Source of the DNA: an uncultured Opitutia bacterium
Lineage (GTDB): Bacteria > Verrucomicrobiota > Verrucomicrobiia > Opitutales > Opitutaceae
Assembly (NCBI GenBank): GCA_903877135.1
Contig: CAIRCN010000043.1
Span: 1-48,897, forward strand
DNA length: 48,897 nt
Direction of reading: 5' to 3'
Shown here: one piece after another, positions 1-48,897 of the stretch
Numbering within the stretch: the stretch's first letter is position 1
Layout: every line of letters starts with the position of its first letter
Translations under genes and position numbers: made by a program
The notes under the pieces: generated by a model
The model's input: only the letters and a program-made list of their open reading frames with translations
What the model was told of the DNA's origin: nothing
Databases searched by the model: none

Positions 1-3000
1 GGCGCCACTACCGGAGATCTGCCCAAAAGCAGTTCTGGCGTAGAGGAAGTCGACTTCGCTGTTCCAGTTCAGGACAGTTAGCGTATAGCCAGCGGCGATG
101 TAGATGTTGGTGCAGTTGAGGATGGAGGCGCCGGAGGTGCCAAAGTCGAGGATGGTGTTGCCGGTGATGGTGAGGGTGCCGACGTTGATGTTGGCGTTGT
201 TCAACAGGAGGGTGGTGGTCGTCAGAAGGTTGCCGACGGTCAGGTTGGTGAAGGTCGAACCTGAGGCTGTGCTGTTGAAAGCGAGGGTGCCACGATCGAC
301 CTGCATGAGGCCGGCAAAACTGGTGGTGCTGTTGGTGAGGGTGAGGGTGCCGGTGCTGGTTGAGCTGGCGTTGAGCTCGAAGGTGCCGCTGCCGGTGATG
401 AGGCCGCTGAAAGTATTGGTGGCGGGGCTGGGACCGACGTTCAGGACGACTTTGTTGTAGGTGCTGATGGAAATGGTGCCGGTATCGGGGGTGCTGCTGG
501 CGCTGTTGAGGGCGCCGATGGTGTTGGTGTAAGGGGTGCCGCTCGACCCGCCGGTGGCCGACAGGGTGGCGCCGCTGGCGATAGTGACGGCGTTGGTATG
601 GGCGTAGAGAGTGTCGTTGGCGCCGAGAACGAGGGTGCCGGCGTTGACGTTGATAGCCCCGGTGAAGGTGTTGGAACCAGTGAGCGTGACTGTTCCTGCG
701 TCGGCCTTTGTGAGGGCGAGCGTGCCGCCGCCGCTGCCATCGGCGATCGTGCTGGCATAGGTGGTGTTGCCGAGACCGCCGGCGGTGAGGATCTGGGTGG
801 TGCTGCTGGTGGCGGTGCCGGTGACGGTGCTGGTGATGCTGAAGTTGCTGCCGGAGTCGGTGTTGATGGTGCTGCTGTTGCCAAGTGTGATGGGGCCACC
901 CCAAGTATTGTTGCCGCTCACGCTTTCGAGGGCGCCTTTGTTGCTGTAGCCGGTGCCGCTAAGATTCAGGGCCTCGGGACCGACGGTGACGTTGCCATAA
1001 GAGCCGACTTGAAGCTGGAGGGTGGCGCCGCTGTCCACGGAGGTGCCGGCCGCTACGAGGCCAGAGGCCGTGGCGCCGAGCGCGCCACTGTTTTGGATGT
1101 TGAGGATGCCATTCTTGACCTCCGTGTGTCCGGTGTAGCCGTTGGCAGCGTTGTTAAAGGTCATCGTCATCGTGCCGGTGCCGTCCTTGATGAAATTGCC
1201 GCCGAAGACGTTGGCGCTGACCATGACGTTGGCGCTGCTGGCGACACTGATGATGCGGTCCGGGGCGCCGGTGAGAGTGTTGTTAAGATTGAGGACGCCG
1301 CTGATGGTTGCGTTGCCGGTGACGTCGATATTGTTGCCGGAAACAACGTTACCCAGCAAGAGGGAGCCGGTGCCAGTCGAGACCGTGCCGCTGTTGAGGA
1401 TGAGATGGCCGAGAGTTTCAGTCGTGCCGTTGGTGCCAAGGTCGAGAGTGCCATCGGAATTGATCGTGACCGTGGCGGTGTCGGAGATCTGCTCGTTATA
1501 AAAGGTGGTAACCGTGGCGGTGCTGCCAGTGAGCGAACCGGAGCCGATGGTGAGGTTGCCGAGGATGGCGGAGTTGGAAGTGGTGATGTTGCCAGGATAG
1601 CCGCCGGGATTGACCACGAGGTAGAGAACGCCTTGGTTCACCGCGGTGTTGCCGGTGAAGTAATTCTTAATGCCCTGGAGGTAAACGGTGGAGGTATTGG
1701 TGGCACCATTGATGGTGAGTGAACCGGTGTCACCTCCGCTGTTGCCCATGCTTTCGGTGATGTAGACGTCGCCAGTGCCGTTGAAAGTAAGATTATGGCC
1801 GTTCATCGCCATAGTGAGGGGCGGGGGGGTGGGACTGTTAACTGCAGATCCGAGGTAAAGAGTGTCGTTCCAGCCGGAAACGGCCGCGTTAGTGATAGTG
1901 GTATTGGAGCCGAGGCTGATATTGCCGGTCCAGGTACTGACACCACCGAGGCTGCGCAGAGCACCATTGTTGTTGTAGCCGGTGCCGTTGAGCACGAGGG
2001 TCTGCTGCGTGGTGGTGTTGCCGTAGCCATTGGAGTTGTAAGTAAGGTCAGAGTTCTGCACTGCGAGCGTGCCGCCGGTATTGACCGTGATGACATTGGT
2101 CGGGGTAACGAGGCCGGAGTAGTTGCCGAAGGCCTTGAAACCGCCGGCATCCAGGGTGCCGCCGCCGCTCGCGGTCGTGCCAAGGAGGATGCCGTTGTTG
2201 ACGGTGATACCGCCCGTGAAAGTGTTGGTGCTGGTGAGGGTCATGGTGCCAGTGCCAGCTTTGATCAGGCTGCCCCCGGTGCCAGAGATGATGCCGCCGA
2301 AGGAGGAACTGAGGTTGTCGGTGCTGCCGACGGTGAGGGTGTTGGCGCCCAAGGTGACGTTACCGGCGGAGCCGTTGAGGGCCGAGACGGTTTGGCTGAC
2401 CCCAATGCCTAGAGTCGCGCCTGCGGCGGACAGAGTGACGTTTGCAAGATTGCCGAGCGCGTTAGTGCTGTTGGAAGTGAGCGTGCCGTTGCCGATGGTG
2501 GTGCCCCCGGTATAGGTGCTGTTGCCGCCGAGCACCCAGGTGCCAGCACCTGTCTTGGTAAGGGAGGTCGCGCCACTGGAGCTGTCAACGATGTTGCCGG
2601 AGAGAGTGTTGTTGCCCGTGTTGCTGCCGGTGAGAGTCAGGGACTTGGCCCCGACGCCAGTGGCGGTGACGGTGGTGTTGGCAAAAATAATGTTGCCGGT
2701 GCCGGAGGCGTCGAGGGTGGCGCCGCCAGTGGTGCCGGCGAGGTCGATCTGGCGGTTGGTAGAGGCGCCACTGCCAGTGTATTGGAGGGTGGCACCCGTG
2801 GTGGTATTACCGATATGGATGGTGGCGTTGGCACCGCTGGCAGCACCGATGGAGGAATTGTTGCCGCCATTGGCGAGGGTGCCGACACTGAGCGTGCCGC
2901 CTTGGATGATGGTGTTGCCGGTGTAGGTGGAAGCAGCGCCGGAGAGCACCCAGGTGCCGGCGCCGGTCTTGGTCACATTGGTGAGGTTGCCGGTGCCGGT

Positions 3001-5511
3001 GCTGTTGACGATGTTGCCGGAAAGGGTGTTGTTGCCCGTGTTGCTGCCGGTGAGGGTGAGGTTCTTGGCGCCGAGGCCGGTGGCGGTGACCGCGGTGTTG
3101 GAAAAAGTGACGGTGCCGGTGCCGGAGGCGTCGAGGGTGGCGCCGCCGGTGGTGCCGGCGAGGTCGATCTGGCGGTTGGTGGAAGAGTTGGTTGAACCGA
3201 TGTATCGGAGGGTAGCACCGGTGGTAGTGCTGCCGATATGGATGGTGGCATTGGCACCGCTGGCGGCACCGATGGAGGAATTGGTGCCGCCGGCGGCAAG
3301 CAAGCCGACGCTGAGCGTGCCGCCTTGGATGATGGTGTTGCCGGTGTAGGAGGAGGCGTTGCCGCCGAGCACCCAAGTGCCGGCGCCGGTCTTGGTCACA
3401 TTGGTGAGGTTGCCGGTGCTGTTGACGATGTTGCCGGAAAGGGTGTTGCTGCCAGTGCTGCTGCCGGTGAGGGTGAGGGTCTTGTTGCCAAGGCCGGTGG
3501 CGGTGACGCTGGTGTTGGCAAAAATGATGTTACCGGTGCCGGAGGCATCGAGGGTGGCGCCGCCGGTGGTGCCGGCGAGGTTGATCTGGCGGTCTGTGCT
3601 GCCACCGCTGCCGGTATATTGCAGGGTGGCGGTGCTGGTGCCGCTGCCCAGCGCTATGGTGGCGTTCGCTCCGGTGGCGGCACCGAGTGAGGAGCTGGTG
3701 CCACCGTTGGCGAGGGCGTTGACGCTGAGTGTGCCGGCCTGGATGAGGATGTTGCCGGTGTAGGTGTTGTTGCCGCTGAGAGTGAGGGTGCCGGTGCCGG
3801 CCTTGGTCAGGTTGCCCGTGCCTCCGATGATGCCGCCGAAGGAGGAACTGAGGTTGTCGGTGCTGCCGACGGTGAGGGTGTTGGCGCCCAAAGTGACGTT
3901 GCCGGTGGTGCCGTTGAGGGCTGAGAGGGTCTGGCTGACACCGACGCCCAAGGTCGCACTCGCTGCGGACAGAGTGACGTTGGCAAGATTGCCGAGCGCA
4001 TTAGTGCTGTTGGAAGTGAGCGTGCCGTTGCCAATGGTGGTGCCCCCGGTATAGGTGCTGTTGCCGCCGAGCACCCAGGTGCCAGCACCTGTCTTGGTAA
4101 GGGAGGTCGCGCCACTGGAGCTGTCAACGATGTTGCCGGAGAGGGTGTTGTTGCCCGTGTTGCTGCCGGTGAGAGTGAGAGTCTTGGCACCAACTCCGGT
4201 GGTGGTGACGGTGGTGTTGGAGAAAGTGACGGTGCCGGTGCCAGAGGCGTCGAGGGTGGCGCCGCCGGTGGTGCCGGCGAGATCGATCTGGCGGTTGGTG
4301 GAGGAATTGGTCGAGCCGATGTATTGGAGGGATGCGCCGGTGGTGGTGCTGCCGATGTGGATGGTGGCGTTGGCGCCCGTGGTGGCGCCGATAGAGGAAT
4401 TAGTGCCACTGGCGGCGAGTAAACCGACGCTGAGCGTGCCGCCTTGGATGATGGTGTTGCCGGTATAGGAAGAGGCGGTGCCGGAGAGGACCCAGGTGCC
4501 GGCACCGGTTTTCGTCACATTGGTGAGATTAGTACCCGAATTATTGACGATGTTGCCGGCGAGAGTGTTGTTGCCGGTGTTAGTGCCAGTGAGTGTGAGG
4601 TTCTTCGATCCTGCCCCGGTTGCTGTGACTGAAGTGTTGGAGAAGGTGACGGTGCCGGTGCCGGAGGCGTCGAGGGTGGCGCCGCCAGTGGTGCCGGCGA
4701 GATTGATCTGGCGGTTGGTAGTGGAATTCGTCGAGCCGGTGTATTGGAGGGTGGCACCAGTTGTGGTGCTGCCGATTGCGATGGTGCCGTTGGCGCCGGT
4801 GGCGGCACCGAGGGAGGAATTGCTGCCAGCAACGGCGAGAGTGTTGACGCTAAGCGTGCCGCCTTGGATCGCAGTTGCACCGATGTAGGAGTTGTTACCT
4901 GAGAGTGTCCAAGTGCCGGTGCCGGTCTTGGTGATACCGCCGTTTCCGCTCACATTACCAGCAATAGAGCCTGAGCCAGTGCTTGTGTTACCCAGAGTCA
5001 GGAGGAACCCACCATTGGTGACATTGCTGTTTATCGCCAAATTTCCCGCCCCTGATACGGTGAATGGTGACGCGCCGCTGAGTTTAAGGCCAAGGGTAGA
5101 GTCAAACGTAACCAAGTTGGCCGAACTCGTGACAATGCCTCCGGTCCCGATAGTCAGATTTGAGCTGTTGTTTGAGGACAGCGTGTAGATGGGAGCCGTG
5201 GCGGAGAAGGTAATGCCTGTTACTGCGCGAGTGGTGTTGGACAGATTGACCGAGCTGTTTGTCGTGGTGGTAAAGGCTGCAGTGTCGGCTGCCACCGGGA
5301 TGGTGCTTGTGGACCAGTTTGCGGCCGTTTCAAAATTGGCATTGGTAGTGCCGTTCCATGTGCGGATAGCCGCCCGACTGGTCGAAGATAAACCGAGCAC
5401 GGCTCCGAGTAACAGGGCGAAGCCAATTTTCACGCTACGCACGCACTCCGCCGCACCCACGGAAAGGCCGGGTGCGGGGCTCGTCTGAAGTGTGTCGCGA
5501 TGCGAGTGCAT
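1..5511 (-). CDS. Giant secreted beta-strand-repeat protein (autotransporter-associated repeats), C-terminus outside window
   Basis: The frame is open from an ATG at 5511 down to base 1, giving 1,837 codons with no stop; the C-terminus is cut by the window. Residues about 24-48 form a signal peptide (positive start, then FALLLGAVLGL, then an SRAA cleavage-like end); GTG codons at 5442 and 5433 are alternative starts. Next comes WNGTTNANFETAANWS, typical of the N-terminus of PATR (autotransporter-associated beta strand repeat) proteins. The rest is low-complexity Gly/Thr/Asn/Ser/Ala sequence with recurring KTGAGTWVLSG, YTGNTIIQGGTLSVG and GGATLDASGTG motifs, which predict a parallel beta-helix. 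A module of about 140 residues recurs five times between about 2500 and 4870. Such proteins are taken to be cell-surface or extracellular; no enzyme domain is visible and the anchor would lie in the missing C-terminus. Confidence 0.9.
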   Translation of the reverse strand, partial: MHSHRDTLQTSPAPGLSVGAAECVRSVKIGFALLLGAVLGLSSTSRAAIRTWNGTTNANFETAANWSTSTIPVAADTAAFTTTTNSSVNLSNTTRAVTGITFSATAPIYTLSSNNSSNLTIGTGGIVTSSANLVTFDSTLGLKLSGASPFTVSGAGNLAINSNVTNGGFLLTLGNTSTGSGSIAGNVSGNGGITKTGTGTWTLSGNNSYIGATAIQGGTLSVNTLAVAGSNSSLGAATGANGTIAIGSTTTGATLQYTGSTNSTTNRQINLAGTTGGATLDASGTGTVTFSNTSVTATGAGSKNLTLTGTNTGNNTLAGNIVNNSGTNLTNVTKTGAGTWVLSGTASSYTGNTIIQGGTLSVGLLAASGTNSSIGATTGANATIHIGSTTTGASLQYIGSTNSSTNRQIDLAGTTGGATLDASGTGTVTFSNTTVTTTGVGAKTLTLTGSNTGNNTLSGNIVDSSSGATSLTKTGAGTWVLGGNSTYTGGTTIGNGTLTSNSTNALGNLANVTLSAASATLGVGVSQTLSALNGTTGNVTLGANTLTVGSTDNLSSSFGGIIGGTGNLTKAGTGTLTLSGNNTYTGNILIQAGTLSVNALANGGTSSSLGAATGANATIALGSGTSTATLQYTGSGGSTDRQINLAGTTGGATLDASGTGNIIFANTSVTATGLGNKTLTLTGSSTGSNTLSGNIVNSTGNLTNVTKTGAGTWVLGGNASSYTGNTIIQGGTLSVGLLAAGGTNSSIGAASGANATIHIGSTTTGATLRYIGSTNSSTNRQIDLAGTTGGATLDASGTGTVTFSNTAVTATGLGAKNLTLTGSNTGNNTLSGNIVNSTGTGNLTNVTKTGAGTWVLSGAASTYTGNTIIQGGTLSVGTLANGGNNSSIGAASGANATIHIGNTTTGATLQYTGSGASTNRQIDLAGTTGGATLDASGTGNIIFANTTVTATGVGAKSLTLTGSNTGNNTLSGNIVDSSSGATSLTKTGAGTWVLGGNSTYTGGTTIGNGTLTSNSTNALGNLANVTLSAAGATLGIGVSQTVSALNGSAGNVTLGANTLTVGSTDNLSSSFGGIISGTGGSLIKAGTGTMTLTSTNTFTGGITVNNGILLGTTASGGGTLDAGGFKAFGNYSGLVTPTNVITVNTGGTLAVQNSDLTYNSNGYGNTTTQQTLVLNGTGYNNNGALRSLGGVSTWTGNISLGSNTTITNAAVSGWNDTLYLGSAVNSPTPPPLTMAMNGHNLTFNGTGDVYITESMGNSGGDTGSLTINGATNTSTVYLQGIKNYFTGNTAVNQGVLYLVVNPGGYPGNITTSNSAILGNLTIGSGSLTGSTATVTTFYNEQISDTATVTINSDGTLDLGTNGTTETLGHLILNSGTVSTGTGSLLLGNVVSGNNIDVTGNATISGVLNLNNTLTGAPDRIISVASSANVMVSANVFGGNFIKDGTGTMTMTFNNAANGYTGHTEVKNGILNIQNSGALGATASGLVAAGTSVDSGATLQLQVGSYGNVTVGPEALNLSGTGYSNKGALESVSGNNTWGGPITLGNSSTINTDSGSNFSITSTVTGTATSSTTQILTAGGLGNTTYASTIADGSGGGTLALTKADAGTVTLTGSNTFTGAINVNAGTLVLGANDTLYAHTNAVTIASGATLSATGGSSGTPYTNTIGALNSASSTPDTGTISISTYNKVVLNVGPSPATNTFSGLITGSGTFELNASSTSTGTLTLTNSTTSFAGLMQVDRGTLAFNSTASGSTFTNLTVGNLLTTTTLLLNNANINVGTLTITGNTILDFGTSGASILNCTNIYIAAGYTLTVLNWNSEVDFLYARTAFGQISGSGA
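2291..2960 (-). repeat. Duplicated block within the beta-helix gene, copy 1
   Basis: This stretch is closely matched by 3830-4499 at a fixed offset of 1,539 bases (513 codons). Anchors such as atgccgccgaaggaggaac (2291 and 3830) and gccgagcacccaggtgcc are identical. The offset is a multiple of three, so the reading frame is kept. The pattern fits an in-frame tandem duplication or gene conversion within the gene. The right boundary is approximate. Confidence 0.8.
3830..4499 (-). repeat. Duplicated block within the beta-helix gene, copy 2
   Basis: This is the partner of 2291-2960, 513 codons nearer the N-terminus. The two copies differ by scattered, mostly synonymous changes, for example the GNIIFANTTVTATG segment of copy 1 against GTVTFSNTTVTTTG here. 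Shorter 140-residue modules at about 2900-3320, 3320-3740 and 4450-4870 share the same motifs without the extra segment that follows in these two copies. Confidence 0.8.
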
Positions 5512-5524
5512 AACCTAGTGTCGT

Positions 5525-5553
5525 CATACAAGCGAATTTCTTGAAATAGTCAA
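5525..5553 (-). promoter_or_regulatory. Possible sigma70-type promoter of the beta-helix gene
   Basis: Read on the minus strand there is TTGACT (5553-5548), a 17-base spacer, then TGTATG (5530-5525), about 14 bases before the ATG at 5511. The -35 box is good and the -10 box poor. It is the best candidate in the 116-base gap that separates this gene from the DUF1501 gene upstream. Confidence 0.35.
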
Positions 5554-5561
5554 CAATAATT

Positions 5562-5577
5562 TAGGGTGATAACCCTA
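5562..5577 (-). terminator. Short hairpin after the DUF1501 gene
   Basis: A perfect 6-bp inverted repeat, TAGGGT/ACCCTA, encloses a 4-base loop about 50 bases past the DUF1501 stop. There is no clear T-run after it on the minus strand, so a role as intrinsic terminator is uncertain. It could equally be an operator for the beta-helix gene. Confidence 0.3.
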
Positions 5578-5627
5578 GAGACTGGATTCCTCCATCTAGG
5601 AAATCATATAGCCTTGATAACTAGCAT

Positions 5628-6881
5628 CTAAATAAACGATATCGGTTCAAATCCGCCAGCAATAATCCCGCTTGCCGGGCATCCCAGCCAACGATCGAGC
5701 ACGGTGGCGTAGGCGCGACGGAAATCCATGCTGAAGGCGAGATCCTGATTGGGCGCAAGTTTAAGTGAGGGTGGTGTGCCGTGCAGGCCGCCGCGTACGC
5801 TTGACCCGACGACGAATAATGGCGCCGCAGTGCCGTGGTCGGTGCCGCGACTTTCGTTCTCGCTGGGACGACGGCCAAATTCGGAAAACGTCATCGTCAG
5901 CACCTGGCGGTCGAGATGGCGGGATTCGAGGTCGCGCTGAAGGGCGGCGAGTCCGTCGGAGAGCGTGGTGAGCAGGTTGGCGTGCTGGTTTGCCTGGTTG
6001 CTGTGGGTGTCGAAACCGCTCAGTGGGACGAAATACACGCGCGTCGGCAGGCCGGCGGCGACGAGCGCGGCGACTTGGCTGAGCGAATACGCAAAATTAT
6101 TTTCGGGGTAGGTGGTGGCGGGGCGGTGGCCGGACAGCAGTTCCTGCATTTTTTGCTCGTTCACCAGAGCGTTCAGGAGGGTGTGGCGGAGAAAGGTGGA
6201 ACTGTCGTTGCCTGGCGGGCCCGGCTGGTGCGCGAGCGCTTGCAGGAGACGGCGGTTTTCCTCGTTTTCGCGGTAATTGCGGTTGTCGGGCGAGAGGCCG
6301 AACGTGGTGTGCTCGCCTTCCCCGACGAAGGACTGGGGCAGGCTGTTGCTGAGATGCACGGCGACGGGATCGGGGGCGGCCGGCCGGCCGGCACAGTTGT
6401 TGTCCATGAACCGGCCGATCCAACCGGTGGCGAGAAACTCCTCGCTCGGGCTTGCGGTCTCCCAGATTTCGGTCGAGCGAAAGTGACTGCGGTTGGGATT
6501 GGGGTAGCCGACGTTTTGGACGATGGAGAGTTTGCCGTCGAGAAACAGGCGGTGGAGGGCGCCGCACGCGGGGTGCAGGCCGAGCGTGTCGCTCAACCGC
6601 AGCACGCGGTCTTTCGCGAGGCCGAGCGTGGGGCGCAGGCGGTGGTAGTCGGCGTCCTCAAAGGGCACGATGGTGTTGAGACCATCGTTGCCGCCGGCGA
6701 GTTGGATGAGCACGAGGATGGAGCGGTCCTTCTCGGGTGCGGGTGCACCGGCGAGCGTCGAGCCGACGAGAAATGAGGGGGCGAATCGGCTGAACGCGAG
6801 GAGGCCGAGGCCGCGTCCCGTATACTGGAGGAATTTGCGACGCGTGCTCGGCAGGAATGGGGTGGTAGGATGCGAGGCCAT
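5628..6881 (-). CDS. DUF1501 family protein, Tat-exported
   Basis: This 417-residue protein starts with a twin-arginine signal (STRRKFLQYTG, Arg14-Arg15) followed by a hydrophobic segment. It then shows the DUF1501 hallmarks: LVLIQLAGGNDGLNTIVPF (about 56-74), HPACGALHRLF, NVGYPNPNRSHFRSTEIW, a late TFSEFGRRPSEN and a DHGTAAPLFVVG segment. The family belongs to the sulfatase/alkaline-phosphatase-like superfamily and is abundant in Planctomycetes and Verrucomicrobia; its substrate is unknown. The DUF1800 gene lies 9 bases upstream on the same strand, the usual pairing, so the two are almost certainly co-transcribed and act together in the periplasm. Length and motifs look complete. Confidence 0.92.
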   Translation of the reverse strand: MASHPTTPFLPSTRRKFLQYTGRGLGLLAFSRFAPSFLVGSTLAGAPAPEKDRSILVLIQLAGGNDGLNTIVPFEDADYHRLRPTLGLAKDRVLRLSDTLGLHPACGALHRLFLDGKLSIVQNVGYPNPNRSHFRSTEIWETASPSEEFLATGWIGRFMDNNCAGRPAAPDPVAVHLSNSLPQSFVGEGEHTTFGLSPDNRNYRENEENRRLLQALAHQPGPPGNDSSTFLRHTLLNALVNEQKMQELLSGHRPATTYPENNFAYSLSQVAALVAAGLPTRVYFVPLSGFDTHSNQANQHANLLTTLSDGLAALQRDLESRHLDRQVLTMTFSEFGRRPSENESRGTDHGTAAPLFVVGSSVRGGLHGTPPSLKLAPNQDLAFSMDFRRAYATVLDRWLGCPASGIIAGGFEPISFI

Positions 6882-6890
6882 GGCGGGAGT

Positions 6891-8381
6891 TCAGCAGAGT
6901 TGGTATTCGGGCGACTCCATCAGCACGGCCGCCGCGCGGCGCAGGCGGCGGAGGTGCTGGGATTCGTCTTTGGTCCCGGGGAGCAGGAACTGGCGCACCC
7001 AGTCACGAAACCCCGGCGAGACGGGCACGGCGAGAAAATTACTGAGGAGGCGGTCAGTGGCTGCGGTGGTGTCGAGCTGAGCGAGCGCGGTGAAATGCGA
7101 CGGGGCGGCGACGAAGTGCCCGAGGCCGTTGGCGCGGGCGGTGGCCAACTCCATCTGCTCGTCGGCATTTAGTTTGGCCTCGTTGAAGGGCGCGAAGACG
7201 AATTCGACGAGGCGGCGGCGCGCCCCGAGGGTGGAGGAATTGATCCAGTTGCGACCGCCGACCCAGCCGCGAACGTTGGGCGGGTTGAAGAGCATCTGGC
7301 CCATCTGGCGCAGCGGATTCAGGGTGAAGCGTGGGAGCGGAGTAACGTCGAGATTGAGGTCCTGCAACATGCCGAGATAGAATTGCACGGGACTCTTGAT
7401 GAAGTTGCCGCGAAACTCAGGCGCGTAGAAAAGCCGGCTGCCAAAAAACCGGTGCGCCAGCGCACGCAGATCGTAGCCGTGGTCGCGCCACCAGTCACCC
7501 AAGGCATCGAGCTGCGCGGCGGGGAGCGCGGCGTCGGTGAGGTAGAATTTTGCCAGCTCGTGCGGCAGGAAAGCACCGGCGGCTTTTTGCCGGTAAGCGA
7601 GGTCAATCACGGCGTCACCATCGAACCGGCCGGTGTGGCTAAAGACGGTTTTCAAGCCGGGATCGTGCTGGGCGAGGGCGAACCGGAACTCGCCCAAGGG
7701 GGCGCGGTAGCCGGTGAAGGCACGCGCGGCTTCCTTGATGTCTTTTTCAGTGTAATTGCCTTCGCCGAGCAAAAACAGTTCGAACAGTTCGCGCGCGAAA
7801 TTCTCGTTCGGGGCCCCGCGCTTGCTCTGGTTGAGATCGAGATATTCGATCATTGCGGGGGAACGCGACACCGCCTTCGTCAATTCCGGGGCCGGGCCCA
7901 GCGCGTGACGGCCAATCAGATCGAAATGAGCCCAAATCAGCGCGGTGTTATTCACCTTCTGGGCGGCGACAACATAGACGTCGCTCAGGCAGAGCACCCA
8001 TTTGGCATAGGCCGCGTTTTCCGGGCGGACGGCGAACTGCAGCCAGCGGAGGCTCAGGTCCTGCACGGCCTGTTGCGAGCGTTCGCGGGCTTCGCGTAGC
8101 AGGAGTCGTTTCTCGGCCTCCGGCGCGGCGGCGAGTTTTTTCGCAAACCCCGGCGTGGCTTCGCGGAGGCGGACAATCTGGTCTGGCACCGGCGGCAGCA
8201 CCGGGGCGGCCGGGAAGAGGCGGTCCAGCGTGCGCGCCAGGCCGTCAGCCTTGGCGTGTGCGGTCTCACTCGGCGTTGCGCTCCATCCGGCACGGCGCAG
8301 AAGATGAGCCGCGGCGCTGGCGTCCCATTGGTCGTCCGGGAGCGGTTGCCAAGGATCGGCCGGCGCGAGTGCTGGTGACAT
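6891..8381 (-). CDS. DUF1800 family protein
   Basis: The 496-residue product has the DUF1800 pattern: an N-terminal AAHLLRRAGWSATPSE segment, a central NENFARELFELFLLGEGNYTEKDIKEAARAFTGY stretch (quoted here only as the family signature around residues 190-225) and a C-terminal MGQMLFNPPNVRGWVGGRNWINSSTL-like region. DUF1800 proteins occur next to DUF1501 proteins across Planctomycetes and Verrucomicrobia and are thought to work with them, but no biochemical role is established. No clear signal peptide is visible at the N-terminus, unlike its partner. It is the first gene of the pair, and its start at 8381 is 63 bases beyond the tsaB stop. Confidence 0.9.
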   Translation of the reverse strand: MSPALAPADPWQPLPDDQWDASAAAHLLRRAGWSATPSETAHAKADGLARTLDRLFPAAPVLPPVPDQIVRLREATPGFAKKLAAAPEAEKRLLLREARERSQQAVQDLSLRWLQFAVRPENAAYAKWVLCLSDVYVVAAQKVNNTALIWAHFDLIGRHALGPAPELTKAVSRSPAMIEYLDLNQSKRGAPNENFARELFELFLLGEGNYTEKDIKEAARAFTGYRAPLGEFRFALAQHDPGLKTVFSHTGRFDGDAVIDLAYRQKAAGAFLPHELAKFYLTDAALPAAQLDALGDWWRDHGYDLRALAHRFFGSRLFYAPEFRGNFIKSPVQFYLGMLQDLNLDVTPLPRFTLNPLRQMGQMLFNPPNVRGWVGGRNWINSSTLGARRRLVEFVFAPFNEAKLNADEQMELATARANGLGHFVAAPSHFTALAQLDTTAATDRLLSNFLAVPVSPGFRDWVRQFLLPGTKDESQHLRRLRRAAAVLMESPEYQLC

Positions 8382-8444
8382 GGCGCTGATGACGCTGGCA
8401 CGGGACGGAAGTTGCGGACGATCGGCAAACGCCGAGCGTGGCGC

Positions 8445-9077
8445 TCACGAGGCGGGCGCGCGGTGGATCTGCGGGGTCCACTTGGCGTAGCTGGGCTCCT
8501 CGTGCAGGAAAGCATCTGGCGTGTCGGTCGGCCGGAACAAATCGAGCTCCGCCACGCACAGCAAGAGCTCGGCCAGTGAGTAGGGAACTCGCTGCACGTC
8601 TGGCGGCAACGGCGTCCAATTGCGGAAACCCTCAGGCATGATCAGCTCCCCGGCGAGATCCGTGGTCGCCACACGCCGTAGCGGATCCGTGCCCGCCACG
8701 CAATGCCAGCGGTCCCGGCGCGCGTCCGCGATCACGGCGGCGCCGGGACGGTTTAGCGCGGCCGCGACGACGCTGAGGCTGTGGAAGGCGAACATCGGCC
8801 GAGGGCGCAACTCGCTCCAAACCCGCAGCACCACGGCGGTAGTGCGCACGCCCAGAACCGAGCCCGGTCCGTCGCAGAAGACGAACGCACCGGCGTCGGC
8901 CACGTCGATGCCCAGCGCCGCGAGGCAGCGGAAAATCCCCACCCCCGCTTCGTCGTCCGACGTTTCCCAGCGTGCGGTTTGCGCGTCCGTCAGCCAGCCG
9001 GCTTGCACCCGCGCGGAAGCCGCATCGATGAGCAGCAAAGGCGCGTGGCGGGCGAGAAGTTGGTGCAAACTCGGCAT
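8445..9077 (-). CDS. tsaB: TsaB-like tRNA threonylcarbamoyladenosine biosynthesis protein
   Basis: This 210-residue protein fits the TsaB/YeaZ family, the ASKHA-fold partner of TsaD in making the t6A modification at position 37 of ANN-decoding tRNAs. Family marks are LLLIDAASARVQAGWL near the N-terminus (the usual IDTS region), CDGPGSVLGVRTT at about 69-80 (usually GPGSFTGLR) and a C-terminal PSYAKWTPQIH matching the common proline-tyrosine end. The phosphate-loop-like segment is divergent, and TsaB is not catalytic itself. It is divergent from tig, with 123 bases between the starts. Start chosen at the ATG at 9077; identification is by motif and position only. Confidence 0.75.
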   Translation of the reverse strand: MPSLHQLLARHAPLLLIDAASARVQAGWLTDAQTARWETSDDEAGVGIFRCLAALGIDVADAGAFVFCDGPGSVLGVRTTAVVLRVWSELRPRPMFAFHSLSVVAAALNRPGAAVIADARRDRWHCVAGTDPLRRVATTDLAGELIMPEGFRNWTPLPPDVQRVPYSLAELLLCVAELDLFRPTDTPDAFLHEEPSYAKWTPQIHRAPAS

Positions 9078-9134
9078 GGAACACGCCGACGAAACGGTGG
9101 CGGACGGCGCCGCGCAAGCGCGCAGAATCGGGCA

Positions 9135-9162
9135 TTGACCGTGCCTGCCCGCCGCCTAGCGT
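9135..9162 (+). promoter_or_regulatory. Possible promoter of tig-clpP-clpX
   Basis: TTGACC (9135-9140) is followed after 16 bases by TAGCGT (9157-9162), about 38 bases before the GTG start of tig. The -35 box is good, the -10 box weak. It lies in the 123-base gap between divergent tsaB and tig, where promoters for both genes must be. Confidence 0.35.
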
Positions 9163-9200
9163 TTCCGATTCTCTCATCGAAACCCGCCAGCCATCCTCCC

Positions 9201-10523
9201 GTGAACGTCCAATTAACCAACGTCTCAGACACCCGCAAGAGCCTCGTCGTCACGCTCGACCCGAGCGAGGTCGATGCGGTGCACCAGTCCGTCGTGGCCG
9301 AATTTGCCAAGCTGGCTCGTATCCCGGGCTTCCGCCCCGGCAAGGCGCCGGCGGCGATGATCGTGAAGCGTTTTGCGAAGGACATCGGCGAGGAGTTCAA
9401 GCAGAAGGTCGTGGCCAAGGCCTATCGCGACGCGCTCGAGCAGCAGAAACTCGACGTGCTCAACGTCGTCAACGTCGTGGAGGGTGAAGTGCAGCCCGGC
9501 CTCTCAGCCGCCGTTACGATTACGCTCGACGTGCGGCCGGATTTCAACCTGCCGGACTACGTGGGCCTGCCGACGGAAGTGGCCCCGGTCGAGGCCAGCT
9601 ACGCCGAGGTCGATGCGATCATCGAGCAATTGCGCGCAGACCGGGCAGAATTCAAGGCCACTACGCGGCCCGCGGCGAAGGGCGACTACGTGAAACTCGC
9701 CTACGAGGGCAGCATCGACGGCAAACCCGTCGCCGAGCTCGCGCCCGATAAACAGATTTACGGCAAAGTCCCGCAGACCTGGGAGGAAGTCGAGGGCGTC
9801 AACGAGGGTGTCATCCCCGGTCTCGGCAAGCAGCTTGCGGGGCTCAAAACCGGTGACAAGAAGAGCGTGGCGGTCCAGTTTCCCGCCGACTTCGCTGCCG
9901 TGCCGGCGCTCGCCGGCAAGGCCGCCGTCTACGAAGTCGAGGTGCAGGAAATCCGCGAACGCGCGCTGCCGGCGCTCGACGAGGCTTTTTTCAAGGCGAA
10001 CAAGGCGGAAAGTCTCGACGCGCTCAAGACGAGCGTGCGCAGCAATCTCAAGCTCCAGAAGGAGCACCAGAACCGCGCCGAACAGCGCCGGCAGGTCTCC
10101 GAAAAGATCGCGGACAAGGTCGAGTTCTCCGTGCCGGACTCGCTCGTCGAGCGCGAGACGCAGAGCGTGCTCCGCCAGTTCATCGAGGAAAACATGCGGC
10201 GTGGCGTTCCTCAGGAGCAGTTCGAGAAGGACAAAAAGAACCTGTTTGAGGGCGCGCGCAAGGCCGCCACCGCCCGCGTCAAGGTCCAGCTCATCCTCGC
10301 CAAGATCGCCGAGGCGGAGAAAATCCAGGTCTCCGAGGGCGACATCGACGCGTTTATCTATCGCGAATCGATGCGCACCCAGCAGAAACCGGACAAACTC
10401 GTCAAGGCGCTCACGACCGATCGCGAGCAGCTCCGCGCCGTGCAGCAATCGATCATTTTCGACAAGGCGGTTGATTTCCTCGTCACCAAGGCTACGGTCA
10501 TGACAGTTCAGCCGAAGGGCTGA
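9201..10523 (+). CDS. tig: Trigger factor, ribosome-associated chaperone and prolyl isomerase
   Basis: A GTG start at 9201 gives 440 residues, normal for trigger factor; the frame is open much further upstream but that part overlaps tsaB and is not coding. The N-terminal ribosome-binding domain carries the signature GFRPGKAP at 43-50. An FKBP-type peptidyl-prolyl isomerase domain follows (about 155-255, starting GDYVKLAYEGSIDGK), and a helical C-terminal chaperone domain fills the rest. The protein binds beside the ribosomal exit tunnel and shelters nascent chains. It is followed after 20 bases by clpP and then clpX, the common bacterial tig-clpP-clpX order, so co-transcription is very likely. 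Confidence 0.97.
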   Translation: MNVQLTNVSDTRKSLVVTLDPSEVDAVHQSVVAEFAKLARIPGFRPGKAPAAMIVKRFAKDIGEEFKQKVVAKAYRDALEQQKLDVLNVVNVVEGEVQPGLSAAVTITLDVRPDFNLPDYVGLPTEVAPVEASYAEVDAIIEQLRADRAEFKATTRPAAKGDYVKLAYEGSIDGKPVAELAPDKQIYGKVPQTWEEVEGVNEGVIPGLGKQLAGLKTGDKKSVAVQFPADFAAVPALAGKAAVYEVEVQEIRERALPALDEAFFKANKAESLDALKTSVRSNLKLQKEHQNRAEQRRQVSEKIADKVEFSVPDSLVERETQSVLRQFIEENMRRGVPQEQFEKDKKNLFEGARKAATARVKVQLILAKIAEAEKIQVSEGDIDAFIYRESMRTQQKPDKLVKALTTDREQLRAVQQSIIFDKAVDFLVTKATVMTVQPKG

Positions 10524-10543
10524 ATGACCGATAACCAACTACC

Positions 10544-11161
10544 GTGAGCTACTACGTTCCCATCGTTCTCGAAAACACCGGCCGCGGCGAGCGGTCGATG
10601 GACATCTATTCGCGCCTCCTGAAGGACCGCATCATCTTCATCGGCACGCCGATTGACGACATGGTCGCCAACTTGGTGATTGCGCAGTTGTTCTTCCTCC
10701 AGATGGAGGATCCGAAGAAGGACATCCAGCTCTACATCAACTCGCCGGGGGGTGTCGTCACAGGTGGCATGGCCATCTATGACACGATCAATTACCTCCA
10801 GTGCGATGTGGTGACGTATTGCGTGGGCATGGCGGCCAGCATGAGCACGGTGCTCCTCGCCGCCGGCACCAAGGGCAAGCGCTTCGCCCTGCCGAACAGC
10901 CGCGTGATGATCCACCAGCCGAGTGGCGGCGCCGGCGGCCAGGCCTCGGACATTGCCATCGCGGCTAGGGAAATCATCCGCTGGCGCAAGACCCTCAACG
11001 AGGTGATCGCCAAACATACCGGCAAGACCGCCGAGCAGGTGGCGAAAGACTCGGACCGCGATTACTACATGAGCGCGCACGAGGCCAAGGCCTACGGCAT
11101 CGTCGATCACGTGGTCGAGTCCACCCGCGACGTGCAGGCCGTCGTCCAGCCGGCGGCCTGA
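10544..11161 (+). CDS. clpP: ATP-dependent Clp protease proteolytic subunit
   Basis: The 205-residue protein starts at a GTG. The serine protease triad is clear: Ser99 in GMAASMS, His124 in MIHQPSGG and Asp173 in DRDYYMS. INSPGG at 65-70 forms the oxyanion-hole region. ClpP assembles as a double heptamer and degrades unfolded or tagged proteins delivered by ClpX, whose gene follows 61 bases downstream. Length and all key residues are normal, so this is an ordinary active ClpP. Whether the genome has further clpP paralogues, as some bacteria do, cannot be seen here. Confidence 0.97.
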
Positions 11162-11222
11162 ACCCCGGGCGTAGGACAAACTCCGCCCTCGACTCCGGTT
11201 CACCCTCAGGCACCTTCCGGCC

Positions 11223-12518
11223 ATGGCCAAGTCCACCCGCATGACGCTGTGCTCCTTCTGCGGCAAATCGCAGTCGGAGGTGAAAAAGATCATCGCCGGT
11301 CCGGGTGTTTACATCTGCGACTCGTGCGTCAACGTCTGCAAGACGATCATCGACCGCGAGGTGAAGGCCGCCCCGGTCGAGGCGCGCGCGCCCGTGCGCC
11401 TCATCAAGCCCTCCGAGATCAAGCGCACGCTCGACGACTTCGTCATCGGCCAGGACCACGCCAAGAAGGTTCTCTCCGTCGCCGTTTACAATCACTACAA
11501 GCGCATCGCGTTCGACGCCGCCCGAGCCGGCAAGGAGCCCACGACGCTCGCGCCCGAGTTCAACGACGTCGAGGTCGAGAAGAGCAACATTCTCCTCGTT
11601 GGTCCCACCGGCTCCGGCAAGACCCTGCTCGCCCGCACCCTCGCCCGCGTGCTCGACGTGCCCTTCGCCATCTCCGACGCCACCACGCTCACCGAGGCCG
11701 GTTACGTCGGCGAAGACGTCGAGAACGTGGTCCTGCGGCTCCTCCAAAACGCCAACTACGACGTCAAGCGCGCCGAGTGCGGCATCGTTTACATAGACGA
11801 GATCGACAAGATCGGCCGCAAGACGGAGAACGTCTCCATCACCCGCGATGTCTCCGGCGAGGGCGTGCAGCAGGCGCTGCTCAAGATTCTTGAGGGCTCG
11901 GTGTGCAACGTCCCGCCCCAGGGCGGGCGCAAGCACCCCAATCAGGAATACGTCCAGATTAACACCGCCAACATCCTCTTCATCTGCGGCGGTGCGTTTG
12001 TCGGGCTCGACAACATCGTGCAGCGCCGGCTCGGCCAGCGCGGCCTCGGCTTCTCCTCGATCGCCACGCAGCACGAGCAGGCGCTCAAGCCCGAGCAGAT
12101 GATGAAGTCGCTCGTGCCCGAGGACCTCATCCGCTTCGGCATGATCCCCGAGTTCATCGGCCGCCTGCCGGTCGTCTCGGTGCTCGACCATCTGGCCGCC
12201 GCCGACTTGGAAAAAGTTCTCCTGCGCACGAAGAACGCCATGGTGAAGCAGTATTCCAAGCTCTTCGCGATGGACGGCGTGGAGCTGCGCTTCACTGCCG
12301 ATGCGATCAAGGCCATCGCCGCGCGCGCCATCGAGCTGAAGACCGGCGCGCGGGCGCTGCGCGCCATTCTCGAGGGGCTGATGCTCGAGGTGATGTATGA
12401 CCTGCCGCAACGCGAGGACGTGGCGGAGGTCGTGATCGACGCCGGCGTGGTGGCAGGGCGCAACCGGCCCCGGTTGCGGCTCAGCCACAAGACCGAACCG
12501 AAACAGGACGCCGCCTGA
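11223..12518 (+). CDS. clpX: ClpX unfoldase, ATPase subunit of ClpXP
   Basis: This 431-residue AAA+ protein has the N-terminal zinc-binding domain (Cys10, Cys13, Cys32, Cys35), Walker A GPTGSGKT at 127-134, the pore loop GYVGED at 160-165, Walker B IDE at 191-193, the RKH loop in [10 protein letters not shown] and a sensor-2 GARALR motif. The ClpP-docking loop reads LGF (in QRGLGFSSI) rather than the IGF of E. coli. The protein recognises tagged substrates, unfolds them and feeds them to ClpP. It is the third gene of the tig-clpP-clpX group. The ATG at 11223 gives the full zinc domain. Confidence 0.97.
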
Positions 12519-12542
12519 GGCCCGCTCCCGCGGCTGAGAGCT

Positions 12543-12560
12543 GGCGCGGGCGGACGCGCC
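12543..12560 (+). terminator. GC-rich hairpin after clpX
   Basis: GGCGCG (12543-12548) pairs with CGCGCC (12555-12560) around a 6-base loop, 25 bases after the clpX stop. No T-run follows directly, so it may be a weak terminator or only a stem. The rest of the gap up to 12731 holds no gene; it includes a near-palindrome acgaaaatttgtcgt at about 12669 that could be an autoregulatory site of the antitoxin. Confidence 0.3.
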
Positions 12561-12731
12561 GACTTTCAACGAACTCTGTCGCGCTTTTGTTTAGCGCATA
12601 TTTCTTCGATTGCCGCGGTTCGACTGCGTCGAACAAGCCCGTTTGGGCCGCGCCCCGCGTCGGCTCTGACGAAAATTTGTCGTTTCAACCGCTCACATGA
12701 CGCGGCTTTCACCTAACTACATATATTCCCC

Positions 12732-12980
12732 GTGAAATCTACGTATTCAATCAGCGCCGCGCAGGCCCAGTTTCCCGCCGTGGTCCGCTTTGCGCAGGCC
12801 GGCCATTTTGTCGGCGTGACGAAGCATGGCGAAACCGTCGCCTTTGTCGTCTCGCGGGAGCGGCTGGAGTCGCTGCTGGAAACCAAGGAACTGCTCACCA
12901 ACCCGGCCTTTGTGCGTGCCTGGAAAGAAGTGAAGGCCGGCAAAGGGAAATTTCACCCCGTTTCCGCCCTTGCCGACTAA
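12732..12980 (+). CDS. Phd/YefM-type antitoxin
   Basis: The 82-residue protein (GTG start) begins STYSISAAQAQFPAVVRFA, the usual Phd/YefM DNA-binding start in which a strand is followed by the A-x-x-x-F/L-x-x-L helix. It continues with VGVTKHGETVAFVVSRERLESLLE, the conserved strand-turn-helix core. The C-terminal part is charged and would wrap the toxin. Antitoxins of this family bind their own promoter alone and with the toxin. The stop overlaps the toxin frame by 11 bases, the usual antitoxin-first layout. It follows clpX, and antitoxins of this class are commonly degraded by Clp or Lon proteases. Confidence 0.85.
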   Translation: MKSTYSISAAQAQFPAVVRFAQAGHFVGVTKHGETVAFVVSRERLESLLETKELLTNPAFVRAWKEVKAGKGKFHPVSALAD

Positions 12981-13254
12981 GCTTAAAGTTCATGCCCGGG
13001 TGCTAGCGTTTCAGCGCGCCCTCGCGCCAGAACCGCGCCGGGCCCTGAAAGCGGCCCTGCTTGCCCTCGCCCGCGGCCAGGTCGATATCCGGGCTTTGGA
13101 AGACGAGCTGGCCGGGTTCTACCGGCTGCGCGTCGGCGCGTTTCGCGTGGTTTTCTTTTATGCGCCCGACGGCACCATCGTTTGTTTCCATGCCGAGCGG
13201 CGCGCCGTGGTTTACGATCTGCTCGCCGCCAATCTTGCGGAACTACTCTCGTAA
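12970..13254 (+). CDS. RelE/ParE-superfamily toxin
   Basis: The 94-residue product matches the small RelE/ParE fold: an N-terminal helical hairpin (FQRALAPEPRRALKAALLALARG), then ALEDELAGFYRLRVGAFRVVFFYAPDGTIVCFHAERRAVVYDLL, where the conserved leucine-Arg-x-Gly-x-aromatic-Arg-Val-Val strand pattern is plain. RelE proteins cut mRNA at the ribosome and ParE proteins poison gyrase; the sequence does not decide which applies. The start is TTG at 12970, overlapping the antitoxin by 11 bases; the next in-frame start, GTG 13000, would remove part of the first segment. It is probably made only together with its antitoxin. Confidence 0.8.
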   Translation: MPTKLKVHARVLAFQRALAPEPRRALKAALLALARGQVDIRALEDELAGFYRLRVGAFRVVFFYAPDGTIVCFHAERRAVVYDLLAANLAELLS

Positions 13255-13550
13255 AGTTAGCCCCCTCTTTTTCGCCCGCCGCTCATACCGGGATTTTTTG
13301 TGCGTGGGCGCACGTTTTCGTATGTTCGCGCAGTTTGGGGCGGGCGGAAAGTGGCAGGGCCAAGTTGAAGTAGAGGCCAAGCCCAGGCTCGCGCCACGGC
13401 TTCCAGCACGGCTTTGGGATGTTTGGCGGCGACGCGCAGGAGCACGCGGACAGCCCCGACGGGTTGACCGGCGGAACTGCTCTCAGTTGCGCAACGTTGC
13501 CGGCCGTAACCGCCACCAGGCGGCGCAGCATCCTTGGGCCTGTTTTCCGG
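13255..13550 (+). other. 296-base gap without a convincing gene
   Basis: This lies between the toxin stop and the EthD gene stop. All overlapping ORFs are short, and on the minus strand two or three frames stay open at once (about 13257-13531), as GC-rich non-coding DNA or an old repeat can do. The segment around 13300-13420 has a lopsided composition and a short inverted pair (gtgcg/cgcac) at 13302-13314. I see no terminator with a T-run and no RNA gene that I recognise. Confidence 0.4.
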
Positions 13551-13874
13551 CTACTGGGAAAGCAGTATCTCGCTCAACTGGATCACCGGGGCGATGTCGG
13601 TGTAGTTCGGGATGTCGGCTTGGAGCGTGGCCGCATGGGGCGCAAACGCCGCCATGAACGCCTCCGCCGACTCGAATTGAAAGTGGCACATCGCGACATA
13701 GGCCGCGATGGTGCCCGATCCCGGGTAGCTTAGCCCGCGCTCCACGGAAACCCCGCGATAGCCAGGGTGCGCACTGAGGAGCCGGATCGCCAGGGGCATA
13801 TGGGTGTCTGTGTAGTAACGGAAATCGAACCGGCTGCCTGTGGTCTGCGGGTAGAAAATACTGATTCTGGTCAT
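13551..13874 (-). CDS. EthD-domain protein
   Basis: The 107-residue reading from ATG 13874 is a single EthD-type dimeric alpha-beta barrel domain. RISIFYPQ opens it, FDFRYYTDTHMPLA carries the family's tyrosine-histidine-methionine-proline pattern at about 16-29, and a FQFESAEAFMAAFAPH segment matches the second half. EthD was first described next to an ether-degrading P450 system, but most family members have no known reaction. The frame is open upstream to 14024, but the extra N-terminus has no family character and overlaps the neighbour's stop, so the internal ATG is preferred. No operon partner is obvious: the M42 gene upstream is separated by 146 bases with hairpins. Confidence 0.8.
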   Translation of the reverse strand: MTRISIFYPQTTGSRFDFRYYTDTHMPLAIRLLSAHPGYRGVSVERGLSYPGSGTIAAYVAMCHFQFESAEAFMAAFAPHAATLQADIPNYTDIAPVIQLSEILLSQ

Positions 13875-13949
13875 GGGAGAAAGAACAACGACGGGGTGAG
13901 TATCTGGGGTGACAAATGCTAAAAGAGTCGCCTGACGCCGACCGCAGGA

Positions 13950-13987
13950 GCTTCGGCGGGAGGCGAAGCCGGCACGCGAAACGCGTG
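13950..13987. repeat. Double-hairpin element, REP-like
   Basis: Two perfect inverted repeats stand side by side: GCTTCG/CGAAGC (13950-13955 and 13964-13969) and CACGCG/CGCGTG (13973-13978 and 13982-13987) with an AAA loop. It lies between the M42 peptidase stop and the EthD start. The layout fits a dispersed palindromic element or a transcript-stabilising structure; no other copy is in this window. Confidence 0.55.
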
Positions 13988-14020
13988 TGCTACGTGAAAC
14001 GGACGGGGGGCACGCGGCAC

Positions 14021-15097
14021 TCACCAGTGGGCGTAGTCGCCTTTTTGGAGGCCTTTCGCGAACTCGACGAAGAGTTTCACGCAGCGCTCCACGTCCTCGA
14101 GGTCCACGACCTCGCTCGGAGTGTGCATGTAGCGGAGCGGAATGCTCACGAGGCCGGTGGCGATGCCGCCGCGGCCGACTTGGATCGCGCGGGCGTCGGT
14201 GCCGGTCGGGCGCGGGTCGGCCTCGAACTGGTAGGGGATTTTGAGCTTCTTGGCGGCGGCGACGAGTTTTTGCCAGACCTTCGGGTTGATGTTGGCGCCG
14301 CGGCAGATGATCGGGCCGCCGCCGAGCTTGGTCTCGCCGTATTTGCGGTTGTCGCAGTCAGGATGATCGGTGGCATGGCCGACATCCACGGCGAGGGCGA
14401 TGTGGGGATTGACGGCGTAGGCGGCGGCGGTGGCGCCGCGCACGCCGATCTCCTCCTGCGAGGTGGCGACGGCGACGACTTTCGCGGTGAGTGTTTTCTT
14501 CCGATCCTTCTCGGCGGCGAGGCGGATGAGGGTTTCGCCGACGATGTAGGCGCCGACCTTGTTGTCGAAGGCGCGGGCCGCGCCGATGCTGCCTTGAATG
14601 AGCTCGAACTCGTGGTCGTAGGTCGCCACATCGCCGATGGCGACGCGTTCGAGGGCGGATTTCTTGGAGTGGGCACCGATGTCGATCCAGATTTCGTGAA
14701 TCTCCGGGACTTTCTTACGGTCGGCTTCGTCCATCAGGTGGATGGCGCGTTTGCCGGTGACGCCTTTGACGGTGCCATTTGCGGTCTGGATGATGACGCG
14801 GCGACCGGAAATCACGGTGCGGTCGTGGCCGCCGATGGTGTCGAAATAGATGAAGCCGTCCTTGTTGACGTAGGTGATGATGAGGCCGAGCTCGTCCATG
14901 TGGCCGGCGAGCATAAGGACGGGGTCACCGTGGGGGTTGAGCGTGGCAATGCGGTTGCCGAGGGCGTCGTTAGCGTAGGTGTCGGCGGCAGGTTTGACGT
15001 GGCGGTCGAACACGGCCTGGGCTTCGGTCTCGTAGCCGGAGGGCGAGCGGGCGTGGAGGAGTTCGGCGAGAAAGGCGGGGACTGGGTAGGAGGACAT
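14021..15097 (-). CDS. M42-family metallo-aminopeptidase
   Basis: The 358-residue protein from ATG 15097 has all metal ligands and catalytic residues expected of the M42 (PepA/TET, endoglucanase-M-like) family: His66 and Asp68 in GHMDELG, bridging Asp178 in FDNKVG, Glu215-Glu216 in SQEEIG, Asp238 in VDVGHATD and His325 in YMHTPSE. Such enzymes are cytoplasmic dinuclear metal aminopeptidases that form tetrahedral dodecamers and trim peptides left by larger proteases. The frame continues to 15154, but that part would run through the AAATCGG repeat; the internal ATG gives the standard N-terminus. It is divergent from hisA. Confidence 0.92.
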   Translation of the reverse strand: MSSYPVPAFLAELLHARSPSGYETEAQAVFDRHVKPAADTYANDALGNRIATLNPHGDPVLMLAGHMDELGLIITYVNKDGFIYFDTIGGHDRTVISGRRVIIQTANGTVKGVTGKRAIHLMDEADRKKVPEIHEIWIDIGAHSKKSALERVAIGDVATYDHEFELIQGSIGAARAFDNKVGAYIVGETLIRLAAEKDRKKTLTAKVVAVATSQEEIGVRGATAAAYAVNPHIALAVDVGHATDHPDCDNRKYGETKLGGGPIICRGANINPKVWQKLVAAAKKLKIPYQFEADPRPTGTDARAIQVGRGGIATGLVSIPLRYMHTPSEVVDLEDVERCVKLFVEFAKGLQKGDYAHW

Positions 15098-15125
15098 AAT
15101 TCGGTAATTGCGTTTGGCGGAGCCT

Positions 15126-15154
15126 GAAATCGAAAATCGGAAATCGGAAATCAA
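15126..15154. repeat. Short AAATCGG tandem tract between divergent starts
   Basis: The bases read as repeated units of the type aaatcg, aaaatcgg, aaatcgg, aaatc. They fill nearly half of the 59 bases between the M42 start (15097) and the hisA start (15157), so they sit where both promoters or leaders must be. No second copy appears in the window. Confidence 0.6.
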
Positions 15155-15156
15155 AA

Positions 15157-15885
15157 ATGATCATCTATCCCGCCATCGACATTAAGGGTGGCCGCTGTGT
15201 GCGGCTGACGCAGGGGCGCGCAAACGCGGAGACGGTTTACGCCGAGAATCCGGCCGACGTGGCGAGGGAATTTCGCGCCGCGGGCAGCGTGTGGGTGCAT
15301 GTGGTGGACCTCGACGGGGCGTTCGCCGGCGAGCCGCAGAATCTCGCGGTCGTGCAGGCTATCGCGGCGCTGGGGATGAAGGTGCAGCTCGGCGGTGGGC
15401 TGCGGACGCGGGCGGCGGTGGAGCGCGCTCTGGGCTTCGGCGTGGCCCGCGTGGTAATCGGCACCCGCGCGGCGGAGAGCGAGAATTTTGTCGGCGAGCT
15501 TGTGACGGCGTTTGGCGACAAAATCGCCGTGGGGATCGACGCGAAGAACGGCCAAGTGGCGGTGAAGGGCTGGGTGGCGACGGCGGGGATAAGCGCGCTG
15601 GCGCTCGCGCGGCGGATGGACGCGCTCGGCGTCGCCACGCTGATCCACACCGACATCGGCACGGACGGGATGCTCACGGGGCCGAATTTTCCCGCGCAGG
15701 AGGCGATGCTGAACGCCGGGAAGTTTCGCGTGATCGCGAGCGGCGGAGTGAGCCGGCGAGAGGATGTCGTGAAGCTGGCTGAGCTATCGCTGCGTCACGC
15801 TAACCTGGACGGGGTGATCGTCGGCAAGGCGCTTTACGAAAAGCGCGTGGCGCTCGGCGACCTGCTGGAGATCACGGGAGGCTGA
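15157..15885 (+). CDS. hisA: HisA, ProFAR isomerase of histidine biosynthesis
   Basis: This 242-residue (beta-alpha)8 barrel protein carries the HisA catalytic pair Asp8 (YPAIDIKGG) and Asp128 (VGIDAKNG), with phosphate-binding loops LGGGLR (78-83) and ASGGVSR near residue 190. It converts ProFAR to PRFAR, the Amadori rearrangement step in histidine synthesis. HisF is very similar, but the IDIKGGRCVRLTQG start and IDAKNGQVAVKGW segment are of the HisA type. It stands alone, without other his genes, and converges with the polysaccharide locus, whose last stop is 42 bases away. No terminator is evident in that gap. Confidence 0.95.
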   Translation: MIIYPAIDIKGGRCVRLTQGRANAETVYAENPADVAREFRAAGSVWVHVVDLDGAFAGEPQNLAVVQAIAALGMKVQLGGGLRTRAAVERALGFGVARVVIGTRAAESENFVGELVTAFGDKIAVGIDAKNGQVAVKGWVATAGISALALARRMDALGVATLIHTDIGTDGMLTGPNFPAQEAMLNAGKFRVIASGGVSRREDVVKLAELSLRHANLDGVIVGKALYEKRVALGDLLEITGG

Positions 15886-15927
15886 GGGGGCTTCACGCGG
15901 AGCACCCTGCCGCACCGGCACAGTTGC

Positions 15928-16707
15928 TCAGCTCGCGCACGGCTTGGGGAAAAACAGGAAATCGTGGCCGATCATCCCATCGAGGCTTCCGGAGTCGGTC
16001 GCAATTTTTCGCCAGTCGTAGCCGAGCGGGGCGAGCAGCCCGAGCGCTCCGCGCACCTCGGCCTCGCTGTGAAAGGCGACGATCAGCACGGGGCGTTTCG
16101 CGGCGAGCGCGTGCCGGGCGCCGGCGAGGGCGCGGTGAGCGTGCCCCTCGACATCGACCTTGATAAAGTCCGGTGTGCGCAGTTCGCCGCGCGCAACCAA
16201 GTCGTCGAGCCGGAGGGTGCGCACGGCTAGGGCGCCGACGTCGACTGAGCGGGTCTCGCCTTCATAGGGCAGATGCGTCGTGGTCGTTGCGAGATTGCCG
16301 TAGGTGTAGATTTCGGCCGTGCCGGACTGGGCCGAGACGGCGGCGGCGTAGGGCTTCAGCCACGTGAGGTGGTTCATGCGGCGATGGCGCTCAAGCCGCG
16401 CAAAACTGACGGGGTTGGGCTCGAAGGCGGCCACCTGCCCGGTCGGGCCCACGCGGCGCGCGAGCCCAATGCTGTAGAGACCGAAGTGCGCGCCGAGATC
16501 CCAGCACGCCCAGCCGCGAATGTCGCCACCGCTGAGCGCACACAACGCGGCCTGCAAGGCCGGCTCATGCGTGCCGCGCCAATATGAGGTCCATGGATAA
16601 AGCGTCCACCGCGCACCAGCGGCGACGCCGCCGCGCACGCGCACCGGCCAGAGCCCGAGCGGTGTGCGGCCGAGGAGCAGATTCGCGAGCGAGTGGAGCG
16701 GGTGCAT
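15928..16707 (-). CDS. FkbM family methyltransferase (last gene of the locus)
   Basis: The 259-residue protein has an FkbM-type SAM methyltransferase domain: motif I CWDLGAHFGLYSIGLA (about 68-83), an acidic strand end AAFEPNP, and the downstream PDFIKVDVEGHAHRALAGA. FkbM enzymes O-methylate small molecules or sugar hydroxyls. In this setting it probably methylates a residue of the glycan or its lipid-linked precursor. Its ATG at 16707 overlaps the stop of the flavoprotein upstream by one base (TGATG), which implies coupled translation. It is the last gene on the minus strand before hisA. The methylated position is unknown. Confidence 0.88.
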   Translation of the reverse strand: MHPLHSLANLLLGRTPLGLWPVRVRGGVAAGARWTLYPWTSYWRGTHEPALQAALCALSGGDIRGWACWDLGAHFGLYSIGLARRVGPTGQVAAFEPNPVSFARLERHRRMNHLTWLKPYAAAVSAQSGTAEIYTYGNLATTTTHLPYEGETRSVDVGALAVRTLRLDDLVARGELRTPDFIKVDVEGHAHRALAGARHALAAKRPVLIVAFHSEAEVRGALGLLAPLGYDWRKIATDSGSLDGMIGHDFLFFPKPCAS

Positions 16708-18113
16708 CAGCGCGACGCGATTTTCACCGCGATTTCCTCGAGCGGGTAGGTGACAATTTCGGCGAGCGTCGGGTGATACCAGGGCGCGCGGAGGAGATCG
16801 AAGACGGTCGCGCGCAGGGCGAGCGGACCGCTGAAACAGTGGATGAGTTCGCCTGCGTCCTTGCCGACAATTTCGGCGCCGAGGATGCGGCCGCGCTTCG
16901 GCTCGGCGATGACTTTCACGTAGCCATAGGTCGCATCCATGAGGATGGACTTGCCGTGGTCGTTGAACGGATAGCTCGCCGTGAGATATTTCACGCCGCG
17001 CTCGTCGAGTTCGCGTTCGAGCCGGCCGATGGTCGCGAGTTGCGGGTCGGTGAAGACAACGTTCAGCAGCAGCGAATAATCGACCGATTTCAGCTCCTTC
17101 ATGCCAGCGGCGTGGCGCGCGGCGAGTTCGCCCTGCTGGATTGCGATGTGGACTATGTCCGCGGGACCGGCGCAGTCGCCGGCGGCGTAGATGTGCGGCA
17201 CGCTCGTGCGCTGATAGCGATCGATGACGATCCGGCCGTTGGGGCGGGTGCGGACGCCGGCGGCCGGGAGATTGAGGCTGGCGGTGTGTGGCTCGCGGCC
17301 GAGGGCGTTGAAAAGGTGGGCGGCGCGGCGCGTGATGATTTTCCCGTCATGGAGGAACCGGGCGGTGGTGCCGCGGGCGCTCTGCGCGATGGCTTGAATC
17401 TGCGTGCCGGCGAACAGCTCGATGCCTTCGTCAACGAAGGCCTGTTGCACGACGCAGGAGGCGTCCTCGGAGTGATCGCGCAGGATGTTCGGGCTGCGCT
17501 GGACGAGGACGACGCGGGTGCCGATGCGGTTGAGGAACTGCGCGAGCTCGCACGCGACGATGCCACCGCCGAGGACGATCGCGCTTTGCGGGACAAAATC
17601 GAGATCGAGCACGTCGTCGCTCGTCCAGAATTTCGCGGCGGCGAGACCAGGCACCGGCGGGATGCTGACCTGGGAGCCGGTGCCGATGAGAATGTGCCGG
17701 GCCGAAATCTTTTTCCCGTTTGAGAGCCCGACGGTGTGCGGATCGAGGAAGCGCGCTTGGGCGCGGATGAGATCGAATTTTCCGTTGGCGAGCGCGCGCT
17801 GGCGGTAGCCGGCAAAGTCGGCGATAATTTTTTTCTTCCGTGTGTGGATAGCGCGCATGTCGGCGCGAGCGGAGGGAATTTTCAGGCCGAAGGTCTTGCC
17901 CTTTTGTGCGAGGTGGAGGACGTCTGCGCTGTAGAGCAGCGTCTTCGATGGCATGCAGCCGCGCAAGATGCAGAGCCCGCCGAGTTCGCGCGCACCGTCG
18001 ACGATGGCGGTGCGCAGGCCGAGGTCGGCGGCGACGCGTGCGGCGTTGAAGCCGGCGCTGCCGCCGCCAAGGACGAGGAAGTCGTAAGTTTTCAGAGGAC
18101 CGTTTTGAGACAA
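16707..18113 (-). CDS. Dihydrolipoamide-dehydrogenase-like pyridine nucleotide-disulfide oxidoreductase
   Basis: The 468-residue flavoprotein shows the FAD-binding GGGSAG at 16-21, the redox disulfide Cys48/Cys53 in CILRGC followed by MPSK, an NAD(P)-binding VLGGGIVACELAQF segment, the second FAD motif YAAGDCAG and a C-terminal dimerisation domain with the His-Glu pair in HPTLAE (about 447-452). This is the architecture of dihydrolipoamide dehydrogenase, mercuric reductase and relatives. No mercury-type C-terminal cysteine pair is present and no 2-oxoacid dehydrogenase subunits are near, so the true substrate is open. It lies 38 bases past the stop of the phosphoglycosyltransferase and is coupled to the FkbM gene. 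It may simply sit at the edge of the locus rather than act in glycan synthesis. Confidence 0.88.
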   Translation of the reverse strand: MSQNGPLKTYDFLVLGGGSAGFNAARVAADLGLRTAIVDGARELGGLCILRGCMPSKTLLYSADVLHLAQKGKTFGLKIPSARADMRAIHTRKKKIIADFAGYRQRALANGKFDLIRAQARFLDPHTVGLSNGKKISARHILIGTGSQVSIPPVPGLAAAKFWTSDDVLDLDFVPQSAIVLGGGIVACELAQFLNRIGTRVVLVQRSPNILRDHSEDASCVVQQAFVDEGIELFAGTQIQAIAQSARGTTARFLHDGKIITRRAAHLFNALGREPHTASLNLPAAGVRTRPNGRIVIDRYQRTSVPHIYAAGDCAGPADIVHIAIQQGELAARHAAGMKELKSVDYSLLLNVVFTDPQLATIGRLERELDERGVKYLTASYPFNDHGKSILMDATYGYVKVIAEPKRGRILGAEIVGKDAGELIHCFSGPLALRATVFDLLRAPWYHPTLAEIVTYPLEEIAVKIASR

Positions 18114-18151
18114 GCCAGGGTGCGCGGGAATATGTCGGCCGAACTGGAGGG

Positions 18152-19528
<1,377 letters not shown>

Positions 19529-19540
19529 GACGACGAACGT

Positions 19541-20740
19541 CTAGGCGGCGCGGGGCGGTCCGGCAAGCTTGGTGAGCAACTCGTGCCACAGGCGGGCGGC
19601 GCGGGCCGCCCCATCCTGTGCGAAAATTTGCGCGGCGGCGCCGAACGTGCGCTGGCGGGCCTGATCGGAGGCTAGTGCCGCGAGCCAGCGGGCGGCTGCG
19701 GCGGTCTCCTCGCGGGTGAAGGCCGCGCCGAATTGATGCTGGGCGACGAGTCGGGCCGGCTCGCAATCGCGTGGGCCGAGGAAAAGCACTGGCCGGGCGA
19801 CGGCCGCGGCGCCGTAGAGTTTGCTGGGAAAAACGAGATGCTCGCAGCCGGGCAAGAGCGTCACGACATGAATGTCGGCAAGCGAGAGCGTGGCGGCTAG
19901 GTGGGCGCGTGGCTGTGCTGGGTGGAAATGCACCCGGGTCAGTCCGCGGGAGCTGGCGGTCTGTTGGAGTGCGGCGCGGCGCGCACCGTCGCCGATGAAG
20001 ACGAAGGCGATGTCGGTTTGGTCGCGCACAGCCGTCGCAATTTCCAGCAGTGGGTCGAGGTCGTGCACGCGGCCGAGGTTGCCCGAATATGCGACGACGA
20101 ACTGACCCCGCAGCCCCCAGGCGGTGCGGAGCGAGGCGACCGCCTCCGGCGAGGCGGGCGCGAGGCCAGCCGGCGCCCAATTGGGCGACACGTAGATGCG
20201 TGCCGGCGGCACGCCGGCCTCGCCCATCAATGCGGCCATGTCGGTGCCGACGGCGATGCAGGCCCGGGCCTGGCGCCAGGCGAAGTTGCGGAGTGGGCGG
20301 AGCACGCGCAGCCAGCGGTGGCGGGTGAGGGCGACGGCGATTTCGGGATAGATGTCCTCCACCCAGTGCAGCAAGTGCGCCCGGCGCAAACGCACGAGTG
20401 GGGCTGCCGCAGCGCCGAGCAGGGGCGGATCGGTCAGCACGACGACGGCATCGCCCGGGTGGACGCACCACCACAGTCGCCAGAGCGCCCCAAGGTAAAA
20501 GGTTGCGAAATCGATGAGGCGGCCGGCCAAACTGCGGCGGCCCCAGTGCGTGACGCCGACCCGCAGAATTTCCACGCCGTGGCGCACTTCGCGGCGGGGC
20601 ACCGCGGTGGACTGCGGGCGGCGGGCGATGACGCTCACGGCGTGGCCTTGCTCAGCGAGCGCCTCGGCCAAGTCCGCGAGCAACTGCGCGGTGGCCGGTT
20701 CGTCGGGCCAGTAGAAGCGATTGAGAAAAAAAACGCGCAT
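19541..20740 (-). CDS. Glycosyltransferase family 4 (WbuB-like)
   Basis: The 399-residue GT-B protein opens with MRVFFLNRFYWPDEPATAQ, the WbuB/WcaI-like start in which proline follows the first strand. The donor-binding half has YSGNLGRVHDLDPLLE, FVFIGDG and a weakened E-x7-E region near PSKLYGAAAVARPVLFLG. WbuB enzymes add an N-acetylfucosamine residue in E. coli O26, but substrates vary widely in this group and no specificity is claimed. It is probably cytoplasmic or loosely membrane-bound, acting on the undecaprenyl-linked chain. It sits 4 bases after the GT2 gene upstream and 12 before the phosphoglycosyltransferase, so all three are likely one transcript. Confidence 0.9.
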   Translation of the reverse strand: MRVFFLNRFYWPDEPATAQLLADLAEALAEQGHAVSVIARRPQSTAVPRREVRHGVEILRVGVTHWGRRSLAGRLIDFATFYLGALWRLWWCVHPGDAVVVLTDPPLLGAAAAPLVRLRRAHLLHWVEDIYPEIAVALTRHRWLRVLRPLRNFAWRQARACIAVGTDMAALMGEAGVPPARIYVSPNWAPAGLAPASPEAVASLRTAWGLRGQFVVAYSGNLGRVHDLDPLLEIATAVRDQTDIAFVFIGDGARRAALQQTASSRGLTRVHFHPAQPRAHLAATLSLADIHVVTLLPGCEHLVFPSKLYGAAAVARPVLFLGPRDCEPARLVAQHQFGAAFTREETAAAARWLAALASDQARQRTFGAAAQIFAQDGAARAARLWHELLTKLAGPPRAA

Positions 20741-20744
20741 CCAG

Positions 20745-21554
20745 TCATTCCCGCTGCGTCCGTTGTCGGCGCAGTTCTTCGACTATGAAGCCCTCGTAGC
20801 GCGCGAGCAGCCGGCAGTAATGCAGTCCGGCGTGGCCGTCGAGGAAACCGCGGCGCAGCAGGTATTGGTAAACAAAGCGCAGGGCCGGGCGGCCGGGGAA
20901 CAGAAAACTCAGATGCTTGAGCGCGCGGCGGCGGCGGAGCGGGTCCGGTGCGCAGAGATCGCTCCAAGGCACGGTGTCGGCCGTGGCGAGGTGTCGCGCC
21001 GCCTCCGCGCGGGCATAGCGGCGGTGCCGGGCGAGCCATTCCTCGTCGCCGCCGGAGGACAGATCGTGGAGGTAGTTGGAGCGAAGGTGGTCCATCCGCA
21101 TCCGCGGTGCTTCGCGTTGACCGTGGCCCACCTCGACGAAAGTAAACTCCGGGGCGCGCACGAACCGGGCCTGATAGGCGGGGTAGTCCGTGCAGTGGGG
21201 AATCCAGCGACCCGCGAAGATCATCTGCGGGGCGACGAAAAATCCGTCCACGTCTGAGCGGGCAGCCGCGGCCCGGCACTCGGCATTGAGCGCGGGCGTC
21301 ATCTGCTCGTCGGAGTCTAGGTGGAAGACCCAACGGTGCCGGAAGGGAATCTCGCGCTGGGCGTGGTTACGCTGGCCGGCGAAATCGTCGAACGGGCGGG
21401 TAAAGACGCGTGCGCCGGCGGAGGAGGCGATATCGGCCGTTTGGTCGGTCGAACCGGAGTCGAGCACGACGATATCGTCGCAAGCGCGCACGGAGGCGAG
21501 GCACCGGGGCAGGTCACGCTCTTCATTTAGCGTGAGAATGAGGACGGAATACAT
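20745..21554 (-). CDS. Glycosyltransferase family 2 (WaaE/KdtX-like)
   Basis: From ATG 21554 the product is 269 residues and begins MYSVLILTLNEERDLPRCL, the start of the WaaE-like GT2 group. The GT-A nucleotide-binding core follows: VVLDSGSTDQTADIA, then FHLDSDEQ (the acidic metal-binding site) at about 82-89. The C-terminal region (WSDLCAPDPLRRRRALKHLSFLFPGRPALRF) is also typical of this group, members of which add sugars to LPS inner core. The frame stays open to 22172, but that part is a shadow of the next gene. Its start lies 2 bases beyond the stop of the wzy-like gene (21557), so the two are nearly contiguous. Confidence 0.9.
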   Translation of the reverse strand: MYSVLILTLNEERDLPRCLASVRACDDIVVLDSGSTDQTADIASSAGARVFTRPFDDFAGQRNHAQREIPFRHRWVFHLDSDEQMTPALNAECRAAAARSDVDGFFVAPQMIFAGRWIPHCTDYPAYQARFVRAPEFTFVEVGHGQREAPRMRMDHLRSNYLHDLSSGGDEEWLARHRRYARAEAARHLATADTVPWSDLCAPDPLRRRRALKHLSFLFPGRPALRFVYQYLLRRGFLDGHAGLHYCRLLARYEGFIVEELRRQRTQRE

Positions 21555-21556
21555 GT

Positions 21557-23008
21557 CTATGTGAAAGAGTCGGCGGCCGATTCCAGGCGGCCGTAGTGCA
21601 CCGCGCAGAAAAAGCAGACCCAGAAGACGGTGATCACCGAGCCGTTGCCGAAGGGAAATTCGATCCACGCGTAGAGGAGCAGCAGCCCGCAGCCGGCGAG
21701 GAGGTAGAGGGTCAGCGGGCTTTGGGTCAGCGCGCGGCGCCGGTAATAGAGGGGCACGAGCCCGCAGAGGGCGAGCAGCGCGGTGCCGACGTAACCGTGC
21801 TCGGCCACCGACTGGAGCCAGTCGGAATGGGCGTCGTGGTAGTAGGTCTGCAAACCTTGGGTCGGCGAGATATGCTGGCTGTTGAAGAGAAAAAATACGG
21901 TGGGATAGGAAGCCATTCCCCAGCCAAACCAGGGTTTTTCCTGCGCCATGTGCCAGGTGTCGCGGTAAAGCCTGGGGCGGTCCCCGATGGTGCCGGCGGC
22001 ACGCATGGTGGCGACCTCCGATTGCGTTTGGACGAAGCGGCGGTCGATCATGGGGCGGCCGATGTCGTAGGCAAACGCGCCGGCGACCGCGAGGGCGACC
22101 ACGCCGAGCGCCAGTGGCACGGCAATGGATTCGTTGTAGGCGTGGCGGCGCTTGATCAGGCGGAATATCCAATGGGAAAAGCCGATGCCGAGCAAGAGCA
22201 GCATCAACAGGCTGCAGGAGCGGGAGCCGCTCAGCGGGACCGAGACGGCCAAGAGGACGAGGGCCACGAGTCCCGTGGCCGCCGGGGAATGCCAGAAATC
22301 GCGGGTGTCGCGGCGACGGACGTAGTGGAAGATCAGCCCGAGGCAGGCGGCGGTCGTTAGCACGATGAACGCGCCCCAGTGGTTGTGGTAAAAGAAAGTG
22401 GAGAAGAAGTAACCCTGCGGAGTCTTTTGCAGGCCGAAATAGAGCCCGGTGGCGCCGACGAGTTTCTGCACGGTGCCGAAGATCGCGAGCGCCACCGCGT
22501 TGAGGGAAAGGACCATGAGCAGGCCGCGGAGCGCCCGGCGCTGGCGGACGACGAGGGCGAGGTTGAAGCAGGAGAGATAGACTCCGTCAAAAAACCACAA
22601 CTGCAGGTTGGAGAGCAGGGGGCGTGCGCTGCTGGGCCAGCGCGGATTAGACGCGGTCTGCACGAACAGACTTTCGCTGCCGTTCATCACTTCCCGGAAG
22701 CTGGGGTTGAACGCACTCGCGAGTACGAGCAGGTTGACGGCGGCCAGAGGCCACAGCCAACGGAATGGCAGCGGGGAGCCGTCTTTGCGCGGGTTGAGCA
22801 GGGCGGTGAGGGTGATGAGGCCGCCGAGGCTGGCCAGCCACGAGAGCAGGGTGCGCGCCCAGTCGGTGTTGCCCCCAAAAGCCCAGGAGCCGAAGATCAC
22901 GAGCGCTGCCACATGGACCAGCGTGATGATTTCGAGGAGGCCCAGCGAGGTCTGGTGCGAGGGGGGGCGGCCGCTGACGCCGCGTTCGTATTTGTGGTCT
23001 TCGCTCAT
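21557..23008 (-). CDS. O-antigen ligase/polymerase family membrane protein (Wzy/WaaL-like)
   Basis: From ATG 23008 the protein is 483 residues with about a dozen hydrophobic segments. The family signature is the periplasmic loop: VPLSGSRSCSLLMLL, then WFGWGMASYPTVFF and YYHDAHSDWLQSVAEHG, where the His and the GWG segment match the Wzy_C/O-antigen ligase family. Such proteins either polymerise lipid-linked repeats or transfer glycan to an acceptor in the periplasm; sequence alone does not separate the two. The start overlaps the stop of a truncated glycosyltransferase stub (ATGA at 23005-23008). The 5-prime end of this gene, MSEDHKYERGVS, is repeated at 24466. Confidence 0.87.
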   Translation of the reverse strand: MSEDHKYERGVSGRPPSHQTSLGLLEIITLVHVAALVIFGSWAFGGNTDWARTLLSWLASLGGLITLTALLNPRKDGSPLPFRWLWPLAAVNLLVLASAFNPSFREVMNGSESLFVQTASNPRWPSSARPLLSNLQLWFFDGVYLSCFNLALVVRQRRALRGLLMVLSLNAVALAIFGTVQKLVGATGLYFGLQKTPQGYFFSTFFYHNHWGAFIVLTTAACLGLIFHYVRRRDTRDFWHSPAATGLVALVLLAVSVPLSGSRSCSLLMLLLLGIGFSHWIFRLIKRRHAYNESIAVPLALGVVALAVAGAFAYDIGRPMIDRRFVQTQSEVATMRAAGTIGDRPRLYRDTWHMAQEKPWFGWGMASYPTVFFLFNSQHISPTQGLQTYYHDAHSDWLQSVAEHGYVGTALLALCGLVPLYYRRRALTQSPLTLYLLAGCGLLLLYAWIEFPFGNGSVITVFWVCFFCAVHYGRLESAADSFT

Positions 23009-23035
23009 GGGGCGAGGGGGGACACGGAGGACTGA
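22973..23035. repeat. Direct repeat, copy A (duplicated gene junction)
   Basis: About 63 bases match 24431-24490 almost base for base; the copies differ by one substitution and a short G-run length change. It contains the last codons of a GT4 reading frame (QSSVSPLAP stop) and the first codons of the wzy-like gene. The copies flank the GT-C gene at 23112-24419. Confidence 0.9.
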
Positions 23036-23115
23036 CGGGCGCATAAATCGGGCACGGAAATGCTCGGCCCGCCGTGACGCGGTTCGAGGCTGAGAACGAT
23101 TTGAGCGATTTTCAT
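23005..23115 (-). pseudogene. Collapsed GT4 glycosyltransferase: N-terminus joined to C-terminal tail
   Basis: A 36-codon ORF starts MKIAQIVLSLEPRHGGPS and matches the N-terminus of the intact GT4 gene at 25608 (MHCCQIVASLEKRHGGPS; 16 of the first 24 residues identical). After residue 24 it passes directly into QSSVSPLAP, which matches that gene's last residues, QSSVPPRP. The roughly 350 codons between are missing, as by an internal deletion. The ORF starts inside the stop of the GT-C gene (ATGA at 23112-23115) and its stop overlaps the wzy-like start (ATGA). It cannot encode an enzyme. Translation through it may still pass ribosomes to the wzy-like gene. Confidence 0.85.
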
Positions 23116-24419
23116 CCGGAACGAAAGAACCCGTAAGCTTGGGCGTGGACGGTGAGGAGAGTGAGTGCCAATTGGACAAGGGCCAGCGCCACCAGGGGCC
23201 AACGCCGGGTGAGCCTGAAGCCCGTCCGCGCCGCCGCGAGCAGCGCGAGCCAATAGATGAGAAAGAGCAGCAACGGCGGTTCGTAATAACGATGAAAAAC
23301 GAGACGGTTTGTCAGCATAGCGGCGGTCCACGGCACGACTACTGCCAGCCACAACAGGCACGGCTCCATCCCTGCTTCGAGCCACAGACGCCTGACGATC
23401 GCCAGAGCGAACGCCGCGCCGAGTGGGGCGAGCACGAGGAAAGGCACTGAAATATGACCAAAAACAGGCAGGTGTGCCGCCAATGTCCACCAGTAGCCAC
23501 CCCATCGCCCTGTGGTGTAGTAGAAATCCGGAACCGTCGAACTCACGAGCACGAGCACGAGACCCAGCGCACCTGCAAACAGGACCACGGGGGACGAAAA
23601 ATCGTCGCGCCATTGGCGGGTCGTCGTCGCGACCATGTAGAAGGACGCGCCCATGGAAAACAGCACGGTCAGAAGATAGATCAGCGCTGTGCCGTTGAAT
23701 CCCATCTTGGAGTAGGTTTCTTTGGCCCATGCTGGCGGCACAAGTCCGTGCCACGCCAGGAAGAGCGCTGCCAGGGGAAGGACCGGAATCAACCCGAGGG
23801 CGAGCCGCCCCCAGCGGTGCGAAATCTGGGCTTCGCGCCAGAGGCGCCACAAAAGCGGCCCGGCGAGCCAGACGTTGATCTGGCGCACGGCTACGCACGC
23901 GGAGGCGGAGACAGCGCCCAAGAGCGCGCCGCGATCCGAGGGGGTAAACAGAATTGCCGCAAGGGAAGCGGACATCATCATCAGGGCTGCGTTGTCCGTT
24001 ACGACGAAGCAGGATGATTTCACAAAGAAATTATCCAGAGCCAGAGGCAGCAGAGCCAGCATCAAGGATCCGCCGCCGCGCCGCTGTAGCAACCCCCACA
24101 ACAGGGCTAGCACCCCCAGGCTGACCAGCCAGTTGACCGCGCGCATCGCAAAGAAGCTAGGTCCGGTTGCCAGCGACACAGTGGAGAGAAAATACGGATA
24201 GCCCGGGGACGTAGCTGACAAACTGTCGGCAAGGAGGTTGAGCCTTGGCCAGTGGTCGCGTATTTGCCGGATGGCCGGAAGGTAAAACACCCGCTCATCC
24301 GTGCTCAGGTTGCCCACTGTCCGGCACCACAGGAGCGGCGCACTTAGAACTGCAAAACCGAGCAACCAAGGGACGAAGGCCAGCCAGCGTGGCCGGGCGG
24401 AACTCACTGCTTCGCTCAT
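23112..24419 (-). CDS. GT-C fold membrane glycosyltransferase, distantly ALG10/DIE2-like
   Basis: The 435-residue protein is very hydrophobic, with roughly ten membrane segments. After the first comes a short luminal/periplasmic loop with STDERVFYLPAIRQ (about 39-52), the acidic loop expected of GT-C enzymes using polyprenyl-phosphate sugars. CVAVRQINVWL near residue 175 recalls the FRQTNI motif of eukaryotic ALG10 glucosyltransferases, and HRYYEP near residue 380 is another candidate match. ALG10 adds the last glucose to the dolichol-linked glycan, so a role in capping or branching a lipid-linked sugar at the periplasmic face is plausible but inferred. Both ends have ATGA overlaps, with small stub ORFs on either side, and the gene is bracketed by a direct repeat. 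Confidence 0.72.
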   Translation of the reverse strand: MSEAVSSARPRWLAFVPWLLGFAVLSAPLLWCRTVGNLSTDERVFYLPAIRQIRDHWPRLNLLADSLSATSPGYPYFLSTVSLATGPSFFAMRAVNWLVSLGVLALLWGLLQRRGGGSLMLALLPLALDNFFVKSSCFVVTDNAALMMMSASLAAILFTPSDRGALLGAVSASACVAVRQINVWLAGPLLWRLWREAQISHRWGRLALGLIPVLPLAALFLAWHGLVPPAWAKETYSKMGFNGTALIYLLTVLFSMGASFYMVATTTRQWRDDFSSPVVLFAGALGLVLVLVSSTVPDFYYTTGRWGGYWWTLAAHLPVFGHISVPFLVLAPLGAAFALAIVRRLWLEAGMEPCLLWLAVVVPWTAAMLTNRLVFHRYYEPPLLLFLIYWLALLAAARTGFRLTRRWPLVALALVQLALTLLTVHAQAYGFFRSG

Positions 24420-24466
24420 CGGGGGCAGGCGCTGACACCGCGTTCGTATTTGTGGTCTTCGCTCAT
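24416..24466 (-). pseudogene. 16-codon stub repeating the start of the wzy-like gene
   Basis: The ORF MSEDHKYERGVSACPR repeats the first 12 residues of the wzy-like gene that starts at 23008 and then stops. Its ATG overlaps the stop of the GT4 gene (ATGA at 24463-24466), and its stop overlaps the ATG of the GT-C gene (ATGA at 24416-24419). It is a fragment left by duplication or insertion rather than a functional protein. It does leave the reading chain from GT4 to GT-C unbroken. Confidence 0.85.
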
Positions 24467-24490
24467 GGGCGGGGGGGCACGGAGGACTGA
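24431..24490. repeat. Direct repeat, copy B (duplicated gene junction)
   Basis: This is the partner of 22973-23035. It spans the 3-prime end of the intact GT4 gene and most of the 16-codon wzy stub. Together the two copies bracket about 1.4 kb holding the GT-C gene and most of the collapsed GT4 frame. Confidence 0.9.
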
Positions 24491-25608
24491 GAGGTGGATT
24501 TTAGCTGTTCGTAGAATTGAAGCAACTGCCGCGCGGACTGTGCCCAGGAGTATTCCCGCAGCACCCATTCGCGGGCGCGGGTGCCGCGCTCCCGCAGGCG
24601 CTCCGGCGTTTCGGCCAGCGCGGAGCGCAGCGCGGCCGGATAATCGGCCCAGGGCACGCACCAGCCGGCGGCGAGGGCATTGAGGGGGGTCCAGGGCGTC
24701 GTGTCCGTGACCACGACGGGCAGGCCGTGCGCCATAGCTTCGGCGATCACGAGGCCGAAATTTTCGTTGTGGGAGGGCAGCAGGAAGAGCGAGGCGACGG
24801 GATAGGGCGGCAGCCGATCGAGGCCGTCGAAGGCGCGCACGCGGCCGGCCCCGGAAGCGCGGAGGACATAGTCTTCCAGTTCCCGCGGGCGGTAGTCCTG
24901 CGCGATCCCCACTAGGAGTAGCAGCCAGTCGGGCGGCGCCTGTTCGAGCCAGAGGTCGATCAGTTCCAGCACCCGTTTTTTGGAGTGAAAACGCGAGTAG
25001 AAAAGGGCGGTGCGCCGCTCGCCAACTTCAGGGCAGGCCTCGCGCCAGTGGGCGGTCGCGGCGGCGATTTCTGCGTCGGTCGAAGCCGAGACGCCATTGG
25101 GCGCCACGCAGATCGGCTGGGTGAAGCCGAGGGCGCGAATGTCCTCCGCCTCGGCCGAACTGGTGGCGTGCCAGCCCGCAACAGCTTCAAAGGCCCCGGG
25201 ATGGATGGCCAGACGGGCGATTCTTTTCCGCAGACGATGAAAATTCCAAGCCCAAGGGCTCATCATGCCGCGGGGGGACAGCACAAGAGGAATCCCGGCG
25301 GCGACTGCTTTGGCGTGGGCATAGTGCAGGGTCCGCTGCCACATGGCGTGATGATGAACTATGTCACACTTGCAGACGCGTAGCTCGCGGACCAATTCCG
25401 CCGAGCAACGCAAGGCTTGCGGCCAGTTCCTGCGGAAAGTCTGCACCCGCAGACTGCCTTCTGTGTTCGTGCTTGTTTTGCCTGGATAGGTGGTGAAGAG
25501 ATCGACTTGTGTGCCAAAAGTCGCGAGGCCGCGTGAGAGCTCATAGACTGACTGACTTGGTCCTCCGTGCCGTTTCTCAAGACTGGCGACGATCTGGCAA
25601 CAATGCAT
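24463..25608 (-). CDS. Glycosyltransferase family 4
   Basis: From ATG 25608 the protein is 381 residues. It starts MHCCQIVASLEKRHGGPSQS, where GGPS is the acceptor-side loop common in this GT4 group, continues with HHHAMWQRTLHYAHAKA and LSPRGMM, and has the donor-side LFYSRFHSKKRVLELIDLW and the E-x7-E motif in LPSHNENFGLVIAEAMAHGLPVV (quoted as the region around residues 280-302). It transfers a sugar from a nucleotide donor to the growing lipid-linked chain. The longer open frame to 26097 overlaps the acetyltransferase and is rejected. The last codons are duplicated in the stub at 23005-23115. Confidence 0.92.
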   Translation of the reverse strand: MHCCQIVASLEKRHGGPSQSVYELSRGLATFGTQVDLFTTYPGKTSTNTEGSLRVQTFRRNWPQALRCSAELVRELRVCKCDIVHHHAMWQRTLHYAHAKAVAAGIPLVLSPRGMMSPWAWNFHRLRKRIARLAIHPGAFEAVAGWHATSSAEAEDIRALGFTQPICVAPNGVSASTDAEIAAATAHWREACPEVGERRTALFYSRFHSKKRVLELIDLWLEQAPPDWLLLLVGIAQDYRPRELEDYVLRASGAGRVRAFDGLDRLPPYPVASLFLLPSHNENFGLVIAEAMAHGLPVVVTDTTPWTPLNALAAGWCVPWADYPAALRSALAETPERLRERGTRAREWVLREYSWAQSARQLLQFYEQLKSTSQSSVPPRP

Positions 25609-25610
25609 GG

Positions 25611-26177
25611 TCAGATTGGCGTCGGGCGGTCCTTGAGGGGGCGACAGGGCTGGCCAGCGCAAATTTTCCGCGCGGGCTGATTGGAGACCGCCACAGCGCG
25701 AGCCCCAATGATGGTAAGTTCGCCGATGGTGACGCCGGGGCCGATGAAAGCCTCGGCGCAGATCCAAACGTTTTTGCCCACATGGATTGGGCTGGAGAGC
25801 AACGGCATGTCCCAACGCCGGTAGTCGTGGGTGCCAGCGCAGAGGTGGGCGTGCTGCGCGATGTTGGCCCCATATTCGAGGGTGATGCACCCGATGTTGT
25901 AGAGCCTGACATTGGGCCCGACCATGACCCGGGGGTGGATAGTGAGCCTCCAGGGAAAAAGGATCGCGACCGTGGGAAAAATTCGCACCTTGTCCGGTTC
26001 CGGGATCTCCGCGCCAAACCAGCGCAAGAGTTCGACCCGGAGGCGGTGCCAGGGGCGGGGGCTCCAGCGGAAAATGGTCGCTTGCACGATCGACCATATG
26101 ATCCGGGCGGCCACTTCGCGTTTAGGGTAAGGCGTGACACGACCTTGGCCGAGGTAAGGCTCAATGGGTGAGACCAT
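25611..26177 (-). CDS. WcaF-like hexapeptide acetyltransferase
   Basis: From ATG 26177 the product is 188 residues; a TTG at 26222 would add 15 residues (LLLLSWPRFFPPE) and cannot be excluded. The C-terminal half is a left-handed beta-helix of hexapeptide repeats: ILFPWRLTIHPRVMVG, LYNIGCITLEYGANIA, HVGKNVWICAEAFIGPGVTIG and ELTIIGARAVAVSNQPA. AGTHDYRRWDMPL contains the catalytic-type His seen in WcaF and NodL acetyltransferases. It probably O-acetylates a sugar of the glycan using acetyl-CoA. The stop is 2 bases before the GT4 start. About 150 bases lie between it and the GT-C gene upstream. Confidence 0.85.
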   Translation of the reverse strand: MVSPIEPYLGQGRVTPYPKREVAARIIWSIVQATIFRWSPRPWHRLRVELLRWFGAEIPEPDKVRIFPTVAILFPWRLTIHPRVMVGPNVRLYNIGCITLEYGANIAQHAHLCAGTHDYRRWDMPLLSSPIHVGKNVWICAEAFIGPGVTIGELTIIGARAVAVSNQPARKICAGQPCRPLKDRPTPI

Positions 26178-26325
26178 TTCAGGTGGAAAGAATCTTGGCC
26201 ATGAGAGGAGTAGCAATATCAAAACGGAACTTGCATTTCAGCGGGCACAGGCTGATGCCACGGCTTGGCTGAGTCCAGCAGCGGCGTTCAGACTGGCGGG
26301 AATAAACCCGTGTCGAGAGTGGTGT

Positions 26326-27588
26326 TCATGCAGGGAGCGCGGCTTCCGCCGGGGGAGTTTGGCGCAGAAAGCGGTGAGCCGAAAGCGCGAGCGCGACCAG
26401 GGCGACGAGCATCACGCCCTGTAATGCGTAATCGAGGGCGACCAGCGGGGTGCTGGGTAGGCCAGAGAGCAGGGGCCGGCCGGTGCGATACCAGAGCGAG
26501 CTTTCGATCGGTGCCAGCGCACCGAGCACAAGCCACCAGAGCAGCGCTCGCCGGTCGTTCAGTTCGAGGAACAGGGCCAGGGCCGGCAGCGCAAAATACG
26601 CGAAATACGCGCCCAGCGATTTCAGGTTGATCAACATGGAGAGGGCGAATAGCACGGTCCACGCGGCAAAGAAATGCCGGTGGCTGGCGGCCACCGCCGC
26701 GGCGTGCCGGGAAAAATACCAGGCGCCGAATCCCGTCACGGTCGCCACCATGATCATCGAGAGCGCCGGATTTCCGATCGGGATGCGGCCGCCGCTCAAC
26801 CAGTGCAGCCAAATCCAGAGGTTGGGCGGATCGATGTTTTCGCTGGCATCAAGCACATGCAGAAACGCCCGGCCGGTGAGCACCCATAGTCCGGCCAGCA
26901 CAACCAGCGCGGCTGGACCCGCCCCGGCGAGAAACTGCCAGCGTCTCCGGCTCAGTCCGAAAAACGCTGCGGCGGGGATGAGAAACAGGGGCTTGGAAAA
27001 CAGGGTGCAGACAACCGTCAGCAGCCCGGTGCCGAAATCGCGGAAGCGCGTGAGGGTCAGCCAAAGCAGCACGGCGCCGGTCCACATAAGAAAATCCTCC
27101 TGACCGCCGATGACGGCCAGCAACAGCGGGCCGGGGGCGAAGAAATAGAACGCGAGCCAGCGCGACCGAGCGCTCGTGCGCGGGGCGACACCGGCCGCCC
27201 GCAAGGTCAGAGCAACCGTCACTGCTTCGAGCAGGCTGAGGAAAAGCACCAGCACGCGGGGGTCGTTCCAAAGCAATACCGGAAGGGCGATCAGATAGGG
27301 GAAGAGCGGGCTGTAGAAGCACTCGAAATCGCGGTAGGGCAGGCCGCCTTCGACGACGCCATGCGCTTGGGGCCAGAAAACGGTGGAGACATCGGACTGC
27401 GTCGCGAAACCAGCGACGACATAGACTGCGAGCCAGGGGAGGAAGCGCGCGATGGTCCAGCAGACCGGCACATTCAACCAGCGGGCGGTGCGCCGGGCCC
27501 GGGTCTCGTCGCGCAACCAGGCCCAAACGATTGTGAGCGCCGCCAACGCGGCCAAGGTCATGGCAAGTTTATATAATAGGATAGTCAT
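26326..27588 (-). CDS. GT-C (GT87/DUF2029-like) membrane glycosyltransferase
   Basis: The 420-residue protein has about ten hydrophobic segments. The first large periplasmic loop contains GGLPYRDFECFYSPLFPYL (about 81-99), the acidic and Pro-rich pattern of GT87/DUF2029 mannosyltransferase-like proteins, followed later by GGQEDFLMWTGAVLL. Known GT87 members use polyprenyl-phosphate mannose on the outer face of the membrane; the sugar here is not known. The start overlaps the stop of the upstream GT4 gene (ATGA at 27585-27588). Just past its own stop an ATGA micro-ORF (MNTTLDTGLFPPV, 26288-26329) begins but leads to no gene. Confidence 0.78.
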   Translation of the reverse strand: MTILLYKLAMTLAALAALTIVWAWLRDETRARRTARWLNVPVCWTIARFLPWLAVYVVAGFATQSDVSTVFWPQAHGVVEGGLPYRDFECFYSPLFPYLIALPVLLWNDPRVLVLFLSLLEAVTVALTLRAAGVAPRTSARSRWLAFYFFAPGPLLLAVIGGQEDFLMWTGAVLLWLTLTRFRDFGTGLLTVVCTLFSKPLFLIPAAAFFGLSRRRWQFLAGAGPAALVVLAGLWVLTGRAFLHVLDASENIDPPNLWIWLHWLSGGRIPIGNPALSMIMVATVTGFGAWYFSRHAAAVAASHRHFFAAWTVLFALSMLINLKSLGAYFAYFALPALALFLELNDRRALLWWLVLGALAPIESSLWYRTGRPLLSGLPSTPLVALDYALQGVMLVALVALALSAHRFLRQTPPAEAALPA

Positions 27589-28790
27589 GGGAGGGAAAGA
27601 CTAGGGGTGACGGCGCGGAGCGCCTGGAGGAGTCCGGCGCCCGAGTGCGCATAAGTGTATTGCGCGATGCGGGCGGCGATGCGCGGCGCGAAGGAGGGGA
27701 GATCGGCGGCGAGTGCAGCGGCGAGCTTTTGGAATAGATCTGAGGTGTCGGTCGCACGAAACACCCAGCCGGTTTCGCCGTCGGTCACGAGGTCGCGCTG
27801 GCAGCCGACGCGGTCGCTGACCAGGCATGGCACGCCCAAGTGCATGGCCTCATTAATGGCGAGGCCCCAGGTTTCGTAAAGGCCGCGCGAGGGCAGTGCG
27901 AAAATATCGGCCAGCAGGTAGCGGGAGGGCATTTCGCTCTGGTTGGCAAACGGTAAGAAGTGCACAGTACCCGGTGGCGCGGTGCGCGCCAAGGCGAGCA
28001 GGGCGGGTTTCTCCTTGCCGTCGCCGACGAAGACGAGGGCGGCGTTACGCGGGCGAATCTGGAGAAAGGCTTCGAGGAGTTCGCGCGGCTGCTTGGCGGC
28101 GACGAACTTGCCGGCGTAGAGCACGACGCGGGCCGAGGTGGTGATGCCGAGTTGGCGGCGCAGGGCGGCGGCGGCGGTGCGGGGCTCGGGTTGCGCGGGA
28201 TCGAAGAGGTCGGCGTTGACCGAGTGCGGCGCGAAATAGAGCCGGTGCGCGGGGACACCGAGGCGCGTGAAATAGTCGCGGTTGGCCTCGCCGACGAAGG
28301 TCACGGCGGCGAACTGGGCGTAGAGCATGCGCAGCAGAGTCCACTGAAGGAGAGGGAGTTCGCCGCGCCCGAGTAAATGGGAGTCGCCACGGAAAATGAG
28401 GGGCACTCGGTGAAGGCGTGCCCAGGCAATGGCGGCGAGGTGGCTGGGCGACTTGTAGCCGAAGAGCAACATGGCGTTGGGGCGCCAGCTGGCGAGGCGG
28501 CGGGTGAGGCCGGGATTTCTCAGTCCGAGAAAGCGATGATAGCCAGGATTGGCGGCGGTGTTGGGCACGAATTCGCTGTCGTAGCCGGAAAGCAGATCCA
28601 CGTCCCAGTGGAAGGTGGCCTGGAACTGCGGATCGCGAGTAGCTTTTACACCAAAGTCCCAGAGGTAGAAAACCCTAAACTCCAGGGCGGTGTGGGCGCG
28701 GAGCCAGCGAAACCACGGGCTGTAATACTGCGTGGGATGAGAGAGGACGATCGCGAGGCGCGGCGGTGGGGGGAGCGAGGCGGCGAGCAT
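27585..28790 (-). CDS. Glycosyltransferase family 4
   Basis: The 401-residue GT-B protein begins with PRLAIVLSHPTQYYSPWF, a start shared by many GT4 enzymes of exopolysaccharide loci. The C-terminal domain has VVLYAGKFVAAKQPRELLEA, LVFVGDGKEKPAL and SRGLYETWGLAINEAMHLG, the E-x7-E donor-binding motif. It probably works in the cytoplasm on the lipid-linked intermediate. It starts 8 bases after the FkbM gene and overlaps the GT-C gene by 4 bases. Nothing in the sequence decides donor or acceptor. Confidence 0.92.
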   Translation of the reverse strand: MLAASLPPPPRLAIVLSHPTQYYSPWFRWLRAHTALEFRVFYLWDFGVKATRDPQFQATFHWDVDLLSGYDSEFVPNTAANPGYHRFLGLRNPGLTRRLASWRPNAMLLFGYKSPSHLAAIAWARLHRVPLIFRGDSHLLGRGELPLLQWTLLRMLYAQFAAVTFVGEANRDYFTRLGVPAHRLYFAPHSVNADLFDPAQPEPRTAAAALRRQLGITTSARVVLYAGKFVAAKQPRELLEAFLQIRPRNAALVFVGDGKEKPALLALARTAPPGTVHFLPFANQSEMPSRYLLADIFALPSRGLYETWGLAINEAMHLGVPCLVSDRVGCQRDLVTDGETGWVFRATDTSDLFQKLAAALAADLPSFAPRIAARIAQYTYAHSGAGLLQALRAVTPSLSLP

Positions 28791-28798
28791 GTGGATGC

Positions 28799-29641
28799 TT
28801 AGGCAGAAAAGGCGGATTCGTCGGGGGCGAGACAGAGGGCGTTTTCGTAGTCGTGGTGCGCGGTTAGTGCCGCAAGTCTGCCTGACGACAAGATGTGGTA
28901 GATCCGATATCCGCGCGCGGCGAGAAACGCGAGACTGTCCCGACCGGGCTCGCCCGCCGCTTCGATGTAGATTACGCGAATGCGACCCGCCGCGAGCGAG
29001 CGCGCTGCGCCGCGGAGCGCGAACCCTTCATAGCCTTCCATGTCCAGTTTCCAGAGATCGAGGGTGGCTATGCCGAGCCGATCCAGTTCGTCATCGAGGG
29101 TCACGATCGAGATCGGTTCACCTTCAGTCATGCTGACTTTGTTCCACGATCCGTGCCGGTCAGCTTCCCCATCGGCGGCGAGCCGAGCGGTGACCGTCTC
29201 CGAGCCGAGACCGGTGGGATAGATCGCGACTTGGTCGAGAGAGTTTGCTGCGACACATTCAGTGAGCCAAGCACGGGCGTGGGCACCCGGTTCATAAGCA
29301 TAGACGAGGGCCTTTGAAGTAATGGCAGCGAAGTTCAGAACGGTCTGTCCGATGTTGGCGCCGGAATCGGCAATCGTGTGGAAGGCGTTGCTGTGTGCAC
29401 GCAGCCAGCGCCAGAATGCGGGGCCTTCGTAGTCGCCGTAAACTATCCAGCGATGAGTCGGGTTGGCGAGATCGAGTTTCCAGACCAAGCCGGGCACAGT
29501 GCGCACCCAACAGATTCCGCCGCTGGCCAGATACCGTTTAAAAAGTCGATCACAAACCCCCAGCTTGAGGGGGAACTCTCCCTGGCGCAGCAGGCGCAAA
29601 GCGGCAGGAAGGGCGAGTGGCTGAGTGGGCGATGTGCGCAT
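28799..29641 (-). CDS. FkbM family methyltransferase
   Basis: The 280-residue protein carries the FkbM domain: motif I TIADSGANIGQTVLNFA (near 89-105), YAYEPGAHARAWL, and LDLWKLDMEGYEGFALRGAARSL, the conserved Lys-x-Asp-x-Glu-Gly segment. About 85 residues before the domain include WKLDLANPTHRWIVYGDYEG, a region often seen in FkbM proteins of glycan loci. It probably O-methylates a sugar. It lies 25 bases after the membrane polymerase-like gene and 8 bases before the GT4 gene, all on the minus strand. It is clearly different from the other four FkbM genes here, so these are not recent duplicates. Confidence 0.88.
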   Translation of the reverse strand: MRTSPTQPLALPAALRLLRQGEFPLKLGVCDRLFKRYLASGGICWVRTVPGLVWKLDLANPTHRWIVYGDYEGPAFWRWLRAHSNAFHTIADSGANIGQTVLNFAAITSKALVYAYEPGAHARAWLTECVAANSLDQVAIYPTGLGSETVTARLAADGEADRHGSWNKVSMTEGEPISIVTLDDELDRLGIATLDLWKLDMEGYEGFALRGAARSLAAGRIRVIYIEAAGEPGRDSLAFLAARGYRIYHILSSGRLAALTAHHDYENALCLAPDESAFSA

Positions 29642-29666
29642 GGCGCGCGGTGATTTCTAAATAACC

Positions 29667-31130
29667 TCAGCCAAAAACGTGGCGGATTAAAAAAGGCAGA
29701 CCGATGACTCCCACGCAGGCCTGGAACATCGAACTTGTCCACATCGACAGGGGCATCTCGGTTTGAAACGACCAGGCGATCAGGATGACGGTGAAGAGGC
29801 CGGGATAAGACAGGAGTGGGCTGTGCTTGGTGCGACCATGGACAAATTTATAAAAGCCCCCGAGGATGGTGCCTATGAGGATCACGCCAAAGAAGCCGTA
29901 GTTAACAAAAGCTTCGACGATAATGCCGAAGCCGATTGTAGTATTGGTGGTATCCTCCTCTCGCTGTAAGCCGTAATACACAGTCATTAGGTTGGTCGCA
30001 TCGTGAGCGCCAGGCTTGTCCGGCCAGAAAAAACGGGGGATGAATTGCCCGGGCAGAAAGGCATATGTAGCGCCATCGAGGAACGGCTTTTTGTCGGGTG
30101 AAATCGACTGGACCAGACAGAGCAGGTGAAAGAGCGAGGAGCGATCAAGCAACTTGGTGGAGGCTGAAGTTTCCTCATCGAGGCCGGGTGTGGTAGTCAG
30201 GCTGCACTCGATCCATTCAGAGAAGAAATCAGGCATCTCGCTCAACGTCGGAGTTTTATGAACTCCCATGTTGTCCCAGTAGCGATTTCGCATCTGCGAC
30301 TTGCCGTTATGCAAGAAACCGATCACGAACAACGTCAATCCCAGGGCTAAAACCGGCATGCGCCGGCTGCCCGACACGTAGCCGAGCAGGGCGATGAGCA
30401 GGGTGGCGATTCCCCCCACGAGAAGAAGGGTGGAAAACTGCAAAATGACCTGGACCAAAATGTTGAGGATGAATACCACCTTTTCGTAGCGGGTGATGGT
30501 GCCGAGGCCCCAGCGTTGGCACTGCACAAACACGGCGAGCAGTCCGATGCCGGAAAACACCGCGCGCAGCACGTTGCTGAGATCATAGGGGATCCAGTCG
30601 GTGAGGGAACTGACGAAGGTGTAGGCGGTTGTCAGCAGGAGGCCATATCCAATGTAACGACTGATATCCTTGATGATGACCTCGCGATGGAAAAGCGGGC
30701 CGCGCCCCGGCAAGACCTTGAGGCTGTAGTAGGTCAGTTCGGCGACCATCTGAAACCCGAGCACGGTCAGGGCGGCAAAATCGATGATGGAGTCCGAATA
30801 GCTGAAGAGCGACTTGTTGCCGCTGAGCAGGGGCAGGGCAAATGTGTTGGCGCCGGTGAGCATTAGCACCTCGAACATGGGGATTTGTGCGCCGCCGTTT
30901 TTTGCCCAGAGCAAACTGGGCAACATGGACATCACCAAGATGAGCATGCCCTCATACAGTTGGAGCGGATTGGCGACCCTGGCCGTCAAGCCATAATAGA
31001 CGCAGACCAGCGCGGCGCCGAGGATAGCGGCTTTGAACAGGGTCTTGCCCCCGAGTTCGAGTTGGGTCGCGCCGACTTCCAGTGTCTGCGGTGCGCCGCC
31101 ATCAATCTCCCTGCCTTGCGGGCCGCTCAT
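29667..31130 (-). CDS. Second Wzy-like polysaccharide polymerase (membrane)
   Basis: This 487-residue protein has about twelve membrane segments and a large loop with PGQFIPRFFWPDKPGAHD, then a TNTTIGFGIIVEAFVNYG stretch. That Pro-Arg-x-x-Trp-Pro-x-Lys-Pro pattern followed by a Gly-rich Glu-Ala-x-x-Asn-Tyr/Phe-Gly loop is characteristic of oligosaccharide repeat-unit polymerases. It differs from the O-antigen ligase family member at 21557-23008. The GC content by eye is lower than that of its neighbours. The ATG overlaps the stop of the upstream GT4 gene (ATGA). A likely role is polymerising repeat units on the periplasmic side of the inner membrane. Confidence 0.78.
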   Translation of the reverse strand: MSGPQGREIDGGAPQTLEVGATQLELGGKTLFKAAILGAALVCVYYGLTARVANPLQLYEGMLILVMSMLPSLLWAKNGGAQIPMFEVLMLTGANTFALPLLSGNKSLFSYSDSIIDFAALTVLGFQMVAELTYYSLKVLPGRGPLFHREVIIKDISRYIGYGLLLTTAYTFVSSLTDWIPYDLSNVLRAVFSGIGLLAVFVQCQRWGLGTITRYEKVVFILNILVQVILQFSTLLLVGGIATLLIALLGYVSGSRRMPVLALGLTLFVIGFLHNGKSQMRNRYWDNMGVHKTPTLSEMPDFFSEWIECSLTTTPGLDEETSASTKLLDRSSLFHLLCLVQSISPDKKPFLDGATYAFLPGQFIPRFFWPDKPGAHDATNLMTVYYGLQREEDTTNTTIGFGIIVEAFVNYGFFGVILIGTILGGFYKFVHGRTKHSPLLSYPGLFTVILIAWSFQTEMPLSMWTSSMFQACVGVIGLPFLIRHVFG

Positions 31131-32446
31131 GGGGCGGGGGCTTCCGGTGGGCGCCGGACTGCGCGGTCGAAGTGGGCGGCCAGCCGCTCGGTCAAAGTCT
31201 CGGCGGAAAACGGGCGGAAAGCCGCTTTATTGAAACCGAGATAGTGCTGGCGCTCCCTGCTGGCAAACCATCCACGATGCACCTTGTCCGCCAGGCGATC
31301 GATATCTTCGGGGCCGTGAAAGCTGAAGCGGACGCCGACTGCGGCGCGGCGTGCGAAGTCGAGGACAAGGCTCTGCTGATGGTAGATGAGCAGCATGGGT
31401 CGCTGGGCAAGGATGTAGGGGAAGATTTTCGAAGCGGCGTAGGTCGGATCGTTCGAGCCGATGGCAATCAGGGCCTGGGCCCGCCGCAGGTAATAAAGCG
31501 CATCGAAATACTGCACACGGTAACAATTCTCGCGGACGTAGTCGGTCACGCCCTCGGCCCGCGCGATCGGCATCGCCCAATACCGGCCGAGTGGCGGTGG
31601 GGCATAGTCGGTGCCGATGAAGTGAAAGCGCATGCGGTGCGCTTCCGCGGGATCAGATGCGAGATACTGCTTGAACGCCCGCAGGAGGACTTGCAAGGCA
31701 AACGTCATATCGGGGCCGCAGCGGCCGGTGTAAATGTGATGGAAGCACCCGTCATCGAAATCGACCAGGGGCTGGGCCGGGCGGTAATCACCCAACGCGA
31801 CGAAATCGGCCTGCGACGCCCCGAACGGCAGGAGTTCCACCCGTTTGGGGTCGAACCACGGATAGGCTTCGGCCAGCCCTCGTCCGTAGGCGTCGGAGAC
31901 ACCGATTATGCCGCTGGCGAGCCGCAGGGCGGTGGGCTCGATGCGCCGGGCCTGCCATTGGCTGAGCGCGAACCGGATGGGGCCGCCGGGCGGCGGGGTG
32001 CCCGTGCGCCGATAGTAGGGGTTGATCCACGGATCTTGATAATCGAGGACGTAGGGCACCCCGAACTGTCGCAGCCAGCGCGGCCCAAGTTGGAAGGCGC
32101 CAAACTGGGTCGTGCTCAGGAAAACCAGGTCGTATTTTTCGTCGCGCAGCAGTTGTTCGCCGGCCCGCGTGAGTGCGCGGCCGCAGCGCCACCAGATGTT
32201 GCCGATCCCCGCCCACCGCGTGTAACGCGGGGAGAGCCCCCGCACGCGCACGACGCGCACATCGGCCGGATAGGAAAGTTCGAGGAGAGGATCGACCACC
32301 GCGCCCTCGACCGAGTCGGGGTGCAGGGCGAGCACAGTGGGTTCCCAGCCGTGGGCGCGCAGGTAGGGCAGCGCCAGCCGCACGCGCTGCATGTCGGGTG
32401 CGTTGACCGGCGGGAAATGGGGCGAGACGATAAGGACGCGGCGCAC
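31127..32446 (-). CDS. Glycosyltransferase, GT4-type
   Basis: The 439-residue protein starts at a GTG and opens RRVLIVSPHFPPVNAPDMQR, the N-terminal strand and proline-rich loop of a large GT4-like group. Later come YVLDYQDPWINPYY, GIIGVSDAYGRGL and FHHIYTGRCGPD. The C-terminal donor region is less canonical: ALIAIGSNDPTYAASKIFPYILAQRP replaces the usual E-x7-E helix with a Ser-Lys-x-Phe-x-Tyr pattern found in some GT4 relatives. Its N-terminus is copied in the stub at 33556-33633. Its stop overlaps the start of the polymerase gene. Confidence 0.85.
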   Translation of the reverse strand: MRRVLIVSPHFPPVNAPDMQRVRLALPYLRAHGWEPTVLALHPDSVEGAVVDPLLELSYPADVRVVRVRGLSPRYTRWAGIGNIWWRCGRALTRAGEQLLRDEKYDLVFLSTTQFGAFQLGPRWLRQFGVPYVLDYQDPWINPYYRRTGTPPPGGPIRFALSQWQARRIEPTALRLASGIIGVSDAYGRGLAEAYPWFDPKRVELLPFGASQADFVALGDYRPAQPLVDFDDGCFHHIYTGRCGPDMTFALQVLLRAFKQYLASDPAEAHRMRFHFIGTDYAPPPLGRYWAMPIARAEGVTDYVRENCYRVQYFDALYYLRRAQALIAIGSNDPTYAASKIFPYILAQRPMLLIYHQQSLVLDFARRAAVGVRFSFHGPEDIDRLADKVHRGWFASRERQHYLGFNKAAFRPFSAETLTERLAAHFDRAVRRPPEAPAP

Positions 32447-32456
32447 GAGAAGATGG

Positions 32457-32543
32457 CTATTTAGGCGCGGGCCGCATGGGAGGGCAGGCCGTGGGTGTTG
32501 AGCGAGGTATGGCGAGGCGGAGGCTAAACAAGCGGTGCGTCAT
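32457..32543 (-). other. 28-codon micro-ORF bridging two genes
   Basis: The ORF begins MTHRLFSLRLAIPRS and ends in TAG 10 bases before the GTG of the next glycosyltransferase. Its ATG overlaps the stop of the methyltransferase gene (ATGA at 32540-32543). I recognise no family. It fills most of a 93-base gap, and may serve only to carry ribosomes across or be chance. Confidence 0.3.
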
Positions 32544-33559
32544 TTCTGGTTCCGGGTGGCCGCGAGCGCGAAGGCCCCGCCCTGCCTGAGGCGGTTGCCA
32601 TGTCGCAGCAAACGAAACAGGGTGAGGAGCCCGACAAGGCGCAGCGGGGACACGCGCAGGCTTTTCCAGCGGATGCGGTAAACCAGCGCGGCAAGCGTAC
32701 CGGGTTGTGCCGCATCGGCGAGCACGGCCAGATGGAGGTTCTGGCTGACTTTGCGCCAAGAAGGCGGCTCATGGAGGGGTATGTCCGGTTTAAGGCCCGA
32801 CTTGCGCAGCGCCAGGGCCAGGCTGGGCGGACTCCACCGGTTGATGTGATTCGGCGGCAGGTCCGGGCAGCCGGTCATATGCTCCTGCGCGGCCATGTCG
32901 TCGCCATCCGGCACGGTGATGAATAGCACACCGCCAGGTTTTAGCAGATCGCGGCAACTTCGCAGCAGAGGGTAGAATTCCGCCACATGCTCGAGCACTT
33001 GGAACAATGTGATGAGATCGAAGCTGCCCCGTAGCGCCTGCAGGGCTGGCGACTCGAGGCTCGCGTGGGCGGGAATGCCTTTCCTCGTGAGCACACCACG
33101 TGTGATTTCGCTGCTCTCCACAGCGTGGCACTCCCAGGCAGAGCCGAGACTTTCGAGAAACACGCCGCTGCCCGCGCCGATGTCCAAGGCTCGGCCACCC
33201 GCCAGCGACCTGATCCGCGGGTGCGCGAGTGCCACATCGTAGTCCCAGCGCCAAGGCGGATAGCCCATTTGTTCATGCAGTATTCGGTAGAAATTCTCGT
33301 TTCCGCCGATAAACGGGTCACCAAACGCGAACGTGCAAAGCCTGCACTGCATGATGCGGGTTGCGCCCTCCGGCCACATACCGCCAATGCACGACAGCAG
33401 GCGGTTGTGCCTGTCCCGGTCGCGCCAGGGCGGGCAGAAATGCAGCGCAGCGCGCTCAGCTGTATAGGTGAAAAGTGGGGCAGATTCGCATAGCGCACCG
33501 CACACGGGGCATACGGGCGCATGGCGAGTTGTGGCCTTGGTGGGGGTATGGGAGTTCAA
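32540..33559 (-). CDS. Class I SAM-dependent methyltransferase with zinc-ribbon start
   Basis: The 339-residue protein starts at TTG 33559. The first 75 residues hold cysteine pairs (CPVCGALC, then MQCRLCTFAFGDP), a zinc-ribbon-like start common in methyltransferases of sugar and glycan loci. A Methyltransf_11/23-type fold follows: ALDIGAGSGVFLESLG, CHAVESSE, DLITLFQVLEHV and LLKPGGVLFITVPDGD. The likely job is methylation of a sugar or polyprenyl-linked intermediate. Its start overlaps the stop of the stub ORF upstream (TTGA at 33556-33559), and the TTG start is supported by the next Met being much further in. It is not an FkbM protein. Confidence 0.87.
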   Translation of the reverse strand: MNSHTPTKATTRHAPVCPVCGALCESAPLFTYTAERAALHFCPPWRDRDRHNRLLSCIGGMWPEGATRIMQCRLCTFAFGDPFIGGNENFYRILHEQMGYPPWRWDYDVALAHPRIRSLAGGRALDIGAGSGVFLESLGSAWECHAVESSEITRGVLTRKGIPAHASLESPALQALRGSFDLITLFQVLEHVAEFYPLLRSCRDLLKPGGVLFITVPDGDDMAAQEHMTGCPDLPPNHINRWSPPSLALALRKSGLKPDIPLHEPPSWRKVSQNLHLAVLADAAQPGTLAALVYRIRWKSLRVSPLRLVGLLTLFRLLRHGNRLRQGGAFALAATRNQK

Positions 33560-33633
33560 TGTAGGGTCGGCCCGTGGGAGACGGGCGCATTGACGGGCGG
33601 GAAATGGGGCGAGACGCCGAGGACGCGTTTCAT
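33556..33633 (-). pseudogene. 25-codon stub of a GT4 glycosyltransferase N-terminus
   Basis: The ORF starts MKRVLGVSPHFPPVNAP. Of these 17 residues, 15 equal the start of the glycosyltransferase at 32446, and 41 of the first 51 bases are identical. It then runs VSHGPTLH and stops; the stop overlaps the TTG of the methyltransferase gene. It starts 10 bases after the interrupted LmbE gene. The match to a gene only one gene downstream points to a duplicated or replaced glycosyltransferase of which only the 5-prime end remains. Confidence 0.88.
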
Positions 33634-33643
33634 GGTGCGGTCT

Positions 33644-34471
33644 TTAAATCGCGGAACCGCCAGACGAGGACGGCAGCAGCCGGGCCGGCGCGACACGGAA
33701 AAAATACTCGGACTCGACATCGAGCAACCGAATCAGGCTGGTTGGGATCGCGGGCTCCGACTGCGGCGGCAGTGGCTTGCACTGCGAGGAGTAGCAGGCG
33801 AGAGCGTGGCGTTTGAGCTTGGGAAAATTTTCGGTGGGCGCGCGGTAGGCGCGGCCAGCACGCGCTAGTTGCTTTAGCAATGCCCGGGTGTTCCACCACA
33901 ACCAGACGGGATATTCCCAGAGGTCAGCCTGTGTCTTGGCGTGGCTGGCCGCTGCCATCACCAGTTCAAACGCGGCAGTGTGCTCGCTGCTGCCATCGCT
34001 GCGACATGGCAGAAAGATTTCCTCGGGCACCAGCTGCGCGATCAGAACAGTGAGACGAGCCACGAGTGTGACGCGGCGCGTTGCCGGGAGACAAGCGAGC
34101 GTGCCATCGGGCTCGTTGAGAACATGGATTGCCGTGGAATCGACTCCGAGGATCGCGAGGGCCTGTCACGCTTCTTGCGCGCGCAGCTCGGCGATTTCCA
34201 CCGGAGTCACGCGTGGGTGGTTGGGATGTGAGCAGGAGCCGTCAGTGAGGAATACGACGTGGACCGGCTGGCCGTCATTGCGCTTGTGGGCGATGAGTGC
34301 ACCGCAGCCAAGCGTCTCATCGTCCTGGTGCGGGGCAAACACGATAGTGATGCCGCGCCGCCCTACATAGGTCCGACTGGTAAGGCGCAGGATCAATTGG
34401 CCGCCGCGCGCTGCAATCAAACGAAAGAACTCTTTCGCCCCCAGCGGAATAATCTGCAACAGATTCAACAC
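33644..34471 (-). pseudogene. LmbE/PIG-L-type deacetylase interrupted by an in-frame TGA
   Basis: Read from GTG 34471 the frame spans 276 codons and is closed only by a TGA at codon 102 (34168-34166); both halves are in the same frame. The first half has the metal-binding APHQDDETLGCGALIAH (His48, Asp50, Asp51), the second half the matching LPCRSDGSSEHTAA with the second metal ligand His164. Across the stop the text reads RAQEA-stop-QALAILGVDS, which is how the family continues, so nothing but one codon is wrong. A CGA-to-TGA change would explain it. Such enzymes deacetylate N-acetyl sugars. It could be a recent pseudogene, a sequencing error or a recoded codon. Confidence 0.85.
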
Positions 34472-34501
34472 GAAGCAAAGACAGGCAGAGCGGAACCCAT
34501 A

Positions 34502-35524
34502 TCAGACTTCGCGCGCAGGCGCGTAATGCCGGCAGTCGCGGCAGACATCGGGCAGATTGCCGTCACGGAAACGTTGCCGCAATGCCTCCATACGTCCGTC
34601 GATCCAAGGCGCTTGCAGAGGCTGTTGGTCGATATGGCCGAGGGCTAGTTCGCTCGTGCCGTCGAGATCACGGCAACCACACGCGGTCATGCGACCATCA
34701 TGGAGAATGGTGGTGGAGTTGTAAAGCATCCAGCAGGGCAGACGTTTTGTGCGCTGCGGTCGGATCATCATGAAGCCCGGAAGCCTAGCTGTCTGAATAC
34801 GTCCGCTCCAATTGTCTAGAAACGAGGTGCCCCCGTAGTTGGTGTATCCGATGGCACGCAGTCGCGCCAGGGCTGGGGAGCGGCGCCAGGCGCGCAGTGT
34901 GTCTGAGCGGATCCCGAGGGCGAACTGGACCTTGGCGAAGACAGCCGAAGCGGCGATGTCTTCCAAGTTGCGGAGAATGATGTCGTAGCGGTCGACGCGA
35001 TAGACGCGTTCGTATTCCTCGCGGTCTAGTCCACTGATGCTGAGGGTGAGGTGTGTGACGCCAGCTTCTGCAAGCGCTTCGAATCGCTTGCGGGTGAGAA
35101 GAATCCCGTTTGTGACGAAGGAAATCCGGCCAATTTCTGGACGGGTGCGAGCATAACGTACTTTTTCCTCGAGGCTTGGGTCGACTAATGCCTCGCCGAC
35201 GACTGGTGTGAGCTCAATCATGCCGCCCCCGATCAAAGCGTAGTTATCCACAATGGCGCGGAATCGCTCAATCGGCATGATACCCTTGGGACGGGCCTGG
35301 AATTGGTAGCCACAAAAAACACAGTTCGCATTGCAGATGTTGGTGACCTCGATTGTGAGTTCACGCGAACGCAAGGGGCGGGAGGAGAAAACGGGCAAAT
35401 GGCGTCGGTGGCGGAGATTCCATACTTCGTCAAAGAGCCACGCACAGATTTTGCTTTCGAGCACGCCCTGCAGTATGCGCTTGAGCGGTTGTATTGACGA
35501 AATGGTTACTGAAACTGTTTTCAT
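34502..35524 (-). CDS. Radical SAM/SPASM domain protein
   Basis: From ATG 35524 the protein has 340 residues. The 4Fe-4S cluster motif is Cys64-x3-Cys68-x2-Cys71 (TNICNANCVFCG), followed by the SAM-binding GGGMIELTPVVGEALVDP region. The C-terminus has SPASM-type cysteines (PCWMLYNS, ACGCRD, VCRDCRHY) that bind extra clusters. SPASM proteins modify peptides or small molecules; in glycan loci related proteins of unknown reaction are common. The frame extends upstream to 35680 but overlaps the FkbM gene. The ATG overlaps the FkbM stop (ATGA at 35521-35524), and the deacetylase frame follows 30 bases later, suggesting a shared substrate, possibly an amino sugar. Confidence 0.87.
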   Translation of the reverse strand: MKTVSVTISSIQPLKRILQGVLESKICAWLFDEVWNLRHRRHLPVFSSRPLRSRELTIEVTNICNANCVFCGYQFQARPKGIMPIERFRAIVDNYALIGGGMIELTPVVGEALVDPSLEEKVRYARTRPEIGRISFVTNGILLTRKRFEALAEAGVTHLTLSISGLDREEYERVYRVDRYDIILRNLEDIAASAVFAKVQFALGIRSDTLRAWRRSPALARLRAIGYTNYGGTSFLDNWSGRIQTARLPGFMMIRPQRTKRLPCWMLYNSTTILHDGRMTACGCRDLDGTSELALGHIDQQPLQAPWIDGRMEALRQRFRDGNLPDVCRDCRHYAPAREV

Positions 35525-36441
35525 TTGTGTTCTCGGGCCGTCGAAAAGCGGCGCAGAGGAGGTATGGCCCGCCAGTCCGGATGTTCGCAAGGGAGCATGA
35601 GGAGCATATGAGGCAGGTATGAAAGGGCAAGCATGGCGGCCGACTGGTGAATGGCGTGAGCGCGCAACGATTCGAGCCATACTTGGCTTGTGCAGTGCTT
35701 CAGGCTGGGAAAGACGTGAACTGGTATGGCACCATACTCAAACTGCCCTACAAACTCTGCAGTGGCTTCGAGCGCCGCCCGGCCATGAATTTCGAGCAGC
35801 AAGACGGGGCGAAAGTTACGGAAGAGGCGGGGGCCGTTTCGCAAGGCATCTACCTCGGCGCCTTCAAGATCAAATTTGATGAAGTCCGGAGGCTGGCCGC
35901 CGAGGTGTTCCAACAGTTCATCGACGCCAAAACAACGCACCTGTTCGATCTTAAGTTGCTCGGTTGGACCGAAATCGCACCGACCAGAAAGGGGCCCGGA
36001 GGCACCGCCCAAATTGGCGACGAACGAGATCGTGGAGTGAGCTGCGCCCACTGCCGCATGGTGGATCGCGACGTTGGTCCAGCCGTTTAGGCGCGGGAGT
36101 TCGGCCAGGGCGCGGAAGTTTTGCGACGAGGCTTCGATGGCATGCACCCGGCCGGCGTCTCCTGCATACTTCCGAAGCACCGCGGTATAATAGCCGACGA
36201 AAGCGCCGCAATCCCAGGCACTGCTGCCCGGAAGAACGTAACGCTGAAATGGTATCCGCTCAAACGCGTAGCTGTCGTAGTTTCCAATCCAATAGGCGGC
36301 TTGCGAGCGGAGATCGAGGTTGAGCACTACACCCTGTGCTGGTCCACGCCTCACCTGAAACGGGGAAAAAGAGCGCCCGCGCCAAGCGGTCAGGACGAAC
36401 CATGCGAGATGCTTGAGAATGACCTTCAGGCGCAGATTCAT
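35521..36441 (-). CDS. FkbM family methyltransferase
   Basis: From ATG 36441 the product is 306 residues. The methyltransferase domain has SAWDCGAFVGYYTAVLRK (motif I near 72-89), VHAIEASSQNFRAL, and PDFIKFDLEGAEVDALRNG. An N-terminal hydrophobic stretch (LAWFVLTAWRG) may touch the membrane. The longer frame to 36561 is a shadow over the upstream glycosyltransferase. Both ends are coupled: the start overlaps the stop of a 14-codon micro-ORF, and its own stop overlaps the radical SAM start. Probable role: O-methylation in the glycan pathway. Confidence 0.87.
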   Translation of the reverse strand: MNLRLKVILKHLAWFVLTAWRGRSFSPFQVRRGPAQGVVLNLDLRSQAAYWIGNYDSYAFERIPFQRYVLPGSSAWDCGAFVGYYTAVLRKYAGDAGRVHAIEASSQNFRALAELPRLNGWTNVAIHHAAVGAAHSTISFVANLGGASGPLSGRCDFGPTEQLKIEQVRCFGVDELLEHLGGQPPDFIKFDLEGAEVDALRNGPRLFRNFRPVLLLEIHGRAALEATAEFVGQFEYGAIPVHVFPSLKHCTSQVWLESLRAHAIHQSAAMLALSYLPHMLLMLPCEHPDWRAIPPLRRFSTAREHK

Positions 36442-36482
36442 ATGATGGCGGTGCGCGATGCCGGATGACGGAGGGCGTTCAT
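36438..36482 (-). other. 14-codon micro-ORF with ATGA overlaps at both ends
   Basis: The ORF reads MNALRHPASRTAII. Its ATG lies inside the stop of the glycosyltransferase (ATGA at 36479-36482) and its stop inside the start of the FkbM gene (ATGA at 36438-36441). It exactly fills the gap between the two genes. No family can be assigned to so short a peptide; the exact fit at both ends is the only evidence that it is translated. Confidence 0.4.
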
Positions 36483-37510
36483 GAGTTGGCCAACGCCGAG
36501 TAAATCTCGAGGTAACGTTGCGTCGCCGCAGGGAGGCCGAAGCGCCGTTCGGCGTCGTCACGGCATGCCCTCCGGTCGAGCGTTGGGAGCCGCGCGACGG
36601 CGGCGACGCCTGCCGTGACGGAATCGATCAGGAAACCTGTCTCGCCTGGTTTCACGATCTCCAGCGTGGCGCCGCGCGGGCAGGTGATCACGGGGGTGCC
36701 GCACGCGAGCGCTTCGGCAAAGACGATGCCGAAAGGCTCGTCCCAGCGGATGGGAACGAGGAGTGCGGCGGCCGTGCCAAGTAGTGCGTTCTTGCGGACG
36801 TTGTCCACCTCGCCGACCCATTCGATGCCGTCATGCCCGAGTGCAGGTGCGATTTCCCGGTCGAAGTAGACGCGCTGGAGGCCGCTCGCAGCCCGGTTGC
36901 CGGCCAGCAACAGGTGCCGGCCAGCTGCTCGGGCGATGGCGATCGCGGTATCTGCGCCTTTGGTGTCGTCGAGCCGACTAAGAAAAACCAGTGGCGCATC
37001 GGCGGGCACGCGATGGACGAAGGTGAATTTATTCAGCTCGACGAAATTGGGCACGGCGGTCCAGTGGCCGCCGGCGGGCCGGCCCATGCGGCAGATAAAC
37101 TCGCTGCAGCCCGTAAAGCGGAGATGACGGCCGCCGAGGCGGGCGGCGATGGCGACTTGGCGGCCACCCGTGTGGCGCTGGTAGGACATGACCACCGGCT
37201 GCCGGGTGAGCAGCACGGGCAGCAGATAGGCGAGGCGGGAAAAACTGTGCACGACGTCTGGGCGGAAGGCACGCACGGCACGGCGCAGAGCGAGCGCGTT
37301 GCGCCAGGTCGCCTTGACCGAGTCGGTGCGGAGCGAGGGCCAGGCGAACCGCTGGTCGGCGGCGGCGGTCGAGTCCGGATGTGCGAGTAGCGCGACCTGG
37401 TGGCCGGTGGCACGGCATTGGCGCAGGAGCGCGTCAACAATCCGTTCGATGCCGCCATAGCCGATGGGCGGCACGGGAATCATTGGGTCGGCGGTGAGGA
37501 GAATGCGCAA
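36479..37510 (-). CDS. Glycosyltransferase family 4
   Basis: The 343-residue GT-B protein starts at TTG 37510, four bases after the FkbM stop. It opens RILLTADPMIPVPPIGYGGI, with the acceptor loop YGGIERIV typical of a GT4 group that acts on many glycans. The donor half shows LVFLSRLDDTKGADTAIAIA, WVGEVDNVRKNALLG and DEPFGIVFAEALACGTPVI, the canonical E-x7-E motif. Length is normal. It is likely cytoplasmic and uses a nucleotide sugar; specificity is unknown. Its stop overlaps the 14-codon micro-ORF. Confidence 0.93.
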   Translation of the reverse strand: MRILLTADPMIPVPPIGYGGIERIVDALLRQCRATGHQVALLAHPDSTAAADQRFAWPSLRTDSVKATWRNALALRRAVRAFRPDVVHSFSRLAYLLPVLLTRQPVVMSYQRHTGGRQVAIAARLGGRHLRFTGCSEFICRMGRPAGGHWTAVPNFVELNKFTFVHRVPADAPLVFLSRLDDTKGADTAIAIARAAGRHLLLAGNRAASGLQRVYFDREIAPALGHDGIEWVGEVDNVRKNALLGTAAALLVPIRWDEPFGIVFAEALACGTPVITCPRGATLEIVKPGETGFLIDSVTAGVAAVARLPTLDRRACRDDAERRFGLPAATQRYLEIYSALANS

Positions 37511-37514
37511 GAAT

Positions 37515-38228
37515 CTAGTTCCAGCTTTGGGAGGCTATTAGCGGTGAATCCGTTCGGACGTAGAAAACGTCCATTTGCCACAAGGCTCCATCCCGCGGCC
37601 GGTAATATTGGGGGAGAACATCGTAGAGTCGCAAACCACGAGTTTCCATGAAACGGTCGACCTCAGTAAAAATCGGCACGTCGCCAATTCTTAAAACGGA
37701 AGCTTCCAGCACGATCACCTCGAATTGCCGCAGGTGCCGCTCGCAGCCGGACAGGGCATCGAGTTCGTGACCCTGTAAATCCAGCTTCATCAGGTTGGGG
37801 CGAAAATTCAAACCGCCGTCCAACAGATCGTCCAGAGTGGTGCAGTCTATCGTGATGGTTTCTCCCGGCGGCCCACTGGAAACTATGTGACTGTTGGTAT
37901 CACCCAGATGAAAATGAACTTCGCCGCGTTGGCGGCCGATGGCTTTGGACACCACCACCGAATCCTTTGATGCAGCCGCCAAGAAATTCAGTGCCTGAGA
38001 TTGCGCCGGCAAGGGTTCTATCATAAGGCTCGGGCAATCTGGCCATATACTCCAGACGGAGCTTGTCCAATCGCCCTGATAAGCCCCGCCATCAACCGCG
38101 CCACTGGGACGCATACCTGCCCGCCGCAGATTCAACAGCCGGGTGTTCATGTCTTGCTGGGCGAAGAGCGATCGCTTCAAGCGCAGTAGAAACTCGCGGG
38201 GGAATAATTTCTTTATAGAATTAAACAT
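37515..38228 (-). CDS. FkbM family methyltransferase
   Basis: The 237-residue protein has SGAVDGGAYQGDWTSSVW (motif I, near 42-59), LMIEPLPAQ and PNLMKLDLQGHELDALSGCERH, where Gln replaces the usual Glu of the Lys-x-Asp-x-Glu-Gly segment. A later VIVLEASVLRIGD and FMETRGLRLYDVLPQYYRPRDG are typical of the family's C-terminus. The 160 bases upstream of its ATG are AT-richer than the flanks and hold no other gene, so an internal promoter could sit there. The product probably methylates a sugar hydroxyl. Its stop is 4 bases before the next glycosyltransferase. Confidence 0.87.
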   Translation of the reverse strand: MFNSIKKLFPREFLLRLKRSLFAQQDMNTRLLNLRRAGMRPSGAVDGGAYQGDWTSSVWSIWPDCPSLMIEPLPAQSQALNFLAAASKDSVVVSKAIGRQRGEVHFHLGDTNSHIVSSGPPGETITIDCTTLDDLLDGGLNFRPNLMKLDLQGHELDALSGCERHLRQFEVIVLEASVLRIGDVPIFTEVDRFMETRGLRLYDVLPQYYRPRDGALWQMDVFYVRTDSPLIASQSWN

Positions 38229-38388
38229 GGGATTTTCTATCAGGGACGCGGATTCTGATCGGTGGATGTCAGTCTAAAAATTCGGTTAATGGGTTAAGAT
38301 TTGTGTATTGGTGATCGGCTGTGAGGAGAATTCTATTGGGGTATCCGGGTTTACGCCGCTGGCGCGCGGCCGTGGTTACGGCGCATCA

Positions 38389-39513
38389 TCACGGAAGGAG
38401 GGCGGCGGCGAACCGGGCGGCCACCTCCTCCAGTTGTGGACTGCGCTGGGCAATCTCGGTGATGGCGGGGCGCAGGTGGGCGGCGGCGACGGGGTCGGAC
38501 AATTGCATGGCTAGACGGGCAAACTCGGCGGGCGTATCCGAGAACGGCACCAGCGCTTCGTCCCAGAAATAGCCGCGAGCGCCCGGGCGCGTCGTGACAA
38601 CAGGGAGATGCCAGCCCAGCGGCACGGCGAGCTTGGTGCTGCAGCCGCGCGGCACGCAGAAAATCGGGTTCAGGAAGGCGCACCAGGTGCGCGCCTCCGC
38701 CTGAAGTTCGATGTCTGTCAAGGAGCCGAGATAGTCGATGAACGGAAATTCCCGCGCCAGTTTTTCGCCTATAGCGGGCGGACTGCCTACCAGCCGCAGA
38801 CGTACGCTAACGGGGGTCGCGACGAAGGCACGGCAGAACTGAACAAGGCCATCGAGATTCGGCGCGTGGCCGAGCGTGCCTACCGTGCCGAGACGGCCGG
38901 CGGTGGGGATCCAGTCAAGCGGCGCGGATTCGACGAGGCGCGGCAGTACCTGCACGTTTTTCCCGCCTAGCCATTGTTCGAAGAGTCGGTCGCTTTCGGA
39001 AAGGCAAAAAATCGCGTCGAAGTGGCGGTGCATTGCCGCCTCGGCGAAAATCTGGCGGCCGATCAACAGCGCATCGCCGTCCGACACGGGCGGGCCCAAA
39101 CCGAAGTTGGCGCGGGTGTGGGCCGTGTGGAGAGAGTCGGTGCTGTCGATGCCGTGGGAGAGTAGGGCGAAGCGCACGCCGGATGTGCGGAGCGCGGCCA
39201 GCCGGGGGGCGATTTGCCCGGCATCGGTCTGGTTGAAAAAAATCCACCGGGCCCCAGAGGCCTGCACATGCCGGAGAACTTCCGCCTCGAATCCGGGCGC
39301 GACCAGATCGCTGTAGGGGCGGGGCCGGAATTTGCGCCGCAGACGCGCGAGGGGCCGCCGGTCGGTCGCGAAACTCACGGGATGGAGGGTGAAACCCGCG
39401 GCCCGGGCCACCTGCAGGTATTCGCGGGTGCAGTGCTGCACACCGCCACCCTCCGGCTGGAGCGCATAGGCGGCGGTGACGAAGACGGCGTGGCGGGGAT
39501 TAAGATCGGACAT
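38389..39513 (-). CDS. Glycosyltransferase, GT4-type
   Basis: The 374-residue protein starts MSDLNPRHAVFVTAAYALQP followed by EGGGVQHCTREYL, an acceptor-side loop of GT4-like enzymes. The second half contains VGTLGHAPNLDGLVQFCRAF, LRLVGSPP and a donor region (PRGCSTKLAVPLGWHLPVV) that resembles the Pro-x-x-x-Gly-x-x-x-Lys pattern of GT4 relatives lacking the classic E-x7-E. It overlaps the end of the upstream GT2 gene by 14 bases. The first 25 residues are matched at 15 positions by the stub at 41232-41381. Confidence 0.85.
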   Translation of the reverse strand: MSDLNPRHAVFVTAAYALQPEGGGVQHCTREYLQVARAAGFTLHPVSFATDRRPLARLRRKFRPRPYSDLVAPGFEAEVLRHVQASGARWIFFNQTDAGQIAPRLAALRTSGVRFALLSHGIDSTDSLHTAHTRANFGLGPPVSDGDALLIGRQIFAEAAMHRHFDAIFCLSESDRLFEQWLGGKNVQVLPRLVESAPLDWIPTAGRLGTVGTLGHAPNLDGLVQFCRAFVATPVSVRLRLVGSPPAIGEKLAREFPFIDYLGSLTDIELQAEARTWCAFLNPIFCVPRGCSTKLAVPLGWHLPVVTTRPGARGYFWDEALVPFSDTPAEFARLAMQLSDPVAAAHLRPAITEIAQRSPQLEEVAARFAAALLP

Positions 39514-40513
39514 GGCCGAAATCGCGGGTCATGAAGTCGGCAAAAGCGCCGCGCAGCAACCACGACCAGGCGGCAGTGTGACGCGCGCGGAAGCGTTGGA
39601 TGGAGCAGGTCGCACAGGGATGGCGCAGCGCGCCGGCGAGGAAACGCAATTTCGCAGGGACGCGGCCCTGCTGCCACAGATCGCTAGCCTCGGGCACAAA
39701 CCGGCCGGTCTGGAGCAGGATGCGGGTGAGCAGCGGATCGCGGTTGCGGGCGCTCTGCCAGAGCGCCCGGGCCAGCGCCGGGCGCGTCGGCGCGGGTGCG
39801 AGCGTGAAAACACTGCCGACGAGCAGCGTCTGATAACCACCCCAGATGGCAGTACCCTGCGTACGATGGGTGGAGAGGGTTTCCGCATAATTGACCAACG
39901 GCGCGTTCACGAGCAGGAACGGATGCGGCACGGCGCGTTCGCGAAAGTGCTCAGTGACCTCGATGGGGATATCGGCGGGTGTGCGCCATTTGGTCGCGTG
40001 CGCGGTCAGGAATACGAGCGAACTGTTGCACAGTCGAGCACCCCCGCATTTGTCGAGTGCCTGCCAGCCGAAAAGCTCTTCGCCGCCGGTGGCGGGCCAG
40101 ATCGTGCGTCCGGTGTCGCTCCACTCGTTCCCCGCCCGTTCGCGCCAGATCCGCTCATTGCCGCAGGCCAGCTCGACCGCTGGGTGGCGGGCGAGCGCGT
40201 CCAGCATGGCTGCGAGGAAACCAGGTTCCCACCAATTGTCGTCCTCCAGCACGGAGGCAAACGGCTCTGCGACAGCCCGGAAGGCGTAGTTGAAGTTGCC
40301 GGTCCCACCGCGGTGGACGGCGGGATGTTCTAGAGTCAGGCGCGGATCGCCGAGTTGTCCGAGCAAAGCGGCCACACGGGCGTCGGCCGGATCGTCGTTG
40401 AGCACCGTGGCGATCCAGTCACGGTGAGTCTGAGCGAGCAGACTGCGCAAGGCGCGCTCAAGTAGGTGCGGCCGGCGGTAGGTGATGACGTAGATGCGGA
40501 CAGCGGCGGACAC
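39500..40513 (-). CDS. Glycosyltransferase family 2
   Basis: Starting at GTG 40513, 11 bases after the FkbM stop, the product is 337 residues. RIYVITYRRPHLLERALRSL is a GT2 start and EDDNWWEPGFLAAMLDAL carries the acidic metal-binding site (Glu-Asp-Asp) in the place of the usual DXD. VLNDDPAD is the earlier nucleotide-binding acidic pair. The C-terminal third (ALARALWQSARNRDPLLTRIL) is family-variable. The longer open frame to 40633 lies over the FkbM gene. It shares 14 bases with the next gene, so the two are coupled. The sugar used is unknown. Confidence 0.87.
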   Translation of the reverse strand: MSAAVRIYVITYRRPHLLERALRSLLAQTHRDWIATVLNDDPADARVAALLGQLGDPRLTLEHPAVHRGGTGNFNYAFRAVAEPFASVLEDDNWWEPGFLAAMLDALARHPAVELACGNERIWRERAGNEWSDTGRTIWPATGGEELFGWQALDKCGGARLCNSSLVFLTAHATKWRTPADIPIEVTEHFRERAVPHPFLLVNAPLVNYAETLSTHRTQGTAIWGGYQTLLVGSVFTLAPAPTRPALARALWQSARNRDPLLTRILLQTGRFVPEASDLWQQGRVPAKLRFLAGALRHPCATCSIQRFRARHTAAWSWLLRGAFADFMTRDFGHVRS

Positions 40514-40524
40514 GGATCTGGTGG

Positions 40525-41235
40525 CTACGCGTGGGGCGCGGGAACGAAGAGTGCGTTGAAGTAAGCGAGGCGCGTGGGATCGCGCCACATCACCTGATCG
40601 TAGAGCGCGGCCAGGCGGTAGCCGAAAGGGCAAAGGAGCTTGGTCGCGTCAGCGAGCATAGTGTGTTCGTGGTCATCTTCGTCGAGGCTAGCCTCCAGCA
40701 GCACAGGACCGATAGCCCTCTGCGTGAGGAGAGCGTGCGCACCAGCGAGCACCGCGAGTTCGCAACCCTCCGTGTCGATTTTGAGCAGGTCGACGCGAGC
40801 GAGACCACACTCGGAGCAAAACTCGTCCACAGTGGTCACATCGATGGTTTCCGCAGGCGCGGAGGCGTCAACGGCCCGGTGGCGCAGGCTATGGGTCTGG
40901 GAATCGGACTGTAGTACGATGGCGATGCGTTCGCGACGGGCTCCGAGCGCAAGCGGGTGACAGGTGATGTTGGGGTAGGCGCTGGCTCGTGCATTGAGCG
41001 CGGCGAAGTTGTCGCGCACCGGCTCGAAGGAGTGGATTGCTGCATTGGGAAACCCCAGGGCAAAGCGTTCGCAGGTCTCGCCGCGATGGCCGCCGACGTC
41101 GAAAATTACGCGCGGCTGCGGGAGACCGGCTAGGGCGTGCCAGTCGTGCTCGAGATCAACTCCCGCCGGCAGGCCGGGCGTCTTGCGCAGAAACCAACCG
41201 TAGTGGGAAAGCAGGCGGCGAATTTTTTCTTTCAT
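40525..41235 (-). CDS. FkbM family methyltransferase
   Basis: The 236-residue protein has VIFDVGGHRGETCERFA (near 43-59), HSFEPVRDNFAAL and VDLLKIDTEGCELAVLAGAHALL, the full FkbM pattern. A late LAALYDQVMWRDPTRLAYFNALFV is also typical. The ATG at 41235 overlaps the stop of a 49-codon stub ORF (ATGA at 41232-41235). A GT2 gene follows 11 bases after its stop. Likely an O-methyltransferase for one sugar of the glycan. Confidence 0.88.
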   Translation of the reverse strand: MKEKIRRLLSHYGWFLRKTPGLPAGVDLEHDWHALAGLPQPRVIFDVGGHRGETCERFALGFPNAAIHSFEPVRDNFAALNARASAYPNITCHPLALGARRERIAIVLQSDSQTHSLRHRAVDASAPAETIDVTTVDEFCSECGLARVDLLKIDTEGCELAVLAGAHALLTQRAIGPVLLEASLDEDDHEHTMLADATKLLCPFGYRLAALYDQVMWRDPTRLAYFNALFVPAPHA

Positions 41236-41381
41236 AGACCGGATGGGACGGCTGTATAGGATTCGGTGAAAATATATGGACCGAACAGACAGATGGTCTT
41301 AAGGCTTACGCTACCGCCCAACGGCTGGAATGCATATACGGCGCTGACGAAAACGAACGTGCCCGGATCAAGGCCGGACAT
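41232..41381 (-). pseudogene. 49-codon stub with a glycosyltransferase N-terminus
   Basis: The ORF starts MSGLDPGTFVFVSAVYAF and continues QPLGGSV. Of these first 25 residues, 15 equal the start of the glycosyltransferase at 39513 (MSDLNPRHAVFVTAAYAL, QPEGGGV). After residue 25 the similarity ends; the rest (SLKTICLFGPYIF, TESYTAVPSGL) is unrecognised and AT-richer. The stop overlaps the start of the FkbM gene (ATGA). The tail may be from the 3-prime end of a lost gene or a frame-shifted remnant. Confidence 0.85.
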
Positions 41382-41419
41382 GGGAGGAAAATTCTGAGAC
41401 AGGTATGATTAGTGTAAGC

Positions 41420-42382
41420 TCAGGACGAAGTGGGTTGCGGATGCCTGCCTGCCCAGATTTGCAGCCAGCGCGCCGCCTTCCAGCCGACTAGGCGCCGTGC
41501 GGCGTGGAACCACTTGCCGCCCTTCGGCAGCAGGGTCGAGCCGCCGAGCGCGTGCACGCGCCGCTCCAGCGACCTCACCAGATCCGGAGCGTTCGGATAC
41601 ATGTTGAACACGAGACTCTGCAACATGGCAGCGGCGGCGCAGCGGGTGCGCGGGGAGTTTTCAGCGGCGAGCAGATAACCGGTGCCGAGTGTCGCCGAGA
41701 GAAATGCGGATTGCAACGCGGCGGCAGAGCGGCGGCCCGAGACGCTGCCCGGCAGACCCGAGCGGTAATAGAGCCGCGCGCCTGGCGTGAAGACAAGGCC
41801 TTCGCTCGCAAGCATGAGGCGGGTGAAAAATTCAAAGTCGTTGATAAGCGAGAGGCGTTCGTCCCAGCCGCCTGCCCGGTCGAGCAATGCGCGCGGCAAC
41901 AGGAACTGGCCGCACTGCATCATTGGTTGTGCATCGGCCCAGGTCTCGACGAGCCAGGCAATGGGCGCCGCATCGTGCCAGTCGGGGCGTGACACAAACC
42001 TGGCCTCTGTAGGATCTGAATAAAACCGTGCCCACTCGCTGTAGGCGAGACTGCGGGGATGTGAGGCGAGAGCGGCAACTTGGAGAGCCACCATGTTTGG
42101 CGAAAGTAAATCGTCGGCATCGAAAAATTTGATGAAATCCCCCTGAGATAGTCGCAGTGCATAATTGCACGCAGCACCTTGTCCGTGATTTGGCTGCGTG
42201 GTGACTCGGACACCGCGCGGTTCGAAAGTGCGTGCTAGAGCTAGCGAGTTGTCCGTTGAGCCGTCATCCACCAGAATGACTTCCTGGTGCGGCCATGTCT
42301 GCGCGAGGGCGGACTCCACCGTCTGCGCGAGCCACGGTTCGGCATTGTAGAAGGGGATCAGGATGGAGACAAGTGGCTCCAT
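41420..42382 (-). CDS. Glycosyltransferase family 2
   Basis: From ATG 42382 the protein has 320 residues and begins MEPLVSILIPFYNAEPWLAQ, a textbook GT2 start. VILVDDGSTDNSLALAR and FIKFFDADDLLSP give the nucleotide-binding acidic residues and the DXD metal site. The C-terminal part (GGWDERLSLINDFEFFTRLM) has the ED-like acidic site where the catalytic base is usually found. The longer frame to 42439 adds nothing conserved. The ATG overlaps the stop of a 23-codon micro-ORF (TGATG). Stub 41232-41381 starts 38 bases after its stop. Confidence 0.92.
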   Translation of the reverse strand: MEPLVSILIPFYNAEPWLAQTVESALAQTWPHQEVILVDDGSTDNSLALARTFEPRGVRVTTQPNHGQGAACNYALRLSQGDFIKFFDADDLLSPNMVALQVAALASHPRSLAYSEWARFYSDPTEARFVSRPDWHDAAPIAWLVETWADAQPMMQCGQFLLPRALLDRAGGWDERLSLINDFEFFTRLMLASEGLVFTPGARLYYRSGLPGSVSGRRSAAALQSAFLSATLGTGYLLAAENSPRTRCAAAAMLQSLVFNMYPNAPDLVRSLERRVHALGGSTLLPKGGKWFHAARRLVGWKAARWLQIWAGRHPQPTSS

Positions 42383-42453
42383 CACTTCAGATTCACCCTT
42401 AATTTGGGACGTAAAACCACAAAGGGGTTTTCTAGGCAATGATATGAAATCAT
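42382..42453 (-). other. 23-codon micro-ORF overlapping a glycosyltransferase start
   Basis: The ORF begins MISYHCLENPFVVL and its TGA overlaps the GT2 ATG by one base (TGATG at 42380-42384). It lies in the 203-base AT-rich gap after the previous GT2 gene. No family is recognised; it could be a leader ORF, a remnant of a lost gene's 3-prime end, or chance. The remaining bases 42454-42585 hold nothing I can name. Confidence 0.3.
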
Positions 42454-42585
42454 GGTCCTAATCCATGTCGCTATCAGCGAGCCTGTAATGTCATGAATCA
42501 AGGGTTGGCAAATCCAAGACTATCGATTAGCAAAAGAGATTTCTAAGTGATCAGAGAGCAGTGACAGATAGCATCACGTCGTTTC

Positions 42586-43521
42586 TTACCTTAAGTGGGG
42601 TTTGAATTTACGGATGACGCGTTCTCGAGCGCGAAAAGCTAGGCGTGGTCCTATAAGCCGACACAGGAAGTCAAAGGATGGGGAGTTGCCGGATGGAACT
42701 CCCGTACAAAGTTTTGCTGCAGCAGCAAGGGCGGCATCCGCTGTCGTCCATTCCTCATGGGCAGCCAAGCCAGTTGCCACGGCCCAAAATTTTGTGGCGA
42801 TTTCCCTAGGATATTTTTGCCCGGCAACAGTAGCAACCTTGCGCATCACGGCAAATTGCGCTTTCAGACATTTGGCCTGATTGTTTTGGCTCATGGATTG
42901 GCTGTGGAGGAAGTTGATGGAAGTTATTTTGTTAGAGGCCCTGAACCGGAATCCGTGCAACGCCAGCTTGGTGTGGAAAGCTACATCCTCATTGTAAAGT
43001 ACGTCAGGATCACAATCAAAACCTCCAATATTGCTCAAAGCTGTGCGCTGATAAATGCCAAAATTCGGTAACTTGACCTCGATGCTATAGCGAATCGGAT
43101 CAGCTGCTATAGCTGCATCATCTATAGAACTCACTCCATATAAATGCCAAGTCTCGAAATTACGATACTCATAGGCCATGATCACGACTTCAGGTGCATC
43201 ATTCATTGCCATCCATACGGCGGCTTCCGCAGTAAAGCCGGGAAGAAGAATATCATCGGCATCGTGAAAATGCACCCAATCAGCAGTGGCTGCTGCTAGT
43301 GCATGATTTTTAGAGACGGAGCAACCCCTGTTGACGGAATTCGCCAGGACCTTCGCCCCCAGCGAAGCCGCGATAGTTGCTGTGTTGTCTTTGCTGGCAT
43401 CATCACAAACAATAATTTCATCGAATGGAATAGTCTGTGATGCGGCTGAATCGAGCAGACGCGGCAGATGTTTCGCAGCATTATAAGCCGGAATACAGAG
43501 GGCAAGTGTTGGCTGGTTCAT
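42586..43521 (-). CDS. Glycosyltransferase family 2
   Basis: From ATG 43521 the protein has 311 residues. LALCIPAYNAAKHLPRLLDS is the GT2 N-terminus, IIVCDDASKDNTATIAAS the nucleotide site and WVHFHDADDILLPGF the DXD-type metal site; GGFDCDPDVLYNEDVAFH carries the ED motif of the catalytic base. The base composition is clearly less GC-rich than in most of the window, as in the next gene upstream, so the two may have been acquired together. It starts 8 bases after the GT4 stop. Donor and acceptor are unknown. Confidence 0.92.
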   Translation of the reverse strand: MNQPTLALCIPAYNAAKHLPRLLDSAASQTIPFDEIIVCDDASKDNTATIAASLGAKVLANSVNRGCSVSKNHALAAATADWVHFHDADDILLPGFTAEAAVWMAMNDAPEVVIMAYEYRNFETWHLYGVSSIDDAAIAADPIRYSIEVKLPNFGIYQRTALSNIGGFDCDPDVLYNEDVAFHTKLALHGFRFRASNKITSINFLHSQSMSQNNQAKCLKAQFAVMRKVATVAGQKYPREIATKFWAVATGLAAHEEWTTADAALAAAAKLCTGVPSGNSPSFDFLCRLIGPRLAFRARERVIRKFKPHLR

Positions 43522-43529
43522 GTAGTAGC

Positions 43530-44846
43530 TTACCGCCGCAAGCCCATATTCAATCCTCGTCGCGCCACATAGGTGATCAATGCTTTCAGTGGCAGTCCAT
43601 CTAGAAAGGCCAGAGGATTTGACTGCGTTCCGTGGAACAGACTTTCCATGAGCCACGGCCGCTTGTTTATTGCTGGTTCCGGCAGGCTGCTGTAAAGCTG
43701 GATTTTCTCACTTGCAATACGGGTTGGATCAAGTTTCTCACGTATGGTGGACGCAGCCCGTTGCCCAATAATGTTCAATTCATTCAAGCTCAGGGATTCA
43801 ACCCGCTTCACAAGTTCCGCCAGGGCGAAGCTGTTACCGTTCGGAAACACAAAACCGTTTACGCCGTGCTCGACCAGATCCACCGCACCAGCCCCATCGG
43901 AAATAACCACTACTTTGCCAAGAGCCATTGCCTCCGCCGCGGCCAGATTGAAAGTATCCCATAGAGACGGAACTATCACGGCTTTGGCGTCATGCATCCG
44001 CTGAAACACTTCTTCTGGCTTGAATTGTCCAATAGGTTGAATAGCGCGCCGCCAGACAGTCGGGAATTCCCTTTTTAACCAGGTATCCGTTGACAGGCCG
44101 CTCGAACCGTGGTCGATATCGCGTCCAATCCAATGCAATGACGGCGCATCTACGCCGAGCGCTTGCCAGGCGGCGCAAGCTATATGTGGCCCTTTCCAAT
44201 GCTGAATACGGCCCACCGTCAGCCAGTGAATTCCCGCTACCGATGTGCGCACTTCCGCAGTGGGATAGGCCATTGGAGGCAGTGTATAATTGACCGATCT
44301 GCCCAGCAACGATTCCCACCAATTTCTGTTGGCCCGGCTGGAGGCACTTAAACCGTGCGCATTGGCGAGGCCTGCCCGTTCAAGCAACAATGAAACCATA
44401 CCCTCGGTTTCATGCCCTGCTACAGGTTCACGAGCCGCTATTTGTCCTGTGCTGCCATGCATCGAAACTAGCACACGGGTCATTGACTTAAGCATCCACG
44501 GAAGAAATAGCAGGCCCCAATCCGTCACTTCCACCACATCATATCCTTCACCAGCATTGACCTGCTCATGCAGCGCGAAAGCCGCCGAGAGATGTCGTCG
44601 CAATACTGGGAACATGCCAAGATGTCCAAAACGCCCAAGCCAATGCTCAAAACGCGCCGTTTCCAAGGTTGAGACTGGCACACCTTCTTGTTCATAGGCA
44701 TCTTGGCCATTAAGGAAAGCAGAGCCTTTTAGCACGCTGACGCGACAGCCTTGATCCTTCAAGGCTATGGCCAAATCGCGGGCATACCTGACAATGCCGC
44801 CGCCAAAATCCGGCGGATACTCAGGTGTGATTAATAGTATCTTCAT
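43530..44846 (-). CDS. Glycosyltransferase family 4
   Basis: From ATG 44846 the product is 438 residues. It opens MKILLITPEYPPDFGGGIVR, with the Gly-Gly-Gly acceptor loop, and has VSMHGSTGQ and LSASSRANRNWW in the first domain. The donor domain has LTVGRIQHWKGPHIACAAW, IGQFKPEEVFQRMHDAK and VPSLWDTFNLAAAEAMALGK, the E-x7-E-like motif with Asp at the first place. It belongs to the low-GC block. A 58-codon open frame in the gap upstream overlaps its first 26 bases. Confidence 0.92.
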   Translation of the reverse strand: MKILLITPEYPPDFGGGIVRYARDLAIALKDQGCRVSVLKGSAFLNGQDAYEQEGVPVSTLETARFEHWLGRFGHLGMFPVLRRHLSAAFALHEQVNAGEGYDVVEVTDWGLLFLPWMLKSMTRVLVSMHGSTGQIAAREPVAGHETEGMVSLLLERAGLANAHGLSASSRANRNWWESLLGRSVNYTLPPMAYPTAEVRTSVAGIHWLTVGRIQHWKGPHIACAAWQALGVDAPSLHWIGRDIDHGSSGLSTDTWLKREFPTVWRRAIQPIGQFKPEEVFQRMHDAKAVIVPSLWDTFNLAAAEAMALGKVVVISDGAGAVDLVEHGVNGFVFPNGNSFALAELVKRVESLSLNELNIIGQRAASTIREKLDPTRIASEKIQLYSSLPEPAINKRPWLMESLFHGTQSNPLAFLDGLPLKALITYVARRGLNMGLRR

Positions 44847-44997
44847 AGGCCGCCAAATTTCTAGAGATGAGGCGCGGTGCGATCCTCTGTAGTAGCCACC
44901 ATAAATCAATGGCTAGATAAATTTCAAGCCATGAGCCAAGCTGTAAATAGGAAAGTCCAATAATCAAGGACGTTTGTATTTCGAAAAAACTGGCCAC
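44821..44997 (-). CDS. Possible 58-residue membrane peptide after the ABC exporter ATPase
   Basis: An open frame from GTG 44997 runs to TGA 44823-44821, overlapping the start of the GT4 gene. It is in the same frame as the wzt gene, 9 bases past the wzt stop. The peptide has a hydrophobic centre (SLIIGLSYLQLGSWLEIYLA) and a charged amphipathic end (QRIAPRLISRNLAAYEDT). I recognise no family. It may be a real small protein, a remnant of a lost C-terminal extension or a chance frame in AT-rich DNA; the last is quite possible. Confidence 0.25.
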   Translation of the reverse strand: MASFFEIQTSLIIGLSYLQLGSWLEIYLAIDLWWLLQRIAPRLISRNLAAYEDTINHT

Positions 44998-45006
44998 ATA
45001 TAATAA

Positions 45007-46248
45007 TCAATCAATTCGAAGTCCGTTTATTAATCGTGTGAGTCCGTGATCCTGCCTGTAAGCTCTTGTCGCTCCATTGAGCATGGCGGGCATAACATCA
45101 AAGAAAAAAACTTGCTGTGCGTCTAGGTGAGCTTGCGATGCGTGACTGTATACAGCTACAGACATTGAATAGCGCCCTGGCATTAGAGGCAATCGCTGTA
45201 TTTCACAGACATAGGTGTGCATGGTGTCTGCTGGCAGAAAATCTAATCCTTCTTCAGGGCCGCATACGCTGCTGATCAACGTCCCGGCTGAATCATGCAC
45301 CCGGATGAAAGGGGTAACACGCAAACCGGCTTCGCCTCCGCCTATAGTGAGCCTAATTTCGTAAGGGGAATTAAACACTAGGGTTTTTTGCGGAACGGTA
45401 CTTCTAGGGCAGCAGATTCGAAGGTCACATAAGTTTACGCCCGATCCCGAAATTGGTTCAAAATCTAGAGATGCAGTCTGTTGATCTGCTAAATAGGCTG
45501 AGACAACTGCATGCGTGGACGAGCTAAGCCTTAGATGCCCATCTGAAAGATAGATTGCTTGGCCGCAGAGCTGGCGAATTGTCGCGAGATCATGGCTCAC
45601 GATGAGCACGGTTCTACCTATTTCATGTGAGACCCGCCGCATTTTTCCCATGCATTTTGCCTGAAATTGGGCGTCACCCACTGCCAGCACTTCGTCCACA
45701 ATCAATATTTCCGGTTCAAGGTGCGCGGCAACCGCGAAGGCTAGGCGCACATACATACCGCTAGAGTAACGTTTTACCGGCGTGTCGATGAAGCGTTCCA
45801 CTTCGGCGAAAGCCACAATTTCATCAAATTTGCGGCTGATTTCGGCGCGCTGCATGCCGAGAATGGCCCCATTAAGAAATATGTTCTCACGGCCGGTGAG
45901 TTCTGGATGAAAACCGGTGCCGACTTCCAGTAGCGAGGCGACCCGGCCGCGCAGGGTGACGCGGCCAGCGGTCGGTTCTGTGATGCGGGAGAGGATTTTC
46001 AGTAGAGTAGACTTGCCGGCGCCGTTGCGGCCAATGATGCCGACCACTTCGCCGCGTTTAACCTCGAAATTGACATTGCGCAGGGCCCAGAAATCTTCCC
46101 GTGTCAACCGGGTCTTCCAACGCAGCCGCCGCCAGATGATGCGCAAGCTGTGGTGCATGGCGTCGCGCAGCGTGCTCTGGCGGGCGAGGTGACTTATGCG
46201 GTAGCGCTTGGAGAGGTTCTCGACGCGGATAACAATGTCGTCGCTCAT
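45007..46248 (-). CDS. wzt: ABC exporter ATPase with C-terminal glycan-binding domain (Wzt-like)
   Basis: The 413-residue protein has the polysaccharide-exporter ATPase domain: Walker A GRNGAGKST at 73-81, the signature in YSSGMYVRLAFAVAAHLEP and Walker B EILIVDEVLAVGD. After about residue 260 a second domain follows (VNLCDLRICC, LTIGGGEAGLRVTPFIRVHD, YSMSVAVYS), the Wzt C-terminal beta-sandwich that reads the chain end of a finished glycan. With the permease it moves undecaprenyl-linked polysaccharide across the inner membrane. Substrate choice by such exporters depends on this second domain. The DNA of the C-terminal part is less GC-rich than that of the ATPase part, as though the binding domain came from elsewhere. 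The start is 4 bases after the permease stop. Confidence 0.93.
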   Translation of the reverse strand: MSDDIVIRVENLSKRYRISHLARQSTLRDAMHHSLRIIWRRLRWKTRLTREDFWALRNVNFEVKRGEVVGIIGRNGAGKSTLLKILSRITEPTAGRVTLRGRVASLLEVGTGFHPELTGRENIFLNGAILGMQRAEISRKFDEIVAFAEVERFIDTPVKRYSSGMYVRLAFAVAAHLEPEILIVDEVLAVGDAQFQAKCMGKMRRVSHEIGRTVLIVSHDLATIRQLCGQAIYLSDGHLRLSSSTHAVVSAYLADQQTASLDFEPISGSGVNLCDLRICCPRSTVPQKTLVFNSPYEIRLTIGGGEAGLRVTPFIRVHDSAGTLISSVCGPEEGLDFLPADTMHTYVCEIQRLPLMPGRYSMSVAVYSHASQAHLDAQQVFFFDVMPAMLNGATRAYRQDHGLTRLINGLRID

Positions 46249-46252
46249 GCGC

Positions 46253-47098
46253 TTAGATAATGTCGGCGAAGGAACGTTCCATATGGCGGAAATACCAGAT
46301 GCCGGTGAGCGTCAACACCACGGTCCAAGCGATACTGAACGCCAGGCTGTGCCAGTGAAAATCGGTGCCGCTGCTGAGCAGGCTCCAGCGGAAGGCGTCG
46401 ATCACGCCTGTCATGGGGTTGAGGGCGAGCAGATCCTGCCAGTTGGGCAGGAAGTCGGTGCGGTAGCCCACCGGTGTCGCGAAGACGCCGATCTGGAGGA
46501 GGAAGGGCACGACGATGCGGAAATCCCGGAAGCGCACAGTGAGGGCCGCAAGCCAGAGGCCAGCACCCAGGGCGAGCAGCAGCGTGAGCAAAATAAACAA
46601 GGGCAGGAACACGACGCGCAGCGTGGGCATGACGCCGGTCCACGCCAAAGAGGCGGCGAAGAGGACGAGCAAAATGACGAAATCCACGAGGGCGACGGCG
46701 ACCGAGGCGAGGGGCACGGTCAGGCGCGGGAAATAGATTTTCGAGATCAAGTGGGCGTTGCCCACCATGCTGGCGCTGACGTTGCCGAGGGTGTTGGCGA
46801 AGAGTTGCCAGCCGAGCTGGCCGGCCATCACCACGATGAAATAGGGTTCGTTTCCCGAGGGCATTTTAGCCAGCCGGCCGAAAACGAAGGTGAAGATGAC
46901 GACGGAGGCCAGAGGTTGCACGAGGGCCCACGCGGCGCCGAGGAGCGTCTGCTGGTAACGCACCTTGATGTCGCGCCAGGCGAGGAAGCCGAGGAGTTCA
47001 CGGTAACGCCATAGATCCCGCCAGTAGTGGCGCTCCATGCGACCGGCTTCCAGCACGAGCTCGGGTGCTTCTAGGGAGGTGTTAGCGAAGGTGGCCAT
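46253..47098 (-). CDS. wzm: ABC exporter permease (Wzm-like)
   Basis: This 281-residue ABC-2 type permease has six hydrophobic segments and the family's WRDIKVRYQQTLLGAAWALVQ amphipathic lead-in (near 41-61). PFLLQIGVFATPVGY and ALNPMTGVIDAFRWSLL are the conserved late motifs of polysaccharide exporters. It pairs with the Wzt ATPase downstream, 4 bases away, to form the inner-membrane channel for a complete lipid-linked polysaccharide. Co-translation with wzt is likely. Its start is 21 bases after the ketoisomerase gene stop. Confidence 0.93.
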   Translation of the reverse strand: MATFANTSLEAPELVLEAGRMERHYWRDLWRYRELLGFLAWRDIKVRYQQTLLGAAWALVQPLASVVIFTFVFGRLAKMPSGNEPYFIVVMAGQLGWQLFANTLGNVSASMVGNAHLISKIYFPRLTVPLASVAVALVDFVILLVLFAASLAWTGVMPTLRVVFLPLFILLTLLLALGAGLWLAALTVRFRDFRIVVPFLLQIGVFATPVGYRTDFLPNWQDLLALNPMTGVIDAFRWSLLSSGTDFHWHSLAFSIAWTVVLTLTGIWYFRHMERSFADII

Positions 47099-47119
47099 GG
47101 GGTGGCGGAGCGAGGGCGG

Positions 47120-47563
47120 TCAGGCGCTGCGGGCGGCGCGAGTTTCACGGAGAAACTCGGCATAATCGCGGATGTAGTCGGCTGGCTCGAACCACGCGCT
47201 GGCGAGGACGAGGATCACGCAGTCACAGGTGAAGCCGGACATGGTGTGCCAGAGCATGGGGCCGATGCGAATACCACAGGCGGGATCGTTCATGAGAATC
47301 CGTTGGGTCGTGCGGCCGTCGTCGATGTACAGGGTGAAGGAGCCATTGAGGCAGAAGATCGCCTGCTCAAGGCGGCGATGGGCGTGTTTGCCGCGCACAG
47401 CGTTTTTGTTGGCCAGGGAGTTAATGAAGTAGATGCGCTTGATCTCGAACGGCACCTGCTTGCCGGCTTCGGCGATGAACAAGTTGCCGTCGGGCGAATC
47501 ACTGAAGCGTTGCAGACGGATGAGTCCGGAATTACGGACGCGGAGCTTCAGCCGTGGGCTCAT
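47120..47563 (-). CDS. FdtA/QdtA-type dTDP-sugar 3,4-ketoisomerase (cupin)
   Basis: The 147-residue single-domain cupin matches the FdtA/QdtA family: LIRLQRFSDSPDGNLFIAEA near the start, VPFEIKRIYFI, RGKHAHRRLEQAIFCLNGS (the His-x-His metal/active-site strand), DPACGIRIGPMLWHTM and SAWFEPADYIRDYAEF. These enzymes convert dTDP-4-keto-6-deoxyglucose to the 3-keto isomer on the way to amino-deoxy sugars such as Fuc3NAc or Qui3NAc. That would fit a dTDP-linked amino sugar in the glycan, but no aminotransferase or acetyltransferase of that pathway is in the window; it may lie beyond the right edge. The exact product stereochemistry is not decided by the sequence. Confidence 0.88.
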   Translation of the reverse strand: MSPRLKLRVRNSGLIRLQRFSDSPDGNLFIAEAGKQVPFEIKRIYFINSLANKNAVRGKHAHRRLEQAIFCLNGSFTLYIDDGRTTQRILMNDPACGIRIGPMLWHTMSGFTCDCVILVLASAWFEPADYIRDYAEFLRETRAARSA

Positions 47564-47608
47564 GATAGACTGGTGCGAGTTTCGTGGGACGATGATGGCC
47601 GGTGCCGG

Positions 47609-48811
47609 TCAAAGCTCAAGCAGTGAAGCGAGGCGGTCCTTGAAGGGCGCGTAGGAAAAATCCCGGGCGCGCGCGAGGATGGCGGACTCGTCCCAATCGC
47701 GCTGCAGGGCGGAAACCGCTGTTTCGGCGATGTTGGGCACGTCGCCGAATTCGACGAGCACGCCCGATTGGTCGGTGATAACTTCGGGGATGCCTCCGGC
47801 GCGGGCGCCGAGGCACGGGCGGCCGTTAGCCATGGCTTCGAGGAAAACCAACCCGAAGCCTTCCTTTTTGCTCGGCAGGGCGAACAGCCGGCAGGAGCGC
47901 AGTTCCTGGGTCATGCGGCGGTCGTCGACGTAGCCTAGGAACTCCACGGCGTTGCGCAGACCAAGACGATCCCGGAGGCTGTGCAGGTAGCCGAAATCGT
48001 CGCCGCGGCCGATGATACGCAGAGTGGCACCAGGCACCTTGGCCAGGATGGCGGGCATGGCCATGATCATGTGTTCGACGCCCTTGTAGCGGTCGGAGCG
48101 GGTCAGCCGGGTGACGACCAGAATCACCGGTGGGCAGCGGTCGAGCGGCTCGCCTTGGGCGATGTGAAAAAAAGGATCGAGGGCGTTCGGCAGAATCACC
48201 GTCTGACCCTCGGGCAGAGGGCAGTGATGCAGAAGTTGGCGGCGCGTGTAATCGCTGACGCAAAGGATTTTTTCCGCCCCCCGCAGTGCGAGCCGCTCCG
48301 ATGGTCGGAAAGGCCGCCACACTTCGATGCCATGGGCCACAAGGTAGTAGCGTAGTCGCGGATTAACCATTTTAGCTGCGAGCGCCACGGGCAATTGAAA
48401 CACGTGGCCGCACACGATGCGGTCGCAGCCGCGGCTCATGCGCAGGGTGTCCAGAATGAAGCGTATTTTTTTCCGGCTGCAAATGCGCCAGTCCTCAAGG
48501 CGATCGTTGGCGCAACGGCGAAGATCGTTGGAGTCCATCGTAGCGTCGTTGAGTGCAAGGAGCCGGACGGCATCGGCTGGTTGCGCCAGGTCGCAGAGTG
48601 CCTTGAGGTAGATTTGAAGAATGCGTGGGATTCCGCCTTCGGAAGTAAAAATTTCTGGAACGAGGAGAAGTGTCCGGTGGCGCGGAGAGACATGAGCGGT
48701 CACGGGCGGAGTGACCTGGCGTGGCTGGGGCACCTCGGGTTTGGTAGGCTCGATAGGCACGGCTGTCCAGTTATGAGTAGTTGATCTCCAATTGATTAGG
48801 TATATCAACAT
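47609..48811 (-). CDS. Glycosyltransferase family 4
   Basis: The 400-residue protein, first of the visible locus, starts at ATG 48811. About 45 residues at the N-terminus are unusual before the usual start RTLLLVPEIFTSEGGIPRIL, so a later start is possible though no Met is near. The donor half has VILVVTRLTRSDRYKGVEHM, LRIIGRGDD and PSKKEGFGLVFLEAMANG, a canonical E-x7-E motif. The 86 bases from 48812 to the window edge hold no complete gene; a promoter or the end of another gene may lie there. Its stop is 45 bases before the ketoisomerase start. Sugar specificity is unknown. Confidence 0.92.
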   Translation of the reverse strand: MLIYLINWRSTTHNWTAVPIEPTKPEVPQPRQVTPPVTAHVSPRHRTLLLVPEIFTSEGGIPRILQIYLKALCDLAQPADAVRLLALNDATMDSNDLRRCANDRLEDWRICSRKKIRFILDTLRMSRGCDRIVCGHVFQLPVALAAKMVNPRLRYYLVAHGIEVWRPFRPSERLALRGAEKILCVSDYTRRQLLHHCPLPEGQTVILPNALDPFFHIAQGEPLDRCPPVILVVTRLTRSDRYKGVEHMIMAMPAILAKVPGATLRIIGRGDDFGYLHSLRDRLGLRNAVEFLGYVDDRRMTQELRSCRLFALPSKKEGFGLVFLEAMANGRPCLGARAGGIPEVITDQSGVLVEFGDVPNIAETAVSALQRDWDESAILARARDFSYAPFKDRLASLLEL

Positions 48812-48897
48812 GCGTATCTCTTGTATCAGTATTCACAAGCAATTCGCCCAGCGGTATTTGCTCAAGTGAGGAGACACTGACGACTTGCAAAATTTCA

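Follow-up and report, generated by a model that had tools for sequence, protein, structure and literature searches.

Truncated gene starts as probable edges of inserted cassettes in a mosaic exopolysaccharide operon of an uncultured Opitutaceae bacterium

Four short remnants of gene starts and their surroundings

The DNA analyzed is a stretch of 48,897 nucleotides (the window) from an uncultured Opitutia bacterium of the family Opitutaceae. A preliminary description of its exopolysaccharide operon had pointed to four tiny ORFs, or stubs, that repeat the beginning of genes still present in the locus. All four were found at the positions given there, on the minus strand (S1 to S4 in Table 1). 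They are 16 to 49 codons long, and S2, S3 and S4 keep the first 46 to 75 bases of a parent gene, hereafter G. The S1 peptide (MKIAQIVLSLEPRHGGPSISVPDLCARQSSVSPLAP, followed by the stop) shares 16 of its first 25 residues, as counted by eye, with the complete GT4 glycosyltransferase (24463-25605), and the S2 peptide (MSEDHKYERGVSACPR, followed by the stop) shares 13 of 15 residues with the O-antigen ligase. The corresponding figures were 14 of 16 residues for S3 (with GT_31127) and 15 of 25 for S4 (with GT4_38389). The stubs resemble 5' ends of genes in the locus, as had been proposed, except that S1 also carries 31 bases from a GT4 3' end.

The claim that every stub stop overlaps the start of the next gene was borne out: the overlap is 4 nt in four of four cases, as ATGA for S1 (ligase ATG), S2 (M ATG) and S4 (FkbM ATG), and as TTGA for S3 (TTG of the methyltransferase MT). 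Two stubs, S1 and S2, also begin within the preceding stop, again as described. In three places, the arrangement follows a common pattern, G5'-X-G, i.e., the start of a resident gene, one or several other genes X, and the complete G. The complete G comes after X in all three, so that a homologous right-hand join is possible.

Table 1. Position of the stubs, of the direct repeat and of the neighboring genes in the window
Feature	Position	Strand	Remarks
O-antigen ligase family (Wzy_C)	21557-23008	-	complete G of event 1
73-bp direct repeat, copy 2	22963-23035	-	GT4 3' end and ligase 5' end
Stub S1	23005-23115	-	at most 80 nt of GT4' 5' end fused to the last 31 nt of GT4 24463-25605, to its stop
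M	23112-24419	-	X of event 1; 435 aa; homologs in 2 of 94 relatives (G052, 49%; G024, 40%)
Stub S2	24416-24466	-	ligase gene nt 1-46 with 3 mismatches; ends one base ahead of the M ATG
73-bp direct repeat, copy 1	24421-24490	-	70 bp; copy 2 lies 1,455 bp away
GT4 glycosyltransferase	24463-25605	-	complete; directly before S2
GT_31127 (Glyco_transf_4)	31127-32446	-	complete G of event 2
MT, methyltransferase (Methyltransf_23)	32540-33559	-	X of event 2; TTG start
Stub S3	33556-33633	-	about 52 nt of a GT_31127-type glycosyltransferase 5' end
PIG-L-like gene	33644-34465	-	upstream neighbor of S3; named by eye; start not set
GT4_38389	38389-39513	-	complete G of event 3
GT2 glycosyltransferase (GT2_39500)	39500-40594	-	second X gene of event 3; no start codon at 40594, true start uncertain and perhaps close to 40513
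FkbM methyltransferase (Methyltransf_21)	40525-41235	-	first X gene of event 3
Stub S4	41232-41381	-	about 75 nt of a GT4_38389-type gene 5' end and a 75-nt tail
GT2_41420	41420-42382	-	upstream neighbor of S4

Nine proteins were run against Pfam. Gene M gave no match at E 0.001, and GT4_38389 matched Glyco_trans_1_4 with 24.4 bits, under the curated cut-off of 27. The names ACT, PIG-L, radical SAM, Wzm/Wzt, WcaJ, Lpd and the other FkbM were given by eye. The region 15928-41235 contains five FkbM-type methyltransferase genes, four in the operon (28799, 35521, 37515 and 40525) and one nearby (15928); that at 40525 was checked with Pfam and the others were named by eye. Farther along, in 42586-46248, the genes Wzt, GT4_43530 and GT2_42586 have a GC3 of 0.46-0.56, compared with 0.61-0.86 in other operon genes, suggesting a separately acquired block.

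Three events compared with related loci

The GT4/ligase junction is present twice, as a direct repeat that aligns over 73 columns (27 bases before the ligase ATG and 46 ligase bases) with 3 mismatches and 3 one-base gaps. The two copies flank M and at most 80 bases of a second GT4 gene (GT4'). By this comparison S1 and S2 are the two edges of a single insertion, so that what had been counted as four occurrences amounts to three events.

In the same-genus genome G001, the order is ACT-GT4-ligase and the GT4/ligase overlap is ATGA, while G052 and G024 have the order ACT-M-GT4'-ligase and are the only ones among 49 related loci with M between ACT and GT4'. GT4 and ligase were directly adjacent in all 42 loci (49 examined) in which both were found in order, and other DNA lay between ACT and GT4 in 7 of 40. 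The N-terminus of S1 shares 18 of 22 residues with the GT4' of G052, a likeness that covers these 22 residues, compared with the 16 of 25 shared with the window's complete GT4. The DNA of the M/GT4' junction of G052 also resembles the M/S1 junction of the window, ATGA included. Because the junctions and S1 match both, the window combines a G001-type and a G052-type order. In the G052 locus (L043), the homologs of GT_31127, GT4' and ACT are each split over two frames, perhaps through indel errors in the assembly.

The first 10 bases of M are identical to the first 10 of the ligase gene, which suggests a short-homology join; the S2/M join has ATGAGCGAAG in common (p about 0.001 versus pairs of gene starts). 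The right-hand join of event 1 is situated 27 bases upstream of the ligase. The tail of S1 remains in the GT4 frame despite being 3 bases longer than its copy.

In event 2, the order in the window is PIG-L, S3, MT and the complete glycosyltransferase, S3 lying 10 bp after PIG-L. PIG-L followed by GT_31127 was found in 21 of the 49 related loci, directly adjacent (<200 bp) in 8 and with other DNA in between in 13. The gap was 13 bp in L140, the locus with the closest PIG-L (75%). In G021, a 46% MT homolog directly precedes the GT_31127 homolog, and this was the sole locus of the 49 holding both. Identity of the complete GT_31127 was 56-73% with ten homologs and 34-49% with the others, the homolog in the same-genus genome reaching 40%, and FkbM_28799 homologs were present in only 5 of the 49 loci; because of these identities and this rarity, the event 2 block may have been imported. 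The DNA of S3 matches the window's glycosyltransferase at 42 of 52 bases and the best relative also at 42, and since the two match equally, S3 gives no indication of which copy is the native one. The similarity at the S3/MT join was insignificant (p 0.68). The otherwise well-conserved PIG-L-like gene has an in-frame TGA at 34166-34168, which indicates a recent pseudogene or a sequence error.

As to event 3, S4, FkbM and GT2_39500 separate GT2_41420 from GT4_38389 in the window. In G058, the GT2_41420 homolog directly precedes the GT4_38389 homolog, and this was the only one of the 49 loci with both in order. A donor order was not seen, as none of the 49 loci had both GT2_39500 and GT4_38389. 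The 75-base tail of S4 (GC 0.47) had no convincing DNA match among the matches listed for 189 genomes (at most 4 matches scored per genome). With S4 and its upstream flank, only short matches were listed in the same 189 genomes; the best had an E value of 1e-4 over 23 bases and covered query positions 28-50, i.e., the region before the S4 start and its first bases. The similarity at the S4/FkbM join was insignificant (p 0.06).

Overall, the alternative order Y-G was found in relatives for all three events and X beside G for two of them, directly in event 2 and as M-GT4'-ligase in event 1. The stub positions coincide with the start positions of G in the Y-G relatives.

A tandem duplication of G followed by an in-frame internal deletion in the first copy would account for the GT4-type N-terminus and true GT4 C-terminus of S1. 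It appears very improbable, since the N-terminus of S1 is nearer to the G052-type GT4' than to the window's complete GT4, S2 is ligase 5' sequence right up to M, and the parent 3' end was undetected in the tails of S3 and S4. Comparison with both ends of the parents lent no support to the idea that these two tails are parent 3' ends or further decayed parent sequence; set against the entire parent, the S4 tail gave a borderline result (4.8% of shuffles). The presence of a copy of the G start at each X start was also considered; it held for S2/M alone.

The preliminary description had suggested, as one of three options, that the conserved 5' ends serve as recombination sites. Recombination at gene 5' ends is the best-supported origin of the stubs, in keeping with the gene order of the relatives. 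Ongoing exchange through these sites, with the repeated 5' ends allowing the gain and loss of X, is by contrast very doubtful: a deletion between the 73-bp repeats would give back the GT4-ligase order of G001, but the aligned bases identical to the complete gene amount to no more than 40 of 46 for S3 and 54 of 71 for S4, and no convincing repeats of this kind were found in the loci of the 49 relatives. No transposase or integrase was found among the nine proteins run against Pfam.

Search for further stubs

A survey elsewhere had been proposed in the preliminary description. We scanned the gaps between genes, with no condition on coupling, retaining hits of at least 27 bits and dropping those within 60 bases of the end of a stretch; the gene list was hand-made for the window and consisted of automatic calls elsewhere. 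In the 22 gaps of the window, the four known stubs were the only 5' remnants, and the operon yielded 5' ends alone. Two further hits in the window, classified as internal (14187-14576 and 14773-14934), lay over a gene absent from the hand-made list, which is 91% identical to L032. No same-locus 5' remnant was found in 66 gaps of 18 relatives' loci, nor in the 246 gaps scanned in 40 further stretches of this genome (592 kb). Remnants of the 5' end of proteins from other loci numbered 3 in the relatives and 4 in the genome's own stretches (27-40 bits). The latter also gave 5 hits to 3' remnants and 42 internal ones, of which 1 and 4, respectively, were same-locus. A 3' remnant elsewhere in this genome, L124:2301-2396, is 66% identical over 32 residues (51 bits) to a parent situated about 2.8 kb downstream.

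In a second same-locus scan, 4 of the relatives' loci yielded 5 hits of 28-30 bits, and another 4 hits of 28-60 bits came from 4 of the genome's own stretches. A start codon was absent at all of these matches, a weak criterion since the known S2 hit also lacked one. In a scan anchored on start codons, S3, S4 and S2 scored 80, 69 and 68, and all shuffled window ORFs scored below 55; S1 was missed because the parent starts were limited. The same scan gave 3 hits of at least 60 in the 49 related loci (868 kb) compared with 4 among shuffled ORFs, and 2 such hits compared with 0 in the own stretches, both of them covered by opposite-strand frames of higher GC3.

The strong hits in the genome's own stretches (L126, L125 and L121) were rejected as stubs. 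Both match and parent are covered there by opposite-strand frames with a higher GC3 (0.80-0.87), and we therefore took them as shadows of related genes. A further candidate, L078:1608-1721 (41 bits), has about 97 aligned bases in common with the region around the start of an ORF (2288-2887) in the same contig, and its match is devoid of a start codon; it is possibly another 5' remnant or a local duplication. The remaining hits were judged by eye.

No convincing coupled stub was therefore found in 592 kb of the 4.23-Mb genome or in the 49 loci, with a sensitivity that was incomplete (known stubs recovered: 4 of 4 in the gap scan, 3 of 4 in the start-anchored scan and 2 of 4 in the second same-locus scan) and with L078 as a candidate. 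Over the part of the genome and the loci covered, the proposed survey thus did not speak against the observation. Since gene content differs among the 49 relatives' loci without convincing stubs, gene exchange seems normally to leave none.

Stop/start overlaps and the favored interpretation

Three of the overlaps are older, ordinary junctions: S1/ligase and GT4/S2 are copies of one ATGA junction, that between GT4 and ligase in G001, and M/S1 is another, corresponding to M/GT4' (ATGA) in G052. The noninherited boundaries are those from stub to X (S2, S3 and S4), and a 4-nt overlap was present in all three, compared with 2 of 22 non-stub boundaries (hypergeometric probability about 0.004, some of the 22 starts being uncertain). 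As 42-52% of the called genes in three gene sets have NTGA at their start, joins made at random will overlap rather frequently. For random joins of real gene 5' ends with the DNA upstream of genes, the fraction that overlapped was 0.15, 0.14 and 0.12 at the three boundaries (12-15%; product 0.0024), and 0.32, 0.29 and 0.25 (25-32%; product 0.023) when the next gene was required to start with NTGA. The agreement in frame of S2, S3 and S4 is moderate evidence for selection on the join, odds of 0.02 being modest. The earlier proposal that coupling is selected for retains these frame statistics, with a joint chance for S2 to S4 of about 0.002 or 0.023, but loses strength with S1 and S2 reduced to a single event and three of the overlaps inherited.

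These observations bear on a simpler account, in which the stubs are plain recombination scars devoid of function and the overlaps are inherited or coincidental. We regard it as rather unlikely: the three inherited overlaps and the frequency of overlaps at random junctions agree with it, while the three of three noninherited boundaries, and the S1 tail that stays in the GT4 frame with 3 additional bases, argue against it.

Shine-Dalgarno (SD) 4-mers were not more common upstream of genes than in shuffled upstream regions, whether in this genome (0.10 versus 0.09; 389 starts), in the relatives (0.05 versus 0.06; 279 starts) or in the window (0 versus 0.10; 31 starts); outside the window all starts were uncertain, and most were automatic calls. 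Some Verrucomicrobia are listed as SD-scarce in a published survey (PMC10783764). Because no SD signal was detected and because of this survey, a need for restart at overlaps is plausible, and reinitiation from stub to gene would be a reasonable role for the stubs. The suggestion that the stubs are translated regulatory leader ORFs is a different one and seems extremely unlikely: every stub has a start codon and reads straight into the next gene, but the peptides look like the beginnings of different genes, are encoded in the middle of the operon and are explained as gene 5' ends.

The best reading of the stubs is that they represent recombination scars rather than decayed whole genes, and we think it probable that they mark cassette edges in an exopolysaccharide operon of mosaic structure, where they may act as translational adaptors. 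According to this reading, short-homology or illegitimate recombination would link incoming DNA to the resident G a few dozen bases into the coding region. The join on the other side would fall inside G, immediately ahead of it or farther downstream, leaving a complete G after X. Junctions at which the truncated G happens to end on the NTGA start of X would survive preferentially. In a lineage that apparently uses few SD sites, ribosomes terminating at the stub could then reinitiate on X, and the stub would act as a short adaptor for translation.

More tentatively, acquired genes in such an SD-poor lineage might be well expressed only if they land some dozens of bases into a resident gene whose frame stops in overlap with the start of the newcomer. 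Gene capture would then borrow the start of a neighbor as an adaptor and leave a G5'-X-G scar, which is an equally tentative part of the same proposal. The adaptor idea is the novel element and is put forward as a candidate. If true, it would provide a concrete rule for the expression of foreign genes in operons of bacteria that hardly use SD sites. The scars would then also show the orientation of earlier cassette insertions in polysaccharide loci, whose history is difficult to retrace by other means. Even as bare scars, they let three insertions in one operon be read with unusual ease.

Among the matches listed from the open-license literature, titles and opening lines of abstracts do not describe repeated coupled 5' stubs. 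Mosaic capsule loci (PMC5850285) similarly exchange polysaccharide-synthesis genes within a locus; repeated G5'-X-G scars with preserved overlaps are not described for them in titles and opening lines of abstracts. Termination-reinitiation at overlapping gene pairs has been measured in Haloferax and E. coli (Huber 2019, PMC6728339). Those pairs resemble the present ones by the 4-nt stop/start overlaps of neighbors in the same operon and differ from them in that the upstream partner is here a remnant of 16-49 codons rather than a functional gene, and the coupling is putative. The nearest model is offered by the T6SS arrays of V. cholerae, for which Kirchberger 2017 (PMC5361080) proposes a join by homology on one side and by illegitimate recombination on the other, pieces of displaced genes remaining as a record of successive replacements. 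The likeness lies in the joining of modules and in the displaced gene ends left behind. The T6SS arrays have a conserved upstream anchor and leave older immunity genes and 3' ends downstream, whereas in the operon described here a 5' end is left upstream, the complete G stands downstream and the stop/start overlap is kept.
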